From a virus, in the IMG/VR virus record IMGVR_UViG_3300031787_008607, positions 62,001 to 126,000 of that record: 64,000 nt of DNA; one strand, 5' to 3'. The stretch's first letter is position 1, and each line of letters opens with the position of its first letter. The notes beneath the pieces were generated by a model. It made no database searches. It was not told the origin of the DNA and was given only the letters and a program-made list of their open reading frames with translations. The position numbers and the translations under genes are program-made. Of the stretch, positions 1 to 64,000 are shown piece by piece.

Positions 1-2
1 TT

Positions 3-431
3 ATGTTTAATGCTTATGGTTTAAACAAATATACAGGTGAAAGTGGGATGTTTAAAGGTAAAAGAACTTCTGAAAACTATAAAATAAAACAAGTTGGAAT
101 AACAACGATTAATAATTTACCAACAGTTGAATTTACAGTCCAAGATATTACAGGTTCGGACGTTGAGGGTTATACAGGTACTTTTTTAAATAGAGATAAA
201 AAAAGATATAGTGAACCTATTAAATTCAGATGGAATTGTAACTCGGCATTTGAAAAAGGATTAGGTGCTATTGGTGAACCTTTCAAAAGAAAAGGTGGAA
301 TTAAAGAAGATTATCTAAATAACGATTTAGCAAAAGTAATTACATCAAGACCGTTTTGTACTTATAAAGGAACCCCTGATTATGTAGTACCAATTAAACC
401 AAATGCATCATATAGAGGTGCTCCAAGATAA
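3..431 (+). CDS. Hypothetical protein, 5' end uncertain
   Basis: An open frame of 142 codons begins two bases into the window, so the true start may lie outside it. The product is mixed alpha/beta-looking, rich in Lys, Gly and aromatic residues, with no signal peptide or membrane segment and no motif that I recognise. It ends 18 nt before the tagged membrane protein at 450 and probably shares its transcript. An A-rich stretch follows the stop. No function is assigned. Confidence 0.6.
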   Translation: MFNAYGLNKYTGESGMFKGKRTSENYKIKQVGITTINNLPTVEFTVQDITGSDVEGYTGTFLNRDKKRYSEPIKFRWNCNSAFEKGLGAIGEPFKRKGGIKEDYLNNDLAKVITSRPFCTYKGTPDYVVPIKPNASYRGAPR

Positions 432-449
432 AATAAAAAAAACAAAAAA

Positions 450-866
450 ATGAAAAAAGTAGTAAGATTGTCAGAATCAGAATTAACTAACTTAATTAAA
501 ACAGTAGTTAAAGAAACAAAAAGAAATAAAAAAAATGGAGTTAATGAAGCGGTTGAAAACTTCTTTAATCCTGAGGCTATGAGTACAGGTGGGGCGATTG
601 CTACAATGGTTGGTACAACTATTGCACTTTTAGGTATAGCAGGATGGGATTATCTTAAGGATTTTTATCGTCATTTAAGAAAAACTGAAGGAAAAGAACA
701 AGAGGCGATGGAACTTAAGTCTATCATCCAAGATTATGAAAGTAATAAAATGAATTCAGGTGAAGAAATGGATTCTGAAGTTGAAGTTGATAATATGGAT
801 ATTGAAGATGAAGAACCAATGAAGCCAATGGCTGAAAATATCAGAAGAAAAACAAGAAGATATTAA
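450..866 (+). CDS. Small membrane protein with capsid-tag-like N-terminus
   Basis: A 138-residue protein. Residues 1-22 form an amphipathic helix of the type MKKVVRLSESELTNLIK, containing LSE, an [L/I]-x-E site like those cut by T4-type prohead proteases. Residues about 46-66 (GGAIATMVGTTIALLGIAGW) are a membrane segment, followed by a charged, Glu-rich tail ending in a basic RRKTRRY. The N-terminus is almost the same as that of the genes at 3971 and 7396. I infer a virion internal protein that could enter the host membrane. No homologue is recognised. A terminator follows. Confidence 0.7.
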   Translation: MKKVVRLSESELTNLIKTVVKETKRNKKNGVNEAVENFFNPEAMSTGGAIATMVGTTIALLGIAGWDYLKDFYRHLRKTEGKEQEAMELKSIIQDYESNKMNSGEEMDSEVEVDNMDIEDEEPMKPMAENIRRKTRRY

Positions 867-884
867 TTTAAAAAAAAAATAATG

Positions 885-910
885 AAAAACTCCCGATTGG
901 GAGTTTTTTT
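885..910 (+). terminator. Intrinsic terminator
   Basis: The inverted repeat AAAAACTCCC/GGGAGTTTTT has a four-base loop (GATT) and is followed by a T run. It lies 19 nt after the stop codon of the gene at 450 and before the next small gene. Confidence 0.85.
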
Positions 911-913
911 GTT

Positions 914-921
914 TATATTTG
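914..921 (+). promoter_or_regulatory. Candidate Bacteroidetes -7 box
   Basis: TATATTTG matches the Bacteroidetes housekeeping -7 consensus TAnnTTTG. It lies 25 nt before the start of the 54-residue membrane protein at 947. I see no convincing TTTG -33 element at 19-21 nt spacing, so this is a weak call. Confidence 0.4.
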
Positions 922-946
922 TAGAACAATTAACACCGACACCACT

Positions 947-1111
947 ATGAAAAACTTAAAACTAAAATTGACTTCAGCAATGTTCGCTCTTGTATTATCA
1001 GTTGTATTAATGGTTAGCTCACCATCATTACCTGTATTTGTTTTAAGTGTTGGTCTTATCCTATTACAGACAGCTTTGTGGGGTAAGTTGATGAAAGAGA
1101 TTAAAGAATAA
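947..1111 (+). CDS. Small two-helix membrane protein
   Basis: A 54-residue frame (MKNLKLKLTSAMFALV...) that is almost all hydrophobic between a Lys-rich start and a basic end (KLMKEIKE). Two membrane helices are separated by SSPSLP. It sits between two strong terminators and behind a TATATTTG box, so it looks like its own transcription unit. Size and topology would fit a holin-like or membrane-modifying peptide, but nothing in the sequence proves that. Confidence 0.55.
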   Translation: MKNLKLKLTSAMFALVLSVVLMVSSPSLPVFVLSVGLILLQTALWGKLMKEIKE

Positions 1112-1113
1112 AA

Positions 1114-1137
1114 AAATCCCCTCTAATGAGGGGATTT
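1114..1137. terminator. Bidirectional terminator
   Basis: The inverted repeat AAATCCCCTC/GAGGGGATTT with loop TAAT lies between the convergent genes ending at 1111 (+) and 1143 (-). A tracts on the left and T runs on the right let it work on both strands. Confidence 0.85.
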
Positions 1138-1142
1138 ATGGT

Positions 1143-1967
1143 TTATACTGTTACTTCTTGTTGTAGTAGTTCGTAAGCTCTTGCTAAACGGGTCATCCCA
1201 ATCCCACCACCAAATCTTGGGAAGAAATCATGAGATAAGAATTCTTCTAATTCCTTCTCAACTCTTTCTTTTCCGAATAGTTCAAAAAGTTTTTCAGAAT
1301 ATTTTCCATTTTCTATTGTGTAGAAGTTATTTTTCATTTCTTCTACGTTAGAACTTCTTTCTGCGGAACCAATTGTTTCTTGTCCGTAAAGAATTACATC
1401 AACTTTGTTGAATATTTTGTTTTCACTTTCTCTCATGTTCCAAAATGGGTTTGTTCTGTATGGGAAATTTTGAAGTGAGACGACTGAACCTTTTTCTTCC
1501 CACATTCTTGTTTCGTGTTCGTTTTCTAAAATTGAAACTCCACCGTACTCTTCACATACATCATCGTAGTTAACTTCTACAGGTGAATCAAAACCTAAAT
1601 AATCTAAAAGTTCAGATTCAAGTTTTAACATTTCTTTCATTCCACCTTTTGATTCGAATTCAAACATTGGAAAAATCATTTCGTGACGACCTGGAATTGG
1701 GTCTTTTTCTTGTCTATAAGACGTTGAAATACAATAGACACCGTTCCATTCAGGATTCTTAAGAAGTTCGTATTCTAACCACATTTGACCCGTCTGTGGT
1801 AGTGGCCATACTTCTCCTTGATAATTGAATGTTGTTATTGAGTGTGGATTTTCACACGCCGCCAAGATTGATAATCTTGATTGAGTTGGAACTTCTTTAA
1901 AACCTTTGTTTTGGAAGAATGTTCTCATCTTTTGAACTAACTCGTTGTAAGTTTCTGTGTTTTTCAT
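1143..1967 (-). CDS. Class II aminoacyl-tRNA synthetase-like core (AsnRS/AspRS/AsnA type)
   Basis: A 274-residue protein consisting only of a class II synthetase catalytic fold. Motif 2 is seen around residues 82-104 (TSYRQEKD...GRHEMIFPMFEFE). Motif 3 is near the C-terminus (FGGGIGMTRLARAYELL). There is no N-terminal anticodon-binding OB domain, so it should not be a normal AspRS or AsnRS. Known stand-alone paralogues of this fold make asparagine from aspartate, ATP and ammonia, or modify other substrates. I infer amidotransfer or adenylation of Asp, but the exact reaction is open. The start follows an A-rich leader, and a hairpin lies about 40 nt upstream. Confidence 0.8.
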   Translation of the reverse strand: MKNTETYNELVQKMRTFFQNKGFKEVPTQSRLSILAACENPHSITTFNYQGEVWPLPQTGQMWLEYELLKNPEWNGVYCISTSYRQEKDPIPGRHEMIFPMFEFESKGGMKEMLKLESELLDYLGFDSPVEVNYDDVCEEYGGVSILENEHETRMWEEKGSVVSLQNFPYRTNPFWNMRESENKIFNKVDVILYGQETIGSAERSSNVEEMKNNFYTIENGKYSEKLFELFGKERVEKELEEFLSHDFFPRFGGGIGMTRLARAYELLQQEVTV

Positions 1968-2008
1968 TTTTTGTTTTTTTTTATTTTATTTATTAAAAGG
2001 GCAAAAAA

Positions 2009-2030
2009 AATCCTGACAAATGTCAGGATT
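2009..2030 (-). terminator. Terminator or attenuator upstream of the synthetase-like gene
   Basis: The inverted repeat AATCCTGACA/TGTCAGGATT is followed, when read on the minus strand, by a run of eight T. It lies 42-63 nt upstream of the minus-strand start codon at 1967. No minus-strand gene is seen before it, so a transcript stopped here would be a short leader or small RNA from the 2035-2160 region. Confidence 0.55.
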
Positions 2031-2138
2031 TCTTAAAAATATTATTGTTGTTTAAATTTCGTAGTTTTCTTTTAACTTTTTTTGTTACCATTAAAATTAA
2101 ATATATGCGTTTTATTAAAAATAATCAACATTAACAAA

Positions 2139-2160
2139 ATATTTATTAAAAAGTATTTAT
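2139..2160 (+). promoter_or_regulatory. Tandem late-promoter-like boxes
   Basis: ATATTTAT (2139-2146) and GTATTTAT (2153-2160) lie in tandem in front of the PPK2-lysozyme gene. The second box ends 4 nt before the ATG, so a promoter here with normal spacing would give a leaderless or nearly leaderless message. Confidence 0.55.
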
Positions 2161-2164
2161 CAGT

Positions 2165-3952
2165 ATGAGGAATTTATTAACTGAAGTTAGTAAGATGAAA
2201 AACATAATGGGTTTGACAGAAGCTGACAAACCAAAGTATAGCCCTGAGGTTAAATCTCTTGTTGCGGTTTTAAAAGATAACAAAGTATATAGTGCTCAAA
2301 TTCAAAAATTCATTAATAAGATTGAAGAATATTCAAAAGATGGCTTAGTTGATTTTGGATTAGTTACAAGAGGTATTTTAAAAACTTTAAAATTAAAAGG
2401 TAGTAAAGACATTAATATTTTTGAATTTTTCAAACAACTAACTAAATCATTAGAAAAAAGAAAAACTAAAAAAGAAGTTGTTAGTCCTGAAGAAGAGCCA
2501 TCAATATTAGATAAGGACATTTATAAGAAAGAATTATTTTTCCTTCAGGTTGAATTATTAAAACTACAGGAATGGTTAAAACAAACAGGTAAAACTGTTA
2601 TTATTGTTTTTGAAGGAAGAGATTCTGCAGGTAAAGGTTCAACAATTAAAAAGTTTACTGAAAACTTAAATCCAAGATATTATAAAGTTATTGCTCTTGG
2701 TATTCCTACACCCGATGAAAGAAAGAACTGGTGGGATAGATACAGAAATCAAATTGAGAAAGGTAAGATAAACTTCTTTGATAGAAGTTGGTATAATAGA
2801 GGTTTAGTGGAACCTGTTATGGGTTATGGTTCTTCAGATGAATATGAAGACTTTATGGATAATGTTCAGGACTTTGAGGAGTCATTAGTTATTGACGGTG
2901 ATTATCTATTCAAACTTTGGTTCTCAATAGATAAAGAAACTCAGGCTAAAAGATTTGATTTTAGACAAAAGTCACCATTGAAATATTGGAAGTATTCTGA
3001 GAATGATGAAAAAATGCAAGATGTGTGGGAAAAGTTTACAGAGTATAAACAAAAACTTTTTGATAAAACATCCACTGTAAACCATCCTTGGGTTGTTTTG
3101 GATTCTAACGATAAAAAGATTTCAGGTTTAAATTCAATTAGATATGTTTTACAGAATATTCCTTATACAAATAAAGATGAGGATGTTTTAAATAAGGATT
3201 TTCCTGAAGCAATGACTGTGTTAAAACCAAATATTAATGAGCAATCAGTTTTTGATGACATTAATAAAACTATGGGTTTTAACCAATCAAATAAAGAACC
3301 AAATTTTATGGATAAATGGTCTTCTATGGGTCAACCAAAAGACCAAATGAAACCAGATTCGGGAGGTGTTGTTAGTGATATAAATAAAACAATTAAATCC
3401 GGTCTTCAAAAAGCCTCAAGTGAAATATCTAAAAAAAATGAGAAAACCAATCAAAAACCTACAGGTGTTTCAGATAATCTTGTAAATTTTGTTGGTAATA
3501 TTGAGTTTTTTGTTCCTTGTGTTTATGATGATGCTAAAGGTGGTAAATGTATTAGAGGAGAATCTGATTGTTGTTTAAAAGGTAGAGTTCCATCTGGAAC
3601 CCCGACAATTGGTTATGGTACGGTTTATTACCCTGATGGTAGAAAAGTATCACCTAAAGACCCATCAATAACAAAAGATATTGCTAAAACGTATTTAAAA
3701 ACTGCTTTAAATAAATTGGCAGGTAAGTTATTAGCAATATATCCTAATTTAAATCAAAAACAAGTTGATGCATTATCATCATTATGTTATCAAGTTGGAT
3801 TTGCGGGTTGTACAACAAAGGCCCCAAAATTAAGTACTTCTTTAAAAATGAATCCAAATTCTAATTCAGTTAAAATTAACTTTTTAGATTTTAGTCATAG
3901 AGACCGAAGAGAAAAAGAATGGAAAATTTATAGTCAAGGAATTTATTCTTAA
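2165..3952 (+). CDS. Polyphosphate kinase 2 fused to a GH24-type lysozyme, with capsid-tag-like N-terminus
   Basis: A 595-residue fusion. Residues 1-22 are a tag-like helix with two LTE sites and the IMGL motif shared with the gene at 15663. About 115-335 is a PPK2 domain: Walker A GRDSAGKGS at 151-159, the IPTPDERKNWWDRYRNQI lid region, Walker B-like NFFDRSWYNR near 203-212, and a KYWKYSEND segment. PPK2 enzymes move phosphate between polyphosphate and nucleoside mono- or diphosphates. A Lys/Asn-rich linker leads to about 435-595, a lysozyme-like domain (NIEFFVPCVYDD, TPTIGYGT, then VDALSSLCYQVG) that would cut peptidoglycan. Two tandem late boxes precede it. The combination suggests an injected virion protein. 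Confidence 0.88.
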   Translation: MRNLLTEVSKMKNIMGLTEADKPKYSPEVKSLVAVLKDNKVYSAQIQKFINKIEEYSKDGLVDFGLVTRGILKTLKLKGSKDINIFEFFKQLTKSLEKRKTKKEVVSPEEEPSILDKDIYKKELFFLQVELLKLQEWLKQTGKTVIIVFEGRDSAGKGSTIKKFTENLNPRYYKVIALGIPTPDERKNWWDRYRNQIEKGKINFFDRSWYNRGLVEPVMGYGSSDEYEDFMDNVQDFEESLVIDGDYLFKLWFSIDKETQAKRFDFRQKSPLKYWKYSENDEKMQDVWEKFTEYKQKLFDKTSTVNHPWVVLDSNDKKISGLNSIRYVLQNIPYTNKDEDVLNKDFPEAMTVLKPNINEQSVFDDINKTMGFNQSNKEPNFMDKWSSMGQPKDQMKPDSGGVVSDINKTIKSGLQKASSEISKKNEKTNQKPTGVSDNLVNFVGNIEFFVPCVYDDAKGGKCIRGESDCCLKGRVPSGTPTIGYGTVYYPDGRKVSPKDPSITKDIAKTYLKTALNKLAGKLLAIYPNLNQKQVDALSSLCYQVGFAGCTTKAPKLSTSLKMNPNSNSVKINFLDFSHRDRREKEWKIYSQGIYS

Positions 3953-3957
3953 CCCTT

Positions 3958-3965
3958 ATATTTAT
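3958..3965 (+). promoter_or_regulatory. Late-promoter-like box ATATTTAT
   Basis: ATATTTAT ends 5 nt before the ATG at 3971, in the context TTATATTTATAGTATATG. The same context and spacing recur in front of the terminase gene at 32122. Confidence 0.55.
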
Positions 3966-3970
3966 AGTAT

Positions 3971-4288
3971 ATGAAAAAGTTTATTATTACAGAAAGTCAA
4001 TTAGAATTTATAGTTAAAAGATACCTTAACGAAGATGCAAGATACGTAATGTCTTTTGACGAGTTTATGAAACATAAAAACAAAGACCAACAATATAAGT
4101 GTGGTTTTGAAAACTTATGTTTTGTTATTCATGATGGAAATCACCAAATAGATTTGGATGATAAATTCCATGAAAAACACAAAATTCCTAATGGAGTTGG
4201 TGGAACAATTTACCACGATGGTAACAATGTTTATTTCTGTCCTGACTTTGGTGATGACAGACCGCAAAGAACTATTCAGGTTTATTAA
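3971..4288 (+). CDS. Hypothetical protein with capsid-tag-like N-terminus
   Basis: A 105-residue protein starting MKKFIITESQLEFIVKRYLN, followed by E. The sites ITE and LNE fit the [L/I]-x-E rule, and cutting after residue 21 would leave an 84-residue mature domain that is acidic and His/Asp-rich. No family is recognised. Its last four bases overlap the stop of the convergent gene, sharing the TTAA palindrome. The box at 3958-3965 fixes this start. Confidence 0.7.
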   Translation: MKKFIITESQLEFIVKRYLNEDARYVMSFDEFMKHKNKDQQYKCGFENLCFVIHDGNHQIDLDDKFHEKHKIPNGVGGTIYHDGNNVYFCPDFGDDRPQRTIQVY

Positions 4289-4983
4289 AACTCAAATTGG
4301 TGTTTAAATTCGTAACCTGTTGAAGATTGTTCAACATTCATACGAAAATCTAATTCTATTGTTTGGTTTTCATTGTTAATTATAAATGTTCCCTCAGAAC
4401 CTTCATTTATTTCCCATCCACCATGATTTTGCTCCAAAATGTTGTATAACTTATTTTCCCAAACCGCTGTAAATTCATAATGTTTGTCATCAGTATCATT
4501 GATTAGACCAACGTCATCAATATAACCTGAATCACCTGAACCACTAAAATCAACTCTAATTTTAAGTTTACCATCTTCTTTCCACTGAACCATATCCTCA
4601 AGTAATTCCTTTTCGTCAATTTCAAACTCTTGGTAATATGATTCATAACCCATAGTTTGAATACTTTCATCAATTGTAAAAGTTTTATCTCTTGTTGAAT
4701 ACTCACATGATACCGTCGCTCTAGAGTCACCATCACCTTCTAGTGAATCTAAAACTTCATCTTTAATAGAATCAAAAAAATTATCTAAAAAATCAAATAA
4801 TTTATTAGGTATAATATCATAAGCTCCACCTTTATTAGTCCAAGGTGAGAAGTGATAATCAACATTCCCGTCGTAATCAACATAAAAGTCATTACTGACA
4901 CGAGTAAGACCATTACTTAATAGGATATAATGTAAAAGTTTAAAATTTTTTATAGTTTCAGGGTTATTTAATAATTCTTTCAT
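4285..4983 (-). CDS. Hypothetical acidic protein, DUF6878-like C-terminus
   Basis: About 232 residues starting MKELLNNPETIKNF. A longer frame opens at 4998, but the box ATATTTAT in minus sense at 4988-4995 lies right in front of the ATG at 4983, so I choose that start. The protein is acidic. Its last 90 residues (GYIDDVGLIND...GGWEINEGSEGTFIINN) resemble from memory the pattern of DUF6878-type proteins, which have no known function. The 3' end overlaps the gene at 3971 by 4 bp. Confidence 0.65.
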   Translation of the reverse strand: MKELLNNPETIKNFKLLHYILLSNGLTRVSNDFYVDYDGNVDYHFSPWTNKGGAYDIIPNKLFDFLDNFFDSIKDEVLDSLEGDGDSRATVSCEYSTRDKTFTIDESIQTMGYESYYQEFEIDEKELLEDMVQWKEDGKLKIRVDFSGSGDSGYIDDVGLINDTDDKHYEFTAVWENKLYNILEQNHGGWEINEGSEGTFIINNENQTIELDFRMNVEQSSTGYEFKHQFEF

Positions 4984-4987
4984 AATA

Positions 4988-4995
4988 ATAAATAT
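4988..4995 (-). promoter_or_regulatory. Late-promoter-like box, minus strand
   Basis: ATATTTAT read on the minus strand ends 4 nt before the ATG at 4983. It overlaps the 3' end of the upstream gene (stop at 4995-4997), so the box is embedded in a gene junction. Confidence 0.5.
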
Positions 4996-5348
4996 CAATC
5001 ATCAATTTCTAACTTCATGGTTTTAATCATCCATAAAGGTCTTTGTTTATTTTCTAATGCTAACACCCATTCTTTTGCTGATGGGATATATCCGTTACAA
5101 TCCTCCATAACATGTTGTTCACCGACATAACGGGTGTATACAGTTTTCCCATCACTGTTTTTAAATTCAGCACCAAAACGTTGTTCCATTTCAAATATAC
5201 CTTCAGAGTGATGACGAAACATTCTGTGAGATGAATGTCCGTACCAACCTTTTGTTTCATCTAACCATTCATGTAAATGGATATAATCTTCCCATTTTCC
5301 TCCGAATTTTTTCACGGATGATTTTGCATGGATTATTGGATGTGCCAT
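4995..5348 (-). CDS. DUF6915-like protein
   Basis: A 117-residue protein, MAHPIIHAKSSVKKFGGKWEDYIHLHEWLDETKGW..., with conserved-looking His-rich segments (HRMFRHHSEGIFEMEQRFG) and YVGEQHVMEDCNGYIPSAKEW. This matches my recollection of the DUF6915 pattern, found in phages and bacteria without known function. The His cluster could bind metal, but that is a guess. It lies between two other small minus-strand genes, with 3 nt to its upstream neighbour. Confidence 0.7.
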   Translation of the reverse strand: MAHPIIHAKSSVKKFGGKWEDYIHLHEWLDETKGWYGHSSHRMFRHHSEGIFEMEQRFGAEFKNSDGKTVYTRYVGEQHVMEDCNGYIPSAKEWVLALENKQRPLWMIKTMKLEIDD

Positions 5349-5351
5349 AAT

Positions 5352-5621
5352 TTAGTGTTCTATAGATGTTGTTAATATATAATCCTCAGGAAGTGAAAGA
5401 CTTTTGATAGTATGTAAGACAAGAATTTCCAAGCCTTCCGGAAAAAGTTCGATAGCGTATTCATAATTTGATGGGTATAATTTTACTGATAAAATGTTTT
5501 TTTTCTGACTAATTGAATGAGAAAATTCCGTAACTTTGATTTCAGAATTTTCACCGAACCATTGGTCGATGTCTTTTTTGTTTGTTTTGTTTAGGACTTT
5601 TTCAAAAAAACTCTTTTTCAT
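5352..5621 (-). CDS. Hypothetical protein
   Basis: An 89-residue protein with a basic N-terminus (MKKSFFEKVLNKTNKK) and no recognised domain. It is first in a minus-strand run of three genes, with A/T-rich DNA and no clear Shine-Dalgarno before the ATG. It diverges from the zinc peptidase gene at 5663. Confidence 0.6.
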   Translation of the reverse strand: MKKSFFEKVLNKTNKKDIDQWFGENSEIKVTEFSHSISQKKNILSVKLYPSNYEYAIELFPEGLEILVLHTIKSLSLPEDYILTTSIEH

Positions 5622-5647
5622 AATTATATATACAAAAGAAATATAAG

Positions 5648-5655
5648 ATATTTAT
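5648..5655 (+). promoter_or_regulatory. Late-promoter-like box ATATTTAT
   Basis: ATATTTAT ends 7 nt before the ATG at 5663. Confidence 0.5.
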
Positions 5656-5662
5656 TGTTAAG

Positions 5663-6046
5663 ATGAAAGTAAATTTATATGATAAATCTAGTGGGCTTGG
5701 TTCTGAAGAAATAAACGTTATTCAGGACTTTTTGAGATTTTGTCAAAAAAACTCTCCACTTAAGAAAGACGTTGATATCCATCTTCTTGGTGAACGTTTT
5801 GGTAAAATGACCACAGGTAGTGAAATCACTGGTAGAATTAAAGTACTTGCGGGTGGAAGAATGTTAATTGACATTTTAAGAACTGTTGCTCACGAGTGGG
5901 TTCATGAGTTTGCTCGTCAAAGAAATATCAAGTTACAAGGGTTTAACACCCAATCTCAAGAGAATTATGCTAATACTGAAGCAGGTATTATGATTCGTAT
6001 GTACGAAAAAAGTAATCCACAACTAACTGCGTTGTTGTATAATTAA
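5663..6046 (+). CDS. Small zinc metallopeptidase-like protein
   Basis: A 127-residue protein with a zincin helix TVAHEWVHEFARQ (HExxH about residues 76-80) and a downstream ENYANTEAG segment, where a Glu about 20-25 residues later could be the third zinc ligand. Small gluzincin-like proteins of this kind occur in phages, but their substrates are unknown. The N-terminal 60 residues carry no signal peptide, so it should act in the cytoplasm or virion. A late-type box precedes it. Confidence 0.72.
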   Translation: MKVNLYDKSSGLGSEEINVIQDFLRFCQKNSPLKKDVDIHLLGERFGKMTTGSEITGRIKVLAGGRMLIDILRTVAHEWVHEFARQRNIKLQGFNTQSQENYANTEAGIMIRMYEKSNPQLTALLYN

Positions 6047-6054
6047 GAAAGATT

Positions 6055-6276
6055 ATGTATATTTGTCCTATGGATAGGGACTTTCAATGGATACGTAAGG
6101 TAATTGGTTCGATTACCCACTTTGGACAAATTCAATCTGCCGAAAATCTGATTGATTTTTATGTTAAAAAATATGAAAATTCTGAAGAATTAACACAATA
6201 TTCTTTGGACTTTGAATGTAGTATTGTTTCCTTAAAGAAAAGTTTAATTAGTAAAAAGGCAATTCTTGAATTATGA
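6055..6276 (+). CDS. Hypothetical protein
   Basis: A 73-residue frame. TATATTTG, the Bacteroidetes -7 pattern, lies at 6058-6065 inside the first codons, and a second ATG follows at 6070 (MDRDFQWIRKVIG). If that box is used, translation must start at 6070. The product is helical with no known motif. The stop overlaps the next start by 4 bp (ATGA), so the two are translationally coupled. Confidence 0.55.
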   Translation: MYICPMDRDFQWIRKVIGSITHFGQIQSAENLIDFYVKKYENSEELTQYSLDFECSIVSLKKSLISKKAILEL

Positions 6277-6869
6277 TTGAAAAAATAAAAGAACTTTATT
6301 GGTCTAAAATCGGTTATAAGGTAAGAGGTTTTTTTACCTCAGTTGGTAATTTAATTAAATGGTTCCCTATCATTTGGAAAGACAGGGATTGGGATGACCA
6401 TTATATTTTTGAGGTTTTTAAGTTTAAGTTAGAAAAACAAGCTAAGTACATTAAAGAAAAAGGATTTCACACTAATTCAGACCTTGATGCTAAAAGAATG
6501 ATGTTATGTGTCAAACTGATGGAAAAAGTTCAGGAAGAATTTTATGTTATGGAATATATGGACTATGAAGATAAAGATTTTTTCTTTGTTCCAACAGGTG
6601 ATGATATCGAAGATGATTTAGGTGGTTATTATATGGAGACCCGTTTGAAAAAAGAAAACTTAAATGATTTTTTCAAAAAATACCCATTAGTTTACAAAAA
6701 AATTGTTACCAACAAAAAACATCAAATTTTTAAAATTGACAACGAGGATTTAACTTCATACGATGTTAAATCAAGAATTGCCTTGAATATTGGAAGATAC
6801 AATCACGAAAGGGCAAGGAAATTACTTTTCAAAGTATTGAGTGAAAATATTGAAAGATGGTGGAACTAG
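6273..6869 (+). CDS. Hypothetical protein
   Basis: A 198-residue protein, rich in Lys, Asp and aromatic residues, with many predicted helices (FEVFKFKLEKQAKYIKEKG) and an ERARKLLFKVL-like basic helix near the end. No membrane segment or catalytic motif is recognised. It is coupled to the gene at 6055. Its TAG stop overlaps the TAG of the convergent gene within one CTAG. Confidence 0.62.
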   Translation: MIEKIKELYWSKIGYKVRGFFTSVGNLIKWFPIIWKDRDWDDHYIFEVFKFKLEKQAKYIKEKGFHTNSDLDAKRMMLCVKLMEKVQEEFYVMEYMDYEDKDFFFVPTGDDIEDDLGGYYMETRLKKENLNDFFKKYPLVYKKIVTNKKHQIFKIDNEDLTSYDVKSRIALNIGRYNHERARKLLFKVLSENIERWWN

Positions 6870-7183
6870 TTTATAGTTTCACTTTCTTCAGTAGTTTCTT
6901 GTACTTCTTCTACCGTAGGTTCTTCTGTTTTATCTTTTGATTTTCTATAACCTAAAAGAGTTGCTCCAATACCAACAAGGATTATTGATTGTGTTATAAC
7001 GTCAATATCTTTGTTTAAAAACATTTTATCGATACAACCCATAAAGAATGTTAAACCTCCGATAAACACGATGTAAAGACCCGCAGTTCCACTTCCTGAT
7101 GTCTTTCCTGAACTATTGGAAGTCATCTCGGCAAATGAAAACTGTTTAATGTTTCCGATTTGTTTTTTAATGTATTCTTTCAT
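6866..7183 (-). CDS. Two-helix membrane protein
   Basis: A 105-residue protein with a polar start, two hydrophobic segments (GTAGLYIVFIGGLTFFMGCI and ITQSIILVGIGATLLGY) around a short polar loop, and a Glu/Thr-rich tail. The topology would fit a holin-like or other small membrane protein. No homologue is recognised. It is followed upstream by the small basic protein at 7186, and both lie on the minus strand. Confidence 0.6.
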   Translation of the reverse strand: MKEYIKKQIGNIKQFSFAEMTSNSSGKTSGSGTAGLYIVFIGGLTFFMGCIDKMFLNKDIDVITQSIILVGIGATLLGYRKSKDKTEEPTVEEVQETTEESETIN

Positions 7184-7185
7184 GT

Positions 7186-7326
7186 TTATCTCCCTTGACC
7201 TCTGTAAGGTTTTTTGTAATTCTTACTTCTTTTATTTGCGGTAAATTTCTTTGTTGATTTACCTGATTTCTTAACTCCGAATGAAACCTTCGTTGAGTTA
7301 GATGATTTAGTTGTTTTAGCTGCCAT
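7186..7326 (-). CDS. Small, highly basic protein
   Basis: A 46-residue frame (MAAKTTKSSNSTKVSFGVKK..., ending KPYRGQGR) with about one third Lys or Arg and almost no hydrophobic core. It resembles the 39-residue basic protein at 33872. Such peptides could bind DNA or RNA, or be virion internal peptides; the sequence does not decide. It lies 2 nt before the start of the gene at 6866, suggesting one transcript. Confidence 0.6.
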   Translation of the reverse strand: MAAKTTKSSNSTKVSFGVKKSGKSTKKFTANKRSKNYKKPYRGQGR

Positions 7327-7395
7327 TATTTCATTTATTTAGCAATAAGTATACTTTTTTTTAAAATTTCATCTATTTATATAAAAAGTTTTTTT

Positions 7396-8733
7396 ATGAA
7401 AAAAATAGTTAGGTTAACTGAAAATGATTTAGTTGCAATTATACAGAAAGTTATTAGCGAACAAACTCCTGATAGAAAAAGATTTATATCTCAGTCATCA
7501 AGTAAATTAACTCAAGGTGAAGGTGGTTATTCAGAAAAGTATGAGTTATTTAAATCTAAAGGTGAAAATACTGAAGATAATGAAAAGTTTATGGATTTAT
7601 ACCGTGAAGCTCAATCATTAGTTTACCAAGAAAATCAAAATGGGTACGTAAAAAATATTCTTACGGGTCAAGACCAAATCGACCTATGGGGAAAAATAAA
7701 AACTGACGACATGTATTTCGCTGCGGATATTATTAAAAAAGTAAAAAATTCTGAAGGTCGAGATAGATATAAATACTGTAGATTAGGAACAAGACAATCA
7801 TTTTCTGAACTTGAGAAATTACCAAAACAGAAACTACCAAATAAGTCTGAGACACCACCAGAACTTGATACGGTTATAATTCCATCCGAAGTTGTACAAC
7901 AAGATTTTTTTGATAATAATAGTTGGAGATTAAAACCGGCAGGCGAAAATGAATTTTATCAAACTTTTGTTGAACCATACAAGACTGCGTTAGACAATCT
8001 TAGACAAACTTACCCTAATGCGGGAATATGTATACAAAGTATTTCTTTAGAATCAAGTGCTAGCCGATTTAGAAATCAAGGTGAGGCCAAAGATTTAAGT
8101 TTTGAAAAATTATCAGAAGCAAGAGCAGCAACTGTTGAAAACTTTTTAATGAAAAATTATGAAAATTTAAAAGGTGGGTGGTGTACAGGTAAACGTAATA
8201 CGACTATAAATGCTAAAGGTCAAAATGGTGATGGTACATCTGGCCCAAATCCACCTAAGGGATATAGTTTTTTACCTAAAGGTGTTGATTACAATTTTAA
8301 TAATTTTGTCACACCCAATACACCACAAGCAACAACTTTAGAAAAGAAAAGAAATGAATTTGGGACTCCTGAACCCGCGGATAAAGGTGGTGCTAAAGCA
8401 TATGAAAAATACAGATATGTTAGACCAACAGTAAAAATACAAATATTTTACGATGTTGACGCTCCAGGTGATAGAGATGTAACTTTACCAGATAGTACTC
8501 CTCCTGAAAAAATAACAAACCCAAGTCAAAAATATTGGGCAATGCTATACAAATGGAAATTTAGTTTAACTGGCGGAGGTTCAGGTAGACGTAAAAAAAG
8601 AAGAGGTAATAAACACGGTTCAATAAAAACTCAATCATGTGACGACGCAGTTTCAATGTGTGTTAGAAAAACACAAAGTGACGCAAAACGTCACTTTGAA
8701 AAAAAGAAAAAAGACCAAATAAGTTACCATTAA
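7396..8733 (+). CDS. OmpA-like domain protein with capsid-tag-like N-terminus
   Basis: A 445-residue protein. Residues 1-22 are the clearest copy of the tag (MKKIVRLTENDLVAIIQKVI then SE), with LTE and ISE sites. The middle, about 170-360, contains AGICIQSISLESSASRF...LSFEKLSEARAATVENFL, which follows the OmpA/MotB peptidoglycan-binding pattern. The C-terminus is strongly basic (GGGSGRRKKRRGNKHG) and carries two Cys. A box CTATTTAT lies at 7373-7380. I infer a virion protein that may bind cell wall. The OmpA call is moderate. Confidence 0.7.
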   Translation: MKKIVRLTENDLVAIIQKVISEQTPDRKRFISQSSSKLTQGEGGYSEKYELFKSKGENTEDNEKFMDLYREAQSLVYQENQNGYVKNILTGQDQIDLWGKIKTDDMYFAADIIKKVKNSEGRDRYKYCRLGTRQSFSELEKLPKQKLPNKSETPPELDTVIIPSEVVQQDFFDNNSWRLKPAGENEFYQTFVEPYKTALDNLRQTYPNAGICIQSISLESSASRFRNQGEAKDLSFEKLSEARAATVENFLMKNYENLKGGWCTGKRNTTINAKGQNGDGTSGPNPPKGYSFLPKGVDYNFNNFVTPNTPQATTLEKKRNEFGTPEPADKGGAKAYEKYRYVRPTVKIQIFYDVDAPGDRDVTLPDSTPPEKITNPSQKYWAMLYKWKFSLTGGGSGRRKKRRGNKHGSIKTQSCDDAVSMCVRKTQSDAKRHFEKKKKDQISYH

Positions 8734-8749
8734 TTATGGTAACTTATTT
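8717..8749. terminator. Bidirectional terminator
   Basis: A long perfect inverted repeat, AAATAAGTTACCAT/ATGGTAACTTATTT, lies around 8733 and covers the stop codons of the convergent genes ending at 8733 (+) and 8744 (-). Confidence 0.8.
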
Positions 8750-9277
8750 TAATGTTTGATTAGAAAGAACACCAACAATGTAGATTGAATTACATTTATT
8801 TAATCCAACTTGGAAGTTAACTTTTATTAATTTTTTATCATCCATAATTTCTCTATGAGAATCTGATTTTAAAAAATTATTGAATAACCTTTTTGCTAAT
8901 CCTTTATTGGTTTGTTTATTTAAAGTTTTACCTACACCTGCCAAAGAAATTACTTCACTCATTTCTAAATTTACACCTGATGTTTTTGACATTTGAGGGT
9001 AAAAAAAGGCATATCTATCAACTAAAGAGTAAAACTTAGAACCTACCTCTTGTTCGTGTGAAATGTCTTCAAGTTTTGAAAGGTAATTTACTTGGCATTC
9101 AGTCAAGCAAACTAAAGATTTATCTTCAACTATTTTGTGACCCAAACTATCACATCTTTTGTAATAAAGAATCATAAATTCCTTTTGTATTTCTTGCAAA
9201 TTGAGATGACTTGGTAATTGTGAGTTTGCAACTAAACTAATCATCACTAAAACAAGAGAAAGAAATAAGTTTTTCAT
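8744..9277 (-). CDS. Secreted CAP/SCP-like domain protein
   Basis: A 177-residue protein with a clear signal peptide (MKNLFLSLVLVMISLVANSQ). The mature part shows the order expected of a CAP/SCP fold: an early helix with CDSLGHK, a central EVISLAGVG (like the aENia segment), FLKSDSHREIMDD (like W..S..Hr.nil) and a closing beta strand SIYIVGVLS. CAP proteins are secreted or periplasmic and their role in phages is unknown. It converges with the OmpA-like gene. I rate the family call as moderate. Confidence 0.6.
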   Translation of the reverse strand: MKNLFLSLVLVMISLVANSQLPSHLNLQEIQKEFMILYYKRCDSLGHKIVEDKSLVCLTECQVNYLSKLEDISHEQEVGSKFYSLVDRYAFFYPQMSKTSGVNLEMSEVISLAGVGKTLNKQTNKGLAKRLFNNFLKSDSHREIMDDKKLIKVNFQVGLNKCNSIYIVGVLSNQTLK

Positions 9278-9391
9278 AGGACTTGATTATTTAATTATTA
9301 ATACAAATATATACAAAATATTCTTCCACACAAATATATTTATAAATAAAACGAACTCTGTTCATAAACTTTAAACCCACGTTAATGGATA

Positions 9392-9595
9392 ATGACGAAA
9401 ATGAAACGAATTCTAAAGGAAAATGTTGCCACTTATTGCCTTATGCTCGCAATGTTTTTCAATCCAATAGGGTTCGACATAATGTTCAAAGCAATTTTGG
9501 ATTACACAAATTCTTATTGGATTACCACAGGAATTTTTTACTGTATTTCAGCATTGTTCTTTGGGTTGTATTTCTTATTACGAAGTAAAAAATGA
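9392..9595 (+). CDS. Small two-helix membrane protein
   Basis: A 67-residue protein with two hydrophobic segments (NVATYCLMLAMFFNPIGF and WITTGIFYCISALFFGLYFLL) and a basic end. An overlapping frame of the same length at 9385-9588 is less hydrophobic and less plausible. An in-frame ATG at 9401 (MKRILKE) is an alternative start. ATATTTATAAATAA at 9336-9349 lies upstream. The stop overlaps the next start by 4 bp (ATGA). Confidence 0.6.
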   Translation: MTKMKRILKENVATYCLMLAMFFNPIGFDIMFKAILDYTNSYWITTGIFYCISALFFGLYFLLRSKK

Positions 9596-10191
9596 ATATC
9601 AAAAAACTTATCAAAAAAGTTCTTACAGAATCGGTGGAAAAACCACTTATCTCAGAACACCTTAATTATCATATAACAAATGAAGTTCCATTAAATGATA
9701 ATATCTTTAGATTTGGTTCTGAGGAATTCTTTAATGTTATTCAAGAAGCTCGTGAGTTATATTACGAGGGAATGGTTGAATTAAGTGAAGATGATGTTGA
9801 ACTTGTTGAATCTGATTTTGGAACACAGGTTAAATTATCAAGTGGTAGAGTTGTTTACTTGGATACTCCGATGGAAGAATCATTTATTTCTGAAGCTGAA
9901 TATAACGGAAAGAAAGTTGAACTTGGTAAACCAAGAAGAAATACTGGTGGTGGTAAGAAATATGTTGTTTATGTTAAAAACCCATCAACAGGTAGAGTTA
10001 AGAAAATTTCATTTGGTGATGTTCATGGTGGATTAACAGCTAAGGTATCCAATCCTAAAGCACGTAAATCATTTGCTGCAAGACATCAGTGTGCTAAGAA
10101 AAAAGATAGATTAACGGCTGGTTATTGGGCATGTCGTTTAAACCGTTTTGGTTATTTGTGGGGTGGTAAAACTTATCCAGGATTTTGGTAA
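9592..10191 (+). CDS. Virion-type protein with ARHxC module and capsid-tag-like N-terminus
   Basis: A 199-residue protein. The first 15 residues (MNIKKLIKKVLTES) hold an LTE site. The last 95 form a module I recall from many phage structural regions: KKYVVYVKNPSTGRVKKISFGD, then NPKARKSFAARHQC...TAGYWACRLNRFG, where His and two Cys could bind zinc. The end is WGGKTYPGFW. I infer a capsid- or core-associated protein. It is coupled to the genes before and after. Confidence 0.7.
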   Translation: MNIKKLIKKVLTESVEKPLISEHLNYHITNEVPLNDNIFRFGSEEFFNVIQEARELYYEGMVELSEDDVELVESDFGTQVKLSSGRVVYLDTPMEESFISEAEYNGKKVELGKPRRNTGGGKKYVVYVKNPSTGRVKKISFGDVHGGLTAKVSNPKARKSFAARHQCAKKKDRLTAGYWACRLNRFGYLWGGKTYPGFW

Positions 10192-10192
10192 T

Positions 10193-10459
10193 ATGAAACC
10201 GTATAAAGATAGAAAATTAACAGAAACTTCAAAGATTAGAGTTTTTAAATCCAATGTTGATAGTGGTGAACTACAATGGCATCGTGATAGAGAAGATAGA
10301 TTGATTGAAGTGGTTCAGGGTGAAGGGTGGAAATTCCAAATGGATAATCAATTACCAATAGAATTAACTGAAGGACAAGTATTATTAATCCCTGAAGGAA
10401 CTTATCATAGAATTTTTAAAGGAAAAACTGATTTAGAATTAAAGATTGATTTTATTTAG
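10193..10459 (+). CDS. Cupin-domain protein
   Basis: About 88 residues starting MKPYKDRKLTETSKIRVFKS, chosen because this ATG follows the previous stop directly. A single small cupin barrel is visible: LQWHRDREDRLIEVVQGEGW (first motif, His and Glu metal ligands) and GQVLLIPEGTYHRIFKG (second motif, His). The substrate is unknown. The 3' end overlaps the convergent gene by 8 bp, and a TAG stop is followed at once by TGA. Confidence 0.75.
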   Translation: MKPYKDRKLTETSKIRVFKSNVDSGELQWHRDREDRLIEVVQGEGWKFQMDNQLPIELTEGQVLLIPEGTYHRIFKGKTDLELKIDFI

Positions 10460-11072
10460 TGATTCTATCGATAATCAATTCCATAAGTCGTTTTAAGAAA
10501 TTACCTGAAATTGTTATTAATCCAAATGCTGATAATGATTTAACTAACATTTCAGTATCTTTCATATCCCAAATACCCTCAGAAACAGCATCATATATCA
10601 TTGGTATAATCGGAACCAAGAATGCGTAACTTAACATATTTGTTACAGTAAATGCTGATAAATTCAAACTCTTTAAAAAACCTGCTAAAACAGTTTTAAG
10701 TTGATTGGCTTTGATTGCACCCAATTTAAATGGTTCTTCAAGTCCATCTTCTTTAATCTTTTTAATAATTGATTTGGTAAAACTTCTTTCTTGAAAGAAT
10801 ATTACTGAAGCAATACCTGCGGCAATTAATGATAAATCTTTTTCAGTTAATTCAGGTACCTGTCCATTTAACCATTGCATAATTGGCCCCATGAACCCTC
10901 CGATTGCCGCTCCCCATGTGAGCATCATCTTTAAGTTTATCGAAGCGTGAGATTTGGTGTCTTCAATAATCTTTTTTGTTAGTTCAACACCATCCTCTTG
11001 AACTTCTTTAATCCTGTCATTTATTGCTTCAAGGATAATTTGTTTTTGAGATTCTTTAATTAGATATTTCAT
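10452..11072 (-). CDS. Polytopic membrane protein with capsid-tag-like N-terminus
   Basis: A 206-residue protein starting MKYLIKESQKQIILEAINDR, with IKE and ILE sites. Four hydrophobic segments follow (MLTWGAAIGGFMGPIMQWL; LSLIAAGIASVIFF; VTNMLSYAFLVPIIPMIY; LSAFGLITISGNFL), with amphipathic connecting helices. A protein with a head tag plus membrane helices could form an injection channel, but this is inference. It diverges from the gene at 11088 across only 15 bp. Confidence 0.68.
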   Translation of the reverse strand: MKYLIKESQKQIILEAINDRIKEVQEDGVELTKKIIEDTKSHASINLKMMLTWGAAIGGFMGPIMQWLNGQVPELTEKDLSLIAAGIASVIFFQERSFTKSIIKKIKEDGLEEPFKLGAIKANQLKTVLAGFLKSLNLSAFTVTNMLSYAFLVPIIPMIYDAVSEGIWDMKDTEMLVKSLSAFGLITISGNFLKRLMELIIDRITK

Positions 11073-11073
11073 T

Positions 11074-11087
11074 ATATTTATAAATAT
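11074..11087. promoter_or_regulatory. Palindromic double late box between divergent genes
   Basis: ATATTTATAAATAT is a perfect 14-bp palindrome that carries one ATATTTAT box per strand. It fills nearly the whole 15-bp gap between the start codons at 11072 (-) and 11088 (+). Confidence 0.6.
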
Positions 11088-11690
11088 ATGAGTAAGAAAT
11101 TAAATCCTGAACTTAAACCTGGTGATAGAATTGTAATCATTGAACTTTTGGGTGAACCTCAATTATCTTTTGGTGATAGAGGAACCGTTACTAAAATTCA
11201 AAGTGGCCCTGGATTCACTCAGTATGTTGTTAAATGGGACAATGGGTCAAGTCTTTATTTATTGGATGAGGATAAATGGATGTATGAGTCTGAGTTTGAT
11301 GAAATGAGAGAAAGAAAAATGAAAAAAAATATACAAGAAAATAAATCGACTGATTTAACACAACATGCGATGTTAGTAAAACATTTTAACATGTTGTTTA
11401 TAAAAAGATATCTAAATAAATTAAGAGAAGCTAGTGTTGTTAATATGTTTGCGGCGGCACCATATCTTTATATGGGTAAAGAAAGATTAGCTCATGAACA
11501 CAAGTATAATGACACTAACGAAGCATTTGATGAATTAGTTGATATGGCGGATAAGGCTCAAGGTGAAATGGTAAACGGAGTAATCAGTATACTTGAAGAT
11601 GAAAATAAAGAAGTAACAGTGGAAAATATTAATTCTGCTTTAAGAAGATACGCTCCAAAAATTATTTCGTTTTACGCAAATTATTTCTAA
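11088..11690 (+). CDS. DUF4314/SH3-like N-terminus plus helical domain
   Basis: A 200-residue protein. Residues 7-65 (LKPGDRIVIIELLGEPQLSFGDRGTVTKIQSG) look like the small SH3-type barrel of DUF4314/DUF2187-like proteins. The rest (from about MKKNIQENKS) is helical and resembles a second tagged helix region, then an all-alpha domain. The role is unknown. It overlaps the convergent gene by 4 bp at CTAA. Confidence 0.65.
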   Translation: MSKKLNPELKPGDRIVIIELLGEPQLSFGDRGTVTKIQSGPGFTQYVVKWDNGSSLYLLDEDKWMYESEFDEMRERKMKKNIQENKSTDLTQHAMLVKHFNMLFIKRYLNKLREASVVNMFAAAPYLYMGKERLAHEHKYNDTNEAFDELVDMADKAQGEMVNGVISILEDENKEVTVENINSALRRYAPKIISFYANYF

Positions 11691-11923
11691 AGTAAAAACA
11701 AAGGATTTCTTTCACCGAAATGTCCACCAACAATATTGTAGTAATAATATTCTAAAGCATCTTCATAAGACATATCTTTTTGTAATGACTCAAGTATTTT
11801 ATCACGTGAATAAAGTATTCTTACTCCATTACCAAACTCTTCAACAATTCCTGTAATACAATCATCAAATCCGTCTAATAGAATTGCTCCTTCGGCTAAT
11901 TCTTCTACTTCTTCTTTTGTCAT
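11687..11923 (-). CDS. Small conserved phage-type acidic protein
   Basis: A 78-residue protein with the segments GAILLDGFDDCITGIVEEFGNGVRILYSRDKIL and SYEDALEYYYYNIVGGHFGERNPLF. This pattern recurs, as I remember it, in many tailed phages without an assigned function. Its start overlaps the stop of the rmlC-like pseudogene by 4 bp. Confidence 0.68.
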   Translation of the reverse strand: MTKEEVEELAEGAILLDGFDDCITGIVEEFGNGVRILYSRDKILESLQKDMSYEDALEYYYYNIVGGHFGERNPLFLL

Positions 11924-12429
11924 TTGTTTTTATATTGTTCTAATGTGATTCCTTCGGTGTCTTTATCACTAATTCTAACTTTAAAGTTAAAACCTCTCAT
12001 GTATTTGGTAATAATATCTTTTACTTCTTCTACGGTGTCCCATTGAATACATCCTTCGTGTTCTTTAGAATAATCATTATCTACTAAGTAGTTAACAACT
12101 GTTCCACTTTGAAGTGTCAAAAATCCGTGAGCGTAACCTTTTGGAATATATACCGATTCACCTGAGGTTAAAACAAATGTTTCAAGTTTACCAAAGTCCT
12201 CACTTTCTTTATCCAAGTTAACAACAAAATCAATTATTTTTCCTTGGATAACCGATAAAAGTTTTGTTTGAGCCATTGGTTCATCTTGATAGTGTAGCCC
12301 ACGAAAGACAAATATATCGTCGTTTATACTAATGTTTGATTGAACCTACTTGTCAGAAAGTTTAATTGGGGTAAAAGACCCACGATGGTCTTTAAAAACT
12401 GGTTGTAATAGTTGATAAGGTTTTTCCAT
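11920..12429 (-). pseudogene. RmlC-like sugar epimerase interrupted by one in-frame TAG
   Basis: Read from the ATG at 12429, one frame of 170 codons runs to 11920 with a single TAG at codon 28 (12346-12348). Both sides belong to the same dTDP-4-dehydrorhamnose 3,5-epimerase-like family. Before the stop is QPVFKDHRGSFTPIKLSDK. After it come VQSNIS, FRGLHYQ and IPKGYAHGFLTL, in normal RmlC order. The downstream ATG at 12276 would give 118 residues missing the RGLHYQ catalytic segment. It is therefore a recent pseudogene, a sequencing error, or a gene needing amber readthrough. TGG or CAG would each be one base away. Confidence 0.8.
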
Positions 12430-12493
12430 GTGTAAAATATAATAAATTAATATTATTCAATCAACCGTATATTTATTTAGAAAACAATTATAT

Positions 12494-12955
12494 ATGAGAA
12501 ACGCATTTTTTTTAAATATTACTGAAGAAGAAAAACAATCAATACAAGATAGACATAGAAGTCAGTATGATGGATATGTTAGTCGTGGGTTTAACACACC
12601 AAAAGAACAAATCCTTAACGTGGAAAATTTGGCGTTAGATGAAAAAGGAATTACTGTATCTAATATGGGTGAAGTTAAAGAATATACAAACAAAGAAGTT
12701 AACCGAAAACTTAAAAAAGTTTGTGATGAGTGTAATGGTTTATATGAAGGTGAAATGTGTGAACAGTGTTCATCTATGAAAGAGGGAGAACAATGTGAGC
12801 AATGTGGAACTGAAATGAAAGAGGGTGAAACATGTGAGTGTGGAAAAGGATATACTATGGAAGAACTTGAGGAAAGTATTAAATTAAAATCAAAGGCTCC
12901 ATTAGTACAAGAAAATATCAGCGAATCATTAAATTGGTTTAAGAGAATTTTGTAA
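12494..12955 (+). CDS. Zinc-ribbon-like protein with ITEEEK-type N-terminus
   Basis: A 153-residue protein. The start MRNAFFLNITEEEKQSIQDR has an ITE site and belongs to a second tag type (ITEEEK..I...H...Y). Residues about 75-120 carry six CxxC or CxC pairs (CDECNG, CEQCSS, CEQCGT, CECGK), which predicts several zinc sites. The C-terminus is SLNWFKRIL. I infer a virion-associated zinc protein. ATATTTAT lies at 12469-12476, 17 nt before the ATG. Confidence 0.65.
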   Translation: MRNAFFLNITEEEKQSIQDRHRSQYDGYVSRGFNTPKEQILNVENLALDEKGITVSNMGEVKEYTNKEVNRKLKKVCDECNGLYEGEMCEQCSSMKEGEQCEQCGTEMKEGETCECGKGYTMEELEESIKLKSKAPLVQENISESLNWFKRIL

Positions 12956-12956
12956 A

Positions 12957-13292
12957 ATGAACATCAAAGAAATAGTTGATTATTACTATAATCCAAAATC
13001 TGAAATACTACAGGTTAGTTTCAGATTAGAGGAAGATGGTGATGATGAAATTAGAGAACATGAATTTGAACTGGACTTTATTGAAAAGTCCGGTTTTTTC
13101 ATTTTGGAAAACTATGATTATGAATCAAGTGATTTCCCAATTATATATGAAGAAGATACTGATGAACTTATAATTGACGAGGAAGCGTCAGATGAAAAAG
13201 AATATGAGGTTGATACAGATGAACTGACATCATTTATGGAAGAATATTATTCAAACAATCCAAAAAAAATTCCACCGTCCTTCTTGTTCTAA
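12957..13292 (+). CDS. Acidic hypothetical protein
   Basis: A 111-residue, very acidic protein (long Asp/Glu runs such as EEDTDELIIDEEASDEKEYE) with no recognised motif. It starts 1 nt after the zinc protein's stop. An acidic character without hydrophobic helices is compatible with a DNA mimic or scaffold-type protein, but that is not shown. Confidence 0.6.
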   Translation: MNIKEIVDYYYNPKSEILQVSFRLEEDGDDEIREHEFELDFIEKSGFFILENYDYESSDFPIIYEEDTDELIIDEEASDEKEYEVDTDELTSFMEEYYSNNPKKIPPSFLF

Positions 13293-13333
13293 ATTATCCA
13301 CTTTTTTATTGGTAGAGTTATATTTATGTAATA

Positions 13334-13594
13334 ATGATACACGACGTTGATTACATAATTTCCCTATTTCAAAAATTAACAACATCTGACAAAAACAGAG
13401 GTGATAAAAATGAACTTGGGGAACAAGACGCTGCGGCTGGCGGTGGTGGAGGTGCAACATCTAACACAAATAAAAGAGGTAGTAATTGGGATGAGTTATA
13501 TGTTTTAACTCGTGGTAAAGCCAACATGTTAGGTAAGAAAGGTGAAAAATGGCAATCAGGTGTTAAACGTGGTGTTGGAAATCAAGTTTGGTAA
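13334..13594 (+). CDS. Small Gly-rich basic protein
   Basis: An 86-residue protein with a helical start (MIHDVDYIISLFQKLTTSDK), a GGGGGA linker and a basic, Gly/Trp-containing end (GKKGEKWQSGVKRGVGNQVW). No family is recognised. ATATTTAT at 13320-13327 ends 6 nt before the ATG. The stop is 1 nt before the next start. Confidence 0.6.
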   Translation: MIHDVDYIISLFQKLTTSDKNRGDKNELGEQDAAAGGGGGATSNTNKRGSNWDELYVLTRGKANMLGKKGEKWQSGVKRGVGNQVW

Positions 13595-13595
13595 T

Positions 13596-15617
13596 ATGGA
13601 AAATAAGAAAAAAGAATTATTAGAAAGAGTATTGTTGTTAATGAAATATAACAACGAAATGACGCTCACTGAAAATACTGAAATTGTTTCAGAACAAACC
13701 TTCAAACCCAAAAGTCCTGCAGAAATAGAAAATGAGAAAGCACTTGAAGCTAGCCAGGGAATAATAAGAAAAGGACTTGCGGCGGATGATTATAAAACAG
13801 GGAACGATTACTGTAATAGAGGTACGGTTAAAGATTTCCAATGGGAACCTAACAATTTAGATGGTAATGAAACTTACAAAGGAAAAAAAGGATATTGTCG
13901 TCTTTCAGATTCTAAACAAAGAAATTTAGCACAATCATTAGGAACAGGTTACGGTGGTGAATGGAATATACCAACCTTTATAGTTAAAACACAAGATGAA
14001 TGGTATGCAGTTTTTGCAGTGTGGTTGGCTGAAATGGTTGAAGTATGGAAATTCACTAACTTATATTTGAATAAATCGGGATATGAAGGTGGTTGTGAAA
14101 AAAACAAATTATCGGTAAATTATAATGGGAAAGAAATGTCTCTTCAAGATTTAATATCACGTTATTTACCTGATATTAAATCTGGTAAACTTACAAAAGC
14201 AATTAATGAACAAAGTACTGAACCAAGATTTGATGGGACTGAACTACAAAAAAGAGCAATAGCTTGCGGATGGAAAAAATCAACTGTTAATGGAGTTATT
14301 GCGGACACTTACGGATATGAAAAGTCTGGATGGGAATGTCCTAAGACTGGTGATATAAAAACTAACACAGGGAATGCTCCTCAAAAACATATATATAAAT
14401 TTTTGTGTTATAATCAAGATTTAGCGGTATATAAACCGTTTTATAAAATAAATTATGGAAAATTGACATCAAGTGCTGGTAGATTGTCTAGAACATCAAT
14501 TAATAGATATACCGGTTATATTCCGTCTTACGCTGAAGTAATTAAAGCGTATGGTTTTGGGGGTAATGTTAAAAAAATTATAACTGCTCTAGATTCTGCT
14601 AAAAAAGACGACTTTTTTATTGGTGCAACAAATGTGAAAGATGGTAAGGTGGTTGGTTCAGTGAGTACAGCCAATGCAGGTGATATCCACGACGTACTTT
14701 CATTATTACAAATTGTAAGTTTAATGATACCTGTTGTTGGCCCGTTTGTTTCTTTAGGTTTAGGGATTGTTGATAGTGGAGTATATTACGCTCAAGGAGA
14801 AAAGAATATGGCGGCATTAACTTTAGGTTTAAGTATTTTATTTGATTTACCAATTCTAAAGGCCGGATTTGGAAATATTGGAAAACAAGCAATAAGTAAT
14901 TTGACTGACGAGGAAATAGTTCAAATGTCAAAAGCTCTTTTAGAAAATAACACTAAAAATTTACCTGAAAATTTAGATGTAATCCTTAAAGAGCTCGAAA
15001 CTGAAATGGGGAAAAATCCAGCAGTTCGTCAACAATATGAACAAGTGGTTAAAGAGAAATCAAAAGAAATATTAGGTAATAAACAAATTGTTAGTAATTT
15101 ATCTCCTAATTCTAAAAGTGCATTAAATCAAGCGGCTAAAGGTCAATTAGCGGGTAAAGTATTTGCCGCAGGTACTATTGGAGCAGGATTACCTCTTACT
15201 GCGAAAGGAGGTTATGAAACTTTTAAACCTTTAATTAGAGGAAACATTAAAACACAAGTTGAAGCTGAAGGGTATAAATGGGAAACTGTTAAACAATTGT
15301 TTGGTTCAAACGGTAGTGCTGAAGATAATAAAAAGTTATCAGAAGCATGGGGTTTTAGATGGAGACCAGGACTTGAGGTACCTGAGGAATATCAAACTGA
15401 AACATATAAACAAAATAAAAAAAATGAAATAGAAAAATTGGCTCAAGAGTTATCTAAAACTCTTGGACTTGATAACTCTGAAAAGATGGAGCCAATTGAT
15501 GTAAAGACAATTAAACCAATGATGTCATCTTTAACAAATCCTAAAATTATAGCGACAAGAGATTCTTTAGAGAAAACCTATGATGATTATGAACAATATT
15601 TAGGTTCTGATGAATAA
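13596..15617 (+). CDS. Large hydrophobic-centre virion-type protein with LTE/VSE N-terminus
   Basis: 673 residues from MENKKKELLERVLLLMKYN. A longer frame opens at 13542, but this ATG follows the previous stop. LLE, LTE and VSE sites lie in the first 31 residues. The central part, about 361-430, contains two or three hydrophobic segments (VLSLLQIVSLMIPVVGPFVSL; AALTLGLSILFDLPIL), and a third lies near 519. The order of an N-terminal soluble domain with paired Cys, then hydrophobic hairpins, is like pore-forming or injected proteins. I infer an internal virion protein; the family is unknown. Confidence 0.65.
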   Translation: MENKKKELLERVLLLMKYNNEMTLTENTEIVSEQTFKPKSPAEIENEKALEASQGIIRKGLAADDYKTGNDYCNRGTVKDFQWEPNNLDGNETYKGKKGYCRLSDSKQRNLAQSLGTGYGGEWNIPTFIVKTQDEWYAVFAVWLAEMVEVWKFTNLYLNKSGYEGGCEKNKLSVNYNGKEMSLQDLISRYLPDIKSGKLTKAINEQSTEPRFDGTELQKRAIACGWKKSTVNGVIADTYGYEKSGWECPKTGDIKTNTGNAPQKHIYKFLCYNQDLAVYKPFYKINYGKLTSSAGRLSRTSINRYTGYIPSYAEVIKAYGFGGNVKKIITALDSAKKDDFFIGATNVKDGKVVGSVSTANAGDIHDVLSLLQIVSLMIPVVGPFVSLGLGIVDSGVYYAQGEKNMAALTLGLSILFDLPILKAGFGNIGKQAISNLTDEEIVQMSKALLENNTKNLPENLDVILKELETEMGKNPAVRQQYEQVVKEKSKEILGNKQIVSNLSPNSKSALNQAAKGQLAGKVFAAGTIGAGLPLTAKGGYETFKPLIRGNIKTQVEAEGYKWETVKQLFGSNGSAEDNKKLSEAWGFRWRPGLEVPEEYQTETYKQNKKNEIEKLAQELSKTLGLDNSEKMEPIDVKTIKPMMSSLTNPKIIATRDSLEKTYDDYEQYLGSDE

Positions 15618-15662
15618 TATATTGTTTTTTTAAATAAAAGTATATTTATAAATAAAAAGATT

Positions 15663-17141
15663 ATGAAACAAGTTTTAAATGAGGAGCTTTTTAGAATCCA
15701 AGAAATAATGGGTATTAAAAAGACAGACATAATTGAAGATTTTCAATTCGAACAAAATGATTTAATATCTGAACAAGTGGGTGATTTAGTACAAGCAATT
15801 GCGGATGTTGGAAAAAGTTTTGATGACAACGCGATGAGTGTAATTGATGACGTTGTTAGTCGTGAAACAAGAAATTTATCTTATCGTAACACTATACCGA
15901 AAACATATAATACTTTAGAAGAACTATCAGCGGCAATTGTAAAAAAAGAAATTCCGGAAGCAGTCGTTGAAACAGTTTCAAAAACAATAATGAAACAAAT
16001 TATTGGAACACCTGAAGGTGCTGAACTTATTGCAAAAACTTGGTTTAAAGACAATGTGGGAACAAACGTAAAGAATGTTATCACAAAAATAGAAAGCGGC
16101 GCTAATTTACCTCCTAAATTGGTTTTTAAAACTGCTGACGACTTTGATTTATTAGTAAAAGAAATTAAAACTGGGGATGATGTCCTCGATAATGAATTAA
16201 AGGCTGCTTTAGATGATGTGTATGGCAAACCTTTAAAAAATGCAAGGACAGAAGCGGAAGATGCAATTGCAAAGGCAAAAGCTATTGATGACCAATATGA
16301 TAATATTCGTAGTTCCGTTAGAAATAAAATTAAAGGTGACCCTTTATTATCTAAAAAGAAATTTGCTGATTGGTTTGGATATTTTGAAGATGAAACTAAA
16401 CGTAAAATCAAATCAGAAGGGGAGTACAAAGCTAGACAGTATTTATTTGAACAACTTCAAAAACCATCTATTTGGGGTAGAATTAAAAGTGCGTTCCAAG
16501 GTGAGAAATGGTATAAAGTATTAGAATACGTTAGAAAAAAAGGGGTTACTATGGGGGTAAGTGTAGGTTCTCTTATTATAATTGGGGTAGTGGTTTATTA
16601 TGCGGTAGAGGGATTATCAAAAATTCCAGAAACTGTTGATGAATTACGAGAGAAACCATATACAAAAATTAAAAAAGTATATCCCTCAACTGAAAATGCG
16701 AGTGAGGCAATTTTAAATGCATATCTTAATGTTGCAAAACCAGACGATTTAGAAAAACTATTTTTAAAGGCAGATGGTTATGGAGTTTCATATAAAACTT
16801 ATGAAAACGAAGCTCTTGGTCCTATTGAGGAATTAACTGTTGAGACCCCAACTAATACTTATAATTATAAGTTATTCAAAGATGATAATAATAAAATAAC
16901 ACCAACAATAACACCAAAAGGTGGTGGTGACCAAAAAGAAACAAACAACCAAACTAAAGAGACAATTAAAACATGGTTAACCGCAGATGCTAATGGAGAA
17001 CATAATACCGGTAAATGGGATATTAACACGTTAGGTGATATACTCTATGACGCAACAGTATCACCAAACAAGGCAATTGCTATTGTTGGTAATAAACAAT
17101 GGGGTATGACATATAGTAACAATACTTGGAATTGGGATTAA
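15663..17141 (+). CDS. Single-pass membrane virion-type protein with IQEIMG tag
   Basis: A 492-residue protein. The start MKQVLNEELFRIQEIMGIKK shares the pattern LxE....(M/I)..IMG(L/I) with the PPK2-lysozyme fusion and has LNE, IQE and later ISE sites. A long helical, charged region runs to a membrane helix near 290-312 (GVSVGSLIIIGVVVYYAV). A soluble C-terminal domain ends WGMTYSNNTWNWD. A box ATATTTAT (15642-15649) precedes it. No known family. Confidence 0.66.
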   Translation: MKQVLNEELFRIQEIMGIKKTDIIEDFQFEQNDLISEQVGDLVQAIADVGKSFDDNAMSVIDDVVSRETRNLSYRNTIPKTYNTLEELSAAIVKKEIPEAVVETVSKTIMKQIIGTPEGAELIAKTWFKDNVGTNVKNVITKIESGANLPPKLVFKTADDFDLLVKEIKTGDDVLDNELKAALDDVYGKPLKNARTEAEDAIAKAKAIDDQYDNIRSSVRNKIKGDPLLSKKKFADWFGYFEDETKRKIKSEGEYKARQYLFEQLQKPSIWGRIKSAFQGEKWYKVLEYVRKKGVTMGVSVGSLIIIGVVVYYAVEGLSKIPETVDELREKPYTKIKKVYPSTENASEAILNAYLNVAKPDDLEKLFLKADGYGVSYKTYENEALGPIEELTVETPTNTYNYKLFKDDNNKITPTITPKGGGDQKETNNQTKETIKTWLTADANGEHNTGKWDINTLGDILYDATVSPNKAIAIVGNKQWGMTYSNNTWNWD

Positions 17142-17154
17142 TTAAATAATTAAT

Positions 17155-18900
17155 ATGGAAGAAAATATAGATATATTAAATGAAATAGGTCCAGGCGGTT
17201 CAGGTGGAGGGCCAGGAGGTTCAGGTGGAGGGCCAGGAGGTTCAGGTGATAAAGGTAAAGGGCCAGGAGGTTCAGGTGATAAAGGTAAAGGTCCAGGCGG
17301 TTCAGGTGATAAAGGTAAAGGTCCAGGCGGTTCTGATAATAAAAAAGAGGGTAAAGGACCAGGCGGTTCTGATAATAAAAAAGATTCTGGTTCTAAGGAT
17401 AAAAAAGATACTGAAACTAAAAAAGTTGAATTCCCAATTAATACTATTGATAGGTCAAATAAATTCAGAAAATGGTTAAAAAGTTTTCGTTATGGTTTTT
17501 TTAGCAAAAAAAATATTAAAGATATTATTTCAGATATAAAAGATGATGCTGATTCTATCAAAATTGCTTGGGAAGAATATGGTAATGAGTTTATCCAATT
17601 CTTACTTAATTCTCCTAACTCGGCTTTACAATCGTTAGGTAAACAAATTAAAGATGAAAACGAAAATTGGTTAAAGACAGGTGAAGGGGTTGACGTTAGT
17701 TTTGAAAAAGCAATTGAGTCAGAAAAAAGAAAATGTGAGTCTTGGACTTTAGGTAATTTATTTGAAAAAAAATATAGAAGAGAAGGTGTTGAAACATTAA
17801 ATCAAAAAACTAGAGAATTTATTGAATGGTCAGGTGAACAAGGTTGGTATGGTAATTTAGTACCATCTGATTTTTGTGGTTTTGATGCTAATGATATTAA
17901 TTGGGATGAAAATGTTTGGATGGATGAAGATGGTAAAGAACATCAAATTTACCAACACCCAATTGTTAGATTATTGTCGTTACATAAAGTTTGGATGAGA
18001 GACGAACTTACTCGTGTTGATAGAAAAAGTGATTTATTTACTAAGTTTTTAAAAGATAGTGGTGAAGAAGTTACACCATATATTTCAGGTGGTAGAAGTG
18101 AAGAAGGAAAAACTAAAAATGTTAGACCTTCAGATACACCAGCTGACTCAAGTGCTGAAGTAATTTTATCAGCAGGTGCTAATAGAAATTTATGTGTTAA
18201 TTTAAGAAATGCTTTAAAATCATCTTCAGATAGAAGTGAAACAGTTCAAAAGGCTATTCAAATGTGTAATTCAAAAAATTCAAATTGGTTAAAGACGGAT
18301 TTGGAAAGTAGAGTAAAAACTAAATTAAGAGTGTTTCAAGAAGGTAAAATGATTAAAGAAAATATTCAAACCAAATTAAAATCAAAGAAAAATGAAAAAA
18401 CTTTAATTTCATTATCTGAAGATTTCCAAAAACAAAACTTCAAAAAATTCTTTGACGGACTTAATAATTTCAGAAAAACTAAAAATTTAAACGAAGCAAC
18501 AAACGCAGAATTTGAAAAATCATTTGATGTTATTTTCCAAGGAAAAGAAACTGAATTTAAAAATAGAGCAATTGAGTATATTTTAAACAAACTACAAGTA
18601 CAACCAACATCAGAAATGGGAAAGAACATAAAATCTGAATTAGAAAAAGTTTCAGCTAAAGATATGTTTAAAAACGAATATGATGTTCCTGAGGCTATTG
18701 CAACTGCGGTTACAAAATCTGCACAATCATCTTCAAAAGAAGAAGAAGGATTAAAAGGTATTGTATCTCAGTCAATTAAGTTTGATGATAAACAACTTAA
18801 GCAAGGTGTAAGACAACATCTACAAAATTATATTGAAGGTGTTAAAACAGATATCAAGTCACTTGAAGAAAAAATTAAAAAATCAATTATTGAAAAATAA
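17155..18900 (+). CDS. Virion-type protein with GPGGSGDKGK repeats
   Basis: A 581-residue protein. The first 11 residues (MEENIDILNEI) hold an LNE site. Residues 12-80 are imperfect GPGGSG(DKGK) and GGSDNKK repeats, a flexible linker. The rest is helical and Lys/Glu-rich, with few aromatics and no membrane segment. It lies 13 nt after the gene at 15663. With that gene and 13596 it forms a block of three large tagged proteins. Function unknown. Confidence 0.66.
   Translation: MEENIDILNEIGPGGSGGGPGGSGGGPGGSGDKGKGPGGSGDKGKGPGGSGDKGKGPGGSDNKKEGKGPGGSDNKKDSGSKDKKDTETKKVEFPINTIDRSNKFRKWLKSFRYGFFSKKNIKDIISDIKDDADSIKIAWEEYGNEFIQFLLNSPNSALQSLGKQIKDENENWLKTGEGVDVSFEKAIESEKRKCESWTLGNLFEKKYRREGVETLNQKTREFIEWSGEQGWYGNLVPSDFCGFDANDINWDENVWMDEDGKEHQIYQHPIVRLLSLHKVWMRDELTRVDRKSDLFTKFLKDSGEEVTPYISGGRSEEGKTKNVRPSDTPADSSAEVILSAGANRNLCVNLRNALKSSSDRSETVQKAIQMCNSKNSNWLKTDLESRVKTKLRVFQEGKMIKENIQTKLKSKKNEKTLISLSEDFQKQNFKKFFDGLNNFRKTKNLNEATNAEFEKSFDVIFQGKETEFKNRAIEYILNKLQVQPTSEMGKNIKSELEKVSAKDMFKNEYDVPEAIATAVTKSAQSSSKEEEGLKGIVSQSIKFDDKQLKQGVRQHLQNYIEGVKTDIKSLEEKIKKSIIEK
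17188..17388 (+). repeat. In-frame 30-bp-class tandem repeats
   Basis: Repeated GGTCCAGGCGGTTCAGGTGA-like units encode GPGGSG and GPGGSGDKGK. The copies differ by wobble-position changes and by loss of the DKGK part. Length variation by slippage is likely. Confidence 0.8.
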
Positions 18901-19395
18901 TTAGAAACTTTTTTGGAATTCAATCCAAACTTTTTGTAAAGACTGACCCACAGAATCCGAAAATATAGTAGGTTCTGTGGGTTTTTTCATTAACTTCATA
19001 TTAGTCTCACTCAATAACTTGTCCCCTTTCTTCGAATTACACGTTATACAACACGTAACTAGGTTATCCCATGTATTACCCCCACCTTTTGATTTTGGGA
19101 TAATATGGTCGATTGTAAGGTCTTTTTTACTACCACAATATACACAGGCATTATTGTCACGTCTCATGATTCTATGACGATTAACACGTATTCTTCTTCT
19201 GTTAAAAGAAACGTAATTTAAAAGACGAATAATCAATGGTCTAACAAATTTCATAACACCGCATACAACTGGTTCTTCAGATGATTTAACAATCTCTGCC
19301 TTTCCTTTATATACTAAATTAAACCCACGGTTAAACGATGTTACATTTAAGGGACTATAATCTGAATTAAGAACCAATATTCCACTCATAATCAC
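18901..19395 (-). CDS. HNH endonuclease
   Basis: A 164-residue protein with a clear HNH/beta-beta-alpha metal nuclease domain: CVYCG (first zinc pair), LTIDHIIPKSKGGGNTWDN (His-Asn core) and CITCNSKKGDK (second zinc pair). A basic helix RRRIRVNRHR precedes it. Phage HNH proteins of this size are either homing-type nucleases or helpers of packaging. It lies far from the terminase, between accessory genes, so a free-standing mobile nuclease is more likely. Its stop directly abuts the convergent gene's stop (18900/18901). Confidence 0.9.
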   Translation of the reverse strand: MIMSGILVLNSDYSPLNVTSFNRGFNLVYKGKAEIVKSSEEPVVCGVMKFVRPLIIRLLNYVSFNRRRIRVNRHRIMRRDNNACVYCGSKKDLTIDHIIPKSKGGGNTWDNLVTCCITCNSKKGDKLLSETNMKLMKKPTEPTIFSDSVGQSLQKVWIEFQKSF

Positions 19396-19464
19396 AAATA
19401 TATTAATAAAAATTTATTGAGACAAATTGAATTTTCCAATAAGTATTATTATACTTAAATTGTT

Positions 19465-19716
19465 ATGTCGGAAAACAAAATACAAATATCTGAAAAATAT
19501 AGAAATGATGTTAAAGGGTTAACTCATGATAAACTTATACTAGTTCCTTTAGAGGTATTAGAAAGTTTACATGATTTTTATACATGGAAAGAATTTATTT
19601 CAAATCCAAACTTTATTGAGGAAAAATCATCTTCTATAATTGAAAAATACGATAGAGTTAAATTTTCGTTTGATGACGCTTGGGATAATTATAGTGGAAC
19701 ACATTTTGGATATTAA
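19465..19716 (+). CDS. Hypothetical protein
   Basis: An 83-residue acidic, aromatic-rich protein (SLHDFYTWKEF, FDDAWDNYSGTHFGY) with no recognised motif. It is followed after 2 nt by another small frame at 19719. Confidence 0.5.
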   Translation: MSENKIQISEKYRNDVKGLTHDKLILVPLEVLESLHDFYTWKEFISNPNFIEEKSSSIIEKYDRVKFSFDDAWDNYSGTHFGY

Positions 19717-19718
19717 TT

Positions 19719-19892
19719 ATGTATTGTATTGTTAAGTATATTAAGGTCGACAAGAAAGAATTACCTGTTATTATTTTAAATTCTCAGGACGAAATTTTAG
19801 AATTTGATGCTGAAGAAAAGGCTGAAGATTTTAAATCTATTCTTCAGATGAATTCTGACTCAGGTTACAGATACGTTGTCAAGAAAATTTGA
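19719..19892 (+). CDS. Small hypothetical protein
   Basis: A 57-residue frame (MYCIVKYIKVDKKELPVIIL..., ending GYRYVVKKI) with the alternating pattern of a compact alpha/beta domain and an acidic middle (EILEFDAEEKAEDF). It follows the gene at 19465 by 2 nt, which supports coding. Its last bases contain the TTTG -33 element of the tRNA promoter. Confidence 0.5.
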   Translation: MYCIVKYIKVDKKELPVIILNSQDEILEFDAEEKAEDFKSILQMNSDSGYRYVVKKI

Positions 19893-19919
19893 TGGTGTAA
19901 CAAAAAACACGTATATTTG
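19888..19919 (+). promoter_or_regulatory. Bacteroidetes-type promoter of the tRNA gene
   Basis: TTTG (19888-19891), a 20-nt spacer and TATATTTG (19912-19919) match the Bacteroidetes primary sigma consensus TTTG-N19-21-TAnnTTTG. The tRNA begins 12 nt after the -7 box. This is the clearest host-type promoter in the window. Confidence 0.8.
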
Positions 19920-19931
19920 TGACAAATAATT

Positions 19932-20008
19932 GCCTTCGTAGCTCAGTAGGATAGAGCAACAGATTTCTAATCTGTGGGTCAGGGGTTCGAATCCCTTCGG
20001 GGGTACCA
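19932..20008 (+). tRNA. tRNA-Arg(UCU)
   Basis: A 77-nt cloverleaf with encoded CCA. The acceptor GCCTTCG/CGGGGGT has G-U pairs. The D stem is GCTC/GAGC and the anticodon stem ACAGA/TCTGT, with loop TTTCTAA giving anticodon TCT. The T arm is AGGGG-TTCGAAT-CCCTT. It reads AGA, by far the commonest Arg codon in these AT-rich genes, so the tRNA should help late translation. A host-type promoter and a terminator flank it. Confidence 0.95.
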
Positions 20009-20012
20009 CATT

Positions 20013-20042
20013 AAAAAAAGGGTTAATATTGACCCTTTTTTT
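20013..20042 (+). terminator. Intrinsic terminator of the tRNA unit
   Basis: The inverted repeat AAAAAGGGT/ACCCTTTTT with an 8-base loop and T run begins 4 nt after the tRNA CCA end. Confidence 0.85.
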
Positions 20043-20093
20043 ATTTTTTAAACTATTTATAAATCAGTTACATAAATTTTAAAGAAAGAAAAA

Positions 20094-20711
20094 GTGAAGG
20101 AACTAGTACCAACGATTATTACCTCAGTTACATCAATTGTTATAGCATTAATAACTGCGGGGTTTTTCAATATGATGAAGGAAAAGAGAGCAAAGCAAAG
20201 TTCAAGAAACAAACTTTCTCAGCAAATTGAAACAGATGAAATTGTTCACTCTACTTTAAGAGAAATTAGAAGAAAATATAATGCTGATAGAATATATGTT
20301 ATTCAATTTCACAATGGTGGTAATTTCTATACATCATCAGCAATGCAAAAAGCGTCTGTGACATATGAAAGATGTTCAGATGGTCTTGAAAGAATAACTG
20401 AAAAAATACAAAATGTTTTTGTAAGTCATTACAATTGGTTAATTAAACAAACTATGGATGACGGATTGTTTATTCACGATTGTGAACTTATCCCTGATAT
20501 TGCAACGAGAGCTTTAATTAAAAAGTTTGGAACACAATCTATGGTTTCATTACCAATTATGGACAAAGAAAATCATTTAATAGCTCTTCTTTGTATGGAT
20601 TGGGTGTTCAGTGAACATGTTGAAGTATATTGTGAAAATGAGGAGTTTACAAAGAATTTTAGAGAGGACTTCAAAAAAGACACTCAGTCAGTTAGAAACT
20701 TTTTGATTTAA
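20094..20711 (+). CDS. Membrane-anchored GAF-like protein
   Basis: A 205-residue protein with GTG start, supported by an A/G-rich AAAGAAAGAAAAA just before it. Residues 5-26 form a membrane anchor (VPTIITSVTSIVIALITAGFF), followed by a basic linker. The soluble domain has GAF-like segments: ADRIYVIQFHNGGNFY, then FGTQSMVSLPIMDKENHLIALLCMDWV. GAF domains bind small ligands such as nucleotides; none can be named here. It overlaps the convergent gene by 4 bp. Confidence 0.68.
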   Translation: MKELVPTIITSVTSIVIALITAGFFNMMKEKRAKQSSRNKLSQQIETDEIVHSTLREIRRKYNADRIYVIQFHNGGNFYTSSAMQKASVTYERCSDGLERITEKIQNVFVSHYNWLIKQTMDDGLFIHDCELIPDIATRALIKKFGTQSMVSLPIMDKENHLIALLCMDWVFSEHVEVYCENEEFTKNFREDFKKDTQSVRNFLI

Positions 20712-21475
20712 TAATCTAAATCAAAGTTTGGGTTACTAGCCGTATTACCAACCCATCCTGCTGTATCTATTTCATAGAAATATTCAGTATTATATTCTAA
20801 ATCTTCATTTGTCTCAACTTCTATTGCCATCGGTGATGCGTATACTAATATAGTTTCATTTGTATCTTCATAATCTGTGATTGTGTCAGAGTCAATTTTG
20901 TCATATCTGTTAAGTTCACTAACTTCTGATTTTAATTCTTCATTAATACTAAAATAAAAGTCTAATTTTAATTCGTAAGCATCGCTTTTTTGTTGTTCAC
21001 CTGTACCACCACAGTCATAACAATCTTCATGACCGCTACCCCCACAGGTATCACAATCAAGTCTACCACGACCATCACAATTTGAACATGTTTCACCTTC
21101 GTCGTCTTCACCTTCACCACCACATTCATCACAATCTACTTCACCTGAACTATCGCATTCACTGCAACTAATCTCACCATCACCACCACAGTAATCACAG
21201 CTTTCCTGAACTTCAGTATCAAATACAGTGGCAATTGCGTAGGTAAATCTTTCATTGTCTAATTTCCATAATATTGATTCAAATTCTTTTTCACCATTAT
21301 TAATGGCGTTGATTAAAAATACCAATTTAACAAAATCCCATCCTTCTAACACGGACATCATTTGTCGATACGGGCCTTTACGGTCATTTAATTTTCTTGA
21401 TATTTGTGTAACATATCTATCTTTAATGGATAAAGATAACTTTTTGGCGATTTGAATTAATTTATTGTTTTCCAT
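20708..21475 (-). CDS. DnaJ-type CxxCxGxG zinc-finger protein
   Basis: About 255 residues from MENNKLIQIAKKL. A frame opens at 21517, but the box at 21483-21490 lies between that start and this ATG. Residues about 95-165 hold six CxxC units (CDYCGGDG, CSECDSSG, CDECGGEG, CSNCDGRG, CDTCGGSG, CYDCGGTG), the DnaJ cysteine-rich fold. There is no J domain. It may bind unfolded proteins as a chaperone helper. The flanks are unfamiliar. Confidence 0.75.
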   Translation of the reverse strand: MENNKLIQIAKKLSLSIKDRYVTQISRKLNDRKGPYRQMMSVLEGWDFVKLVFLINAINNGEKEFESILWKLDNERFTYAIATVFDTEVQESCDYCGGDGEISCSECDSSGEVDCDECGGEGEDDEGETCSNCDGRGRLDCDTCGGSGHEDCYDCGGTGEQQKSDAYELKLDFYFSINEELKSEVSELNRYDKIDSDTITDYEDTNETILVYASPMAIEVETNEDLEYNTEYFYEIDTAGWVGNTASNPNFDLDY

Positions 21476-21476
21476 A

Positions 21477-21490
21477 ATATTTATAAATAT
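21477..21490. promoter_or_regulatory. Palindromic double late box between divergent genes
   Basis: The same perfect 14-bp palindrome, ATATTTATAAATAT, as at 11074-11087. It lies in the 27-bp gap between the start codons at 21475 (-) and 21503 (+). Confidence 0.6.
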
Positions 21491-21502
21491 ACCATTTTCA
21501 TA

Positions 21503-22372
21503 ATGAATAAAAAACAATTACACGAGCAATCATTAAAAGAACTACGTAAGTTAGAATATATCTTTGAAGAAGAATCAATTGCTCGTCCTGTGGCATCAAG
21601 TGTTAAAAATTATTTGGAGGGATTAGGTTATGAAACAAAATCAACCATGGCTGAGGTCGGAGACTTAACCCCTCAATTTGGTGATGTTTTGAAAAAAGCC
21701 GCCGCCGCCTTAAAACAAGAGTTACCTCATCTAAAAATTAGATTTGGTTCAGGTAGAGATAAATTCCACCAAAGTTACCCAAATAGTCGACATAATAAAG
21801 GTAATGCTAATGACGTTGTATTTAAAGGGGTTGATAAAAATGATGATGAAGAATTAGATAGAATATCAACTGTGTTATGTGCTGTAAGAAAAAAATATCC
21901 TGGGTTTACTTTTATTGATGAATATAGACATCCAAGTAAACATTCAACAGGTGTTCACTATCATTTTTCTTGGTCTGAAAGTGGAAAAGATGAAGGTCAC
22001 GGCACTTCTGAATTTTGTTCATCAGTTAAAGATTTAGATTTAGACCATATTGATTTTGATAAAATTGAGTCAAAAATACCATTACAAGAACCAAGTAAAC
22101 TTGATAAATTTTTAGATTATGTTGGATTAGGTGACTTATCAGATGCAAAGGTAGGTGATAAAGAAAGTCAAAAAGGATTGGTGGATAAAGCAAAAGAACT
22201 TTTTTCTGATGATGATGTGAAAGACGATGATAATGGGTTTGAAATATTCGGATATAAATTAGATGATATTTTAGATAAAGTTAAAAGTATTATACCACAA
22301 TTTGAATCTGAACAAAAGAAAAAGAATATTTTAGAAGATGTTAAAAGAATTAAATCAAAAATGATAAAATAA
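21503..22372 (+). CDS. M15-type peptidase (endolysin-like) with tag-like N-terminus
   Basis: A 289-residue protein. The start MNKKQLHEQSLKELRKLEYI has LHE and LKE sites. About 30-165 is an M15-like D,D- or L,D-peptidase: SRHNKGNANDVVF (first His and Asp zinc ligands, near 94-103) and STGVHYHFSW (HxH, near 150). Such enzymes cut peptidoglycan cross-links. The C-terminal third is acidic and helical, ending VKRIKSKMIK. The tag suggests a virion enzyme rather than, or as well as, a free endolysin. Confidence 0.8.
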   Translation: MNKKQLHEQSLKELRKLEYIFEEESIARPVASSVKNYLEGLGYETKSTMAEVGDLTPQFGDVLKKAAAALKQELPHLKIRFGSGRDKFHQSYPNSRHNKGNANDVVFKGVDKNDDEELDRISTVLCAVRKKYPGFTFIDEYRHPSKHSTGVHYHFSWSESGKDEGHGTSEFCSSVKDLDLDHIDFDKIESKIPLQEPSKLDKFLDYVGLGDLSDAKVGDKESQKGLVDKAKELFSDDDVKDDDNGFEIFGYKLDDILDKVKSIIPQFESEQKKKNILEDVKRIKSKMIK

Positions 22373-22400
22373 AAAAAGGGACTGAAAAGTCCCTTTTTAA
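22373..22400. terminator. Bidirectional terminator
   Basis: The inverted repeat AAAAAGGGACT/AGTCCCTTTTT with a short loop separates the peptidase gene (+) from the 3' end of the tmRNA (-), ending 2 nt from it. Confidence 0.85.
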
Positions 22401-22401
22401 T

Positions 22402-22796
22402 TGGTGGAGATGCGGGGGTTCGAACCCCGGTCCAAATATGTCGACCATAAAACACTACACGTTTAGGTCATTGTTTTTCTAAACAATCCGAAACTTCACA
22501 ATTCCCTTATTTTATAGTGGTTCGGTTTACTGAGAACTAATCCTCCACTTTGTTTCTTTTCGGATAGAAACCACACCACAGTACAAGCTTCTGTTGCAAG
22601 GTTATATGCTCACCGACCCCGTTGTATACTAATCTTAGATTAGGCTACAGTTACTTCTTCAGTACGGATTAAACCGAGTGTAGAAAGTTTTGCAATTGTG
22701 TTGCCGTTTGTGTTTTAAACCAGTTTTACAGGGTTAGTTTAGCCCCGACGTGCGTTTTATGACAGATTCATACCTGTCAAATCCAAAAACATCCCC
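22402..22796 (-). ncRNA. ssrA: Transfer-messenger RNA (tmRNA)
   Basis: A complete one-piece tmRNA of 395 nt. The 5' end GGGGATG pairs with CATCTCC before ACCA, and the third pair is G-U, the alanine identity signal. GGATTTGACAGG and GTCGACATATTTGGACCGGGG are conserved tmRNA segments. The T arm CGGGG-TTCGAAC-CCCCG is perfect and CCA is encoded. The frame closing at TAA (22640-22642) ends in IRTEEVTVA. Counted from a likely GGC resume codon at 22703-22705, the tag begins GNTIAKLST and is 21 residues long, unlike common short -ALAA tags. tmRNA frees stalled ribosomes and tags the product. Confidence 0.95.
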
Positions 22797-22871
22797 ATAT
22801 ACTCAAAGAACTATGTTACAAAGATATAAATATATTCTTCTTTTACCAAGTATTTATTAAAAAAAAGTTTA

Positions 22872-23951
22872 ATGAGTCAACTTTATCAGGCATTAAAAGA
22901 TTTTACGGAAGATTTAGTTACCGCAAATTTTGTTAGGTACGAAGACGATGAGGATATTTTACGTATTACAAGAATAAATGAAAAAAATCTTGGTAAGTCT
23001 TTGGTTTATTTAACGTTTGATACTAATGATTATGTTGACCTTTTCACTAGAAATAATGATGAAACTAATAACGGTTATTTAATTAGAGTTGCTTTCCAAG
23101 GGGGGTATTATGGAGGTAATGTTTTTGTTGATGATTATTCCATGGATTATGATTGGGACGAGGGTTATTTACTACACTATTTCAATGATGAGAATTTAGA
23201 TAGGGTTAAACAAATAGTAAAAATATTAAGACCTAGTCTTTCCGTTGATGATTTAAGAAATCATAACGATAAAGTTATTGAAATTTGTAAGTGGTTAAAA
23301 AATGAATTTTCAAATGAGATAGATAGTATTATTTACGATTATTCAAGTGAATATGATGAAGCCTTGGTTAAAGGATTAAGACAATATGTTACATCTAAAT
23401 TATGTAACGCTTTACTTCCTTTAAATATCTTTGAGAAAAAATGTACTAATCTCTACATGACAACTGTAGCAATTCTTTTAAATACTTGGGATAAATCTGG
23501 TGAAGACAAAGACGCTAAACTTTCAGATATGTTAAAAACAAGTATTGACCAATTGGGAATACAGTTTGATGAAGATTTATATGAAGATTATTATGCTTAT
23601 TTTGATAGTCAAAATTATGATGATGAAGGTTTTAACAGAAGTGTAACTTGGAATCTTGACAAAATCATGGAAAAAATTGAAAATAGTGATAATATCGATT
23701 CTTATCGTAAAAACTCTGAAATACTTGAAAAATTATCAAAGTTAAAGTATAGTGAATTTAATAAATGGTATGAATTTCCTTCACAAAAAACATTTGGTGA
23801 AAAGACACCAAACAAATTCATAATTCAAGATGTTGATGACGGAAAGATACTTGTTACATATAGTAATCATAGTAAAAATGAATTTAACCAAACCGTTAAA
23901 ATTGATTATGATACTTTTTTAAATTTTTTATATCATCCTGAATTGTTTTAA
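22872..23951 (+). CDS. Hypothetical acidic protein
   Basis: A 359-residue protein rich in Asp, Asn and Tyr (FVDDYSMDYDWDEGY, YEDYYAYFDSQNYDDEGF) with no known domain. The middle, 120-200, is helical. A box GTATTTAT (22850-22857) ends 14 nt before the ATG. No membrane segment or tag. Confidence 0.65.
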   Translation: MSQLYQALKDFTEDLVTANFVRYEDDEDILRITRINEKNLGKSLVYLTFDTNDYVDLFTRNNDETNNGYLIRVAFQGGYYGGNVFVDDYSMDYDWDEGYLLHYFNDENLDRVKQIVKILRPSLSVDDLRNHNDKVIEICKWLKNEFSNEIDSIIYDYSSEYDEALVKGLRQYVTSKLCNALLPLNIFEKKCTNLYMTTVAILLNTWDKSGEDKDAKLSDMLKTSIDQLGIQFDEDLYEDYYAYFDSQNYDDEGFNRSVTWNLDKIMEKIENSDNIDSYRKNSEILEKLSKLKYSEFNKWYEFPSQKTFGEKTPNKFIIQDVDDGKILVTYSNHSKNEFNQTVKIDYDTFLNFLYHPELF

Positions 23952-23978
23952 TAGAAAAATAGCTTATCTTTATGAGCT

Positions 23979-24797
23979 ATGATAGAAAATGTTGATTTCT
24001 TAAAAAAGGTATTGTCAATACCTACAAAATCATTTAAAGAAGATTTAATGATTGAATTTTTGGTTGAATATTTAACCGAAAAAAAACACAATTTTAAAGT
24101 TGATGACTTTGGAAATGTTTATGTCACAAAGGGTGAAATAAACGAGGGTGAATTTTATCCTTGTATTGTCGCACATACCGATACGGTTCATAACATTGAC
24201 ACAATCAATATCCATGAAGAACAACTTAAAGATTCAAAAGGTAATCTAAGTTTATCTCTTAAGGCATATAACGATTTGGGTAACCCAACAGGTATTGGTG
24301 GTGATGATAAGTGTGGAGTGTTTGCTTGTCTTCAGTTATTGGAAGTCTTTGATGTAATTAAAGTTGCTTTATTTGTATCTGAAGAAGTTGGTTGTTTGGG
24401 TTCAAAAGAAGCTGACAGAGATTTCTTTAGTAATGTAGGTTACGCAATTCAATTTGACGCTCCTGACGACTACATGGTAACAGAATATTGTTATGGTGTT
24501 AAAGTATTTGAAACGGATTCTGAATTTGAAACAAAAGCTAAAAAAGTTCTTTCTGAAGGTATGTTGTCTGAACCAAAATATATGCAACACCCTTACACTG
24601 ATGTTTGGCAACTTCGTAAGAAGTTTGACTTCTCTTGTATCAACTTCTCAATCGGATATCATAACTATCACACACCAAATGAGTATGTTGTTGTCCATGA
24701 AGTTTTTGCTGGTATGAATACAGGTAAAAAACTAATCGAAGAACTTGGTAAACAGAAATACCAATTCATACATAATTCACAAATGTTTAATTTTTAA
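23979..24797 (+). CDS. M20-family-like zinc peptidase
   Basis: A 272-residue protein with the M20 order of metal ligands: VAHTDTVH (near 64-71), GIGGDDKCG (near 106), VSEEVGCLGS (near 132), an Asp in QFDAPDD, and GYHNYHTPNEYV near the end. It looks like a peptidase T- or M42-type aminopeptidase without the inserted dimer domain, hence the short length (family members usually exceed 350 residues). It may recycle peptides released by proteolysis, next to a ClpC-like gene. No late box precedes it. Confidence 0.82.
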   Translation: MIENVDFLKKVLSIPTKSFKEDLMIEFLVEYLTEKKHNFKVDDFGNVYVTKGEINEGEFYPCIVAHTDTVHNIDTINIHEEQLKDSKGNLSLSLKAYNDLGNPTGIGGDDKCGVFACLQLLEVFDVIKVALFVSEEVGCLGSKEADRDFFSNVGYAIQFDAPDDYMVTEYCYGVKVFETDSEFETKAKKVLSEGMLSEPKYMQHPYTDVWQLRKKFDFSCINFSIGYHNYHTPNEYVVVHEVFAGMNTGKKLIEELGKQKYQFIHNSQMFNF

Positions 24798-24801
24798 TCA
24801 T

Positions 24802-24829
24802 AAAAAAAGGGGGTTTATTCCCCCTTTTT
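24802..24829. terminator. Bidirectional terminator
   Basis: The inverted repeat AAAAAGGGGG/CCCCCTTTTT with loop TTTATT lies between the convergent peptidase (+) and ClpC-like (-) genes. It overlaps the last codons of the latter, which encode a Lys/Arg-rich tail. Confidence 0.88.
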
Positions 24830-26878
24830 CTTTCTTGGTCTTTTCACTTTTGGTGTTTCATCAGGTTGGACTTCAACTTCTGTTATTGAAACCTCTTCTT
24901 CATTGATTTCGATATTATAAGTCTTACCTAATACAATTTTTTCACGTAATACTTCATCTGAAATGTAGTCTTCAATCTTTTCTTGGATTGCTCTCTTTAG
25001 AGGACGTGCTCCGTAAACATCATCAAATCCTACTTTTGAAACAAAGTCAATTACTGATTGACCAAAATTAATGTTGTAACCCAAGTTTAATAGACGAGTT
25101 TTTAGTTTGTTAATTTCAACCAAAACAATCTTTTGGATATCGTCATTTTGAAGTGTGTTGAATACAATTACTTCATCCAAACGATTGATGAACTCAGGTG
25201 CGAAGTGATTCTTCAATTCTTTATTCAACATCGTTTTCTTAAGTTCTTCATTGGTGTAAACATTACCTGTCTTACTAAATCCAACACCTGCACCAAACTC
25301 TTGCATCTTTTTCACCCCAAGATTTGAAGTCATGATGATTAAACAGTTTTTGAAATTGATTTTTCTTCCAAAACTATCCGTCATGTAACCTTCGTCTAAT
25401 AGTTGAAGTAATGCTGAGAAGATATCTTTGTGGGCTTTCTCAACCTCGTCAAATAATACTACAGAATATGGTTTGGTTTTTACTTGTTCTGTAAGTTGTC
25501 CACCTTCATCATATCCAACATAACCAGGAGGTGAACCAATCAAACGAGATACGGTATGTTTTTCTTGGAATTCAGACATATCAACTCGGATAAGGTTTTC
25601 CTCACTTCCAAAAATTTGTTTAGCCAATTCTTTAGCCAACAATGTCTTACCAACACCTGTTGAACCTAAGAATATAAATGAACCAATTGGTTTATTTGGG
25701 TCTTTGATACCTAATCTATTTCTACGAATAGATTTTGCAATTTTAGTAACAGCATCTTTTTGTCCAACTACTGATTTGTTTAACTCTTCTTCTAAATTAA
25801 TAAGAGCAACTTTATCATCTAAATTAAGTTTAGTTAAAGGTATTTTTGTCATTGTTGACACTACCTCATAAACCAATTCTTCAGAAATTGTTTTTCTATT
25901 ATCTAAAAGAGTTTGTTCAAACTTTTTCTTTTCAATATCGAGTTGTGATAAAACTTTCTTTTCTTTATCTCTTAAGTTTGCGGCTTCTTCGTAATTCTGT
26001 TTTTTAACAACAAGTAATTTTTGTTGTTTAATTTCTAATGCCTGACGTTTTAATTCATCAATAATTTCAGGATTTTTCACATCTACCTGAGCTCTTGCTC
26101 CAACCTCATCCAAGATGTCAAACGCTTTATCAGGGAACTCTCTGTCTGTGATATATCGTTCCGCCAAATCAACACAGATTTGTAAAATTTCATCAGTGTA
26201 ATTTACCTTGTGATAATTTTCATATCTGTCTTTAACATTCTTAAGGATTTGTAATGTTTCTTCTTTGGTTGAAGAACTAACTATTACTTTTTGGAAACGT
26301 CTATCTAACGCTCCGTCCTTTTCAATTTGTTTCTTGTACTCATCCAATGTTGTTGCTCCAATACATTGTATTTCACCTCTTGATAATGCAGGTTTTAGAA
26401 TGTTAGATGCATCCATTGAACCTGATGCGTTACCCGCTCCTACAATAGTATGGATTTCATCAATGAATAGAATAACATTAGGGTTTGCCTGAATTTCTTC
26501 CAAGATAACCTTTAATCGTTCTTCAAATTGACCACGATACTTTGTTCCGGCAATTACCGAATTCATCTCTAATGATAAAATACGTTTATCAATTAGGTTT
26601 CTTGGACAATCACCTTCAAAAATCTTCATAGCCAACCCCTCAACAATTGCGGTCTTACCACAACCAGGTTCACCAATAATAATTGGGTTATTTTTCTTTC
26701 TTCTTGAAAGAATTTGTGCAATTCGTAATATTTCGTTTTCCCTACCTACAACTGGGTCTAATTTACCTTCCTCGGCAAGTTTAATAAGGTCACGACTAAA
26801 ATTGTCTAGAACAGGTGTACTTGAGTTTACCTCTGTCTTTTTTGGTAGTTTTCCACCTTCATCAACTGAATCTGTCAT
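24815..26878 (-). CDS. ClpC/ClpA-type AAA+ protein unfoldase
   Basis: A 687-residue protein with two AAA+ modules and no N-domain. Module 1 has Walker A GEPGCGKT (69-76) and Walker B ILFIDEIHT. A short middle domain contains a UVR-like coiled segment (KKQNYEEAANLRDKEKKV), typical of ClpC rather than ClpB. Module 2 has GSTGVGKTLLAKEL, VLFDEVEKAH and APEFINRLDEV. The loop near residue 530 keeps VGF, the [LIV]-G-[FL] ClpP-docking signature. It should unfold proteins and feed host ClpP. Without the N-domain, adaptor use must differ from host ClpC. Confidence 0.93.
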   Translation of the reverse strand: MTDSVDEGGKLPKKTEVNSSTPVLDNFSRDLIKLAEEGKLDPVVGRENEILRIAQILSRRKKNNPIIIGEPGCGKTAIVEGLAMKIFEGDCPRNLIDKRILSLEMNSVIAGTKYRGQFEERLKVILEEIQANPNVILFIDEIHTIVGAGNASGSMDASNILKPALSRGEIQCIGATTLDEYKKQIEKDGALDRRFQKVIVSSSTKEETLQILKNVKDRYENYHKVNYTDEILQICVDLAERYITDREFPDKAFDILDEVGARAQVDVKNPEIIDELKRQALEIKQQKLLVVKKQNYEEAANLRDKEKKVLSQLDIEKKKFEQTLLDNRKTISEELVYEVVSTMTKIPLTKLNLDDKVALINLEEELNKSVVGQKDAVTKIAKSIRRNRLGIKDPNKPIGSFIFLGSTGVGKTLLAKELAKQIFGSEENLIRVDMSEFQEKHTVSRLIGSPPGYVGYDEGGQLTEQVKTKPYSVVLFDEVEKAHKDIFSALLQLLDEGYMTDSFGRKINFKNCLIIMTSNLGVKKMQEFGAGVGFSKTGNVYTNEELKKTMLNKELKNHFAPEFINRLDEVIVFNTLQNDDIQKIVLVEINKLKTRLLNLGYNINFGQSVIDFVSKVGFDDVYGARPLKRAIQEKIEDYISDEVLREKIVLGKTYNIEINEEEVSITEVEVQPDETPKVKRPRKKKGE

Positions 26879-26968
26879 AAAAATTGTTTTGATTAAGATT
26901 AATTTATTTTCTTGTTAAATTCAACTACAAAACTAATACAATTTTTTTTATACTTACAAAAAAAAGTT

Positions 26969-27211
26969 ATGGCAATTCTTAAAGAAACAATCAAAGGAAC
27001 TAACATCATTTGTGAAATCGAGTCATCAAACATTACTAAAACTGATTATAACACTGAATCTAAGAAGTTAATTGTTGATTTTAAGACAGGTATTCAATAT
27101 GAGTATGACGATGTACCACACGAAGTATATACTCGTTTTAGAATGGCGGAATCACAAGGAAGTTATTTTAGTAAAAACATCGCAAAGGCTTACAAATATA
27201 AAAGATTGTAA
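26969..27211 (+). CDS. KTSC-domain protein
   Basis: 80 residues starting MAILKETIKGTNIICEIESS. An in-frame ATG at 26912 would add 19 unrelated hydrophobic residues, so I choose 26969. The whole protein is a KTSC domain: SSNITKTDYN, LIVDFKTGIQYEYDDVPHEVY, then QGSYFSKNIAKAYKYKRL. KTSC domains are often found next to nucleic-acid enzymes; their activity is unknown. Confidence 0.85.
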   Translation: MAILKETIKGTNIICEIESSNITKTDYNTESKKLIVDFKTGIQYEYDDVPHEVYTRFRMAESQGSYFSKNIAKAYKYKRL

Positions 27212-27231
27212 TTTACAGATATTTATTATTT

Positions 27232-27993
27232 GTGAAAGACAATAATATCATTAAAAGTTTTTTTGCTCAAGATAAACTCAACTCAAAAATTTGGGATGAG
27301 AACATGAAGTTGCGTAAAGAAGTAAGAGAAAAATTACTTCACACAGCAAATGAATTTGTTGATTTTATCGGAGTACCTATTTTAGTTGAAGATGTAATTT
27401 TTACAGGTTCATTAGCAAATTATAATTGGTCAGAGTATTCTGATATCGACCTTCACGTTGTTTCTGATTTTATTCAATTTTCAGATACAGAACTTCCACT
27501 ATATGAAGAGTTGTTTAAAGTGAAAAAAACAATTTTTAATACCAATCACGATATTAAAATTTTTGGATATGAAGTTGAACTTTATGTTCAGAATGAAAGT
27601 GAGTCACATTTTAGTTCAGGTGTTTATTCTGTGTTATATGATGAGTGGTTGGTTAAACCTGAAAAAGAGGAAGTTAGTATTGATACTAAATTATTAAAGT
27701 CGAAAATTAATCACTGGAAAACACAGATTGATACTGTGGTTGATAACGCATCGGAGAAAGATATCGATGAAGCAAGAGAATATATTAAAAAATTTAAAGA
27801 AAAACTTAAAAAATATAGAAGTTCAGGTCTTAAAAAAGATGGTGAATATTCATATGAAAATTTGGTCTTTAAGTACTTAAGAAGAAGTGATTATTTGGAA
27901 AAACTATTTAATTTAGAGAATAAATTGGTCGATAAAGAATTATCACTGATGGAACAAAAGATAGATTTTTTACTTAATCTAAAAAAATCTTAA
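27232..27993 (+). CDS. Nucleotidyltransferase-fold protein
   Basis: A 253-residue protein with GTG start. ATATTTAT (27219-27226) ends 5 nt before it. Residues about 58-77 show the Pol beta-type nucleotidyltransferase signature FTGSLANYNWSEYSDIDLHV with two catalytic Asp. The C-terminal half is long alpha helices. The family moves NMP groups to RNA, proteins or small molecules; no substrate is evident. It is not paired with a HEPN gene, so a MNT-HEPN toxin pair is not supported. Confidence 0.8.
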   Translation: MKDNNIIKSFFAQDKLNSKIWDENMKLRKEVREKLLHTANEFVDFIGVPILVEDVIFTGSLANYNWSEYSDIDLHVVSDFIQFSDTELPLYEELFKVKKTIFNTNHDIKIFGYEVELYVQNESESHFSSGVYSVLYDEWLVKPEKEEVSIDTKLLKSKINHWKTQIDTVVDNASEKDIDEAREYIKKFKEKLKKYRSSGLKKDGEYSYENLVFKYLRRSDYLEKLFNLENKLVDKELSLMEQKIDFLLNLKKS

Positions 27994-28026
27994 TTTTCCT
28001 TATATTTATAAAGAAAAAATAATATT

Positions 28027-28215
28027 ATGGCGCAGTATTCTTCAGGAACATATACATATGTAGTTATTAACAACACTACAGGTGGAACCGCATGTAATAG
28101 TTGTACATCAACGTTACAACCACACCCAACATATGGAGGTGGAACAATTTCAGGAGATACTGTAGTACAATTAAATGCCGTAACAATAGGCGGTTTTAAC
28201 GGATTAAATAGTTAA
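28027..28215 (+). CDS. Small Thr/Gly-rich virion-type protein
   Basis: A 62-residue protein, MAQYSSGTYTYVVINNTTGG..., composed of Thr, Gly, Ser and beta-prone residues with one CNSC pair. Its composition resembles small capsid decoration or tip proteins, but no homologue is recognised. ATATTTAT lies at 28002-28009. It opens the plus-strand head module. Confidence 0.6.
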   Translation: MAQYSSGTYTYVVINNTTGGTACNSCTSTLQPHPTYGGGTISGDTVVQLNAVTIGGFNGLNS

Positions 28216-28221
28216 AAAATT

Positions 28222-29478
28222 ATGAGCAAACTAAAACCAATTGGTAGTGAAAAACTACAAGGTATGGATAAAATCCAAAGAATTATGGAAATCGCTCGTT
28301 ATAACGAGAATATTCCAAATTCAATTAATGAAACATCTTCAGTTGATTACAGAGTAACATTAGCTGATGGTAACACCTATGAAATTGTAAAAGAAAGATT
28401 AGGTTATATTATCAAAAAACAAATCAGTGAATCTGTTTCAGATTATATTGACCACATGAAGAATAGAAAACACTTTTCTTCATACTCGGCGGCTATGAGA
28501 AAATTAAATTTAATGGCTGGTGAAATTAATAGAGTTAACGGTATTAGTGAAGGAATTTCTTTATTCACTGAAGATAAGAAATACATGTTAAAAACACCAA
28601 AGCCTGAAATGGAAGCTCCAGCTGAAGAACCTTCAGATTTACCTCCACCGGCACCTGAGGAAACTCCAGCACCTGCAGAACCATCTATGGATTCTGATAT
28701 GGGTACTGATATGGGTGACGATTTACCAATTGCTCCTGAAGGAGATGAAATGGGTATGGAAGAACCATCAGATATGGATGAATTACCATCAGAAGGTGGA
28801 GAAGGTGAACCAGTTACATTTAAATCTATCCAAAAGTTAACAGGAAAGTTAGCTCAAAAAATTAGAGATTATTCAGGTGAGGAAGAGTTATCAAGTAAAG
28901 ATGTAAAATATGTTATTAATTCAATATTATCTTCTTTAGATTTATCATCATTAGATGAAGATGATAAAGAAGAAATCTTAACAAGATTTGAAGGTGAAGA
29001 AGAATCTGACTACGGAATGGAAGATATGGGTTCATCTGAAGATGAAATGTCAAGTGAAGAACCTGAAATGTCTTCTGAGGAAGAACCAATTGCAGAACCT
29101 GAAGGTGAAATGGATGAAGGTTGGATGGACGAAGGGGAATTCAACGAAGAAAGTTATGTAGAATCCGCTCTTAAAAGTATTTTTAAAGAATCTACAATTG
29201 AAAAAGTTCTTAAAGGTTATGTTGTAATTAATGAAAATGAAAAGAAATTTATTACAGAAAAGAAAAAAGAACAAAAAGTTATTTCAGAATCAAGAAAGAT
29301 TAAGTATAATAAAGAAATTGAAAGATTATCTTTAACTGAAGCTCAAGCTGAAATATCAAAAAAGATTGTTAACAATTTCCCGTTTGTAACTTTTGTAGGT
29401 AAAACTAATAAAGGTAATTTAGTATTTGAAAATAAAAACAAACAACTTAAGGTATCTCCAAAAGGTAATATCCTATGA
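28222..29478 (+). CDS. Acidic virion core-type protein
   Basis: A 418-residue protein. The N-terminus has a DKIQRIMEIARYNENIPNSI stretch, close to the IQEIMG tag type, with IME and INE sites. A central Pro/Glu/Asp/Met-rich region (about 135-200 and 255-310) is unstructured. The C-terminal 90 residues are basic and globular. Acidic repeats plus [L/I]-x-E sites are typical of prohead core proteins. I infer a prohead core or internal head role. It overlaps the next gene by 4 bp. Confidence 0.65.
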   Translation: MSKLKPIGSEKLQGMDKIQRIMEIARYNENIPNSINETSSVDYRVTLADGNTYEIVKERLGYIIKKQISESVSDYIDHMKNRKHFSSYSAAMRKLNLMAGEINRVNGISEGISLFTEDKKYMLKTPKPEMEAPAEEPSDLPPPAPEETPAPAEPSMDSDMGTDMGDDLPIAPEGDEMGMEEPSDMDELPSEGGEGEPVTFKSIQKLTGKLAQKIRDYSGEEELSSKDVKYVINSILSSLDLSSLDEDDKEEILTRFEGEEESDYGMEDMGSSEDEMSSEEPEMSSEEEPIAEPEGEMDEGWMDEGEFNEESYVESALKSIFKESTIEKVLKGYVVINENEKKFITEKKKEQKVISESRKIKYNKEIERLSLTEAQAEISKKIVNNFPFVTFVGKTNKGNLVFENKNKQLKVSPKGNIL

Positions 29479-29894
29479 GTTATTTAGTTTTTGTTAACGG
29501 ATTAGGGGCAAATTATAGAGGAAATAAAACTTATGAGTTTATTTTCTCACAAACAACTGAAGTATTTGGTGATGATTGGGACACAGTTCCAGCTAACGGA
29601 AACCCAACACCACCTGATACTGAAGAAATTAAAAAAGTAGGAGTATTGAATAGAGACGGAATAGATATGGAGCTCATTCAAAACTCCGATTTTTTTTGTA
29701 TGAAAGATGCGTTAGATAATGTGGTAGCTTTAGCTTGGGAAAAAGATAGTGATAAAGATGAAAGATTAGTTTTTCACTTTGGAATGACTGAACAACAAGT
29801 TAAAGATAAATTATATGAAAAGGATATAATCCTTGAATTTTATAAAGAGTTTGAAGAAGATGGAAATAAAAAAACAAATTCAAAAATTAGTTGA
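29475..29894 (+). CDS. Hypothetical head-module protein
   Basis: A 139-residue globular-looking protein (MSYLVFVNGLGANYRGNKTYEF...) with two Cys-poor beta-rich halves and an acidic end. It is coupled by ATGA to the gene before and overlaps the gene after by 35 bp. No family is recognised. Its place in the head operon suggests a virion or assembly function. Confidence 0.62.
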   Translation: MSYLVFVNGLGANYRGNKTYEFIFSQTTEVFGDDWDTVPANGNPTPPDTEEIKKVGVLNRDGIDMELIQNSDFFCMKDALDNVVALAWEKDSDKDERLVFHFGMTEQQVKDKLYEKDIILEFYKEFEEDGNKKTNSKIS

Positions 29895-30759
29895 GATAGG
29901 TTTTACTAAAGAAAATTTAAGTAAACAATCTCCAAAACAAATTAATACCTTATATGAATCTATGGTTAATGCCCATGGATTTATTGGTTATGGTAAAATG
30001 AATAAACCTATTGGGAATATGTTTTCGAGTGGTAAAAAATCTGAAACTAAAGAAGCAATTACCCAAACTAAAGATATAACAACAACAACAAATATACCTT
30101 TATCGGATATTCAAAATAAAGGGGCGGTAATTCCAAAATCAAATGACCCTAACAAACCATCAACCGCTAAAGTGGAAAACGGAGTTTTAAAAATATCAAC
30201 AGCTGAAGGTGAAATGACTGAGGGTAAGAAAAAAACAAAAAAGAAAGTTGAAAAAAATCCTTGGGCTATCTGTACATCATCATTGGGTTTAGAAGGTAAA
30301 AAGAAAGACGATTACACTAAAGGTGAAGATAAGAAATTTGAAAGATGTGTTCTTGATGTCAAAAAGTCATTAAAAGAAGGTAAAAATCCATATGAAGTTA
30401 TTTTGGAACGAAAAATGAGAGAAATCATTGAAGAAAATTTAAGACCATCTATGACAAAAAAAGATTTAATCAGAAGTATTTTGGAATCACAAACAAAAGA
30501 AAAAGAAAGAACAAAAGAAAAAGAAAAAACAACAACTCCTACGAGAAAAAACCCTTTCAAACCAGCACCAGACACTGAACCAAGACCAAAAGGTTCTGGT
30601 ACAAAAGAAAAAGAAAGAACTAAGGAAAAGGAAAAGACAACTACTCCGACTAGAAAAAATCCTTTCAAACCAGCACCAGACACTGAACCAAGACCAAAAG
30701 GTGAATTACCATCTTATTTGAGTTTTGGTAAAATGAATATTAAATTAAAAGGTGAGTAA
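29860..30759 (+). CDS. Core-type protein with NPWAIC motif and duplicated Lys/Pro repeat
   Basis: 299 residues from MEIKKQIQKLVEIGFTKENL (ATG 29860, with LVE). A longer frame opens at 29833. The middle holds KNPWAICTSSLGLEGK...KFERCVLDVKKSLKEGKNPYEV, a Cys-containing module I recall from other phage structural genes. Residues about 212-281 contain two copies of a 34-residue TKEKERTKEKEK...RKNPFKPAPD segment, with further [L/I]-x-E sites (IIE, ILE). Likely a DNA-binding head protein. Confidence 0.65.
   Translation: MEIKKQIQKLVEIGFTKENLSKQSPKQINTLYESMVNAHGFIGYGKMNKPIGNMFSSGKKSETKEAITQTKDITTTTNIPLSDIQNKGAVIPKSNDPNKPSTAKVENGVLKISTAEGEMTEGKKKTKKKVEKNPWAICTSSLGLEGKKKDDYTKGEDKKFERCVLDVKKSLKEGKNPYEVILERKMREIIEENLRPSMTKKDLIRSILESQTKEKERTKEKEKTTTPTRKNPFKPAPDTEPRPKGSGTKEKERTKEKEKTTTPTRKNPFKPAPDTEPRPKGELPSYLSFGKMNIKLKGE
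30493..30702 (+). repeat. 102-bp direct repeat with synonymous drift
   Basis: Copies at 30493-30594 and 30601-30702 are separated by six bases encoding Ser-Gly. Both code for the same 34 residues, although the middle third differs at several third-codon positions, while the last 40 bases are nearly identical. Confidence 0.9.
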
Positions 30760-30760
30760 G

Positions 30761-32056
30761 ATGAAAAAAGAAAAATTAGTAAAAAGATTGGTTAGTCGAC
30801 TTAATGAGGCACCTATCGGATATGAAGGCCCTGAAAGAATGGCACCTGATATTCAATCTAAATTTGAGAAAGGTGAAACACCTCATTCAGGTAGTAAAGC
30901 ATTTCCTGAAATAACACCTGAAAGTCCGGATAAACCATCTAACTTTGAACAACTTATTGCGTCTCAAAGATTTAAAGAGGTTATTAACAGATTAAAAAGA
31001 TATACAGGTATTGAAGATGTGACTTCGCAGAATTCAATGATGAGACTTCAAATGATGGTGATGAACGCTATGCAAGAAATCGCTCAGATTGAATCTGAAA
31101 ACAAAGAATACTTGGAAGAATTAGCAATTGAGGTTGTTCAAAAGGAATTTGGTATTCCTGAAGGAGCATTACAGTATGATGTTCAGTTGGTTAAACCAAA
31201 TGACATTGATTCAAGTAAGTTATCTGCTAAAGGTGAAGAACCAAGTGAAGAAGAAATTGAAAACATGTTTGGTTCTGAAGAAGAACAAGAACAACTTGAG
31301 GATTTCATGGATTCATTTGAAAAATTTGATTTAGAAAAGGCTAAAAGAAGGTTTATAAACTCCCTTATTCAAGGAGCGGCTAAACAATCTTCTTATATGT
31401 TTGAATTATTAAATAGAGAGTTAAATGCTATTAACCCAAGATTATTGAATATGTATGGTGTCTTTATGTCATTTGCTGATTCACTTTATTGGTTAATGCC
31501 TGACTCAATGGTTCAAGGTATGGCAGGTGGTGGAGAATCGACATATGGTATGTCTGAGTTAGACGCTAAGACTGACCCACCGACAGTAAAGGCTCGTGGT
31601 GTTAATTTACCAATCCTTATTCATGAACTTGCTAAAGGTGTTATGGAAATTGCAGGAACATACGGATTACCGAAAGATAAGACAAGACAAGAAGCGGTTA
31701 TTAAATCACAAGATACTGTTGTTGGTGAAATTTGGGATATGAGATTAGGGCCGGTTATTTGGCAAAAGTTTCGTGAAGCTTATCCTGATGAATTGTTTGA
31801 TGATGATAAGAGAAACTTACAACAATATTTCCTTGTTAAGTTTGCCGAACTTACCCCAAACGAATTCTTTGCAATGGCTCGTGAAATTTTATCAGGTTCA
31901 CCAAAAGGAAAGAAAATGGTAAAAGATATGGTTGATGAAATCATTGCTGAACTTAAAGAAGAAGAATATGAAGATACTATGAAGAAATATGAGGATGATG
32001 ACGACGATGATGATGAGGATTTTGATGATTTCTTAAAAGGATTAGGCATCAACTAA
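30761..32056 (+). CDS. Head-module virion-type protein with LNE tag
   Basis: 431 residues from MKKEKLVKRLVSRLNEAPIG. A GTG three codons earlier (30752) is possible but overlaps the previous stop. The LNE site at 14-16 would release a mature chain beginning APIGYEGPE. The body is helical, Met-rich and acidic, ending in an Asp/Glu run (EDDDDDDEDFDDFL). It sits just before the terminase. The role is unknown; a head completion or core protein is plausible. Confidence 0.68.
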   Translation: MKKEKLVKRLVSRLNEAPIGYEGPERMAPDIQSKFEKGETPHSGSKAFPEITPESPDKPSNFEQLIASQRFKEVINRLKRYTGIEDVTSQNSMMRLQMMVMNAMQEIAQIESENKEYLEELAIEVVQKEFGIPEGALQYDVQLVKPNDIDSSKLSAKGEEPSEEEIENMFGSEEEQEQLEDFMDSFEKFDLEKAKRRFINSLIQGAAKQSSYMFELLNRELNAINPRLLNMYGVFMSFADSLYWLMPDSMVQGMAGGGESTYGMSELDAKTDPPTVKARGVNLPILIHELAKGVMEIAGTYGLPKDKTRQEAVIKSQDTVVGEIWDMRLGPVIWQKFREAYPDELFDDDKRNLQQYFLVKFAELTPNEFFAMAREILSGSPKGKKMVKDMVDEIIAELKEEEYEDTMKKYEDDDDDDDEDFDDFLKGLGIN

Positions 32057-32063
32057 AAACTTT

Positions 32064-32089
32064 AAAACCCTTCAGAGATGAAGGGTTTT
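32064..32089 (+). terminator. Intrinsic terminator
   Basis: AAAACCCTTCA/TGAAGGGTTTT with a short loop follows the gene ending at 32056. The terminase gene then starts its own unit behind a late box. Confidence 0.85.
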
Positions 32090-32108
32090 CTATTTTAAGA
32101 TAAATTTT

Positions 32109-32116
32109 ATATTTAT
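32109..32116 (+). promoter_or_regulatory. Late-promoter-like box of the terminase gene
   Basis: ATATTTAT ends 5 nt before the terminase ATG, in the context TTATATTTATAGTATATG that is identical to the one before the gene at 3971. Confidence 0.6.
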
Positions 32117-32121
32117 AGTAT

Positions 32122-33867
32122 ATGAGTTTATCAAGAGAAGCAGTTTTAATGGAGTATGCCAAGTGTATGAAATCAACACCATACGCCCTTAAAACTTATT
32201 TACAGACATATGACAACACTGTTCAAAAGTATGTCCCATTAGAATTATTTCCTGACCAAGTTAGTTTGGTTGAAGATTATGAAAACTATAACGAAAATAT
32301 TGCATTAAAGTATCGACAGGCAGGTGTATCAACTGTGACAGCCGCTTGGTCATCAAAAAAACTTGTTTTTGCTAAAAAGAATAGCCCTGAAAAAATATTG
32401 GTTATTGCTAACAAATTAGATACAGCAGTTGAGGTTGCAAATAAAATTAGAGGATTTACTGAACAATGGCCTAGTTGGGTAGGTGTTGGTTTTTCTGCTG
32501 AAAAAAACTCACAAAGACATTTTAAATTAACAAATGGATGTGAAGTTAAAGCAGTTGCGACATCTAAAGATGCTCTTCGTGGTTATACACCAACAATCTT
32601 GATATTTGACGAGGCGGCGTATATTGATGCCGATGATGATTTTTGGGCGGCTTGTATGGCATCCTTATCCACAGGTGGTAAGGTTATAGTTGTATCAACA
32701 CCAAATGGATATGACCCAATTTATTATGGTATATATGACCAAGCGTTAAAGGGAATGAATGAATTTAAAGTTTCCGAAATGGTTTGGTGGAAAGACCCAA
32801 GATATGCTAAAGATTTATCATTAATAAATGTAAAAGATATTATTCATTATTATTTAAATCGTAATGAATATCAAACTGTTGAAATTATTGACTATAACAA
32901 TAAAGAAAAAAACTTTGATGAAATAAGACAATTGATTGCTCAGGGATATAAACCAAGTTCTTCTTGGTATGAATCAATGGTTAAAAAACTTAAATATGAC
33001 AAACGTAAAGTTAGTCAGGAATTAGAATGTGCATTTCTTGGTTCGGGGGATAACGTATTTGATTCGGATTTATTGGAAAATTTAAGAATTAATATGGTTA
33101 AAGAACCATCCACAAAGATGATGGGTGGTGGACTTTGGATTTGGAAAGAACCTGAAATGGGTAAAAAATACATTATGGGTGTTGACGTATCTCGTGGGGA
33201 TAGTGAGGACTTCTCAACATTCCAAATCATTGATTTTGATACAAGAGAACAAGTTGCTGAGTATGTTGGAAAACTTCCTCCTGACACATTAGCGGAAATA
33301 TGTTTTAAATGGGGTAATATGTATAACGCATTTATTGTAATAGATATTACAGGTGGTATGGGTGTTACAACGTCCTTAAGACTTAGAGAGTTAGGGTATA
33401 AGAATATGTACGTTGACGGTGTAGATATCTCAAATAAATGGAAATATGACCCAAAGGCTACTGAAAAAATACCAGGAATTAACTTTAATGCTAAGAGAGT
33501 TCAAATTATTGCAACCTTTGAAGAATATTTAAGACATGGTTTTAAAATAAATTCAAGTAGATTGTTAAATGAAATGAACACATTTATTTATATAAATGGA
33601 AGACCTGACCACCAAAAAGGACAACACGATGATTTAATTATGTCAGTAGCTATGGCTCTTTATGTTGGTGAATCATCATTTACGTCACTTAATAAGGTAA
33701 CAAATCAAACAAAGGCAATGATTAATTCATGGACTGTTAATACAAATGAATATAATCGAAAACAATTCATGGACCCGGTAGTCCCTCAACATCAAGAAAA
33801 CTTTAAACGAGAAGCCACAAAAAGTGATTATGAAAACTATTTATGGTTATTCGGAGGAAGGAGATAA
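32122..33867 (+). CDS. Terminase large subunit (T4 gp17-like)
   Basis: A 581-residue packaging motor. The ATPase half has the variant Walker A KYRQAGVSTVTAAW (about 64-76) and Walker B ILIFDEAAYID (about 160-170), then the coupling segment VIVVSTPNG. The nuclease half shows the RNase H-type Asp cluster: GVDVSRGDSEDFSTFQIID, IVIDITGGMGV and HDDLIMSVAMALY. It pumps DNA into the prohead through the portal encoded just downstream. Length and layout match T4 gp17 (610 residues). Confidence 0.95.
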   Translation: MSLSREAVLMEYAKCMKSTPYALKTYLQTYDNTVQKYVPLELFPDQVSLVEDYENYNENIALKYRQAGVSTVTAAWSSKKLVFAKKNSPEKILVIANKLDTAVEVANKIRGFTEQWPSWVGVGFSAEKNSQRHFKLTNGCEVKAVATSKDALRGYTPTILIFDEAAYIDADDDFWAACMASLSTGGKVIVVSTPNGYDPIYYGIYDQALKGMNEFKVSEMVWWKDPRYAKDLSLINVKDIIHYYLNRNEYQTVEIIDYNNKEKNFDEIRQLIAQGYKPSSSWYESMVKKLKYDKRKVSQELECAFLGSGDNVFDSDLLENLRINMVKEPSTKMMGGGLWIWKEPEMGKKYIMGVDVSRGDSEDFSTFQIIDFDTREQVAEYVGKLPPDTLAEICFKWGNMYNAFIVIDITGGMGVTTSLRLRELGYKNMYVDGVDISNKWKYDPKATEKIPGINFNAKRVQIIATFEEYLRHGFKINSSRLLNEMNTFIYINGRPDHQKGQHDDLIMSVAMALYVGESSFTSLNKVTNQTKAMINSWTVNTNEYNRKQFMDPVVPQHQENFKREATKSDYENYLWLFGGRR

Positions 33868-33871
33868 AATT

Positions 33872-33991
33872 ATGGGATATATAAAAAGACAAAAATCAGG
33901 AACATATAACGCAGGTACAAGAAGTAAAGTATCCGGACAAGGGGTACAAACTGTAAAATTACCTGTAAGTGATAAAAAACCTAGTAAATAA
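33872..33991 (+). CDS. Small basic protein between terminase and portal
   Basis: A 39-residue frame (MGYIKRQKSGTYNAGTRSKV..., ending SDKKPSK), 4 nt after the terminase stop and on the same strand. It is rich in Lys, Ser and Thr, similar in style to the protein at 7186. No family is recognised. Confidence 0.55.
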   Translation: MGYIKRQKSGTYNAGTRSKVSGQGVQTVKLPVSDKKPSK

Positions 33992-34028
33992 CATTTATAG
34001 TGTTGTTTAAACAAATTATACTTTAGAT

Positions 34029-35876
34029 ATGAGTGAAAATAAACTAACGGTATGGCAAAGGTTATCACAGACCTTTGGCCCTAATTCATTATTAGGTCAG
34101 GATTACCCTACATACAAATATGATAAAAGCGAGTTATTAAAAACAACCTCAAAGGCCGAATACGAAAGAGAGAAACTTCAAGCTCAACAAACATATTATT
34201 TGGCGAACCAATGGGGTCGAATTGAAAATAATCTATATACTCAAGCAGTTTATTACGAACCAACCCGTTTAGCATCTTTTTATGACTATGAGTCAATGGA
34301 GTTTACACCTGAAATTGGTGCTGCTTTAGACATTTACGCTGAGGAATCTACCACCATCAATCAAGATGGTTACATGTTACAAATTTATTCTGAATCGTCA
34401 AGAATTAAATCAATTCTTGGGGATTTGTTTAATAACGCTTTAGATATTAACACTAACTTACCCATGTGGACAAGAAACACATGTAAGTATGGTGATAACT
34501 TTGTTTATATAAAATTAGACCCTGAAAAAGGTGTTGTAGGATGTATGCAGTTACCAATTATTGAAATTGAACGATTGGAAGCGGGTATGGGTTCACATTC
34601 AACTGATTCAACTACTAATCCTGAAAAAAAACATTTAAAGTTTAAATGGAAACAGAAAGATTTAGAATTTAATACTTGGGAAATTGCTCACTTCAGATTA
34701 TTAGGTGATGATAGAAGATTACCTTATGGTACATCTATGTTAGAAAAAGCTCGTCGTATTTGGAAACAATTATTGTTATCAGAAGATGCGATGTTAATTT
34801 ACAGAACATCAAGAGCTCCTGAAAGACGTGTATTTAAAGTGTTTGTTGGAAATATGGATGATGCGGATGTTGAACCATATATCCAAAGATTTGCGAATAA
34901 ATTTAAGAGAAGTCAAACTGTTGACCCAAAATCGGGTAATGTAGATATGAGATTTAATCAGATGGCGGTTGACCAAGATTATTTCGTTCCTGTTAGAGAT
35001 ACCGCACAGGCAAGTCCTATTGAGACATTAGCGGGGGCACAGAACCTATCTGAAATTGCGGATATCGAATATATCCAAAAGAAATTATTAACAGCTTTAA
35101 GAGTACCTAAAGCGTTTTTAGGTTTTGAAGAAACTGTTGGTGACGGTAAAAATTTATCACTACAAGATATTCGTTTTGCAAGAACTATTAACAGAATTCA
35201 AAAAAATATGATTTCTGAATTGAATAAAATTGCTATTATACATTTATTCATTTTAGGTTTTGAAGATGAAATATCAAATTTCCAACTTAGTTTAACAAAT
35301 CCGTCAACTCAGGCAGATTTGATGAAAATTGATGTATGGAAAGAAAAGATTTTATTATATAAGGATTTAGTTGCTGACCCTGGTAGTGGAATTGCACCAG
35401 TGTCTATGTCATGGGCTAAGAAACACATTCTTGGGTTTTCTGATGAAGAAATTAAACTTGACTTACAACAACAACGTATTGAAAGAGCCGTTGGTGAAGA
35501 ACTTAAGAAAACTGCTGAAGTTATTACTCATACAGGTTTATTTGATAATTTAGATAAATTATATGGTAAAAAAGAGGGTGAACCAGCAGGTGCCCCATCA
35601 GAAGGTGGGGGAGCACCACCTGAATCAGGATTAGGAGGAATGGAAGGATTTGGAGGTGGTTCCGAAAGTGCTGCACCACCATCTGAAAGTCCTGCCCCAC
35701 CACCGGCAGAAGGTGCGGGTACAGTTCCTGAAAACATAGAAAAACGTAATTCAGGACTTAATATTTTATTAGAAAATAGTGGAATGTTAAATGAAGATGA
35801 ACTGATTGATTTAGGTAGAGTTCAAGAATCATTGGGTGAAATTGGAAATCAATTGGATAAACTATTAAAGGATTGA
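34029..35876 (+). CDS. Portal protein (T4 gp20-like)
   Basis: A 615-residue protein with T4-type portal features: EIGAALDIYAEESTTINQDG (N-terminal wing), WEIAHFRLLGDDRRLPYGTSMLEKARRIWKQLLLSEDAMLIYRTSRAPERRVFKV, and the clip/stem region VPKAFLGFEETVGDGKNLSLQDIRFARTI. Residues about 515-575 are a Gly/Pro/Ala-rich linker not found in T4 gp20 (524 residues), followed by a helix with LLE and LNE sites. It forms the dodecameric DNA gate at one vertex. Confidence 0.95.
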   Translation: MSENKLTVWQRLSQTFGPNSLLGQDYPTYKYDKSELLKTTSKAEYEREKLQAQQTYYLANQWGRIENNLYTQAVYYEPTRLASFYDYESMEFTPEIGAALDIYAEESTTINQDGYMLQIYSESSRIKSILGDLFNNALDINTNLPMWTRNTCKYGDNFVYIKLDPEKGVVGCMQLPIIEIERLEAGMGSHSTDSTTNPEKKHLKFKWKQKDLEFNTWEIAHFRLLGDDRRLPYGTSMLEKARRIWKQLLLSEDAMLIYRTSRAPERRVFKVFVGNMDDADVEPYIQRFANKFKRSQTVDPKSGNVDMRFNQMAVDQDYFVPVRDTAQASPIETLAGAQNLSEIADIEYIQKKLLTALRVPKAFLGFEETVGDGKNLSLQDIRFARTINRIQKNMISELNKIAIIHLFILGFEDEISNFQLSLTNPSTQADLMKIDVWKEKILLYKDLVADPGSGIAPVSMSWAKKHILGFSDEEIKLDLQQQRIERAVGEELKKTAEVITHTGLFDNLDKLYGKKEGEPAGAPSEGGGAPPESGLGGMEGFGGGSESAAPPSESPAPPPAEGAGTVPENIEKRNSGLNILLENSGMLNEDELIDLGRVQESLGEIGNQLDKLLKD

Positions 35877-35900
35877 TATTTATAATTAAATTATTATAAA

Positions 35901-36611
35901 ATGAGATTCGGAATAATTAAAACACTAGTAGAAAATAAGTTGGTAGAGTCATTCAAAAATGAAACTCTTAAAACTGATATGTATCTTTTTAACAAAAAAC
36001 TATTAAAAAATAAAGATTTTGTTAAAATGATGTCAATTTATGACAACCTAAATGAAAACAAAGGTTTAGATAAAGAAACTTCCAATTACTTGGTTGAGGA
36101 TATGGTTTCAGAATTTAGAAATTTGAAACTTTCAGAATCAACAAATAAGTTTATTAAAAGTTGGACAAAGGATATAGTTTTAGAAAACAAATATGAAACT
36201 ATTGATGATTTATTGTATGGTGATTTGATTAAACCTGAAAAAAAATCAATTGCTAAAAAGAAAATTGTTGAAAGTTTAACTAAAACTAAACCAATTGTTG
36301 AAAGTAAAACACCCAAAGTTCCAATTAGTTCAATGTTAAAAGTTGCTAATAAAACTGCTGAAAAATATTTAGAAAATTTAACTGAATCAGAAAGAAATTC
36401 AATTAAAGAAATTTTAACTTCAAAAGAAGAAAATTTAAAAAGTAAATTTGATGAATTAAAAGAAAATGCTGTTCAAAAAATTGATACATTAATTTCAGAA
36501 TCTGATGAAGAACTTAAAAATGTTTTAATTGAGACAAAAGAAAGAATTACAAATTCTAAACCATCTAAAAAAGAATATATTAAGTTATTGAGTTTAACTC
36601 AAAATTTATAA
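35901..36611 (+). CDS. Prohead core-type protein with many LxE sites
   Basis: A 236-residue, almost all-helical Lys/Glu-rich protein. [L/I]-x-E sites are dense (LVE at 10-12 and 15-17, LSE, LTE, ISE, others), which fits a core protein destroyed by the prohead protease. It lies between portal and protease, the position of small core proteins such as gp67/gp68 in T4. ATATTTAT (35876-35883) overlaps the portal stop. It ends 6 bp inside the convergent bS21 gene. Confidence 0.7.
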   Translation: MRFGIIKTLVENKLVESFKNETLKTDMYLFNKKLLKNKDFVKMMSIYDNLNENKGLDKETSNYLVEDMVSEFRNLKLSESTNKFIKSWTKDIVLENKYETIDDLLYGDLIKPEKKSIAKKKIVESLTKTKPIVESKTPKVPISSMLKVANKTAEKYLENLTESERNSIKEILTSKEENLKSKFDELKENAVQKIDTLISESDEELKNVLIETKERITNSKPSKKEYIKLLSLTQNL

Positions 36612-36791
36612 TTCAGTATTCTTTGAATTTTTATAAATTGCATTTTTTAAAATCTGACGTTTTGTGTCAGATTTTTTTTTGTAGTATTTTCCTTCCTGTA
36701 ATTTTTTTACAAGTTGAGTTTTAACTACTTTTTGTTTAAACATTTTTAAAGCTTTTTCCACCTCGTTATTTCTGACAGGGATAATTAACAT
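36606..36791 (-). CDS. rpsU: Ribosomal protein bS21 homologue
   Basis: 61 residues from MLIIPVRNNEVEKALKMFKQ. An in-frame ATG at 36890 would add 33 hydrophobic residues foreign to the family, so 36791 is chosen. The order beta strand IIPV, then NEVEKALKMFKQK, VVKTQLVKKLQEGKYYKK, and a basic end KRQILKNAIY is that of bS21, at normal length. bS21 sits by the anti-Shine-Dalgarno of 16S rRNA. The C-terminal Tyr (Y53) aligns with the KAAY of Bacteroidetes bS21. It is the only minus-strand gene inside the head module and lies antisense to the terminator at 36651. Confidence 0.88.
   Translation of the reverse strand: MLIIPVRNNEVEKALKMFKQKVVKTQLVKKLQEGKYYKKKSDTKRQILKNAIYKNSKNTEL
36651..36680 (+). 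terminator. Intrinsic terminator inside the antisense bS21 gene
   Basis: AATCTGAC/GTCAGATT with loop GTTTTGT... and nine T ends the plus-strand unit after 36611. The same DNA encodes residues about 38-48 of bS21 on the other strand. Confidence 0.8.
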
Positions 36792-36861
36792 TTTTTTGAC
36801 AACTATATTTTTGTGTGTTATTATTAATATATAAATAAACGAAGATATGAAAAAATTGTAA

Positions 36862-37326
36862 ATGAAAAAAGGAAAAAGTTGTGTAATCAAAGGTTACAAA
36901 CAAATAAAGTGTTCGTATGGAACTGTGGATTCGAAAAACTTAAAATCTATTTACTTAAACATCCAATCTTGGGTTGAACCAAAAGGTTTAGAAATGGATT
37001 GGTCACGACCTGTATCAATACTCAACAAAAATATAAAAACAACTCTTGGTGATATGATTAACAAAGATTTATTTAATGATAAATTTATTGTTGATTTAGA
37101 TTTAAGAACAAGTGGAATATCAATTAAAAAACGGTCTTTCATGAATTTAGAAATAACTCTTTTTGTTAAAACAGAAATGGGGTTTAAATCAACAGAGTTA
37201 AAAAATGAATTAAAAAATATAATATCACAAATAGACAAATACTGTTTTAAACCTTCAAAATATTTTAAATTTTATTTAACTAAAAAGGATAAATTAAATA
37301 CTACCGATAAATTAGAAAGTATTTAA
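36862..37326 (+). CDS. Hypothetical head-module protein
   Basis: A 154-residue basic protein, MKKGKSCVIKGYKQIKCSYG..., mixed alpha/beta, with DLRTSGISIKKRSFMNLEITLFVKTEMGF in the middle and a Lys-rich end. No known family. It lies just before the protease, where assembly helpers are common. A short frame (atg to taa, five codons) precedes it. Confidence 0.6.
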   Translation: MKKGKSCVIKGYKQIKCSYGTVDSKNLKSIYLNIQSWVEPKGLEMDWSRPVSILNKNIKTTLGDMINKDLFNDKFIVDLDLRTSGISIKKRSFMNLEITLFVKTEMGFKSTELKNELKNIISQIDKYCFKPSKYFKFYLTKKDKLNTTDKLESI

Positions 37327-37349
37327 TATTTATCTAATAAAAAGGTAAA

Positions 37350-38069
37350 ATGCAAAATTATAAAATATTAGGCCCAAGAGAGACAGGAAGAGGTATTTTA
37401 ATTGAGATGGATGCGGGATATGTTTCCCCAACAGAAAAACATAATCAAACATTCTTACAAGAAAGTAGGGACTTTAAAGATTATTCAAAACCATTTGAGT
37501 TTTATGCCGTTCTACAAAAATATAACACACCAAATAGAAATGGTAGAATATATCCTGAAAGAATTTTAAAGAGAGAATCTGAAAATTATATAAAAAATTA
37601 TATAGGTAAAAAAACTGCCTTATCTGAACTTAACCATCCTGAATCTTCGTTAATAGATTTGGATAGAGTATCACACATGATTACAGAGATGTGGTGGGAT
37701 GGTAATGTTCTATTAGGTAAGTTATTACTTCTAACCTCACCAGGGTTCCATGAAAGAGGTATTGTGTCAACAAAGGGTGACCAAGCAGCAAACCTATTAA
37801 GATTAGGTGTAACGTTAGGTATATCATCAAGAGGGGTAGGTTCTTTAAAAAAAGTAGGTGACCAAAATGAAGTACAAGATGATTTTGAATTAATTTGTTT
37901 TGACTTAGTATCTTCACCGTCAACACCAGGAGCTTATTTATTTACTGAACCTGATGGAAGATTTGCGTTTGAAGAGAACCTACAAGAAGAAAACGAAATG
38001 AAAGCTGCAAGAACAGTTAACAAATCGCTTGATTTAATGGGAAGACTTTCCGATTATTTAAAAAAATAA
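37350..38069 (+). CDS. Prohead maturation protease (T4 gp21-like, S80 type)
   Basis: A 239-residue protein with segments typical of phage prohead proteases: NTPNRNGRIYPERIL near 57, ALSELNHPESSLIDLDRVSHMI (catalytic His in NHP, about residue 95) and LGVTLGISSRGVGSL (catalytic Ser, about 160-165), then FDLVSSPSTPGAYL. It should cut scaffold, capsid protein and tagged internal proteins after [L/I]-x-E during head maturation. ATATTTAT lies at 37326-37333. The specificity is taken from T4, not shown here. Confidence 0.92.
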   Translation: MQNYKILGPRETGRGILIEMDAGYVSPTEKHNQTFLQESRDFKDYSKPFEFYAVLQKYNTPNRNGRIYPERILKRESENYIKNYIGKKTALSELNHPESSLIDLDRVSHMITEMWWDGNVLLGKLLLLTSPGFHERGIVSTKGDQAANLLRLGVTLGISSRGVGSLKKVGDQNEVQDDFELICFDLVSSPSTPGAYLFTEPDGRFAFEENLQEENEMKAARTVNKSLDLMGRLSDYLKK

Positions 38070-38075
38070 ATAATT

Positions 38076-38291
38076 ATGGAAATGGACGAAAAATACTTTG
38101 TGGCAAAAATCCAATACGATTTGCCAGATGAAAACACAGGAAAAATTAAAAAAGTAAGAGAAGAAAAACTTGTAAAAGGTTATTCAGTTACTGATGTAGA
38201 AGCTAAAGTTACTGAGGCTTACAAATCATTTAGTTATGATTGGAGAATTACTTCAGTTAGTGAAAGTAAAATTGACGAAGTGTTTGAGTAA
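38076..38291 (+). CDS. DUF4494-like protein
   Basis: 71 residues: YFVAKIQYDLPDENTGKIKKVREEKLVKGYSVTDVEAKVTEAY...WRITSVSESKIDEVF. The order matches DUF4494, a family I know mainly from Bacteroidetes and their phages, with no assigned function. It follows the protease by 6 nt. An ATG two codons later (38082) is also possible. Its presence supports the host assignment. Confidence 0.75.
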   Translation: MEMDEKYFVAKIQYDLPDENTGKIKKVREEKLVKGYSVTDVEAKVTEAYKSFSYDWRITSVSESKIDEVFE

Positions 38292-38312
38292 TTACAAAGT
38301 AAAAAAACATTT

Positions 38313-38339
38313 AAAAGAGGACAAAAGTCCTCTTTTTTT
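38313..38339 (+). terminator. Intrinsic terminator
   Basis: AAAAGAGGAC/GTCCTCTTTT with loop AAAA and a T run closes the protease unit. The scaffold gene then has its own late box at 38380-38387. Confidence 0.88.
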
Positions 38340-38406
38340 ATGCTCTAACAAAAAAAAATTAATTTTTATAAACATTCATATATTTATTTAATAAAATAAC
38401 TACGCA

Positions 38407-39825
38407 ATGGCAGAAAAAAACTTAGTTGAAGAAGCGTTAATCCAAATACAAAATTTGGAAGAAGCTATCAATGAAAACGCAAAAGAAATACTTCATTCTA
38501 CAATGAAAGAAGAAATTAGCGAATTAGTAAAAGAGTCTATGAAAAATGAGGCTGAAGAAGATGAATTTGAAGTTGAAGACGAATTAGAATTTGAAGATTC
38601 TGAGGAAGAAGAAAACGAATTTGAATCTGAAGATGAAGAATCTGAAGAGGAAGAAGACGAATTTGGAACTGAAGAAGACGAAGATTCTGAAGAGGAATTT
38701 GACATGACAGATTTATCTGATATGGGTGGTGAAGATGAATTTAATTCTATGGAAGTTACTGATTTAACTGACAGTTCTATGGAAGATGTCCTTAAAGCTT
38801 TTAAACAAATGAGTGCAGATGACAGTTTTGAAATTAAAAAAGAAGGTGATTTTATTCATTTAAAAGATGAAGAAGATGAATACCTTATTCAAACTGAATC
38901 TGAACAAGAAGAGTATGAAGGTTGGGAATCTGAAGAAGAGGAAGAAGAATTAGATGAAATCGTTTACGAAATTGAAATGAATGAAGAGGAAGAGGAAGAA
39001 GAGTTGGATGAAATGTGGGGTAGCAAAAAAGGTGAGTACTCAAGAGAACACGGACACGAAGACGGCGATGGTTTAGATTATGAAGAAGATGAATACGAAC
39101 TTGAAGAAGAAGTATTTACTGAATCTACTAAAGCTGTAGTTGGTAAAGGTGTTAAATTGGGTAACGCTAAAACTGCTGGTGTTGTTAAAAAGACACAAGG
39201 TGGTTTTAACGAAAAGAAAGCTCACGCAAATCCTACAAAAGGTACAGGTAAACCTAAATTTGAGTTCAAAGAAGAAGCTTCAATGGACACGGATAGACCT
39301 AAAAAATTCGGAACAAAAGAAGAAGCTAAAGAAGCTGCTCGTACTTACGGATTTGGTTCTAAAAAAGGACGTGGTTTAAGAAAGGGTATTACACCTAACA
39401 GAAACTTAACGTTTGAAAGCCGTGAAATTATGGAAGAAGTTGAAATGTTAAGAGCTAAAAATGAAGAATACAGAAAGGCTCTAAATATGTTTAGAGACAA
39501 ACTTAACGAAGTTGCAGTGTTTAATTCAAATTTAGCATACGCTACAAGATTGTTCACAGAACACTCTACGTCAAAGCAAGAAAAGATTAACATTTTAAGA
39601 AGATTTGATACCGCAGACACTCTTAAAGAATCTAAAGCTCTTTATAAGACAATAAAAGACGAGTTAGGTGGTGCTACCACTAAAGCTCCGATGACAGAAT
39701 CAATCGAAAGAGTGATGGATAAAGTTCCACAATCAGGTTCAGCTGTGAATTTGATTGAATCAAAAACTTACGAAAATCCTCAATTCTTGAGAATGAAAGA
39801 CATTATGTCAAAAATAATAAAATAA
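38407..39825 (+). CDS. Prohead scaffold/core protein (gp22-like)
   Basis: A 472-residue protein with an extremely acidic N-terminal half (runs such as EDSEEEENEFESEDEESEEEEDE and EEEEEELDE) and a basic, helical C-terminal half (MEEVEMLRAKNEEYRKALNMFRDKLNEVAVFNSNLAYATRLF). It is directly before the major capsid gene and has many [L/I]-x-E sites. Scaffold proteins fill the prohead and are cut to peptides by the protease. ATATTTAT (38380-38387) ends 19 nt before the ATG. Confidence 0.85.
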   Translation: MAEKNLVEEALIQIQNLEEAINENAKEILHSTMKEEISELVKESMKNEAEEDEFEVEDELEFEDSEEEENEFESEDEESEEEEDEFGTEEDEDSEEEFDMTDLSDMGGEDEFNSMEVTDLTDSSMEDVLKAFKQMSADDSFEIKKEGDFIHLKDEEDEYLIQTESEQEEYEGWESEEEEEELDEIVYEIEMNEEEEEEELDEMWGSKKGEYSREHGHEDGDGLDYEEDEYELEEEVFTESTKAVVGKGVKLGNAKTAGVVKKTQGGFNEKKAHANPTKGTGKPKFEFKEEASMDTDRPKKFGTKEEAKEAARTYGFGSKKGRGLRKGITPNRNLTFESREIMEEVEMLRAKNEEYRKALNMFRDKLNEVAVFNSNLAYATRLFTEHSTSKQEKINILRRFDTADTLKESKALYKTIKDELGGATTKAPMTESIERVMDKVPQSGSAVNLIESKTYENPQFLRMKDIMSKIIK

Positions 39826-39856
39826 ACTTAAAAAAATAAAAAACCTATAAAATAAA

Positions 39857-41707
39857 ATGGGAGCATTATTAGAAAGTGGATTAGTAGGTAACATCGGTCT
39901 TAAGCACTTGAAAGTTATCAAAGAAGACACTATAAACAAATGGGACAAATTAGGGTTCCTTGAAGGTCTTAGAGGCCACCTAAAAGAAAACGTTGCTCAG
40001 TTGTATGAAAACCAAGCATCATTCTTAATTAACGAAGCGGCTTCAACTGCTGATTCAGGTTCATTCGAAACTGTGGTATTCCCTATCATCAGACGTGTGT
40101 TCTCTAAATTATTAGCTAACGAAATCGTATCTGTACAAGCTATGAACTTACCAATCGGTAAATTGTTCTACTTTGTACCTCAAATTCAAGGTTATTCTGC
40201 AGCAACTCCAACACAAGGAGCTTCAGGAGAAGCTGGACACAGAGCACCTGTAGGTTCTCCTGGAAACTATCCTGGTGACCCAAATGCTGGTTACACTGAT
40301 TCAACTGCGTATCCAAAGAACCTTTATGATTTATTCTATGAAGGAAATGAACCAGGTTTAAACCCATCAGGTCTTTTTGATTATTCAAAAGGTGGTTGGT
40401 ATTGGGTTACTGGTGCAACTAACCAAGTAGTTTGGTCAAACGGTTCATTAGTAGTATCTGGATATGGTTCAGGTGAATACAGAAAATTACTTTTAGTAAT
40501 GTCTGGTTTCACATCAGTAGGTGACGGTAAGTTAATTGGCCCTGATGGACAAGAAATGGATACTGAAACATTCCTTTCTGATTTAACTTTATTACCAACT
40601 TCTGCATTAGCTGCAAGAATTAACGCATCTGGTGGTAATGTTACTACTTCTACACCACTTTTATTCCGTGTTGTTACACAAAAATACGGTAAAGGTATTG
40701 TTGAATATGGTACTAGCAAAACTACAACATGGCCAGGTGGAGCAACTCCAGGAAATGGAGGTTCGTTCTATGATGTATGTAGTGCTGATGGTGTTATCTA
40801 CTTAGAAGTTGATTTACAAACACCAGCATGTATCTCTTGTGGAGCATCTACTCCTGATGGTTACACTGGAACTACTTTCACAACTACTTTAACGGGTGTT
40901 ACAACTAACACAGCAGTTACTGCATATTGGAAGCGTTACCAAGAGTTAGAATTTGAAGACAAAATTGGTGAAGTTTCTTTCGACCTTCAATCAGTAACAG
41001 TTTCTGTGACTGAAAGAAAGTTAAGAGCACAATGGTCTCCAGAACTTGCTCAAGACGTTGCAGCGTTCCACAACATCGATGCTGAAGCTGAATTAACAGC
41101 TTTATTATCTGAGCAAGTGGCAGCTGAAATTGACCGTGAAATCTTACGTGACTTACGTAAAGGTGCGGCTTGGACATTACGTTGGGATTACAACGGATGG
41201 AAGCGTCTGAACAACCAATCAACTCCTTACACTCAAAAGGACTGGAATCAAACGTTGATTACTGCAATCAACCAAATTTCAGCTCAAATCCATAAGTCTA
41301 CTTTAAGAGGTGGAGCTAACTGGATTGTTGTATCTTCTGAAATCAGTGCTATCTTTGATGACTTGGAATACTTCCACGTATCAAACGCGGCTCCTGAGCA
41401 AGACCAATACAACATGGGTATTGAAAGAGTTGGTACTTTGAGTGGTCGTTACCAAGTATACCGTGACCCATACTTCCCACCAAACACTGTGTTGATTGGT
41501 CACAAAGGTACTTCGTTATTGGATACTGGATATATCTACGCTCCATACGTACCATTACAATTAACTCCAACAATGTATAACCCATTCAACTTTACTCCTA
41601 TCAAGGGTATTATGACACGTTACGCTAAGAAGATGGTTAACAACCGTTTCTATGGACGTATCATCGTTGATGGTGTTCGTACATTCGATTTGAATGAATT
41701 AAGATAA
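39857..41707 (+). CDS. Major capsid protein (T4 gp23-like)
   Basis: A 616-residue HK97-fold capsid subunit of T4 type. The signature is SFETVVFPIIRRVFSKLLANEIVSVQAMNLPIGKLFYFVPQIQG (about 69-112). INE at 58-60 followed by AASTADSG corresponds to the place where T4 gp23 is cut (after Glu65), so the mature protein should begin at Ala61. An insertion relative to T4 (521 residues), about 125-335, is Gly/Thr/Tyr-rich and probably surface exposed. Codons are visibly biased to AAC, TTC and CGT, unlike the neighbours, as expected for very high expression. Confidence 0.96.
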   Translation: MGALLESGLVGNIGLKHLKVIKEDTINKWDKLGFLEGLRGHLKENVAQLYENQASFLINEAASTADSGSFETVVFPIIRRVFSKLLANEIVSVQAMNLPIGKLFYFVPQIQGYSAATPTQGASGEAGHRAPVGSPGNYPGDPNAGYTDSTAYPKNLYDLFYEGNEPGLNPSGLFDYSKGGWYWVTGATNQVVWSNGSLVVSGYGSGEYRKLLLVMSGFTSVGDGKLIGPDGQEMDTETFLSDLTLLPTSALAARINASGGNVTTSTPLLFRVVTQKYGKGIVEYGTSKTTTWPGGATPGNGGSFYDVCSADGVIYLEVDLQTPACISCGASTPDGYTGTTFTTTLTGVTTNTAVTAYWKRYQELEFEDKIGEVSFDLQSVTVSVTERKLRAQWSPELAQDVAAFHNIDAEAELTALLSEQVAAEIDREILRDLRKGAAWTLRWDYNGWKRLNNQSTPYTQKDWNQTLITAINQISAQIHKSTLRGGANWIVVSSEISAIFDDLEYFHVSNAAPEQDQYNMGIERVGTLSGRYQVYRDPYFPPNTVLIGHKGTSLLDTGYIYAPYVPLQLTPTMYNPFNFTPIKGIMTRYAKKMVNNRFYGRIIVDGVRTFDLNELR

Positions 41708-41725
41708 TCTTATCTTAATCTATAA

Positions 41726-41756
41726 TAAAAAGGGACAAGAAATTGTCCCTTTTTTT
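41726..41756. terminator. Bidirectional terminator after the capsid gene
   Basis: AAAAAGGGACAA/TTGTCCCTTTTT with a T run lies between the capsid gene (+) and the convergent gene ending at 41755 (-). Confidence 0.9.
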
Positions 41757-42009
41757 ATTTGTCTAACATTCTTAAAGACTTTGAAATTATTTCAGATTCA
41801 ACTAAAGTGAAAGCTCCTCTTTTATAAGCGGAAACTAATGATTGTATAATACAATTATTTGCGTCTTCTTTAGTAAAATTTAAAATAAAATAATCTAAAT
41901 CTTCATTTGTGTTAAATTGAAATACGTCGAATAGAACAGTTTCAGGTGATAAATTATTTATTTTATTTTTTAATTCGTCTTTTAATTGTTCTTCATTAGA
42001 ATGTTCCAT
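41755..42009 (-). CDS. Hypothetical protein
   Basis: An 84-residue acidic helical protein (MEHSNEEQLKDELKNKINNL...) with no known motif. It diverges from the tagged gene at 42052. The 42-bp gap holds ATATTTAT at 42018-42025 in plus orientation. Confidence 0.6.
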   Translation of the reverse strand: MEHSNEEQLKDELKNKINNLSPETVLFDVFQFNTNEDLDYFILNFTKEDANNCIIQSLVSAYKRGAFTLVESEIISKSLRMLDK

Positions 42010-42051
42010 AGCATGATATATTTATATTAAAGATAGTAAAAAAAAATCCAT

Positions 42052-43002
42052 ATGAAAAGTAACGTTATATTAGAAATATTAAAAAAGTTCAAGGAGTATG
42101 ACGATTATGTAAATGAGTCAACCTCAACAGGTGATGCGGGTAGTTATAGAGCCCCATTAAGACCTGGTTTAAAATTATGGGATAAAAATATTTTGAAACC
42201 TTTTACAGAACCGTTAAATGGTTATGATAATGCGGAAGTATATGTTGATTCACTTGATGGTAATATTGATACAAAGGGTGTTAAAAGAAAAGAAAAAATT
42301 TCGGTTGCAATTTCAAAGTCAGACAAAAAACATCCTGTTCAAAATGATGAAGATGGTAGTGACTTAAATGATAACCCTGTTAATGCGGAATTAATTAAAA
42401 AAGTTTTTGGTAAAAAGAAAATAAAAGAAGGTACTCATAGTTCTACAAGTGCTGGTGAGTATAGCGGGCCAATTGAGTTAGGTTTAAAAAAATGGAGAAA
42501 ACAAGAACTTGACCCATTTAGTGATGACAGTAATCATCATACAACAAGTAAAGCTAAGAAAAAAAATATTAAAAATAATATTAAAAAAACTGTTGGTGTT
42601 TGGGAAAAACATCCTGAAAGTGGATATGAAATACCGTCTCACGATGTTCATACAATTAATGAAGATTTGGGTGTTTGGTTTGGGACTAAGAAAAAACCTA
42701 AAGGTAGTAAACAACCTAAAGGGCCTTGGGTGAATATATGTAAAAAGGTTGATGGTAAACATCCACCATGTGGGAGACCTGATGCATCATCTAAATCTTA
42801 CCCAAAATGTAGAGCCGCAGGGGTTGCAGGTAAAATGTCAGATTCTCAAAAAAAAGCCGCTTGTCAACAAAAAAGAAGAGCTGAGAAGAAAGATACTCAA
42901 ACAGGTAAAGGTCAAAAACCTGTTATGACTTCATATAAACCTAAAAAGAAAAAGACCAACGAATCGGTCTTAATATCTTTAATTAGAAAGGCTTTAGATT
43001 AA
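42052..43002 (+). CDS. Tagged basic protein with internal duplication and Cys module
   Basis: A 316-residue protein. The start MKSNVILEILKKFKEYDDYV has ILE and VNE sites. Two diverged copies of a 30-residue unit follow: residues about 22-57 (STSTGDAGSYRAPLRPGLKL and WDK..LKPF) and about 129-160 (SSTSAGEYSGPIELGLKKW and ...LDPF). The last 90 residues contain KGPWVNICKKVDGKHPPCGRPD and YPKCRAAGVAGKMSDSQKKAACQQKRRAEKK, a basic Cys module I recall from other phage virion-associated proteins. Likely a DNA-binding internal protein. Confidence 0.68.
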   Translation: MKSNVILEILKKFKEYDDYVNESTSTGDAGSYRAPLRPGLKLWDKNILKPFTEPLNGYDNAEVYVDSLDGNIDTKGVKRKEKISVAISKSDKKHPVQNDEDGSDLNDNPVNAELIKKVFGKKKIKEGTHSSTSAGEYSGPIELGLKKWRKQELDPFSDDSNHHTTSKAKKKNIKNNIKKTVGVWEKHPESGYEIPSHDVHTINEDLGVWFGTKKKPKGSKQPKGPWVNICKKVDGKHPPCGRPDASSKSYPKCRAAGVAGKMSDSQKKAACQQKRRAEKKDTQTGKGQKPVMTSYKPKKKKTNESVLISLIRKALD

Positions 43003-43244
43003 TAAATACTTTTACTAACTCTAATACCGGGTCTAAGAGGTTCGTAAGTTCTTTCAGGTCTTGAGTATTGTCCTGTACCATATTCTGAATTAAGGTTTTC
43101 TAACGCTTTCCTATAATCACCTGAATCATCAGATAATAACCTATCAATAACATCTTGGATTAAACTTCTATCTAATCTTCCGTATTCAGGTTCTTGTGAC
43201 ATTTCTTTTATTGCTTTTTTAATTTGACTATTTAACTTTGACAT
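42999..43244 (-). CDS. Hypothetical protein
   Basis: An 81-residue protein, helical, with a basic start (MSKLNSQIKKAIKEMSQEP) and the end YEPLRPGIRVSKSIY. The LRPGIRV piece is like the LRPGLKLW unit of the neighbouring convergent gene, with which it shares a TTAA stop overlap of 4 bp. This may mean a common partner. No family is known. Confidence 0.58.
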   Translation of the reverse strand: MSKLNSQIKKAIKEMSQEPEYGRLDRSLIQDVIDRLLSDDSGDYRKALENLNSEYGTGQYSRPERTYEPLRPGIRVSKSIY

Positions 43245-43254
43245 TATAATAATA

Positions 43255-43659
43255 TTAGTGATTTATTTTACTATAAATATTATCAAGAGAATGATTAATT
43301 TGAGTTTCTAATTCTTTTTCAATCTCCATGGCTCTATGTTCCATTTCTTTACGGAATGTATTAACCAATTTATCCCATTGACTTTTACTTAATTTAATAA
43401 AATAACTGTATGTATGATTTGTTACAGTTATTTGACCACCGTCCATAGTAACAAAAATACCTAATTTATCATTACGGATATATTTTTTGTCAGATATTGG
43501 AGCGATTATGAGTTCAGAATCCTCCGAATGAATGAGTTTTCTACATATGGTGGAACATTTCCTCACGTTAGACATATAAATGTCAAATTCGGTACTTTCT
43601 CGGTCTAATCGACGTAGATATAGACGATATTTAACCCATAGTTTTTTTATTATAGTCAT
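43255..43659 (-). CDS. Hypothetical protein
   Basis: A 134-residue basic protein (MTIIKKLWVKYRLYLRRLDRE...) with a beta-rich centre (LIIAPISDKKYIRNDKLGIFVTMDGGQITVTNHTYSYFI) and a long C-terminal helix. No recognised domain. It is the last but one gene of the minus-strand virion block. Confidence 0.6.
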   Translation of the reverse strand: MTIIKKLWVKYRLYLRRLDRESTEFDIYMSNVRKCSTICRKLIHSEDSELIIAPISDKKYIRNDKLGIFVTMDGGQITVTNHTYSYFIKLSKSQWDKLVNTFRKEMEHRAMEIEKELETQINHSLDNIYSKINH

Positions 43660-43717
43660 GTCATTTATGATTTGACTACAAATATACTATGTTTTTTTAA
43701 TAATTCAAAATGTTTTG

Positions 43718-44173
43718 TTAACAATAAGCCCCTGAACAGTGTTTTTTTCCGTCTAAACCAGGTTTTGTACCTTTACATACCTGTACCGCATAACCATTAG
43801 CATATGCTGAAGGGTAAACATCAAATTTAGCTTTAGCTGCCGATTTACCACGTGCACAAAGTTTAGTACCTGCTTTTTTACGACCTTCCATCATGATATC
43901 TTCTTGAGGTTTAACTGCATCATCAGAACTAAACTTATCACCTTTGATTTCATTCATCATAAAATCAAATACTTGGTCTAAGTTATTTTTAGATTCGGCA
44001 ATGTGGTCTTGAGCCCAATCGTGACCATTGTTTAAAATATTTTCAACGTCATCTTTAGGTATAGATAAAAGTATCTCACATTGACGGTGCATTTGTTCTA
44101 AATTACTGAAAAACATATATCTTTCATTTTGTTCTTTTAATACTTGTTTAATTAAATTGTCTAAGTTTTTCAT
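43718..44173 (-). CDS. Tagged protein with DUF5872-like basic module
   Basis: A 151-residue protein. The start MKNLDNLIKQVLKEQNERY has an LKE site and another (MME) later. The C-terminal 50 residues, KKAGTKLCARGKSAAKAKFDVYPSAYANGYAVQVCKG, follow the DUF5872-type pattern found in phage and giant-virus proteins, with added Cys residues (CARG, CKG, HCSGAYC) that could bind zinc. I infer a small internal, DNA-binding virion protein. It is 1 nt from the next gene upstream. Confidence 0.68.
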   Translation of the reverse strand: MKNLDNLIKQVLKEQNERYMFFSNLEQMHRQCEILLSIPKDDVENILNNGHDWAQDHIAESKNNLDQVFDFMMNEIKGDKFSSDDAVKPQEDIMMEGRKKAGTKLCARGKSAAKAKFDVYPSAYANGYAVQVCKGTKPGLDGKKHCSGAYC

Positions 44174-44174
44174 A

Positions 44175-44693
44175 TTAAGCTATCATATCATCTTCTTTTA
44201 GGTCATTACAGACTACATCTAAAAACACTTCAATATCATGTTCTAAACCTTCATAATCTTCAAATACATTTGTTCCTTCAGTTGTGTTTTCAAACATACA
44301 AGTTTGAAAATTACCTTCGGGGTCACAATAAATTTCACCATAATAGTCACTATCATCAACAGTTAGATACCCTGTATGTATTTTTTCATCCTCATTATCT
44401 TCAGTTGACTCATATCTAAATTTAAACGATGGCATTCCTGGAAATTCAAAAGACCAAAAACCACCTGCCTTTGTTATAGCATCTTCTTTAGATGACGGTT
44501 CGTCTTCAATTGAAATACCTTTAGTAAATTTCTCAAGAGTTTTTCTTTCTTCAGGTGTAATTGATTCCATACCTGATTGACTAATTTTATCTAAAATTGC
44601 GTCAATTTTATCTTCACCAGGAGTAAAGGCTTCGGATAAAACAAATTTTAATAATTTAATATATTCGTTTTCTTTTAATTTTATTTTTTTCAT
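44175..44693 (-). CDS. Tagged hypothetical protein
   Basis: A 172-residue protein. The start MKKIKLKENEYIKLLKFVLS followed by E holds LKE and LSE sites and is nearly the same design as 450 and 7396. The body is acidic and beta-rich (WSFEFPGMPSFKFRYEST). No family is recognised. It overlaps the structural gene at 44690 by 4 bp, so it belongs to the late tail transcript. Confidence 0.68.
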   Translation of the reverse strand: MKKIKLKENEYIKLLKFVLSEAFTPGEDKIDAILDKISQSGMESITPEERKTLEKFTKGISIEDEPSSKEDAITKAGGFWSFEFPGMPSFKFRYESTEDNEDEKIHTGYLTVDDSDYYGEIYCDPEGNFQTCMFENTTEGTNVFEDYEGLEHDIEVFLDVVCNDLKEDDMIA

Positions 44694-46195
44694 TTCTTAT
44701 CAACTATTTGGAATGTTAGTGTTTTCTTATAAGTATCTACTTCACCTGATGTAAGTACTTTAATATCTATTGAATATTCATTAGGTATTTTATCTCTTGT
44801 ATCAAAGATGAAATAATATTCATTTGACGCTCTGTTTACTTGTGTCCAATCTTGAACTTGTACTTCTGTTTGACCCTCTTTAACATAAACTCGGTAATAA
44901 ACAGTTACAGGTGTTAATACTTGATTAGATGTGTACGCTTTTTTAACAACAACACCAACTTTTCTTAAATCAGTATTTAATATTTTTTCATCTTGTTTAA
45001 TACCGTAAAAATCAAAACCAAAAAGTTCAGGGTCTTGACTATTAGGCCCAAGAGTAAAATAACCAGTGTATGGTAAAACAGTTAAATCATTAACTACATT
45101 AGGTATTTGTATACCGTTATAATAAAGATTTGACCAAGTATCTGTAAACATACAAGGTGTTGTTGCTGAAACAGAATTAGTTGTTATTTCATAAACACCT
45201 TGAGTAATTTGACACCCCGTATAAGTACCAATAGTGTTACCTTGATTATTTTCTAAGGTAACAATCGGTAAATTATCCAAATTTGTTGGTACACCACCTA
45301 TGTAAGAATACAAGTATAATTTATTATTGTTGTAAGAATAAAAAGCGTTTCGATTATCAAGTATTAAATCGTTATAATTTGTTTCAAGAAATGGTTCGTA
45401 GAAAGTTTGGGTATGCCTTGTAAAAAATCCTACTGAATAGTTTTCAGTTAAACCTGTTAAATTTTCTAATTCGGGTAAAAAAGCAACTCCCCATCCTGTT
45501 GACCCAGTTGTTGTACCGGTAAGAATTCGATTGATTTCATTTGTCATATCAAACTCAATATCTTCATTCCCAAATTCAAAATGTTGAGTATCAACAATTG
45601 TTAACGCCGAATAATTAATTGTTGACCCTGTTCCTGTGTTTGTATTATTGTATATTCCGGGTGTTGACCAATTATCTAATGTTGTTGTTTGATACCAATT
45701 AGAAGGTCTTTGAGAATATGCTTTATCTTGTGGTAAAGCTATTGGTGATAATAAACCATTAGTTGAATTTAAAGTACGTTGAACATCATAGTAATCATAT
45801 CCAACACCTTCATCCCACGTTTGAGCAGTTCCTGTATTACCTGAAGTAAGAGGTATTCTAAATAAAACTAAGTCAAATGATGTTGCTCTTAATCTTCCTT
45901 GTGATGTGTATTCATTACTTAACCCATCTTTATCAAAAGAAGATGTGTTGGTCATTTTTAATGTATGAGTGATACCTGAAAAACCTGTACATCCTGTTGA
46001 TATTATTCCGTCTTGGATTTTTTGTACAAGTAATGATAAATCTAAATCAAAGATAAATCTACTAAATCCAGGGGACGCAATTACATCAGATGCTGAACCA
46101 AAATATAATTGCGTATAAGGTGATTTACCAGTGTTGGTAAAACTATTTGAAATTATTGTATTGTTCCTACTAAAATATGAACGATGTATTGACAT
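44690..46195 (-). CDS. Virion structural protein (tail or baseplate type)
   Basis: A 501-residue, Thr/Asn/Gly/Tyr-rich, beta-prone protein with few charged helices, typical of phage baseplate or fibre-base proteins. It starts MSIHRSYFSRNNTIISNSFT and has a segment FSRFIFDLDLSLLVQKI like the folded start of some bacterial surface proteins. Repeating beta motifs (YNNTNTGTGSTIN) run through the middle. Position between two other structural genes supports a tail function; the exact part is unknown. Confidence 0.7.
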   Translation of the reverse strand: MSIHRSYFSRNNTIISNSFTNTGKSPYTQLYFGSASDVIASPGFSRFIFDLDLSLLVQKIQDGIISTGCTGFSGITHTLKMTNTSSFDKDGLSNEYTSQGRLRATSFDLVLFRIPLTSGNTGTAQTWDEGVGYDYYDVQRTLNSTNGLLSPIALPQDKAYSQRPSNWYQTTTLDNWSTPGIYNNTNTGTGSTINYSALTIVDTQHFEFGNEDIEFDMTNEINRILTGTTTGSTGWGVAFLPELENLTGLTENYSVGFFTRHTQTFYEPFLETNYNDLILDNRNAFYSYNNNKLYLYSYIGGVPTNLDNLPIVTLENNQGNTIGTYTGCQITQGVYEITTNSVSATTPCMFTDTWSNLYYNGIQIPNVVNDLTVLPYTGYFTLGPNSQDPELFGFDFYGIKQDEKILNTDLRKVGVVVKKAYTSNQVLTPVTVYYRVYVKEGQTEVQVQDWTQVNRASNEYYFIFDTRDKIPNEYSIDIKVLTSGEVDTYKKTLTFQIVDKK

Positions 46196-46215
46196 TTACT
46201 CTTTTTAGATAAATA

Positions 46216-47805
46216 TCAATTTATACGAATATTTTGATTTAATACTTTAGTATCGAATAATTTCCATTCAGATGTTAATTTTGTCTTAGATATTGGAGAA
46301 GTTTCCCTTGTTAATTCAAATGGAGTTTCTCTATGATATAGGTGTTGATGATTTAATAAAAATCTCACAATTAATGCCAATAAATCTTTTAACGATTCTC
46401 CTCTAACCATAGAGTTTGTTGAATTATAATAATTTCCTGATAAAGTAGGTTCATTAATACCATAAACATCTGAATTTTTTAATTGGATTTTTTCTAATCC
46501 TGGAATATTTGAATTGTTAGATATTAAAAATATTTTTTCAGACCCCATTACTGCGTAACCAAAATCACCGTTTTGACTTACATTAGGAGTGTATTTTACT
46601 TTCTTTGAAACCTTTTTTAATCCGTATTTATTTTTACTTGAAATTAATCCTGAACCAGGGTTTGTTAATTTCTGTGATTTCGGAAATGCTATTAATGAAA
46701 TTAAAGTATTTGTATTTTTCTTTTCGAGGTCACTACCAATTAGTGATTTTTTTTGTAAAGATAATGATGGTCTAAAGAAAAATGGAAATCTAACATCTGT
46801 AACATTTACAGTTTCTCTTGGCGTTAAGTAATCAATATTAATTAGTCCGTCATTTAATCCTGATATCACTTTATTAATTATATCAGATACTTCTTGTAGA
46901 GTATCAATGTTATTAAAAGAATGTGAAAAATACGTATATGTAACATCGTCAATAACTGTTTGTTGTGTAAATCTATCTGTTAAAGTATTTGGGGACTTTC
47001 CGGGTAAATTATATATGTTAATGTTACCTGAAAATGGGCCTTCAGTATCCAATCCATAATAAATTTCATACTCAACAAGTTTAACAATTTGTTCAGATAC
47101 TGTTGAATTTTGAGTAATTGTTTTTTGTGTCCCTTTGGTTGTTTTAGAATCAAAATTAGATAATTGTAAAAAAGACCTTTTAGGATTCGTTACAGGGTAT
47201 TCATTTGTTTTTAATATTGGTGTTTTTTTTGACCTTAATAAAACTTCATTATCTTTTAAAATAATATCAGACCTTCCTTTAGAATAAATTCCATAATCTT
47301 TTGGTTCAGCAAATACCCCTTTAGTGTTTTCAAAAAAGTATCCATTTGAATTTTTTAATGGTAAACCTGGTTTAACATTAGGCCCTGCCGCCATAATACT
47401 TTTTGTTTGGTTTGAATTTTCACGAGCAACAGACATTGCTGATGATATCGGGCCTTTAATATAAAATTGATTTTTTCTTCCTGTATTTTCAGACCAATTA
47501 TAATAAATTAAATGAACATAATCATTATTTTCAGGAACAATATTTAATTGAACAGGAATTAAAGGAATATAAACAAAAGGGTCGACATCTTCGTAAAAAA
47601 ATTCTTCTAAAATATCATTACCTTGAGCATTTAAAACTGATTTACCATTTTTTGTAATATCTTTAAGTGAATCAATTACTTGTTGGTAAATTTCAAAATC
47701 AGGTTTAACTCTAATACGTTCTAATGAATATTTGTCTTCATTATGGGTAACAGTACCTCCAAATAATATCCTATGTTTTTGTTGGTCATCCCTTCCTTGA
47801 CTCAT
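46216..47805 (-). CDS. Baseplate-type structural protein
   Basis: A 529-residue protein. The N-terminal region RILFGGTVTHNEDKYSLERIRVKPDFEIYQQV and YIPLIPVQLNIVPENNDYVHLIYYN suggests an OB-like barrel, as in baseplate hub proteins. The end, LLALIVRFLLNHQHLYHRETPFE, is helical with His residues. No lysozyme motif is visible. I infer a baseplate hub or wedge part. It overlaps the small gene upstream by 20 bp. Confidence 0.68.
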   Translation of the reverse strand: MSQGRDDQQKHRILFGGTVTHNEDKYSLERIRVKPDFEIYQQVIDSLKDITKNGKSVLNAQGNDILEEFFYEDVDPFVYIPLIPVQLNIVPENNDYVHLIYYNWSENTGRKNQFYIKGPISSAMSVARENSNQTKSIMAAGPNVKPGLPLKNSNGYFFENTKGVFAEPKDYGIYSKGRSDIILKDNEVLLRSKKTPILKTNEYPVTNPKRSFLQLSNFDSKTTKGTQKTITQNSTVSEQIVKLVEYEIYYGLDTEGPFSGNINIYNLPGKSPNTLTDRFTQQTVIDDVTYTYFSHSFNNIDTLQEVSDIINKVISGLNDGLINIDYLTPRETVNVTDVRFPFFFRPSLSLQKKSLIGSDLEKKNTNTLISLIAFPKSQKLTNPGSGLISSKNKYGLKKVSKKVKYTPNVSQNGDFGYAVMGSEKIFLISNNSNIPGLEKIQLKNSDVYGINEPTLSGNYYNSTNSMVRGESLKDLLALIVRFLLNHQHLYHRETPFELTRETSPISKTKLTSEWKLFDTKVLNQNIRIN

Positions 47806-47980
47806 ATTCTTTTAAAATTTTGTTATATGTTGATTCTATTTTATCAATTTTTTTTGTTAATTCAATAACTAAATGTTTGGTATTATCAAATTCTTTTGAT
47901 AAAAAATCCATTGCTAATACCAAATCTTTGTTTGATTTAGTTTTATATTCAACTAATATTTCTTTTATTTTTTCTGACAT
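47786..47980 (-). CDS. Small coiled-coil protein
   Basis: A 64-residue protein with heptad-like leucine/isoleucine spacing (KIKEILVEYKTKSNKDLVLAMDFLSKEF), predicted to be one long coiled coil. It lies between two structural genes and overlaps the downstream one. It may be a small assembly helper or baseplate link. No homologue is recognised. Confidence 0.6.
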   Translation of the reverse strand: MSEKIKEILVEYKTKSNKDLVLAMDFLSKEFDNTKHLVIELTKKIDKIESTYNKILKEYESRKG

Positions 47981-47981
47981 A

Positions 47982-49904
47982 TTAAAAATATTTTCCTGTT
48001 ACTCTTACATTTCCTGTTGGTTGACCTGTAGGTGAAATTGTTTCAGTAACTATAACACCTTCAATTTTACCATTTTTAGTCCTTTCATTAAAAGATGCTG
48101 TAAAGACCGCAATTTTCTCAAGGGTTCCTAAGTCAGGCTCACCATTAATACCCGGGCCTGTTGGTATCCCAAGTTGTTGCATTTGTAAAATGTATTCAAC
48201 AACTTCTTTTTGAGGTAAAACTCCAGATAGATATTCAGTTAAATATAAAAATGGTGTTGGTAAAATATATTTTCTAGGTATTGGAGTTAATTTTAATAGA
48301 TTAAAAATTGCATTAAGTAGTGATTTACAACTTCGATAGTCATTAACTAAACTAACTACTCCTCTAATAATTGCCTCTGTATTATCTAAAATTGATTGAA
48401 TTGCATTTTTTTGCATTTTTGTTTTAGTCACAATCAAATCTCTTAATATTGATTTAACTAATTTAAGAATATCCTGTTTGAATTGTTCATATAATGCTTC
48501 AATAAATAACGCACCTATTTTTGAGGTAGCACAGATTATCATTTTTCTGTTCAATTTTGCAAACTGCATCATTCCTGGTGAACTTGCTTCTAAATCGTTT
48601 ACAATGTTTTCATCTAAATTGGAAACAGTGGTTGAAAGTGCTTTAGACATAACCACAAAAGGTAATAGGACTTTTGGTGATAAAATTGACATCATTGCAC
48701 CTTTAACAAAGTTTTTAATTATTCCTTGATTCCAAGCGTAATCAAGAGAAATACCTTGTAATTGCCATCTATCATCATTAGATAAATTAAAATAGATATC
48801 TTGAAATATTGTATTAATATTACTTCCATCTTCATTGACTTCACTTATAGTGTCAAAAACATAATCAACATCACTAATTGGTAATTGAACATTATTACAA
48901 TCAATAAATTCAACATAACCCTGTCTTATGATAGAAATTTCGTTCTCAATTTGAGAAATTTCATTTGGTGTAAATTCAAAAAATGTGTCAGTAACATCAT
49001 CATATTCAGGATATTTTGCAATACCCCCAACATCAATCTCTTGGTTAGAATCAAAACACATTCCTAAAATTCTTTCAAGTATTCTAGTGAATTTTAACCA
49101 ATCATTATATTTTGAAGGTCCGGTATTTGAATTAAATTTTGTTATGTTTAAAATTAAATCAACTATTTTATTTATCGCATTATTAAAATCTAACATTTTT
49201 AGAGTTTTATAATAATCAATAATAAAATCTGTTACTCTATTTGGAGCATTTATTCTTTGGTATAAAACTACTTTAAAATAATTCCCCTGAGTAACTCCGT
49301 TAAAAGTTTCAAAAGAAATTTTAAATAATTCTTGACCTGATGAACCGTAGTAAACTTGCGGAACTGATGGTGTTTGAATTAATTCGTATAAAAACCTGTT
49401 AGTACTTCTTCTTGATGCTAATGGGTCATACGGTATTTTTTCATATATTGAAGCACCAATGGAACTATCAGGACTTAATTTAAGTTGATTAAATAAATCA
49501 ATTTCACTTACTTGAATATATAGTTCTTGATTTGTTAAATAAGTTTGTTCATTAGAACAATTCAATGAGCTAAAAACACACTCTTCGATAATACCTTCAA
49601 TTAAAGTTGGTAAATTCTGTAATTGATTTTTTAAAATATTAATAAAAAAATCATTATTTGGGTTAGTATTTGTTTGACCAATTAAATCAATTAATTCTTC
49701 AAACGAATTACTTGTTTTTTCTTTAATTTTTCTTGAAATTGTTGCGGAATCTAAATTTATTTGAATGTTTTCCGCTTTTTTTTGTAATCTATCAGTATTG
49801 TTCTGTATAAACCCTTCATAATCCTTTTGTACTTGCGTAAAAGTTTTGACGGCTTTAGCCCTTGCTTTACTTTCTTTAAAACCTTGTCTGATATCCTCTG
49901 CCAT
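47982..49904 (-). CDS. Large virion structural protein (tail/baseplate type)
   Basis: A 640-residue protein beginning with a long basic coiled coil (QGFKESKARAKAVKTFTQVQKDYEGFIQNN). It continues with mixed helices, including VLLPFVVMSKALSTTV and a long helix about 470-530, then NVRVTGKYF at the end. There is no signal peptide. Position and size fit a baseplate wedge subunit of a T4-like phage, but no motif identifies it. It shares one base with the upstream gene (TAATG). Confidence 0.66.
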   Translation of the reverse strand: MAEDIRQGFKESKARAKAVKTFTQVQKDYEGFIQNNTDRLQKKAENIQINLDSATISRKIKEKTSNSFEELIDLIGQTNTNPNNDFFINILKNQLQNLPTLIEGIIEECVFSSLNCSNEQTYLTNQELYIQVSEIDLFNQLKLSPDSSIGASIYEKIPYDPLASRRSTNRFLYELIQTPSVPQVYYGSSGQELFKISFETFNGVTQGNYFKVVLYQRINAPNRVTDFIIDYYKTLKMLDFNNAINKIVDLILNITKFNSNTGPSKYNDWLKFTRILERILGMCFDSNQEIDVGGIAKYPEYDDVTDTFFEFTPNEISQIENEISIIRQGYVEFIDCNNVQLPISDVDYVFDTISEVNEDGSNINTIFQDIYFNLSNDDRWQLQGISLDYAWNQGIIKNFVKGAMMSILSPKVLLPFVVMSKALSTTVSNLDENIVNDLEASSPGMMQFAKLNRKMIICATSKIGALFIEALYEQFKQDILKLVKSILRDLIVTKTKMQKNAIQSILDNTEAIIRGVVSLVNDYRSCKSLLNAIFNLLKLTPIPRKYILPTPFLYLTEYLSGVLPQKEVVEYILQMQQLGIPTGPGINGEPDLGTLEKIAVFTASFNERTKNGKIEGVIVTETISPTGQPTGNVRVTGKYF

Positions 49905-50266
49905 TACAGATTAAATTTTTCAATATCTGAATTTATATCCTTTGAAATTAGACCCTGTAGAATATCATCATCCATAGATGAAATATCAAAAGTTTCTTCG
50001 GAATTACTTCTTTTTTCCCATATACCTGATTGTAACTTAGATAACGTAAGTTTTTTCTCAACACAATCATTTATGATTTTTTGTTGTTTTTCAATAACCG
50101 GGCCTATAACAGTCATGTCTTCAGGCTCTTTCATCATAGAAATCATTTTATTTTGAATTCTAATTGCGGTGGAGCGTTGTTCAACTAACTCATTATAAAT
50201 TTCCTGCATCAGAGCTAAAATTGAGTCCTGTGTAAAATTTATTTGTTTCTTTTTTGGTTTTGTCAT
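49904..50266 (-). CDS. Helical protein opening the late tail operon
   Basis: A 120-residue protein with a basic start (MTKPKKKQINF) and long helices (LALMQEIYNELVEQRSTAIRIQNKMISMM). It is the first gene behind the late box at 50271-50278 and is followed without a gap by the 640-residue structural gene. No family is recognised. A tail assembly or chaperone role is possible. Confidence 0.65.
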   Translation of the reverse strand: MTKPKKKQINFTQDSILALMQEIYNELVEQRSTAIRIQNKMISMMKEPEDMTVIGPVIEKQQKIINDCVEKKLTLSKLQSGIWEKRSNSEETFDISSMDDDILQGLISKDINSDIEKFNL

Positions 50267-50270
50267 ACTT

Positions 50271-50278
50271 ATAAATAT
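50271..50278 (-). promoter_or_regulatory. Late-promoter-like box of the tail operon
   Basis: ATATTTAT on the minus strand ends 4 nt before the ATG at 50266. It lies in the 27-bp gap after the sigma-like gene and would start the run of structural genes from 50266 down to about 43718. Confidence 0.6.
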
Positions 50279-50293
50279 TTTTTATGACATTTT

Positions 50294-51031
50294 TTATTCA
50301 GGATTAACTTGGAGTAGAGCAGTATATATTTTTTTGAACTTTTTCATTGACGCTCTTATTTCTTTTGTTGACATATTTGTCATCTCTCTGAGCGATAATA
50401 AAATAATATTTTTATTAAATTTATTGTTATCAGTTGCTGGAAAAATTGTCTCATAATTTTCCATAATCTCAACTAATGAAATACCTAATTTTATTTCACT
50501 TTCGTTTAAATCATCAATTTCAATAGTTTCTTTAATATAATCAATTAATATTGGTATTAAATTAACTTCTTCAGATGGTTCAACATCTAAGTAATAAACC
50601 ATTTCAGGAGAATTTTCTAAATCACCTGATATATCTTCATAGGAAATTTTTCTATTTTGTTCTTTTTGGTCTTTTAATATTTGACCCATAAGATAATTCT
50701 TGCAAATAGTTCCAAAATATGAATAAGCTTTCTTTTCTTTTGATGGACTAAATTTGTCAATTTTTGTCATCAAAAATGAATGTGTATCAGTATGAATTTC
50801 AATAAAATCCATATCTTTTCTGTATAATTTATATCTACGAATAATTGAAGAAATCATTTTATCTAAAGGATGTCTTAAATATTCATTATAAATCTTATTT
50901 TTTTCTTCAAAAGTAGAAGCAGTCAGAAACATTCTGACCGCATTCTCTTCTCTTATGTCAAAGTAATTTTCACCGCTAGATTTTTTTTTCGTCTTAACGG
51001 CAATTTCTATTGAGCTGGCGCTTAATATCAT
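50294..51031 (-). CDS. Late-transcription sigma factor (T4 gp55-like)
   Basis: A 245-residue protein. The region about 46-120 has the features of sigma region 2 as kept in gp55: HPLDKMISSIIRRYKLY, then FLMTKIDKFSPSKEKKAYSYFGTICKNYLMGQILK. The pattern aKAySYFttI.kN is very typical. A C-terminal stretch, LSLREMTNMSTKEIRASMKKF, may act like region 4. It should direct host RNA polymerase to late promoters; the ATATTTAT boxes are the candidates. It overlaps the glycosyltransferase gene by one base and has no such box itself. Confidence 0.85.
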   Translation of the reverse strand: MILSASSIEIAVKTKKKSSGENYFDIREENAVRMFLTASTFEEKNKIYNEYLRHPLDKMISSIIRRYKLYRKDMDFIEIHTDTHSFLMTKIDKFSPSKEKKAYSYFGTICKNYLMGQILKDQKEQNRKISYEDISGDLENSPEMVYYLDVEPSEEVNLIPILIDYIKETIEIDDLNESEIKLGISLVEIMENYETIFPATDNNKFNKNIILLSLREMTNMSTKEIRASMKKFKKIYTALLQVNPE

Positions 51032-51837
51032 TAAGCATTTTCAGGAACAAATTTTATGTTTCTGTCTTCACTAAAAAAATATTCTTTTTTAGCTGAAGAT
51101 ACCCAAAACTTAACCTCATTTTCTTCAAGTTTGGTTTCACCATTTTTGTATTCCCAAAAAATAGAACCTTCTCTTAAATTAGTGTGTTTGTAACCAATTT
51201 TAGGAATAGTCATAATTTTAGCCGAATTGTACGTTAAACGAAGTAACAATTCATAAACAAATGTTAATTTAATGCTTGGTTTAAATCCACCAAAATCTTC
51301 AATTAGAGATTTTTTGAATACCATTCCTGATGTTTGAAAATTTTGATATTGTAATAAAGTTTCATTTGTTAGATATCCCATTTCTTGTGAGAAATTAGCC
51401 GCAAATGTAGCTTCGTTTGTAAATCCTTGGAAGGTTAATTTATTATCTACCTCAACTACGATAGGTAAAAATGCGTCAACATCAGAATATGAATCTAAAT
51501 ATTTTTTTACATTTTTAAACCAAATTTTTGAGTATTCATCGTCAACTTCTAGAATACTAACCCATTTAGTTTCAGCTTTTGTAATTCCAAAATTAACCTG
51601 ATTTGAAAAATTTGGTTCTCCATCAAATTCAAAAGTTGTTACTTTAAGATTTTGAAAATCATATTTTTTCAAATAATCCGATAAATTTTTATCTTTACCA
51701 TGAACTATAATTAAGTTTTTTGGTAAGAACTCTTGAGATTGTACAGACTCAATTGATTTTTTAAAGAAATCCTCAAAATCTCTCATTACCATACTTTTAA
51801 TAGGTAATATAACACTTAAATCTAAAATATTTTCCAT
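51031..51837 (-). CDS. Glycosyltransferase family 2-like
   Basis: 268 residues from MENILDLSVILPIKSMVMRD. A start at 51852 would overlap the upstream gene by 11 bp. The GT-A fold is visible: LSVILPIK (nucleotide site), NFSNQVNFGITKAETKWVSILEVDDEYS with a DD(E) metal site in place of DxD, then a helical end. It should move an NDP-sugar onto a glycan or protein. It starts the run of sugar genes that extends past the window. Confidence 0.8.
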   Translation of the reverse strand: MENILDLSVILPIKSMVMRDFEDFFKKSIESVQSQEFLPKNLIIVHGKDKNLSDYLKKYDFQNLKVTTFEFDGEPNFSNQVNFGITKAETKWVSILEVDDEYSKIWFKNVKKYLDSYSDVDAFLPIVVEVDNKLTFQGFTNEATFAANFSQEMGYLTNETLLQYQNFQTSGMVFKKSLIEDFGGFKPSIKLTFVYELLLRLTYNSAKIMTIPKIGYKHTNLREGSIFWEYKNGETKLEENEVKFWVSSAKKEYFFSEDRNIKFVPENA

Positions 51838-51841
51838 AATA

Positions 51842-52900
51842 TTAATTTTCAATTAATTGTAGTTTATTTAATTCAGTTTCAAAATTTTCTTTTATAACTT
51901 GAAGATAACCTTCAAACGTTGATAAAATTGTCTTTTCAAATTTTTCTACATCACTATATTTTTCCGAAGTTTCAATACCATTCTTGTAAAGATTTTCAGA
52001 AACATTATCTTCTAACCAATTTTGAACAAAATCTGCAACATAGTCTACAAGTTTTATTTCATCTTGTATCCAAATTCCGTTTTCTTCGCTTAACCAACTT
52101 GGAATTAGTTTTGGAACTACACCCATAACTGCTACACCACTCTTCATAGATTCTAATGGGAAGGTACCAAAAGAACTAATTCTATCGTTCCATACTGACA
52201 ACATAGATTCTCTTAATGAACTTGCAAATTCTTCTTGAGATAAACCTCTTAAATCACGGAAAGTAATCCATCTAAATTGTGGATACTTTTGATAGAACGA
52301 CTTGATAAAATTAATTGAATCTCTTTGTTCTCTAAACACAACCGAAATAATTGGTTTAACAGGTTTTTCAGAAACAACAAAATTCTCATCGATTACTGGT
52401 TCAATAACGTCAACAGCACTCATTCTCATTAATTTTGAAACATAATTTTTTTGCTCTTCTGAAGTTGTGATACACTTTGTAAAGTTAAATTGTTGCCAAG
52501 TTTGTCCTGGTTGAAGAGTTTCAAATATATAGTCATAAGACTGTGACAATACGATTTTAGTACAAGGTAAGTTTGTTAATTGACTCATAACGTAACCAAA
52601 AATTTCAGGAATAATCATAAAATCTTCAGGCGCTATTTGTAAATTTTGTCCTTCTACTGATTGGTGGGGAATAGAATCATATTTATTTCCTAACCAACTT
52701 TGTACTCCAAAATAATTAGGTTTTTCATGTAAAATAATGACATTATAACCGGCATTTTTAAGTGTTAATGCCATATCATAAATGTATTTGATTGACGCTT
52801 TAGCGTTCCCTAAAGTATCTTGAGCGAAAAAATAAATTCTTGATTTTTTTTCACTCAAATTTTTAATTGAATCTTCAATTTTTTTAATTGTTTCTTCCAT
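51842..52900 (-). CDS. GT-B-type glycosyltransferase-like protein
   Basis: A 352-residue two-domain protein. The N-terminal Rossmann-like half has RIYFFAQDTLGNAKASIKYIYDMALTLKNAGYNVIILHE. The C-terminal half has PIISVVFREQRDSINFIKSF and SSFGTFPLESMKSGVAVMGVVPKLIPSW, like the donor-binding E..s G loop of GT4 enzymes. Sugar and acceptor are unknown. It is part of the minus-strand glycan operon. Confidence 0.75.
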   Translation of the reverse strand: MEETIKKIEDSIKNLSEKKSRIYFFAQDTLGNAKASIKYIYDMALTLKNAGYNVIILHEKPNYFGVQSWLGNKYDSIPHQSVEGQNLQIAPEDFMIIPEIFGYVMSQLTNLPCTKIVLSQSYDYIFETLQPGQTWQQFNFTKCITTSEEQKNYVSKLMRMSAVDVIEPVIDENFVVSEKPVKPIISVVFREQRDSINFIKSFYQKYPQFRWITFRDLRGLSQEEFASSLRESMLSVWNDRISSFGTFPLESMKSGVAVMGVVPKLIPSWLSEENGIWIQDEIKLVDYVADFVQNWLEDNVSENLYKNGIETSEKYSDVEKFEKTILSTFEGYLQVIKENFETELNKLQLIEN

Positions 52901-52903
52901 GTT

Positions 52904-53167
52904 TTAGTATTTTTGAATTATTTTATTATTTAATAAAGTGTTAAATGCCAATTTAAATGGTATTGATGCTGATGCTTTATCTCCTAAAGTTTCATCAACT
53001 TCTTCAGTTTCACTCAAGACTACCTCTAGCATCATTTTAATTATTTCGTATTGAACCACACCTATCTGTTGTTCAGTTGAACCTGATGAGTTTGGTGTGT
53101 CTATATTAATAATTGATTGAGCAGACTCCAAATCAATATAGTAATGTTCCCCTAGTATTTTTAACAT
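52904..53167 (-). CDS. Hypothetical protein
   Basis: An 87-residue protein (MLKILGEHYYIDLESAQSII...) with a helical centre (EQQIGVVQYEIIKMMLEVVLSE). It overlaps the upstream gene by 35 bp. The position near sigma and PhoH genes would suit a small transcription helper such as a gp33-type coactivator, but I see no motif to support that. Confidence 0.55.
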   Translation of the reverse strand: MLKILGEHYYIDLESAQSIINIDTPNSSGSTEQQIGVVQYEIIKMMLEVVLSETEEVDETLGDKASASIPFKLAFNTLLNNKIIQKY

Positions 53168-53759
53168 CTGTAATATTTGAGATTATTTCGTCTAATTCCT
53201 TTAACTTTTCAATAGTTTTAGACGAGTTTATTTTTTCATTATAAAGTGTTTTATATTTAACAACTTTATTATTGTAATTAATAATAATTTCAGGGTTAGA
53301 AGTAACTATTAAATCAAATTCATTTAAAACTTCTTTTTTTGTTACTTCATTATAGAAAATAATTCTTTCAACCAAACAACCAAATTTTGATAAAAAAAAT
53401 AAAGTTGCGGGTTTTGATTTTGAAATTTCATCTGATATAATAGTGAACTGAATATTATCTCTGTGTTTAACATATATGTCGTTGAAATCCACAAATGTTG
53501 TCATTTCACTTGATGGTGAATGACCAAATATTTCCATAGGACATTCTTCAAACATGAATGAAAACATTTCTTCTTTTGAAGGAAATAAAAAATGTTTGGA
53601 TAAATCTAAACTATCAATTGGTTCAATTATCTCATAGTTAAACGACACCTCATCTTCCTCAAACCCGTCACTTTTTTCAATTAGAAATTTATTATAGGTT
53701 GTTTTAAACTTACCAATAGTATCCCTTAAAACTCCGTTAATATCAATTCCTATCTTCAT
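53133..53759 (-). CDS. HAD-like phosphatase
   Basis: A 208-residue protein starting MKIGIDINGVLRDTIGKFKT. The DxNxxL(R)DT motif is a variant of the HAD signature DxDGTL, with the first Asp nucleophile in place and Asn in the second position. Motif II could be the Ser in FTIISDE, and KSKPATLFFLSKFGC follows. The substitution DIN may lower activity. The substrate could be a nucleotide or a sugar phosphate. It overlaps PhoH by 17 bp. Confidence 0.72.
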   Translation of the reverse strand: MKIGIDINGVLRDTIGKFKTTYNKFLIEKSDGFEEDEVSFNYEIIEPIDSLDLSKHFLFPSKEEMFSFMFEECPMEIFGHSPSSEMTTFVDFNDIYVKHRDNIQFTIISDEISKSKPATLFFLSKFGCLVERIIFYNEVTKKEVLNEFDLIVTSNPEIIINYNNKVVKYKTLYNEKINSSKTIEKLKELDEIISNITDVKNTRGTLLY

Positions 53760-54483
53760 ACCTTTTTAATATTTCAGTAATTAATGGATTTCTAACAACA
53801 TCATCATCTCCAAATTCATGAACTCCAATCTCTGAAATGTTTTTAAATTTCTCAATAGCATCCCATAAACCTGAATGTTTTTTATCTTTATATCTGTCAG
53901 TTTGTTCTAAATCACCTGATATAAAAAATTTGCTATCGGTACCAATACGAGTTAATAATAACTTCATTTGTTTTGGCGTAGCATTTTGAGCTTCTTCAAA
54001 TATTAAAATAGAATTATCAATATTCATCCCTCTCATATATGCCAATGCGAAAACCTCAATAACTTCCATTTGTTTTAATTTTTCTCTCGCCTCTTTACCT
54101 ATAATTTTATTTAATAGATAATATGATGGGAAGATATACGGGTCTAATTTTTCTTCAACATTACCAGGTAATGAACCAAGTTTTTCTTCAGCTTCAACCG
54201 CTGGTCTAACAATGATAATTTTTTCGTAAGGTGACGTATGGTCGGCAATTAAATCAACCGCTGCTTTCATTGCTATAAAACTTTTACCAACACCTGCCGG
54301 ACCTGAACAAATTGTTATTTGATTTTTCTTCAATTTATCATAGTACTCTCTCTGACTTTGAGTTAAGAATTTATCTTTACTCTTTTTAATCATCCCACTA
54401 ATTTGGTCTTTTTTCGACATTTTTGGTTTAGCTTCAGTAGGAATATACTGACTGTCTTTGCTAATTGTTTTTTTTCTTGTCAT
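53743..54483 (-). CDS. phoH: PhoH-like ATPase
   Basis: A 246-residue protein with the PhoH core: LKKNQITICSGPAGVGKSFIAMKAAV (Walker A), IIIVRPAVEAEEKLGSLPGNVEEKLDPY, and NSILIFEEAQNATPKQMKLLLTRIG (Walker B). PhoH proteins are common in marine and aquatic phages and resemble RNA helicase motors. The true function is not settled. A basic N-terminal 40 residues precede the core. Confidence 0.93.
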   Translation of the reverse strand: MTRKKTISKDSQYIPTEAKPKMSKKDQISGMIKKSKDKFLTQSQREYYDKLKKNQITICSGPAGVGKSFIAMKAAVDLIADHTSPYEKIIIVRPAVEAEEKLGSLPGNVEEKLDPYIFPSYYLLNKIIGKEAREKLKQMEVIEVFALAYMRGMNIDNSILIFEEAQNATPKQMKLLLTRIGTDSKFFISGDLEQTDRYKDKKHSGLWDAIEKFKNISEIGVHEFGDDDVVRNPLITEILKRYEDRN

Positions 54484-54486
54484 TAT

Positions 54487-55311
54487 TTAATTTTTGTGTA
54501 ACTTTTTTGAGAATGATTGCATTTCATTTATTTGAAATTCCAACTCAGGTATATCATATTTTGTATCAAAAATAGTCGATAAAGTTCTATCAACAGTTAA
54601 TTCTGAATTCATGGCGTTAATACCAATATTTAATTCATATGAATTTGATATCATTTTTACTAAATCGTATTTTGTAACTTGAGTTGGTGAAACAAAATGT
54701 TTAATCCCTTTCCAAAAATCTTTGTTATCAATAATTTTTTCCACTAATTTAGCCCATTCTAAACAAGTAATACCATTCCAAAAATGATTTAAAAAACCAT
54801 TAACTGTATTATTTTTTTGACTTTTAACCCATTCAACTAAAGACCTATGTTGATTAACTTCTTCACCAATTATTGAAGTTCTTATTATTGTACAATTACT
54901 TGGTTCTCCCATAGCTTTAGACATACCATATACATCATCAACATCATATTTATCTTTTTCATCATATCTACCTTTTTTACCTGAAAAGACACAATCAGTT
55001 GTTGGATGAATCATATTCCATTCATTTTTCTCACAAACATTAGCTAATAATCTTGGAAAAACTGAGTTTACTAAAATTGCGTTTAAGTCACCTAATTGGT
55101 CAACTCTTGGTTTAATTGTACCAATACAATTTATAATAACATCACCCTGATTTACTCCACAATTGATTAAAATTTCTTCTAATGTTTTTTCTGTCTGTTG
55201 AGATGCGTCAAGAACATCTCTGTTAATTTCATTAACATTAAATTTTTCAGATAAATAAGTGTAAACATATTTACCTAACATACCTTTTGAACCTAAAATA
55301 TAAATTTTCAT
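54487..55311 (-). CDS. RmlD-like NAD(P)-dependent sugar reductase
   Basis: 274 residues from MKIYILGSKGMLGKYVYTYL. A frame opens at 55374, but that part is low-complexity Lys. It is a Rossmann SDR: GSKGMLG nucleotide site, IINCIGTIKP, HPTTDCVFSGKKG, and YGMSKAMGE (Tyr-xxx-Lys catalytic pair). It fits the dTDP-4-dehydrorhamnose reductase family, which reduces the 4-keto group at the end of 6-deoxyhexose synthesis. With the cupin isomerases it forms a deoxysugar route. Confidence 0.87.
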   Translation of the reverse strand: MKIYILGSKGMLGKYVYTYLSEKFNVNEINRDVLDASQQTEKTLEEILINCGVNQGDVIINCIGTIKPRVDQLGDLNAILVNSVFPRLLANVCEKNEWNMIHPTTDCVFSGKKGRYDEKDKYDVDDVYGMSKAMGEPSNCTIIRTSIIGEEVNQHRSLVEWVKSQKNNTVNGFLNHFWNGITCLEWAKLVEKIIDNKDFWKGIKHFVSPTQVTKYDLVKMISNSYELNIGINAMNSELTVDRTLSTIFDTKYDIPELEFQINEMQSFSKKLHKN

Positions 55312-55336
55312 AATTTTTTTACTTTTTTTATTTTTT

Positions 55337-55756
55337 TTATCTAAAATCTTCTTCCCATATATTCCAATTATCATGTGGTAATCTTATATCGTCACCTAAA
55401 CTTTCTTCTAATGATGTAGTAGAAAAGAAAATAACTGAAGTATTTTCTTCCAAATTTTTAAAACCATTATAATGATTCGGTGGGATAAATAATACTTTTG
55501 GTTGTCTTGCACTTAAAATATATTTTGTAATTTCTTCAGTTTCCATATTAACAATTCCAATAAGTGCGGTACCACTAGATACATAAACATATTTCCCTTC
55601 TTTTTTATGACCATGCCACGCTCTTATAAATCCTTGTCTATGATTCTCAACTTGGTAAAATCTCTTTACATTTTCAAAATTGAAATCATTAACAAATCTA
55701 ACCGAACCTCTATCATCAACAGAGATACCACCATTCATTAATTTTTTTGTGTCCAT
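55337..55756 (-). CDS. Cupin sugar isomerase/epimerase-like (FdtA/WxcM type)
   Basis: A 139-residue protein: DDRGSVRFVNDFNFENVKRFYQVENHRQGFIRAWHGHKKEGKYVYVSSG and IPPNHYNGFKNLEENTSVIFF. This is the single cupin barrel of RmlC/FdtA-like enzymes that act on dTDP-4-keto-6-deoxy sugars. HGH and the closing HYNGF hold the catalytic residues. It overlaps the epimerase gene by 19 bp. Confidence 0.85.
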   Translation of the reverse strand: MDTKKLMNGGISVDDRGSVRFVNDFNFENVKRFYQVENHRQGFIRAWHGHKKEGKYVYVSSGTALIGIVNMETEEITKYILSARQPKVLFIPPNHYNGFKNLEENTSVIFFSTTSLEESLGDDIRLPHDNWNIWEEDFR

Positions 55757-56712
55757 AATAATTCTTTTTGATTTTTTTTATTTGTTAAAAACGCTCCATT
55801 GTGGTAAACTTTATCTTCAGGGTTTTCAATTCTATTTTCTTCAAATAAAGTTACCATTCTTAATACCTCATCCTCAACGGTTGTAATTGGTTTATATTTA
55901 AAAACTTTTAAAGATTTTGAATTATCAACACGATAATTTCTAGCATCTTGAAAAGATATTTCAGTGTACGTTACTTTAGTATTAGGTACTATTTTAGCAA
56001 CACGTTCACCTAGTTCTTTAATTATAACATTTTCTTTTGATAAAACAAAAATTCCCGGATACTTTTCTTTACAGGCCTCTGTAATATATCCCGCAATATC
56101 TTTAACTGCTATTATTGGTCTCCATTGTTCACCTCCATTAATAGTTATAGTACCTTCTTTTACCGCCTTCATAGTTAATACATTAACAACTAAATCCATT
56201 CTAATTCTAGAATATGTGTCACCAAGACCAAATACAGTTCCTAATCTAAAAATTGTCCCATTTTTGTCTAAAATGTGTTTTTCGGCTTTAAGTTTTGTTG
56301 ATGCATATGATGATAATGGATTTGTTTCACTTAATTCATCTAATATACCATCTTGAGCCCCGTAAACTGAACACGTAGACATGAAAATTAAATGTTTATC
56401 GGGTGAAACAATATCACAAAAATTTTTAATAGAATTATAATTAATTTCTTCAGTTAAAAATGGGTCAACACTACAAGCCGGGTCACCAACTAAAGCAGCC
56501 ATTAAAACTATAATATCAAAATCTTTAGATACTTCATAAAGTTTATCAGTATCTCTAATGTCTCCATAAATAAAAGAAACATCTTTTAAATACCTATTTT
56601 CATATAATAAATTATCGTAAATAGTTATATCAAACCCTTCTCTAATAAGATAATCTGATGTTAATCCTCCGATGTAACCGGCACCACCTACTAATAAAAC
56701 TTTTTCTTTCAT
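55738..56712 (-). CDS. NAD-dependent nucleotide-sugar epimerase/dehydratase
   Basis: A 324-residue extended SDR. VLLVGGAGYIGGLTSDYL is the NAD site, VLMAALVGDPACSVDP the DxxAA-type segment, MSTCSVYGAQDG holds the Ser and SSYASTKLKAE the YxxxK pair. The C-terminal half binds an NDP-sugar. The exact sugar cannot be told. It lies between the cupin enzyme and a glycosyltransferase. Confidence 0.9.
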   Translation of the reverse strand: MKEKVLLVGGAGYIGGLTSDYLIREGFDITIYDNLLYENRYLKDVSFIYGDIRDTDKLYEVSKDFDIIVLMAALVGDPACSVDPFLTEEINYNSIKNFCDIVSPDKHLIFMSTCSVYGAQDGILDELSETNPLSSYASTKLKAEKHILDKNGTIFRLGTVFGLGDTYSRIRMDLVVNVLTMKAVKEGTITINGGEQWRPIIAVKDIAGYITEACKEKYPGIFVLSKENVIIKELGERVAKIVPNTKVTYTEISFQDARNYRVDNSKSLKVFKYKPITTVEDEVLRMVTLFEENRIENPEDKVYHNGAFLTNKKNQKELLWTQKN

Positions 56713-56734
56713 TATTTTATATAATTTATTTATT

Positions 56735-57388
56735 TTATATTTTTATTTTGTAATCCATGAATGTTTCTGATTTACCTACGTCAATACTAAAAAATGAATC
56801 AGACCATGGTAGAAATTTTATGTTTGTTTTTTCACCTATGTTATAATCATAAGTTTCTTCTGGTAATAATCGTTTTACATATTTATCACCTGGTAAATCA
56901 CCATGCTCCCATTTTTTATCAAAATGGTTTTTTGTATTTGATATGTTCCATCCTGAACTCATAGAGATATAATCTATTTCAAATGAATTATACATGGCAA
57001 TATTGCCCTCCATCATTCTTCTTAGGTAATCACTATCTTCATAATTACCCCCAATAAATCTTTCATCCATAAACCCAATATTTCTAAATAATTCTTTTTT
57101 AAAACCAAAAAACCCCCACGCATATAATCCAACAAACCCATATCCTTGTTCTAAAAGAGTTAAAATTTTTTCAATATGTTCTTTTTTAGGTCTAGCTTTG
57201 TCATTACAAATAATAATGGTTTCTGTTGGTGATTCAACAACACAATCATTAATTAATTTTGAGAAAGATGGGTATCCGTGACCATTTTTCCAAATTGATT
57301 CTTCATCCATGTTTTTTAAATGAGTAATTAATTCATCTTTTAAAGAGTCTCTATTGCTTGGTATAATTATAGTATATTCTTTATTCAT
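56735..57388 (-). CDS. Small GT-A-type glycosyltransferase-like protein
   Basis: A 217-residue protein: YTIIIPSNRDSLKDELITHL at the start, TIIICNDKARPKKEHIEKIL with a DKAR in the metal position, GLYAWGFFGFKKELFRNIGFMDERFIGGNYEDSDYLRRM (acceptor and catalytic Glu/Asp segment). It is shorter than normal GT2 enzymes. The fold call is good; activity is inferred. Confidence 0.75.
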   Translation of the reverse strand: MNKEYTIIIPSNRDSLKDELITHLKNMDEESIWKNGHGYPSFSKLINDCVVESPTETIIICNDKARPKKEHIEKILTLLEQGYGFVGLYAWGFFGFKKELFRNIGFMDERFIGGNYEDSDYLRRMMEGNIAMYNSFEIDYISMSSGWNISNTKNHFDKKWEHGDLPGDKYVKRLLPEETYDYNIGEKTNIKFLPWSDSFFSIDVGKSETFMDYKIKI

Positions 57389-57411
57389 GGTAATTTTAAT
57401 TTATTTTTTTA

Positions 57412-57945
57412 TTATCCATTATTTAAAAATTTACTAACACGTCTGTCAATAGAACGTTTGACAATTGTTAAACCCGCTTCGGATATGGGGAATGTAAAAA
57501 TATCCATCTCAGGATATTCAGTTTTAATCCAATCTATCATTTTATAAGAATCCTCACAGTGTTCTCGGGTAATATATTTTTCAGAAATTGGGTCAGTATC
57601 ATGTAAAATAATTACCCCAAATTCATTTAAATTTTTAAGTGATGCTTTGAAATCTAATTTAACCGCTTCAAACGCATGGTCAGCATCTATGAAAATAACA
57701 TCTACTATTTCATTAAAATTATTTAAAAAGTCTTGTGTTGATGTTTGATGGAACTCACCAATGTTTTTATTTCTTCTAAAATCAATAATATCAACCCCAA
57801 TTACCCTAGGTACTACTTCTGAAACTTTTTCAAAAGTTGACCCATCATATACACCTAATTCTAAATAATTTTTACAATTAATTGATTTAACTATTTGGAC
57901 TATCATGTCCGTGTGAACTTCATGTCCGTATGCAAATTTATCCAT
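57412..57945 (-). CDS. Class I SAM-dependent methyltransferase
   Basis: A 177-residue protein: YLELGVYDGSTFEKVSEVVPRVIGVDI (SAM motif I and acidic residue), VDVIFIDADHAFEAVKLDFKASL (motif with Asp, like the Methyltransf_24 family) and FGVIILHDTD. It may methylate a sugar or the end of a glycan chain, which in some O-antigens stops chain growth. No late box. Part of the sugar operon. Confidence 0.86.
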   Translation of the reverse strand: MDKFAYGHEVHTDMIVQIVKSINCKNYLELGVYDGSTFEKVSEVVPRVIGVDIIDFRRNKNIGEFHQTSTQDFLNNFNEIVDVIFIDADHAFEAVKLDFKASLKNLNEFGVIILHDTDPISEKYITREHCEDSYKMIDWIKTEYPEMDIFTFPISEAGLTIVKRSIDRRVSKFLNNG

Positions 57946-58010
57946 ATTTTTTATTTTAAATTAATAAAAAATATGGATACAGTAAACATTAAGTGTTGTT
58001 TTTATTCATC

Positions 58011-58859
58011 TTAAAAAACAGGTATTGTTTCGGCTTTACATCCGCCAAACCACCAAATACATTCTGAAAATGTACTAAGACGATTACAAACCAACATATC
58101 ACATTTTGAGGCTATTAACATAGTTGCTGTAGAATATTGCATTTGAGTAACATTATCTGGTTTAGTGTAAGTTATTACATTGTAGTCTTTTAAATATTCT
58201 AAATATTCAGGTAAAACACTGTCGTTATCTGAAGTAAGAAAAATAGTTTTTACTTTTGGTAAAAATTCATTAATTGCATTTTTATAAGTTTCAAAATTAT
58301 AATCTCTAATAACTCCGTCTCGAATACTTGTACAGTTTGGAGGGTCAAATTGATGAGTCCAAGTTCTTATTTGTATGGTAAGTAATGGGTATTCAAAATG
58401 TTTTGACACTCTATCAACTTCGGATAAAACTTCAGGTCTCCATTTAATTTTACTAATTCCTTTTTGTATTCTGTTAAATACTGTATCACATATTAAATTT
58501 CTATTAAAAAACCAATCAATTGAATGTGTTGAAAATAAATAAGAAAGTGATTTATTTACGATATTAGGGTGGTCACCTAAAGCTTTAGCGTCGTTTATTA
58601 AATCAGGTTGTTCTGTTTCTTCTGATTTTAAAACTAAAAATCTTGCAGAAATAAAAGAATTACCAAATTCGTGTGGGTTATGGCAAATTAAACTATCATC
58701 TAAAATTTCTCGATAATCAGCGTCAAAATGTGCGTCAAATCTAGGTAAAATATTAGTTTCACCTATACTTAAAGCGGTGACAAAAGATTTTAAAACATTA
58801 CATAAACCAGATTTTATTTCTACCGTAAATTTCATATATGTATTATTTAACAAATTCAT
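58011..58859 (-). CDS. Fucosyltransferase-like GT-B protein
   Basis: A 282-residue protein (possible later start at 58835, MKFTVEIKSGL). LLTIQIRTWTHQFDPPNC resembles the HvRrtD peptide of alpha-1,2/1,6- and O-fucosyltransferases. KTIFLTSDNDSVL and CNRLSTFSECIWWFGG resemble their nucleotide-binding motifs II and III. Since a GDP-mannose dehydratase is encoded nearby, a GDP-deoxysugar donor is likely. The family call is moderate. Confidence 0.65.
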   Translation of the reverse strand: MNLLNNTYMKFTVEIKSGLCNVLKSFVTALSIGETNILPRFDAHFDADYREILDDSLICHNPHEFGNSFISARFLVLKSEETEQPDLINDAKALGDHPNIVNKSLSYLFSTHSIDWFFNRNLICDTVFNRIQKGISKIKWRPEVLSEVDRVSKHFEYPLLTIQIRTWTHQFDPPNCTSIRDGVIRDYNFETYKNAINEFLPKVKTIFLTSDNDSVLPEYLEYLKDYNVITYTKPDNVTQMQYSTATMLIASKCDMLVCNRLSTFSECIWWFGGCKAETIPVF

Positions 58860-59766
58860 TAATTAAATTATTCCATTTTTCACGACAACGTTCTAAAGTA
58901 TATTCTTTTGAATAATATTCTCGTGGTGAAAAAAGATTTCGATTACTAATAACGTATCTTATTGTTTCAGGAAAATTTTCATCGTTAGATACTAACCCCC
59001 ATGTTTTATCATCTTGTCTATCTAAATAACATCCCATAGGTCTTGCAACCATTGGTATGTCACATGCACCTATTTCAATTCCTGCAAAATGACCTTCTTC
59101 ATTTCCTGATGTACAAATACCACACACTGATGAATTTATTAAAAGTCTAACTGTATTTGTGTCAACTCTGTTAAATATTCTTACTCTATTTCTATTATGT
59201 TCAGGAATTGCGTCAATAGTTGTATTATCTTTCATTACTAAACAAAAATTAAAATCCGTCATTGTTTCAATGAGGTTTAAAACTCTATGAAATCCTTTTT
59301 TTTCATGAGAAGAATCACCTATAAAAATAATTGAATTAGGTAAAACTTCTGGATGTCTTTCAGGAATAGGTTTAAAAAAATTAAAATCTGATGATTGTTC
59401 AATTACTCTTACATTTTTTGGATTAATTCTTTCTTTATAAAGATTATACGTTTGTTTAGACGCAAATACAACACAAGTACATGAATTTATAACTTCAGTT
59501 TGCATTGGATTATCCATAGTATCTTGTATTAGACAGAATGTTGGGACATCAATATTAAGTTTACGAAAATAACTTCCATTTCTAATTATATAATCAGGGC
59601 GCTCTCTAATAGATTCTATTTTATCAGCTAATATTGCATAACTTGTATATCCGTCACATTTATCTTGAAGGCCTGGAAACCATTCTAATAGGTCATGCCA
59701 AAATGTTCTCGTGTTTGGAATACACGTAAGTGTATCGTTAACTAACCACCCAATTTTATTATCCAT
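58843..59766 (-). CDS. Glycosyltransferase family 4-like
   Basis: A 307-residue GT-B protein. IIFIGDSSHEKKGFHRVLNLIE is the start of the C-terminal domain, and CTSGNEEGHFAGIEIGACDIPMVARPMG holds the E(x7)E donor-binding loop. WGLVSNDENFPETIRYVI closes it. The acceptor is unknown. It overlaps the fucosyltransferase-like gene by 17 bp. Confidence 0.82.
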   Translation of the reverse strand: MDNKIGWLVNDTLTCIPNTRTFWHDLLEWFPGLQDKCDGYTSYAILADKIESIRERPDYIIRNGSYFRKLNIDVPTFCLIQDTMDNPMQTEVINSCTCVVFASKQTYNLYKERINPKNVRVIEQSSDFNFFKPIPERHPEVLPNSIIFIGDSSHEKKGFHRVLNLIETMTDFNFCLVMKDNTTIDAIPEHNRNRVRIFNRVDTNTVRLLINSSVCGICTSGNEEGHFAGIEIGACDIPMVARPMGCYLDRQDDKTWGLVSNDENFPETIRYVISNRNLFSPREYYSKEYTLERCREKWNNLINEFVK

Positions 59767-59774
59767 AGTATGTT

Positions 59775-60746
59775 TTATTTTTTATAAATGTTTAACCAAT
59801 AATCAATCATTTCATCCATCATTGTCTCAAAACTATATTCAGGTTTCCATCCTAAAGACCTAATTTTACTTGAGTCACCTTTAAGGTATGGTAATTCTTC
59901 AGGACGTAAAAACTTATCATTTTGAACAACATAGTCTTTATAATTTAAATTTAATTTACTAAAAACATATTCACACATATCTCTAACTGACCTTGACTCC
60001 CCAGTTGCCACAACTAAGTCGACTGGTTTATCCTGTTGTAATATTAAATGCATTGCTTTTACATAGTCTTTGGAATGTCCCCAATCTCTATATGAATCCA
60101 TGTTACCAAGTTCTAATTTATCAGATAAACCTAAACTTATCATCACCGCGGCTTTAACTACTTTATTAGTAACAAAATTAGAACCTCTACGAGGAGATTC
60201 ATGATTGAATAAAATACCATTATTAGCATGTAAATTATATGCGTTTCTATAATTTCGAACAATATTATACCCAAATACTTTACTACATCCATATGGTGAA
60301 ACTGGATTCATATGAGTTGTTTCTCTTTGGTACCCATCAGGGTCTACCGAACTTCCAAACATTTCCGAACTACTTGCTTGATAAAATTTTGCGTTAGGAC
60401 AAACTCTACGATAAGCATCTAAAATATTTAAAACACCTAAAGAATTAACTTGTGATGTAAATTGTGGGATATCGTAACTAATACGTACATGACTTTGAGC
60501 GGCTAAGTTGTATATTTCGTCAGGTTGTATTTCACTTAATAATCTTTCAATATTAGATTGGTCTAACAAGTCACCATAATATATATTTATTTTGTCTCGA
60601 ATTTCGTCAAGTCTACTTTGTTGGTGTTCAGGTGTAGAATTTCTTCGTATAATACCATGAACTTCATATCCTAATGATAAAAGATATTCCGCTAGATATG
60701 ACCCATCTTGGCCACCCACACCGGTTATAAATGCACGTTTAATCAT
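59775..60746 (-). CDS. gmd: GDP-mannose 4,6-dehydratase
   Basis: A 323-residue protein, near the usual length (about 345-370). AFITGVGGQDGSYLAEYLL is the NADP site. HGIIRRNSTPEHQQSRL, NLAAQSHVRISYDIP, YQASSSEMFGS (Ser/Glu) and SPYGCSKVFGYN (Tyr-Lys) are all diagnostic, as is LFNHESPRRGSNFVTNKV. It makes GDP-4-keto-6-deoxymannose, the branch point to GDP-fucose, GDP-rhamnose or GDP-perosamine. Confidence 0.96.
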   Translation of the reverse strand: MIKRAFITGVGGQDGSYLAEYLLSLGYEVHGIIRRNSTPEHQQSRLDEIRDKINIYYGDLLDQSNIERLLSEIQPDEIYNLAAQSHVRISYDIPQFTSQVNSLGVLNILDAYRRVCPNAKFYQASSSEMFGSSVDPDGYQRETTHMNPVSPYGCSKVFGYNIVRNYRNAYNLHANNGILFNHESPRRGSNFVTNKVVKAAVMISLGLSDKLELGNMDSYRDWGHSKDYVKAMHLILQQDKPVDLVVATGESRSVRDMCEYVFSKLNLNYKDYVVQNDKFLRPEELPYLKGDSSKIRSLGWKPEYSFETMMDEMIDYWLNIYKK

Positions 60747-60755
60747 ATTTTATTT

Positions 60756-61364
60756 TTAACTTTTAAAAAAATTCATTTTAGTCAAATCTGGCCAATCCTC
60801 ATATTTCCATTTTCTAGGATTTGTATTAATGGCATTAGATAATTTATCTAATCCTAATTTAGCGGTTTCAGGAGTCATATAGTAATGGTAACCCATTGTA
60901 TCGATATTTTGTTCTCTCCATGGAATATTGGGTAGTCTACCGTCATAACTCATTTTTTTTAACTGAATAGCATCTTGTTCGTTGTCCAAAAGAATCATTC
61001 CACCTCTACCTAAACTTAAATGTTTTTGAAATTGAAAACTTAAACACATATACGTATTTGGAATATAACTGTCTTTTTTCCACAGTACTGCTGCGTCAAT
61101 TATTTTTTTTTCTTCGTAATTTAAAGTGTAGTAATCTTCCCATTTTTCATCTCTCCATTCTAATCCAATCCCCAATTTTTTAGACAACATGGGTACGGAT
61201 AAATAAGTTCGTAATGGGACGTTAATTTTAGTAGTATTTGTTAATCTTAAACATAACTCTATACCATGAGTACAACTATCTACAGCAACTGCGTAAGGGG
61301 CGTTGTAAAATTGTGATATCTTTTTTTCAAATTCCGTCACAGTATCCATATTCACTTGTTCCAT
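60756..61364 (-). CDS. Shortened DegT/DnrJ/EryC1 aminotransferase-like protein
   Basis: A 202-residue protein with the family's order: FYNAPYAVAVDSCTHGIELCLRL (PLP phosphate site), INVPLRTYLSVPMLSKKLG, an IDAAVLW segment where the PLP-contact Asp lies, and MCLSFQFQKHLSLGRGGMILLDN with the Schiff-base Lys. Normal members have about 370 residues; the small C-terminal domain is reduced to about 40 residues here. The order Gmd-then-aminotransferase recalls perosamine synthesis. It may be a compact active enzyme or a remnant. Confidence 0.78.
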   Translation of the reverse strand: MEQVNMDTVTEFEKKISQFYNAPYAVAVDSCTHGIELCLRLTNTTKINVPLRTYLSVPMLSKKLGIGLEWRDEKWEDYYTLNYEEKKIIDAAVLWKKDSYIPNTYMCLSFQFQKHLSLGRGGMILLDNEQDAIQLKKMSYDGRLPNIPWREQNIDTMGYHYYMTPETAKLGLDKLSNAINTNPRKWKYEDWPDLTKMNFFKS

Positions 61365-61368
61365 AAGA

Positions 61369-61896
61369 TTAATAATTATATCCTAATTTTTTCGCGTTGT
61401 AAAGTATTCTTGTACTATCTATTTTTTTAACTAAAATTGCTGGATTTCCCTTATATACCCCCCATTCTTCAGTATCACCCATTAATAAACTACCTGCGGA
61501 TAATAGAACACCACGTCTTAATCTTGAGCCGGGTAATACAATAGAATTTGTTCCGATATTAGAAAATTCTTCCATAAGAACAGGTTTAATTATTTGAGTA
61601 CCTTTTAATTCTTCAGGTATCATCGCTCCAAATAATCCACTATCATCAAATCTATCTGAACCACATACAATTCTAGCTCCGGCCATTATGTTATTAAACC
61701 CTTTGGCCGTAAAATCTGAGTTTTTACCACCTATAATTGTTACATAAGGACTAATATGTGTATAATCACCAATATATAATTTTGTTGTACAATAAAATCC
61801 TTTATCTATTGCAACATGACTACCTATAACACAATTATTTTTTTCTTTTATTATTATATCTAAATCTAAAACAACATCACTACCTATTTTCATCAA
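61369..61896 (-). CDS. Left-handed beta-helix acetyltransferase
   Basis: A 175-residue protein with hexapeptide repeats ([LIV]-G-x4): IGSDVVLDLDIIIKEKNNCVIGSHVAI, IGDYTHISPYVTIIGG, NIGTNSIVLPGSRLRRGVLLSAGSLL and the end WGVYKGNPAILVKKI. These are the maa/WbbJ-like O- or N-acetyltransferase features. It may acetylate the amino sugar made by the neighbouring aminotransferase. The start overlaps the next gene's stop by 4 bp. Confidence 0.9.
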   Translation of the reverse strand: MMKIGSDVVLDLDIIIKEKNNCVIGSHVAIDKGFYCTTKLYIGDYTHISPYVTIIGGKNSDFTAKGFNNIMAGARIVCGSDRFDDSGLFGAMIPEELKGTQIIKPVLMEEFSNIGTNSIVLPGSRLRRGVLLSAGSLLMGDTEEWGVYKGNPAILVKKIDSTRILYNAKKLGYNY

Positions 61897-62303
61897 ATAA
61901 AAGTTTTATCAATTGTTTGACCAAAATATGGCCCTGTTTTGTATTCATATACAATAGTATCGTCTTCTAAAATCAAATAATTATGACCACCATTAAATGT
62001 AAAACTAATATCACCTGCGGATAATATAGGTTCCGCAATTATATTATCATCAATGTCATAGAAAATACATTTTACCTTTCCTTTTATAACACACCAACTT
62101 TCCTGAGGTATGTAATTTTCATCATGTCTTGGGATTATATTATGTTTGTGAGGTTTAAATGTATGTCCTTTAGATAATTTTAAACTGGCACATTGAAGGT
62201 AGTTTTTATCTAAGCTTAAATCAGTTCGTTCAGAAGTAACATCAGATAATCTCACAATTTGATGAAGGAGTTCTCCATTAATTTTAGAATATATTTTTTC
62301 CAT
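61893..62303 (-). CDS. Cupin protein, sugar operon
   Basis: A 136-residue single cupin: LKLSKGHTFKPHKHNIIPRHDEN (His-rich metal motif), ESWCVIKGKVKCIFYD, LSAGDISFTFNGGHNYLILEDDTIVYEYKTGPY. This is like WbuC-type proteins linked to surface polysaccharide genes. The reaction is unknown. It overlaps the acetyltransferase gene. Confidence 0.82.
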   Translation of the reverse strand: MEKIYSKINGELLHQIVRLSDVTSERTDLSLDKNYLQCASLKLSKGHTFKPHKHNIIPRHDENYIPQESWCVIKGKVKCIFYDIDDNIIAEPILSAGDISFTFNGGHNYLILEDDTIVYEYKTGPYFGQTIDKTFI

Positions 62304-62327
62304 TTTATTTTGTATATCTTTAATATT

Positions 62328-63053
62328 TTAATCGTCTTTTTCACCTTCTTGTATATGATAAACTAATGAATCAAATACTGTAACATGTCTCATCCCATAA
62401 GTTGATTCTAATTTTCTAAAATACCAGTCATCTCCACTTTGAACAAACCCATTTAAAGTACCAACTCCATCAGTATAAATGTTACCTTCAGGATACATAC
62501 CACTTTCAATAAATCGAGTTTTTTCAAAAATACATGGCATGTATAAACCACCTGAATAAATGTTATCCTCCCTCATAGATGTATTAACTTTTTCCCAAAG
62601 TTCATAATCAATTTTTTTAGGACTTTTACCACAATCAATACTAATACCATAAGTTCCACTCCTCATTTTACCACTCTCAACTAATCTAGATGTTGGTATA
62701 TTAGTACCATCGTGATGTTTTAATAAATTTTCTAACCATCCATTACTAAAGACCATATCTGAATTAACAAAACAAATATTATCTGATTTACTAGTTTTAC
62801 CGGCGTAATTCCAACATCTATAAACTCTATTTAAATAATAATCATTAGGAATTGGGTCATTATAAATTGAATATGGTATATCTAATTTTGTTAATTTATT
62901 TATAATCTCATCTGTTGCATCATTTGCGACAATTCTTATTGAGACATCCCAACCATTAACTTTACATTTTTCACTAGTTAATTCTTTATGTATTAAATCT
63001 AAGTATTCTACTGATTTAAAAATTAATGAAATAATTTCAATTGATTTCTTCAT
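62328..63053 (-). CDS. Glycosyltransferase family 2-like
   Basis: A 241-residue GT-A protein: IEIISLIFKSVEYLDLIHKEL, SIRIVANDATDEIINKL, CWNYAGKTSKSDNICFVNSDMVFSNGWLENLL (NSDM in the DxD position) and YPEGNIYTDGVGTLNGFVQSGDDWYFRKLE (catalytic base region). Donor and acceptor unknown. It overlaps the upstream gene by 17 bp. Confidence 0.83.
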   Translation of the reverse strand: MKKSIEIISLIFKSVEYLDLIHKELTSEKCKVNGWDVSIRIVANDATDEIINKLTKLDIPYSIYNDPIPNDYYLNRVYRCWNYAGKTSKSDNICFVNSDMVFSNGWLENLLKHHDGTNIPTSRLVESGKMRSGTYGISIDCGKSPKKIDYELWEKVNTSMREDNIYSGGLYMPCIFEKTRFIESGMYPEGNIYTDGVGTLNGFVQSGDDWYFRKLESTYGMRHVTVFDSLVYHIQEGEKDD

Positions 63054-63831
63054 TTTGTTTTTTAAAAATATTAATTATTTTTTCTTTTTCTTTTGGATTA
63101 GTTGCGTCAGTAATTTTAAACCATGAAGGTAATATATTAGTATCTAATTCAACAACTTCTAACGTAGTTTCGTCTAATAATCTCTCAAGTGCCCATCCGT
63201 CTTGGCCATAACTTTTATAAACATTATATTTAGTAATAATTTGATAGTCAGTCGCAAAACCTCTATGTATTATACTATAAGGTATTTTAATGGTTGTTAC
63301 AATTCCATTTGGATATTGAGGTTGGTGTAACCCGTGAATTGACTGAAAATTTAAATTTTTATTATTTCTCCATATTGCACAAACCCCATGACTTAAACTA
63401 TGATAAGCGTTATCTATTCTATAGTGGATGTCACTTCTCCATAGATTGTAATGACCCAACAATATACCGTCAATATTATTGTTTTTAGCGTAGTTACAAA
63501 TATCAATTAAAATTTTATTGTTATCATTAGTTAAACGACTATCTAAAAGTGAATCACCATCTAACCATATAATAAATTCAGTGTCAGGTTGCTCAAGTAG
63601 TAGAGTATCTAACAATTTTTTCTTACACGATATTTCATTTTTAAAATCATTTATTTCTGACTCAATTACTCGTAAATTAGAAAAATTTTTATAAATTTCT
63701 TTACTACCATCATCAGAATTTTGGTCGTATACATAAACGTATTCACATATTTCAAACATTTGTTTTAACCAATTATGTAAATTTCCTTTTGATAATTCAT
63801 TTCTTAATTGTGTAAATCCTACTATTTTCAT
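63037..63831 (-). CDS. Glycosyltransferase (GT2/GT92-like)
   Basis: A 264-residue protein: VGFTQLRNELSKGNLHNWLKQMFEICEYVYVYDQNSDDGSKEIY and EFIIWLDGDSLLDSRL (WLDGD, the DxD metal site). YHSLSHGVCAIWRNNKNL and IPYSIIHRGFATDYQ follow, similar to glycosyltransferases acting on surface glycans. It overlaps the partial gene upstream by 4 bp. Confidence 0.8.
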   Translation of the reverse strand: MKIVGFTQLRNELSKGNLHNWLKQMFEICEYVYVYDQNSDDGSKEIYKNFSNLRVIESEINDFKNEISCKKKLLDTLLLEQPDTEFIIWLDGDSLLDSRLTNDNNKILIDICNYAKNNNIDGILLGHYNLWRSDIHYRIDNAYHSLSHGVCAIWRNNKNLNFQSIHGLHQPQYPNGIVTTIKIPYSIIHRGFATDYQIITKYNVYKSYGQDGWALERLLDETTLEVVELDTNILPSWFKITDATNPKEKEKIINIFKKQNEEIN

Positions 63832-64000
63832 TTAATTAAATTATTAATTGTGTATTTATTTTCAATTTTAGTCACATAATTGAATAAGTAATTATTTTTA
63901 TTCCACATTTCCCAAAATTTATTATCCATATTTACTCTATTTGTTACTGTTGCATTTTTATCATTTCCGTAATGCCATAAATGAAGAGCAACAAAATCAT
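63828..64000 (-). CDS. Partial gene, 3' end only
   Basis: The last 56 codons of a minus-strand gene whose start lies beyond the window. The end reads DFVALHLWHYGNDKNATVTNRV then ...YTINNLIK. It stops at 63828, overlapping the next ATG as ATGA. The context implies another sugar-operon gene, possibly a glycosyltransferase. The fragment is too short to assign. Confidence 0.6.
   Translation of the reverse strand, partial: DFVALHLWHYGNDKNATVTNRVNMDNKFWEMWNKNNYLFNYVTKIENKYTINNLIK

Follow-up and report, generated by a model that had tools for sequence, protein, structure and literature searches.

Related N-terminal peptides on many otherwise unrelated phage proteins suggest an expanded T4-type system of head cargo

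In a group of large uncultured T4-like phages, similar short N-terminal peptides, which end in an apparent cut site of the phages' own head protease, occur on many otherwise unrelated proteins. The phage DNA analysed here, a stretch of 64,000 nucleotides referred to as the window, comes from one of them. The pattern suggests packaging of these proteins into the phage head, trimming inside it and, probably, entry into the host along with the DNA. In the 132.7-kb record that contains the window, 27 of 200 genes bear one of four related N-terminal tags. We consider it likely that they represent a much expanded T4-type system of capsid targeting and gp21 processing, with cargo that probably leaves with the DNA. 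Packaging, cleavage and timing we infer from sequence, and injection is plausible.

The sample comprised 2933 ORFs from 162 sources, namely the window, the rest of its record, and loci selected by capsid gene or by tag; some records are apparent near-duplicates. At E<0.01 the profiles of types A, B, C and D gave 323, 23, 309 and 169 matches, those of C and D overlapping those of A. As controls, reversed N-termini were matched 2, 0, 0 and 0 times, and internal segments (residues 71-140 of 1685 proteins) 2, 0, 0 and 1 times. These profile and control counts include cluster 9 (34 members with an HTH-like body, as read by eye), whose 11 type A matches were taken as false and which was left out of the body-group, [LI]xE and type A site counts. 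Tagged bodies form 213 groups over the 162 sources, made up of 198 blastp clusters (122 of them singletons) and 15 short proteins each counted singly; the groups being separated by blastp, very distant kinship among them is possible. The hallmark of a T4-type capsid targeting sequence (CTS), a common N-terminal peptide on unrelated proteins, is thus found across 213 blastp body groups. Against zero to two control matches per model, the original prediction of related starts on otherwise unrelated proteins proves real and larger in scale than it had stated. All the starts that it named are present, that at 30761 being an ATG within an ORF listed from a GTG at 30752. Of 211 tagged body groups, 208 have an [LI]xE motif between residues 5 and 25, as do 203 of 566 untagged ones, a comparison that is partly circular because motif models picked the tagged set.

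The tagged genes of the window are given below, a slash marking the predicted cut. The fractions count the relatives in which Glu is aligned with the predicted P1 residue; they are supportive and not proof, because an aligner may tend to pair glutamates with one another.

450 to 866, plus strand: 138-residue protein, type A tag MKKVVRLSESELTNLIKTVVKE/T; P1 Glu 6/6
3971 to 4288, plus strand: type A tag ..IVKRYLNE/D; P1 Glu 4/4
7396 to 8733, plus strand: 445-residue protein, type A tag ..IIQKVISE/Q; P1 Glu 2/2
9592 to 10191, plus strand: short type D tag MNIKKLIKKVLTE/S; P1 Glu 10/11 (1 gap)
10452 to 11072, minus strand: short tag MKYLIKESQKQIILE/A; P1 Glu 7/7
12494 to 12955, plus strand: type C-like start, weak member
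13596 to 15617, plus strand: type B-like start MENKKKELLERVLLLMKYNNEMTLTENTEIVSE/Q, in an ORF listed from a GTG at 13542
15663 to 17141, plus strand: type B start ..RIQEIMGI..
21503 to 22372, plus strand: possible tagged protein, TATTTAT 25 bases upstream
28222 to 29478, plus strand: type B start ..IQRIMEIARYNE..SINE/T, added to those originally listed
30761 to 32056, plus strand: head-module protein with ..RLNE/APIGYEGPERM; P1 Glu 21/23
43718 to 44173, minus strand: short type D tag MKNLDNLIKQVLKE/Q; P1 Glu 34/35 (1 gap)
44175 to 44693, minus strand: type A tag ..LLKFVLSE/A; P1 Glu 15/15

The predicted P1 glutamate is kept while orthologues exchange tags. Relatives of the 43718 protein carry a type A tag on the same body, and through this swap P1 Glu is invariant in the 21 members aligned, out of 35. 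The L133 relative of the 7396 body begins with a C-like tag, and some relatives of the 44175 protein carry MKYLITESQYEILIE/N instead of their type A tag. The 30761 family keeps E/A while the upstream residues vary. Two proteins originally counted as members fared poorly: the cut site of 12494 is not kept (P1 Glu in 1 of 5 relatives), and that of 35901 has P1 Glu in only 22 of 39. The exact site of 28222 is not kept either (4/11). No homologue of the 13596, 15663 or 21503 proteins was found in the set. A structure model of the 43718 protein, of low confidence (pLDDT 69), has a single helix at residues 2-37 that passes through the predicted cut.

The anatomy of the site is clearest in type A, where 145 of 152 non-redundant tags were anchored. 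The conserved stretch stops at [LIVM]-x-E/Q near residue 22, with Glu at P1 in 86% of the 145 tags, [LIVM] at P3 in 89% and Gln at P1' in 46%; beyond P1' every residue is at or below 16%. Glu is missing in about 14% of type A tags. This [LIVM]xE end resembles the capsid site of the same phages and would be the place of cutting. The original prediction had rightly noted an [L/I]-x-E motif in these starts, but placed it at RLTE (residues 7-9) and largely overlooked the second LxE (residues 19-22); the latter is the better candidate, though LTE/S also fits the motif. As sole cut site RLTE was rejected, because conservation runs on to the Glu near residue 22, and the corresponding Glu is where the short tags end. 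One paralogue family beginning MKYLITESQ has only the first site, with no LxE beyond residue 7, and has untagged paralogues. The LTESDL stretch is possibly a helix cap.

The presumed processing machinery is encoded in the same window, as follows.

37350 to 38069, plus strand: gp21-type prohead protease (PHROG 207, E=3.1e-44)
38407 to 39825, plus strand: acidic, scaffold-like prohead-core protein, assigned by position and composition only
39857 to 41707, plus strand: major capsid protein (PHROG 138, E=3.6e-66), with LINE/A as candidate maturation site after residue 60

The gp21-like protease proposed at 37350 is confirmed by its PHROG match and by 33% identity to T4 gp21, with the His and Ser regions common to both. 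A PHROG search with the 38407 protein gave no match. The capsid INE at residues 58-60, put forward earlier as the matching site, stands: LINE followed by A or S is kept in 82 of 82 rows. T4 gp23 has FLTE/A in the corresponding N-terminal region, where the cut presumably falls between E and A.

Some of the cargo genes appear to encode polyproteins that carry cut sites in their interior, two of them being the following.

2165 to 3952, plus strand: candidate cargo polyprotein with type B tag ..KNIMGLTE/A, PPK2 domain (residues 115-338) and lysozyme domain (476-549)
42052 to 43002, plus strand: candidate cargo precursor or polyprotein with YVNE/STSTGDAGSY near the N-terminus; P1 Glu 51/51 relatives

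The 2165 protein matches Pfam PPK2 (E=1.7e-70) and Phage_lysozyme (E=7e-10) and has an internal site KPNINE/QSV (Glu 359). P1 Glu is present in 2 of its 3 relatives (1 gap), both near-identical. In another protein, L162_10409, the tag, the NINE/QSV site and the lysozyme half are present and the sequence has no PPK2 stretch. The first site of 42052 is comparable to the capsid INE/AASTADSGSF; a second copy reads KIKE/GTHSSTSAGEY, and a third site, TINE/DLGVWFGTKKKP, lies ahead of a basic Cys module. Of 45 loci compared, 27 have the best match to their own capsid cut segment at the N-terminal site of the 42052 family protein; in the other 18 the best match is an internal Glu (8) or another place (10). 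Shuffled capsid segments reached the observed best place in 45 of 900 cases. A Glu precedes the DL[AG]VWFG module in 34 of the 34 members in which the module was found (of 51), and P3 is hydrophobic in 32 of these. Separate ORFs contain the module too, close to their start. The 9592 protein likewise has an internal FISE/AEY ahead of a C-terminal module (PHROG 7595). A Pfam scan of 110 tagged bodies returned PG_binding_1 in five and VanY, M23, lysozyme, lysozyme2, YkuD and GH19 in one each. It also returned a sigma-70 match, in a protein whose tag is putative. Defence-related families gave two weak matches in 110 tagged bodies. Body charge did not differ clearly (median 0.000 in 210 tagged versus -0.024 in 543 other bodies).

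Many tagged genes have TATTTAT upstream. Within 45 bases it precedes 151 of 212 tagged and 230 of 1078 untagged representatives (21% of the latter), a post hoc comparison because the element was picked by k-mer comparison and tested on the same genes. At a spacing of 18-42 bases it is found in 51 of 54 members of the protease family, 54 of 65 of the scaffold family and 120 of 212 tagged genes. It is rare in the 43718 (4/34) and 44175 (2/15) families and was seen in 0 of 43 glycan-type genes, 0 of 83 capsid genes and 0 of 21 members of the 30761 family. In the window's record it precedes 14 of the 27 genes that bear a tag and 33 of the 173 that do not; the family tallies and this one draw on overlapping data. 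The element is common to the protease and scaffold families and not to every tagged family; genes that carry it may be made late, with the prohead proteins. A T4-style TATAAATA upstream of tagged genes was rejected (49/414 versus 191/2411, odds ratio 1.56).

In our preferred reading the N-termini would be T4-type capsid-targeting propeptides, and cargo precursors would be made alongside the prohead genes. The tag may form an amphipathic helix that docks the precursor in the prohead core; cleavage after [LIV]-x-E by the gp21-type protease would follow, as in the capsid protein. Mature bodies would remain with the DNA and probably exit with it at infection. In this clade the tag would have become a sorting code of general use, borne by many unrelated bodies, some cargo genes comprising several modules parted by further cut sites.

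The starts could instead mediate binding to the prohead core, and cleavage, in proteins that serve head assembly only, the trimmed bodies staying in the head or being lost and nothing useful being injected. The best-kept tagged families do adjoin the protease and capsid genes, and according to record notes gp21 breaks down gp22, the T4 scaffold. However, bodies with PPK2, sigma-70, VanY, M23, lysozyme or YkuD matches would be odd choices for scaffolds, and many tagged genes of the record sit outside the window's head module. We regard this alternative as unlikely; packaging and cleavage belong to it and to the cargo reading alike, and the probabilities of the two overlap.

Less probable still, the tag might direct late proteins to another destination such as the tail or cell envelope, the glutamate being the end of a helix rather than a cut site. 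Several Pfam-matched tagged bodies are indeed peptidoglycan-related, but the available text of PMC5512222 reports peptidoglycan-attacking domains in injected proteins too. Conservation, moreover, stops at E/Q, and the site is similar to that of the capsid protein and is repeated within precursors at module borders. That the starts are a mobile coding segment spread by recombination, with no function in the protein, would fit both the recurrence of one start on unrelated bodies and the clustered arrays. It is nevertheless highly improbable, since conservation does not extend past the Glu, tags of different types finish with one motif, and in orthologues the Glu persists where the remaining start has changed.

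Loading and trimming of injected cargo have precedents. In T4, IPII and IPIII are presumably cut after the E of MKTYQEFIAE. Sequence records show both beginning MKTYQEFIAE/A. According to the available text of PMC9026906, the first ten residues of IPIII suffice for targeting, the P3 and P1 residues (8 and 10) being those on which its processing depends. IPI-IPIII and Alt share with the present proteins a short N-terminal sequence that ends with [LI]xE and a gp21-family protease, and T4 internal proteins likewise have diverse bodies with only the CTS in common, as far as the text of PMC3012670 was available. The tags described here differ from those of T4, being mostly longer and of several types. 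The sampled loci of the clade hold 213 body groups against a handful in T4, and show apparent internal cut sites between modules. Alt is itself an injected, cleaved ADP-ribosyltransferase, and multidomain 'polyvalent' proteins have been described as injected, some with peptidoglycan-attacking domains (PMC9026906, PMC5512222, available parts). The original suggestion that enzymes as cargo would be new was thus too strong, T4 Alt already being an injected enzyme; for PPK2 as injected head cargo, a limited literature search found no report.

The available accounts of phiKZ and SPN3US describe large sets of internal head proteins with N-terminal propeptides cut after Glu, as proposed here, by a prohead protease that is a diverged homologue of gp21. 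In SPN3US, 14 sites in 9 proteins follow an A-x-E motif, whereas P3 is mostly L, I or V here; the propeptides are mostly 111-254 residues long, and these accounts do not describe a common tag. In phage P1, the N-terminal 30 residues of DarB route a reporter into the capsid, the Dar N-termini having no consensus and being unrelated to the present tags (PMC9024508, available text). Polyvalent proteins of phages and conjugative elements are predicted to be injected with the DNA and include a lysozyme fusion, and their release is ascribed to embedded peptidase domains (PMC5512222, available text), whereas a separate head protease acting at [LIV]xE sites is predicted here.

A broader picture, to which we would give an even chance, is of a jumbo T4-like phage lineage with an open head 'address code'. 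Interchangeable, clade-specific tags would allow almost any late protein to be loaded, freed by the head protease and delivered, and the same protease would split cargo polyproteins (PPK2 plus lysozyme; the three-module 42052 precursor). Metabolic and envelope-acting proteins, and perhaps transcription factors, would enter the cell before phage gene expression. If the cargo reading is right, the cargo of uncultured phages could be read from sequence, a tagged gene being a predicted virion protein. Many unknown families would gain a function class, and proteins of the first minute of infection could be listed for testing. T4-type head cargo, so far a handful of proteins, would become a large interchangeable repertoire with a polyphosphate kinase among its members, the head protease would be a splitter of multidomain cargo, and the tags would be usable for loading proteins into phage heads.

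The capsid query matched 21 of 25 other records; these form one clade with 75-100% capsid identity. Further portal and capsid searches came back empty, an outcome that on its own carries no weight. Tags A and C were seen in this one clade only, among the records searched and in model searches of nine named phages. The protease family is present in all 16 tag-bearing records of at least 100 kb, and a gp21-family protease in all 21 capsid-gene records (25 examined), a co-occurrence that is weak evidence because, with tags A and C seen in a single clade, ancestry alone may explain it. The finding named in advance as fatal to the proposal, a tag in a phage lacking a gp21-type protease, did not turn up among the records searched, which for the same reason is a weak test. 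Searches of named phages by tblastn with one whole tagged protein and with tags of 24 and 33 residues gave weak unrelated matches or none, such short queries being uninformative. By model search, tags A and C were absent at E<=0.001 from Flavobacterium phage immuto and the uncultured phage LR756508, relatives by capsid protein that share the T4-type protease. Both have repeated starts of their own near the head genes, which, as judged by eye and without statistics, end in or contain LxE.

Short N-terminal starts common to otherwise unrelated proteins (tags) form a real, clade-wide expansion of what appears to be the T4 capsid-targeting system. Packaging and cleavage of the tagged proteins are likely, and their injection into the host is probable. 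All the starts named in the original prediction are present in the window, and the profile search of these starts across related loci recovered tags on 213 body groups, the body being the remainder of the protein. The models were built up on a set of 2933 non-overlapping ORFs. Its 162 sources are the window, 3 further stretches of the same record, 79 loci selected by capsid and 79 selected by tag. Four types, related to one another, were modelled.

Tag types
Type A: MKKxIRLTESDLxxIVKRVIxEQ
Type B: RIxxMMGL or RIMEIARYNE
Type C: ITEEEKxRILxxHx..LxEQ
Type D: LIKKVLxE, short

Combined, the models matched 438 ORFs in 216 groups, and reversed starts or internal segments gave 0-2 matches per model. 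Cluster 9, a 34-member family with an HTH-like body and false matches, was removed together with matches starting late. This left 417 ORFs. They fall into 213 body groups, some of which may be distantly related to one another: 15 are short proteins each counted once, and 198 are blastp clusters, including 122 singletons. The share of tagged ORFs over all sources is inflated because tag-selected loci were included; in the capsid-selected loci, any tag type was found in 67/931 ORFs and type A, without cluster 9, in 32/931. The window's record carries tags on 27/200 genes (≥60 aa; looser cut-off, E<0.05). The genes 9592, 10452, 30761 and 42052 (named by their window starts) were counted as tagged on orthologue evidence. 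Further repeated starts outside the four models, for example RFxNLMESTIGDVxPLxSEQ and SKIRHIQESNxxLExRLLxE, were seen with TATTTAT upstream at L109_7939, L122_9281, L141_7496, L167_8482 and similar places; they are probably additional tag types.

The window spans bases 62001-126000 of its source record (IMG/VR, 132,705 bases) and contains a T4-type head module; the gp21-like protease assigned to 37350 was confirmed as a gp21-type prohead protease of this module.

T4-type head module of the window
32122: terminase
34029: portal
37350: gp21-type prohead protease
38407: acidic prohead-core-like protein, without family match
39857: major capsid protein

By capsid protein, the named relatives are Flavobacterium phage immuto, a Microcystis phage and an uncultured phage of 484 kb, with 41-46% identity across roughly half of its length. 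In IMG/VR at least 600 relatives were found, of which 80 loci were retained.

The end of the type A tag was analyzed on 152 tags (one per body group), of which 145 were anchored on the first glutamate and 7 left out. Among the anchored tags, 89% have [LIVM] at P3, 86% have Glu at P1 and 46% have Gln at P1'. Beyond P1' no single residue exceeds 16%, and type A conservation thus ends at the predicted cut (marked / below). The first LTE is conserved at least as well (Thr 90%; Glu 100%, which follows from how the tags were anchored); it may serve as another site or cap a helix. In type C, the second site is far less sharply defined. The only structure model, a weak one for the 43718 protein, predicts one helix running through the cut. 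The INE site proposed for the major capsid protein was found as LINE[AS] in 82/82 rows (L001 and the window being one record). The T4 gp23 record sequence has FLTE/A, the position of its cut, at the corresponding region. Paralogues beginning MKYLITESQ (about 100 aa, body VIFKYLDNQDFIQI), arrayed at 1770-6270 of locus L084 and in related loci, have no site past residue 7; untagged paralogues occur in L120.

Orthologues with different tags provide natural experiments. In the 43718 family (a window gene and its relatives in other loci), one body carries the long type A tag in some members and the short type D tag in others, and the P1 Glu is invariant among 21 aligned of 35 members. Type A is exchanged for MKYLITESQYEILIE/N in the 44175 family, with the Glu kept in 15/15. 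The 42052 family, which adjoins the capsid gene, keeps it in 51/51. The sites listed at 12494 and 35901 did not hold up, the Glu being kept in 1/5 and 22/39 relatives respectively. The exact site of 28222, outside the original list, is not conserved (Glu in 4/11 relatives), and for 15663 and 21503 the ORF set contains no relative. Each locus's own capsid cut segment was also matched to the first 200 residues of its 42052-family protein. The best match was the N-terminal site (residues 7-46) in 27/45 loci, an internal Glu in 8/45 and another place in 10/45; shuffled segments reached the observed best place in 45/900 cases. The window pair is capsid INE/AASTADSGSF and 42052 VNE/STSTGDAGSY.

Similar sites border internal modules of candidate cargo polyproteins. 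A third module was located in 34/51 members of the 42052 family, with Glu directly before DL[AG]VWFG in 34/34 and a hydrophobic P3 in 32/34. In L019, L050, L056 and L060 this module lies near the start of its own ORF, with this site before it. The 2165 protein has PPK2 and lysozyme domains with KPNINE/QSV in between, and its L162 relative has the tag, the NINE/QSV site and the lysozyme half only. The sequence [IL]xE/AEY precedes the C-terminal module in the 9592 protein and some relatives. The Glu at these borders may belong to the module instead of a cut site.

Pfam analysis of the 110 longest among 213 tagged representatives matched 22 families. PG_binding_1 occurs in 5/110, and PPK2, VanY, Peptidase_M23, Phage_lysozyme, Phage_lysozyme2, YkuD, Glyco_hydro_19 and sigma-70 models are single-member matches. 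The untagged control (110 out of 330 groups, 150-700 aa) matched 94 families. Among the best 25 of these 94, enzymes of metabolism, DNA or glycans predominate, and PG_binding_1, PPK2, VanY, M23, lysozymes, YkuD, Glyco_hydro_19 and sigma-70 are not among these 25. Por_Secre_tail (type IX secretion sorting) domains, seen in 2/110 untagged proteins, would suggest a Bacteroidota host. A long series of sugar-nucleotide and glycosyltransferase-like genes occupies 51031-63831 (minus strand).

The element TATTTAT was picked by k-mer comparison and then tallied. In this post hoc comparison, 151/212 tagged versus 230/1078 untagged representatives have it no more than 45 bases from the ATG; some of the latter resemble overlooked tags.

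TATTTAT, 18-42-base class
Protease family: 51/54
Scaffold family: 54/65
35901 family: 27/39
44690 family: 25/27
42052 family: 31/51
Portal: 13/34
Terminase: 4/24
Tagged representatives: 120/212
43718 family: 4/34
44175 family: 2/15
30761 family: 0/21
Capsid gene: 0/83
Glycan-type clusters: 0/43
ClpB family: 0/14
Random 31-base windows: 324/20,000

The capsid gene and the 30761, 43718 and 44175 families may be transcribed from promoters further upstream. In the window's record, TATTTAT precedes 47/200 genes (for example at window positions 2140-2146 and 2154-2160): 14/27 tagged, 33/173 untagged and 0/19 in the 51-64-kb glycan region. It occurs at two spacings, about 11-14 and 18-35 bases ahead of the ATG; the near class could represent leaderless transcripts. 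The T4 late element, TATAAATA, has TATTTATA as its reverse complement.

The protease family was searched in 30 tag-selected loci on longer contigs, out of 79, and found in 23/30 records (16/16 at ≥100 kb, 7/14 shorter). The 7 others, an empty result weak by itself, also lack portal and capsid matches and thus look like fragments. The capsid gene was present in 21/25 records searched, with the protease in 21/21 of these. These 21 records share 75-100% capsid identity and form one clade with some near-duplicates, so co-occurrence of tag and protease could stem from ancestry alone. Tags A and C were not detected in nine named phages (model search, E≤0.001), of which six match the protease model. 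The original prediction would be undermined by such starts in phages lacking a gp21-type protease: A and C are absent from phiKZ, G and crAss001, the three without a protease match, but the tagged records are one clade. The phiKZ protease is described as a diverged gp21 homologue.

According to PMC9026906 and PMC3012670, T4 internal proteins are directed to the core by 10-19-residue propeptides, residues 1-10 are enough in IPIII (targeting mainly by residues 4 and 7, processing by 8 and 10), and Alt is ejected. Comparison systems are P1 DarB (PMC9024508), SPN3US (PMC10052503), the phiKZ inner body (PMC13282480) and polyvalent proteins (PMC5512222). Enzyme cargo had been proposed as new; Alt and polyvalent proteins are precedents, and enzyme and multidomain cargo are therefore less new. 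Passages of a jumbo-phage survey (PMC7824862) and of the Far-T4 paper (PMC4360716) contain no description of such tags. In the open literature searched, no paper matched the tag sequence letters. Titles that combine capsid targeting with cargo, with jumbo phages or with environmental phages, or that concern PPK2 in phages or polyproteins with prohead protease, gave no account recognised as this system.

T4 IPII and IPIII both begin MKTYQEFIAE/A. By eye, T4-like relatives have analogous starts of their own kind, P-SSM4 a few. Cultured phage immuto (L087/L088; for example at record positions 103806, 117631 and 118632) has another common start, FDLKKFLVENKLTxNSxxLKE, and MKKSQLRxIIKEAL-type starts close to its head genes. 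Beside the capsid gene of L195 (LR756508.1, 20715-26594), a paralogue array with a YRG(T/S) motif, resembling ADP-ribosyltransferases by eye and with starts including MKFKELLKE/Q and MRLKNVLLKE/Q, is possibly Alt-like tagged cargo.
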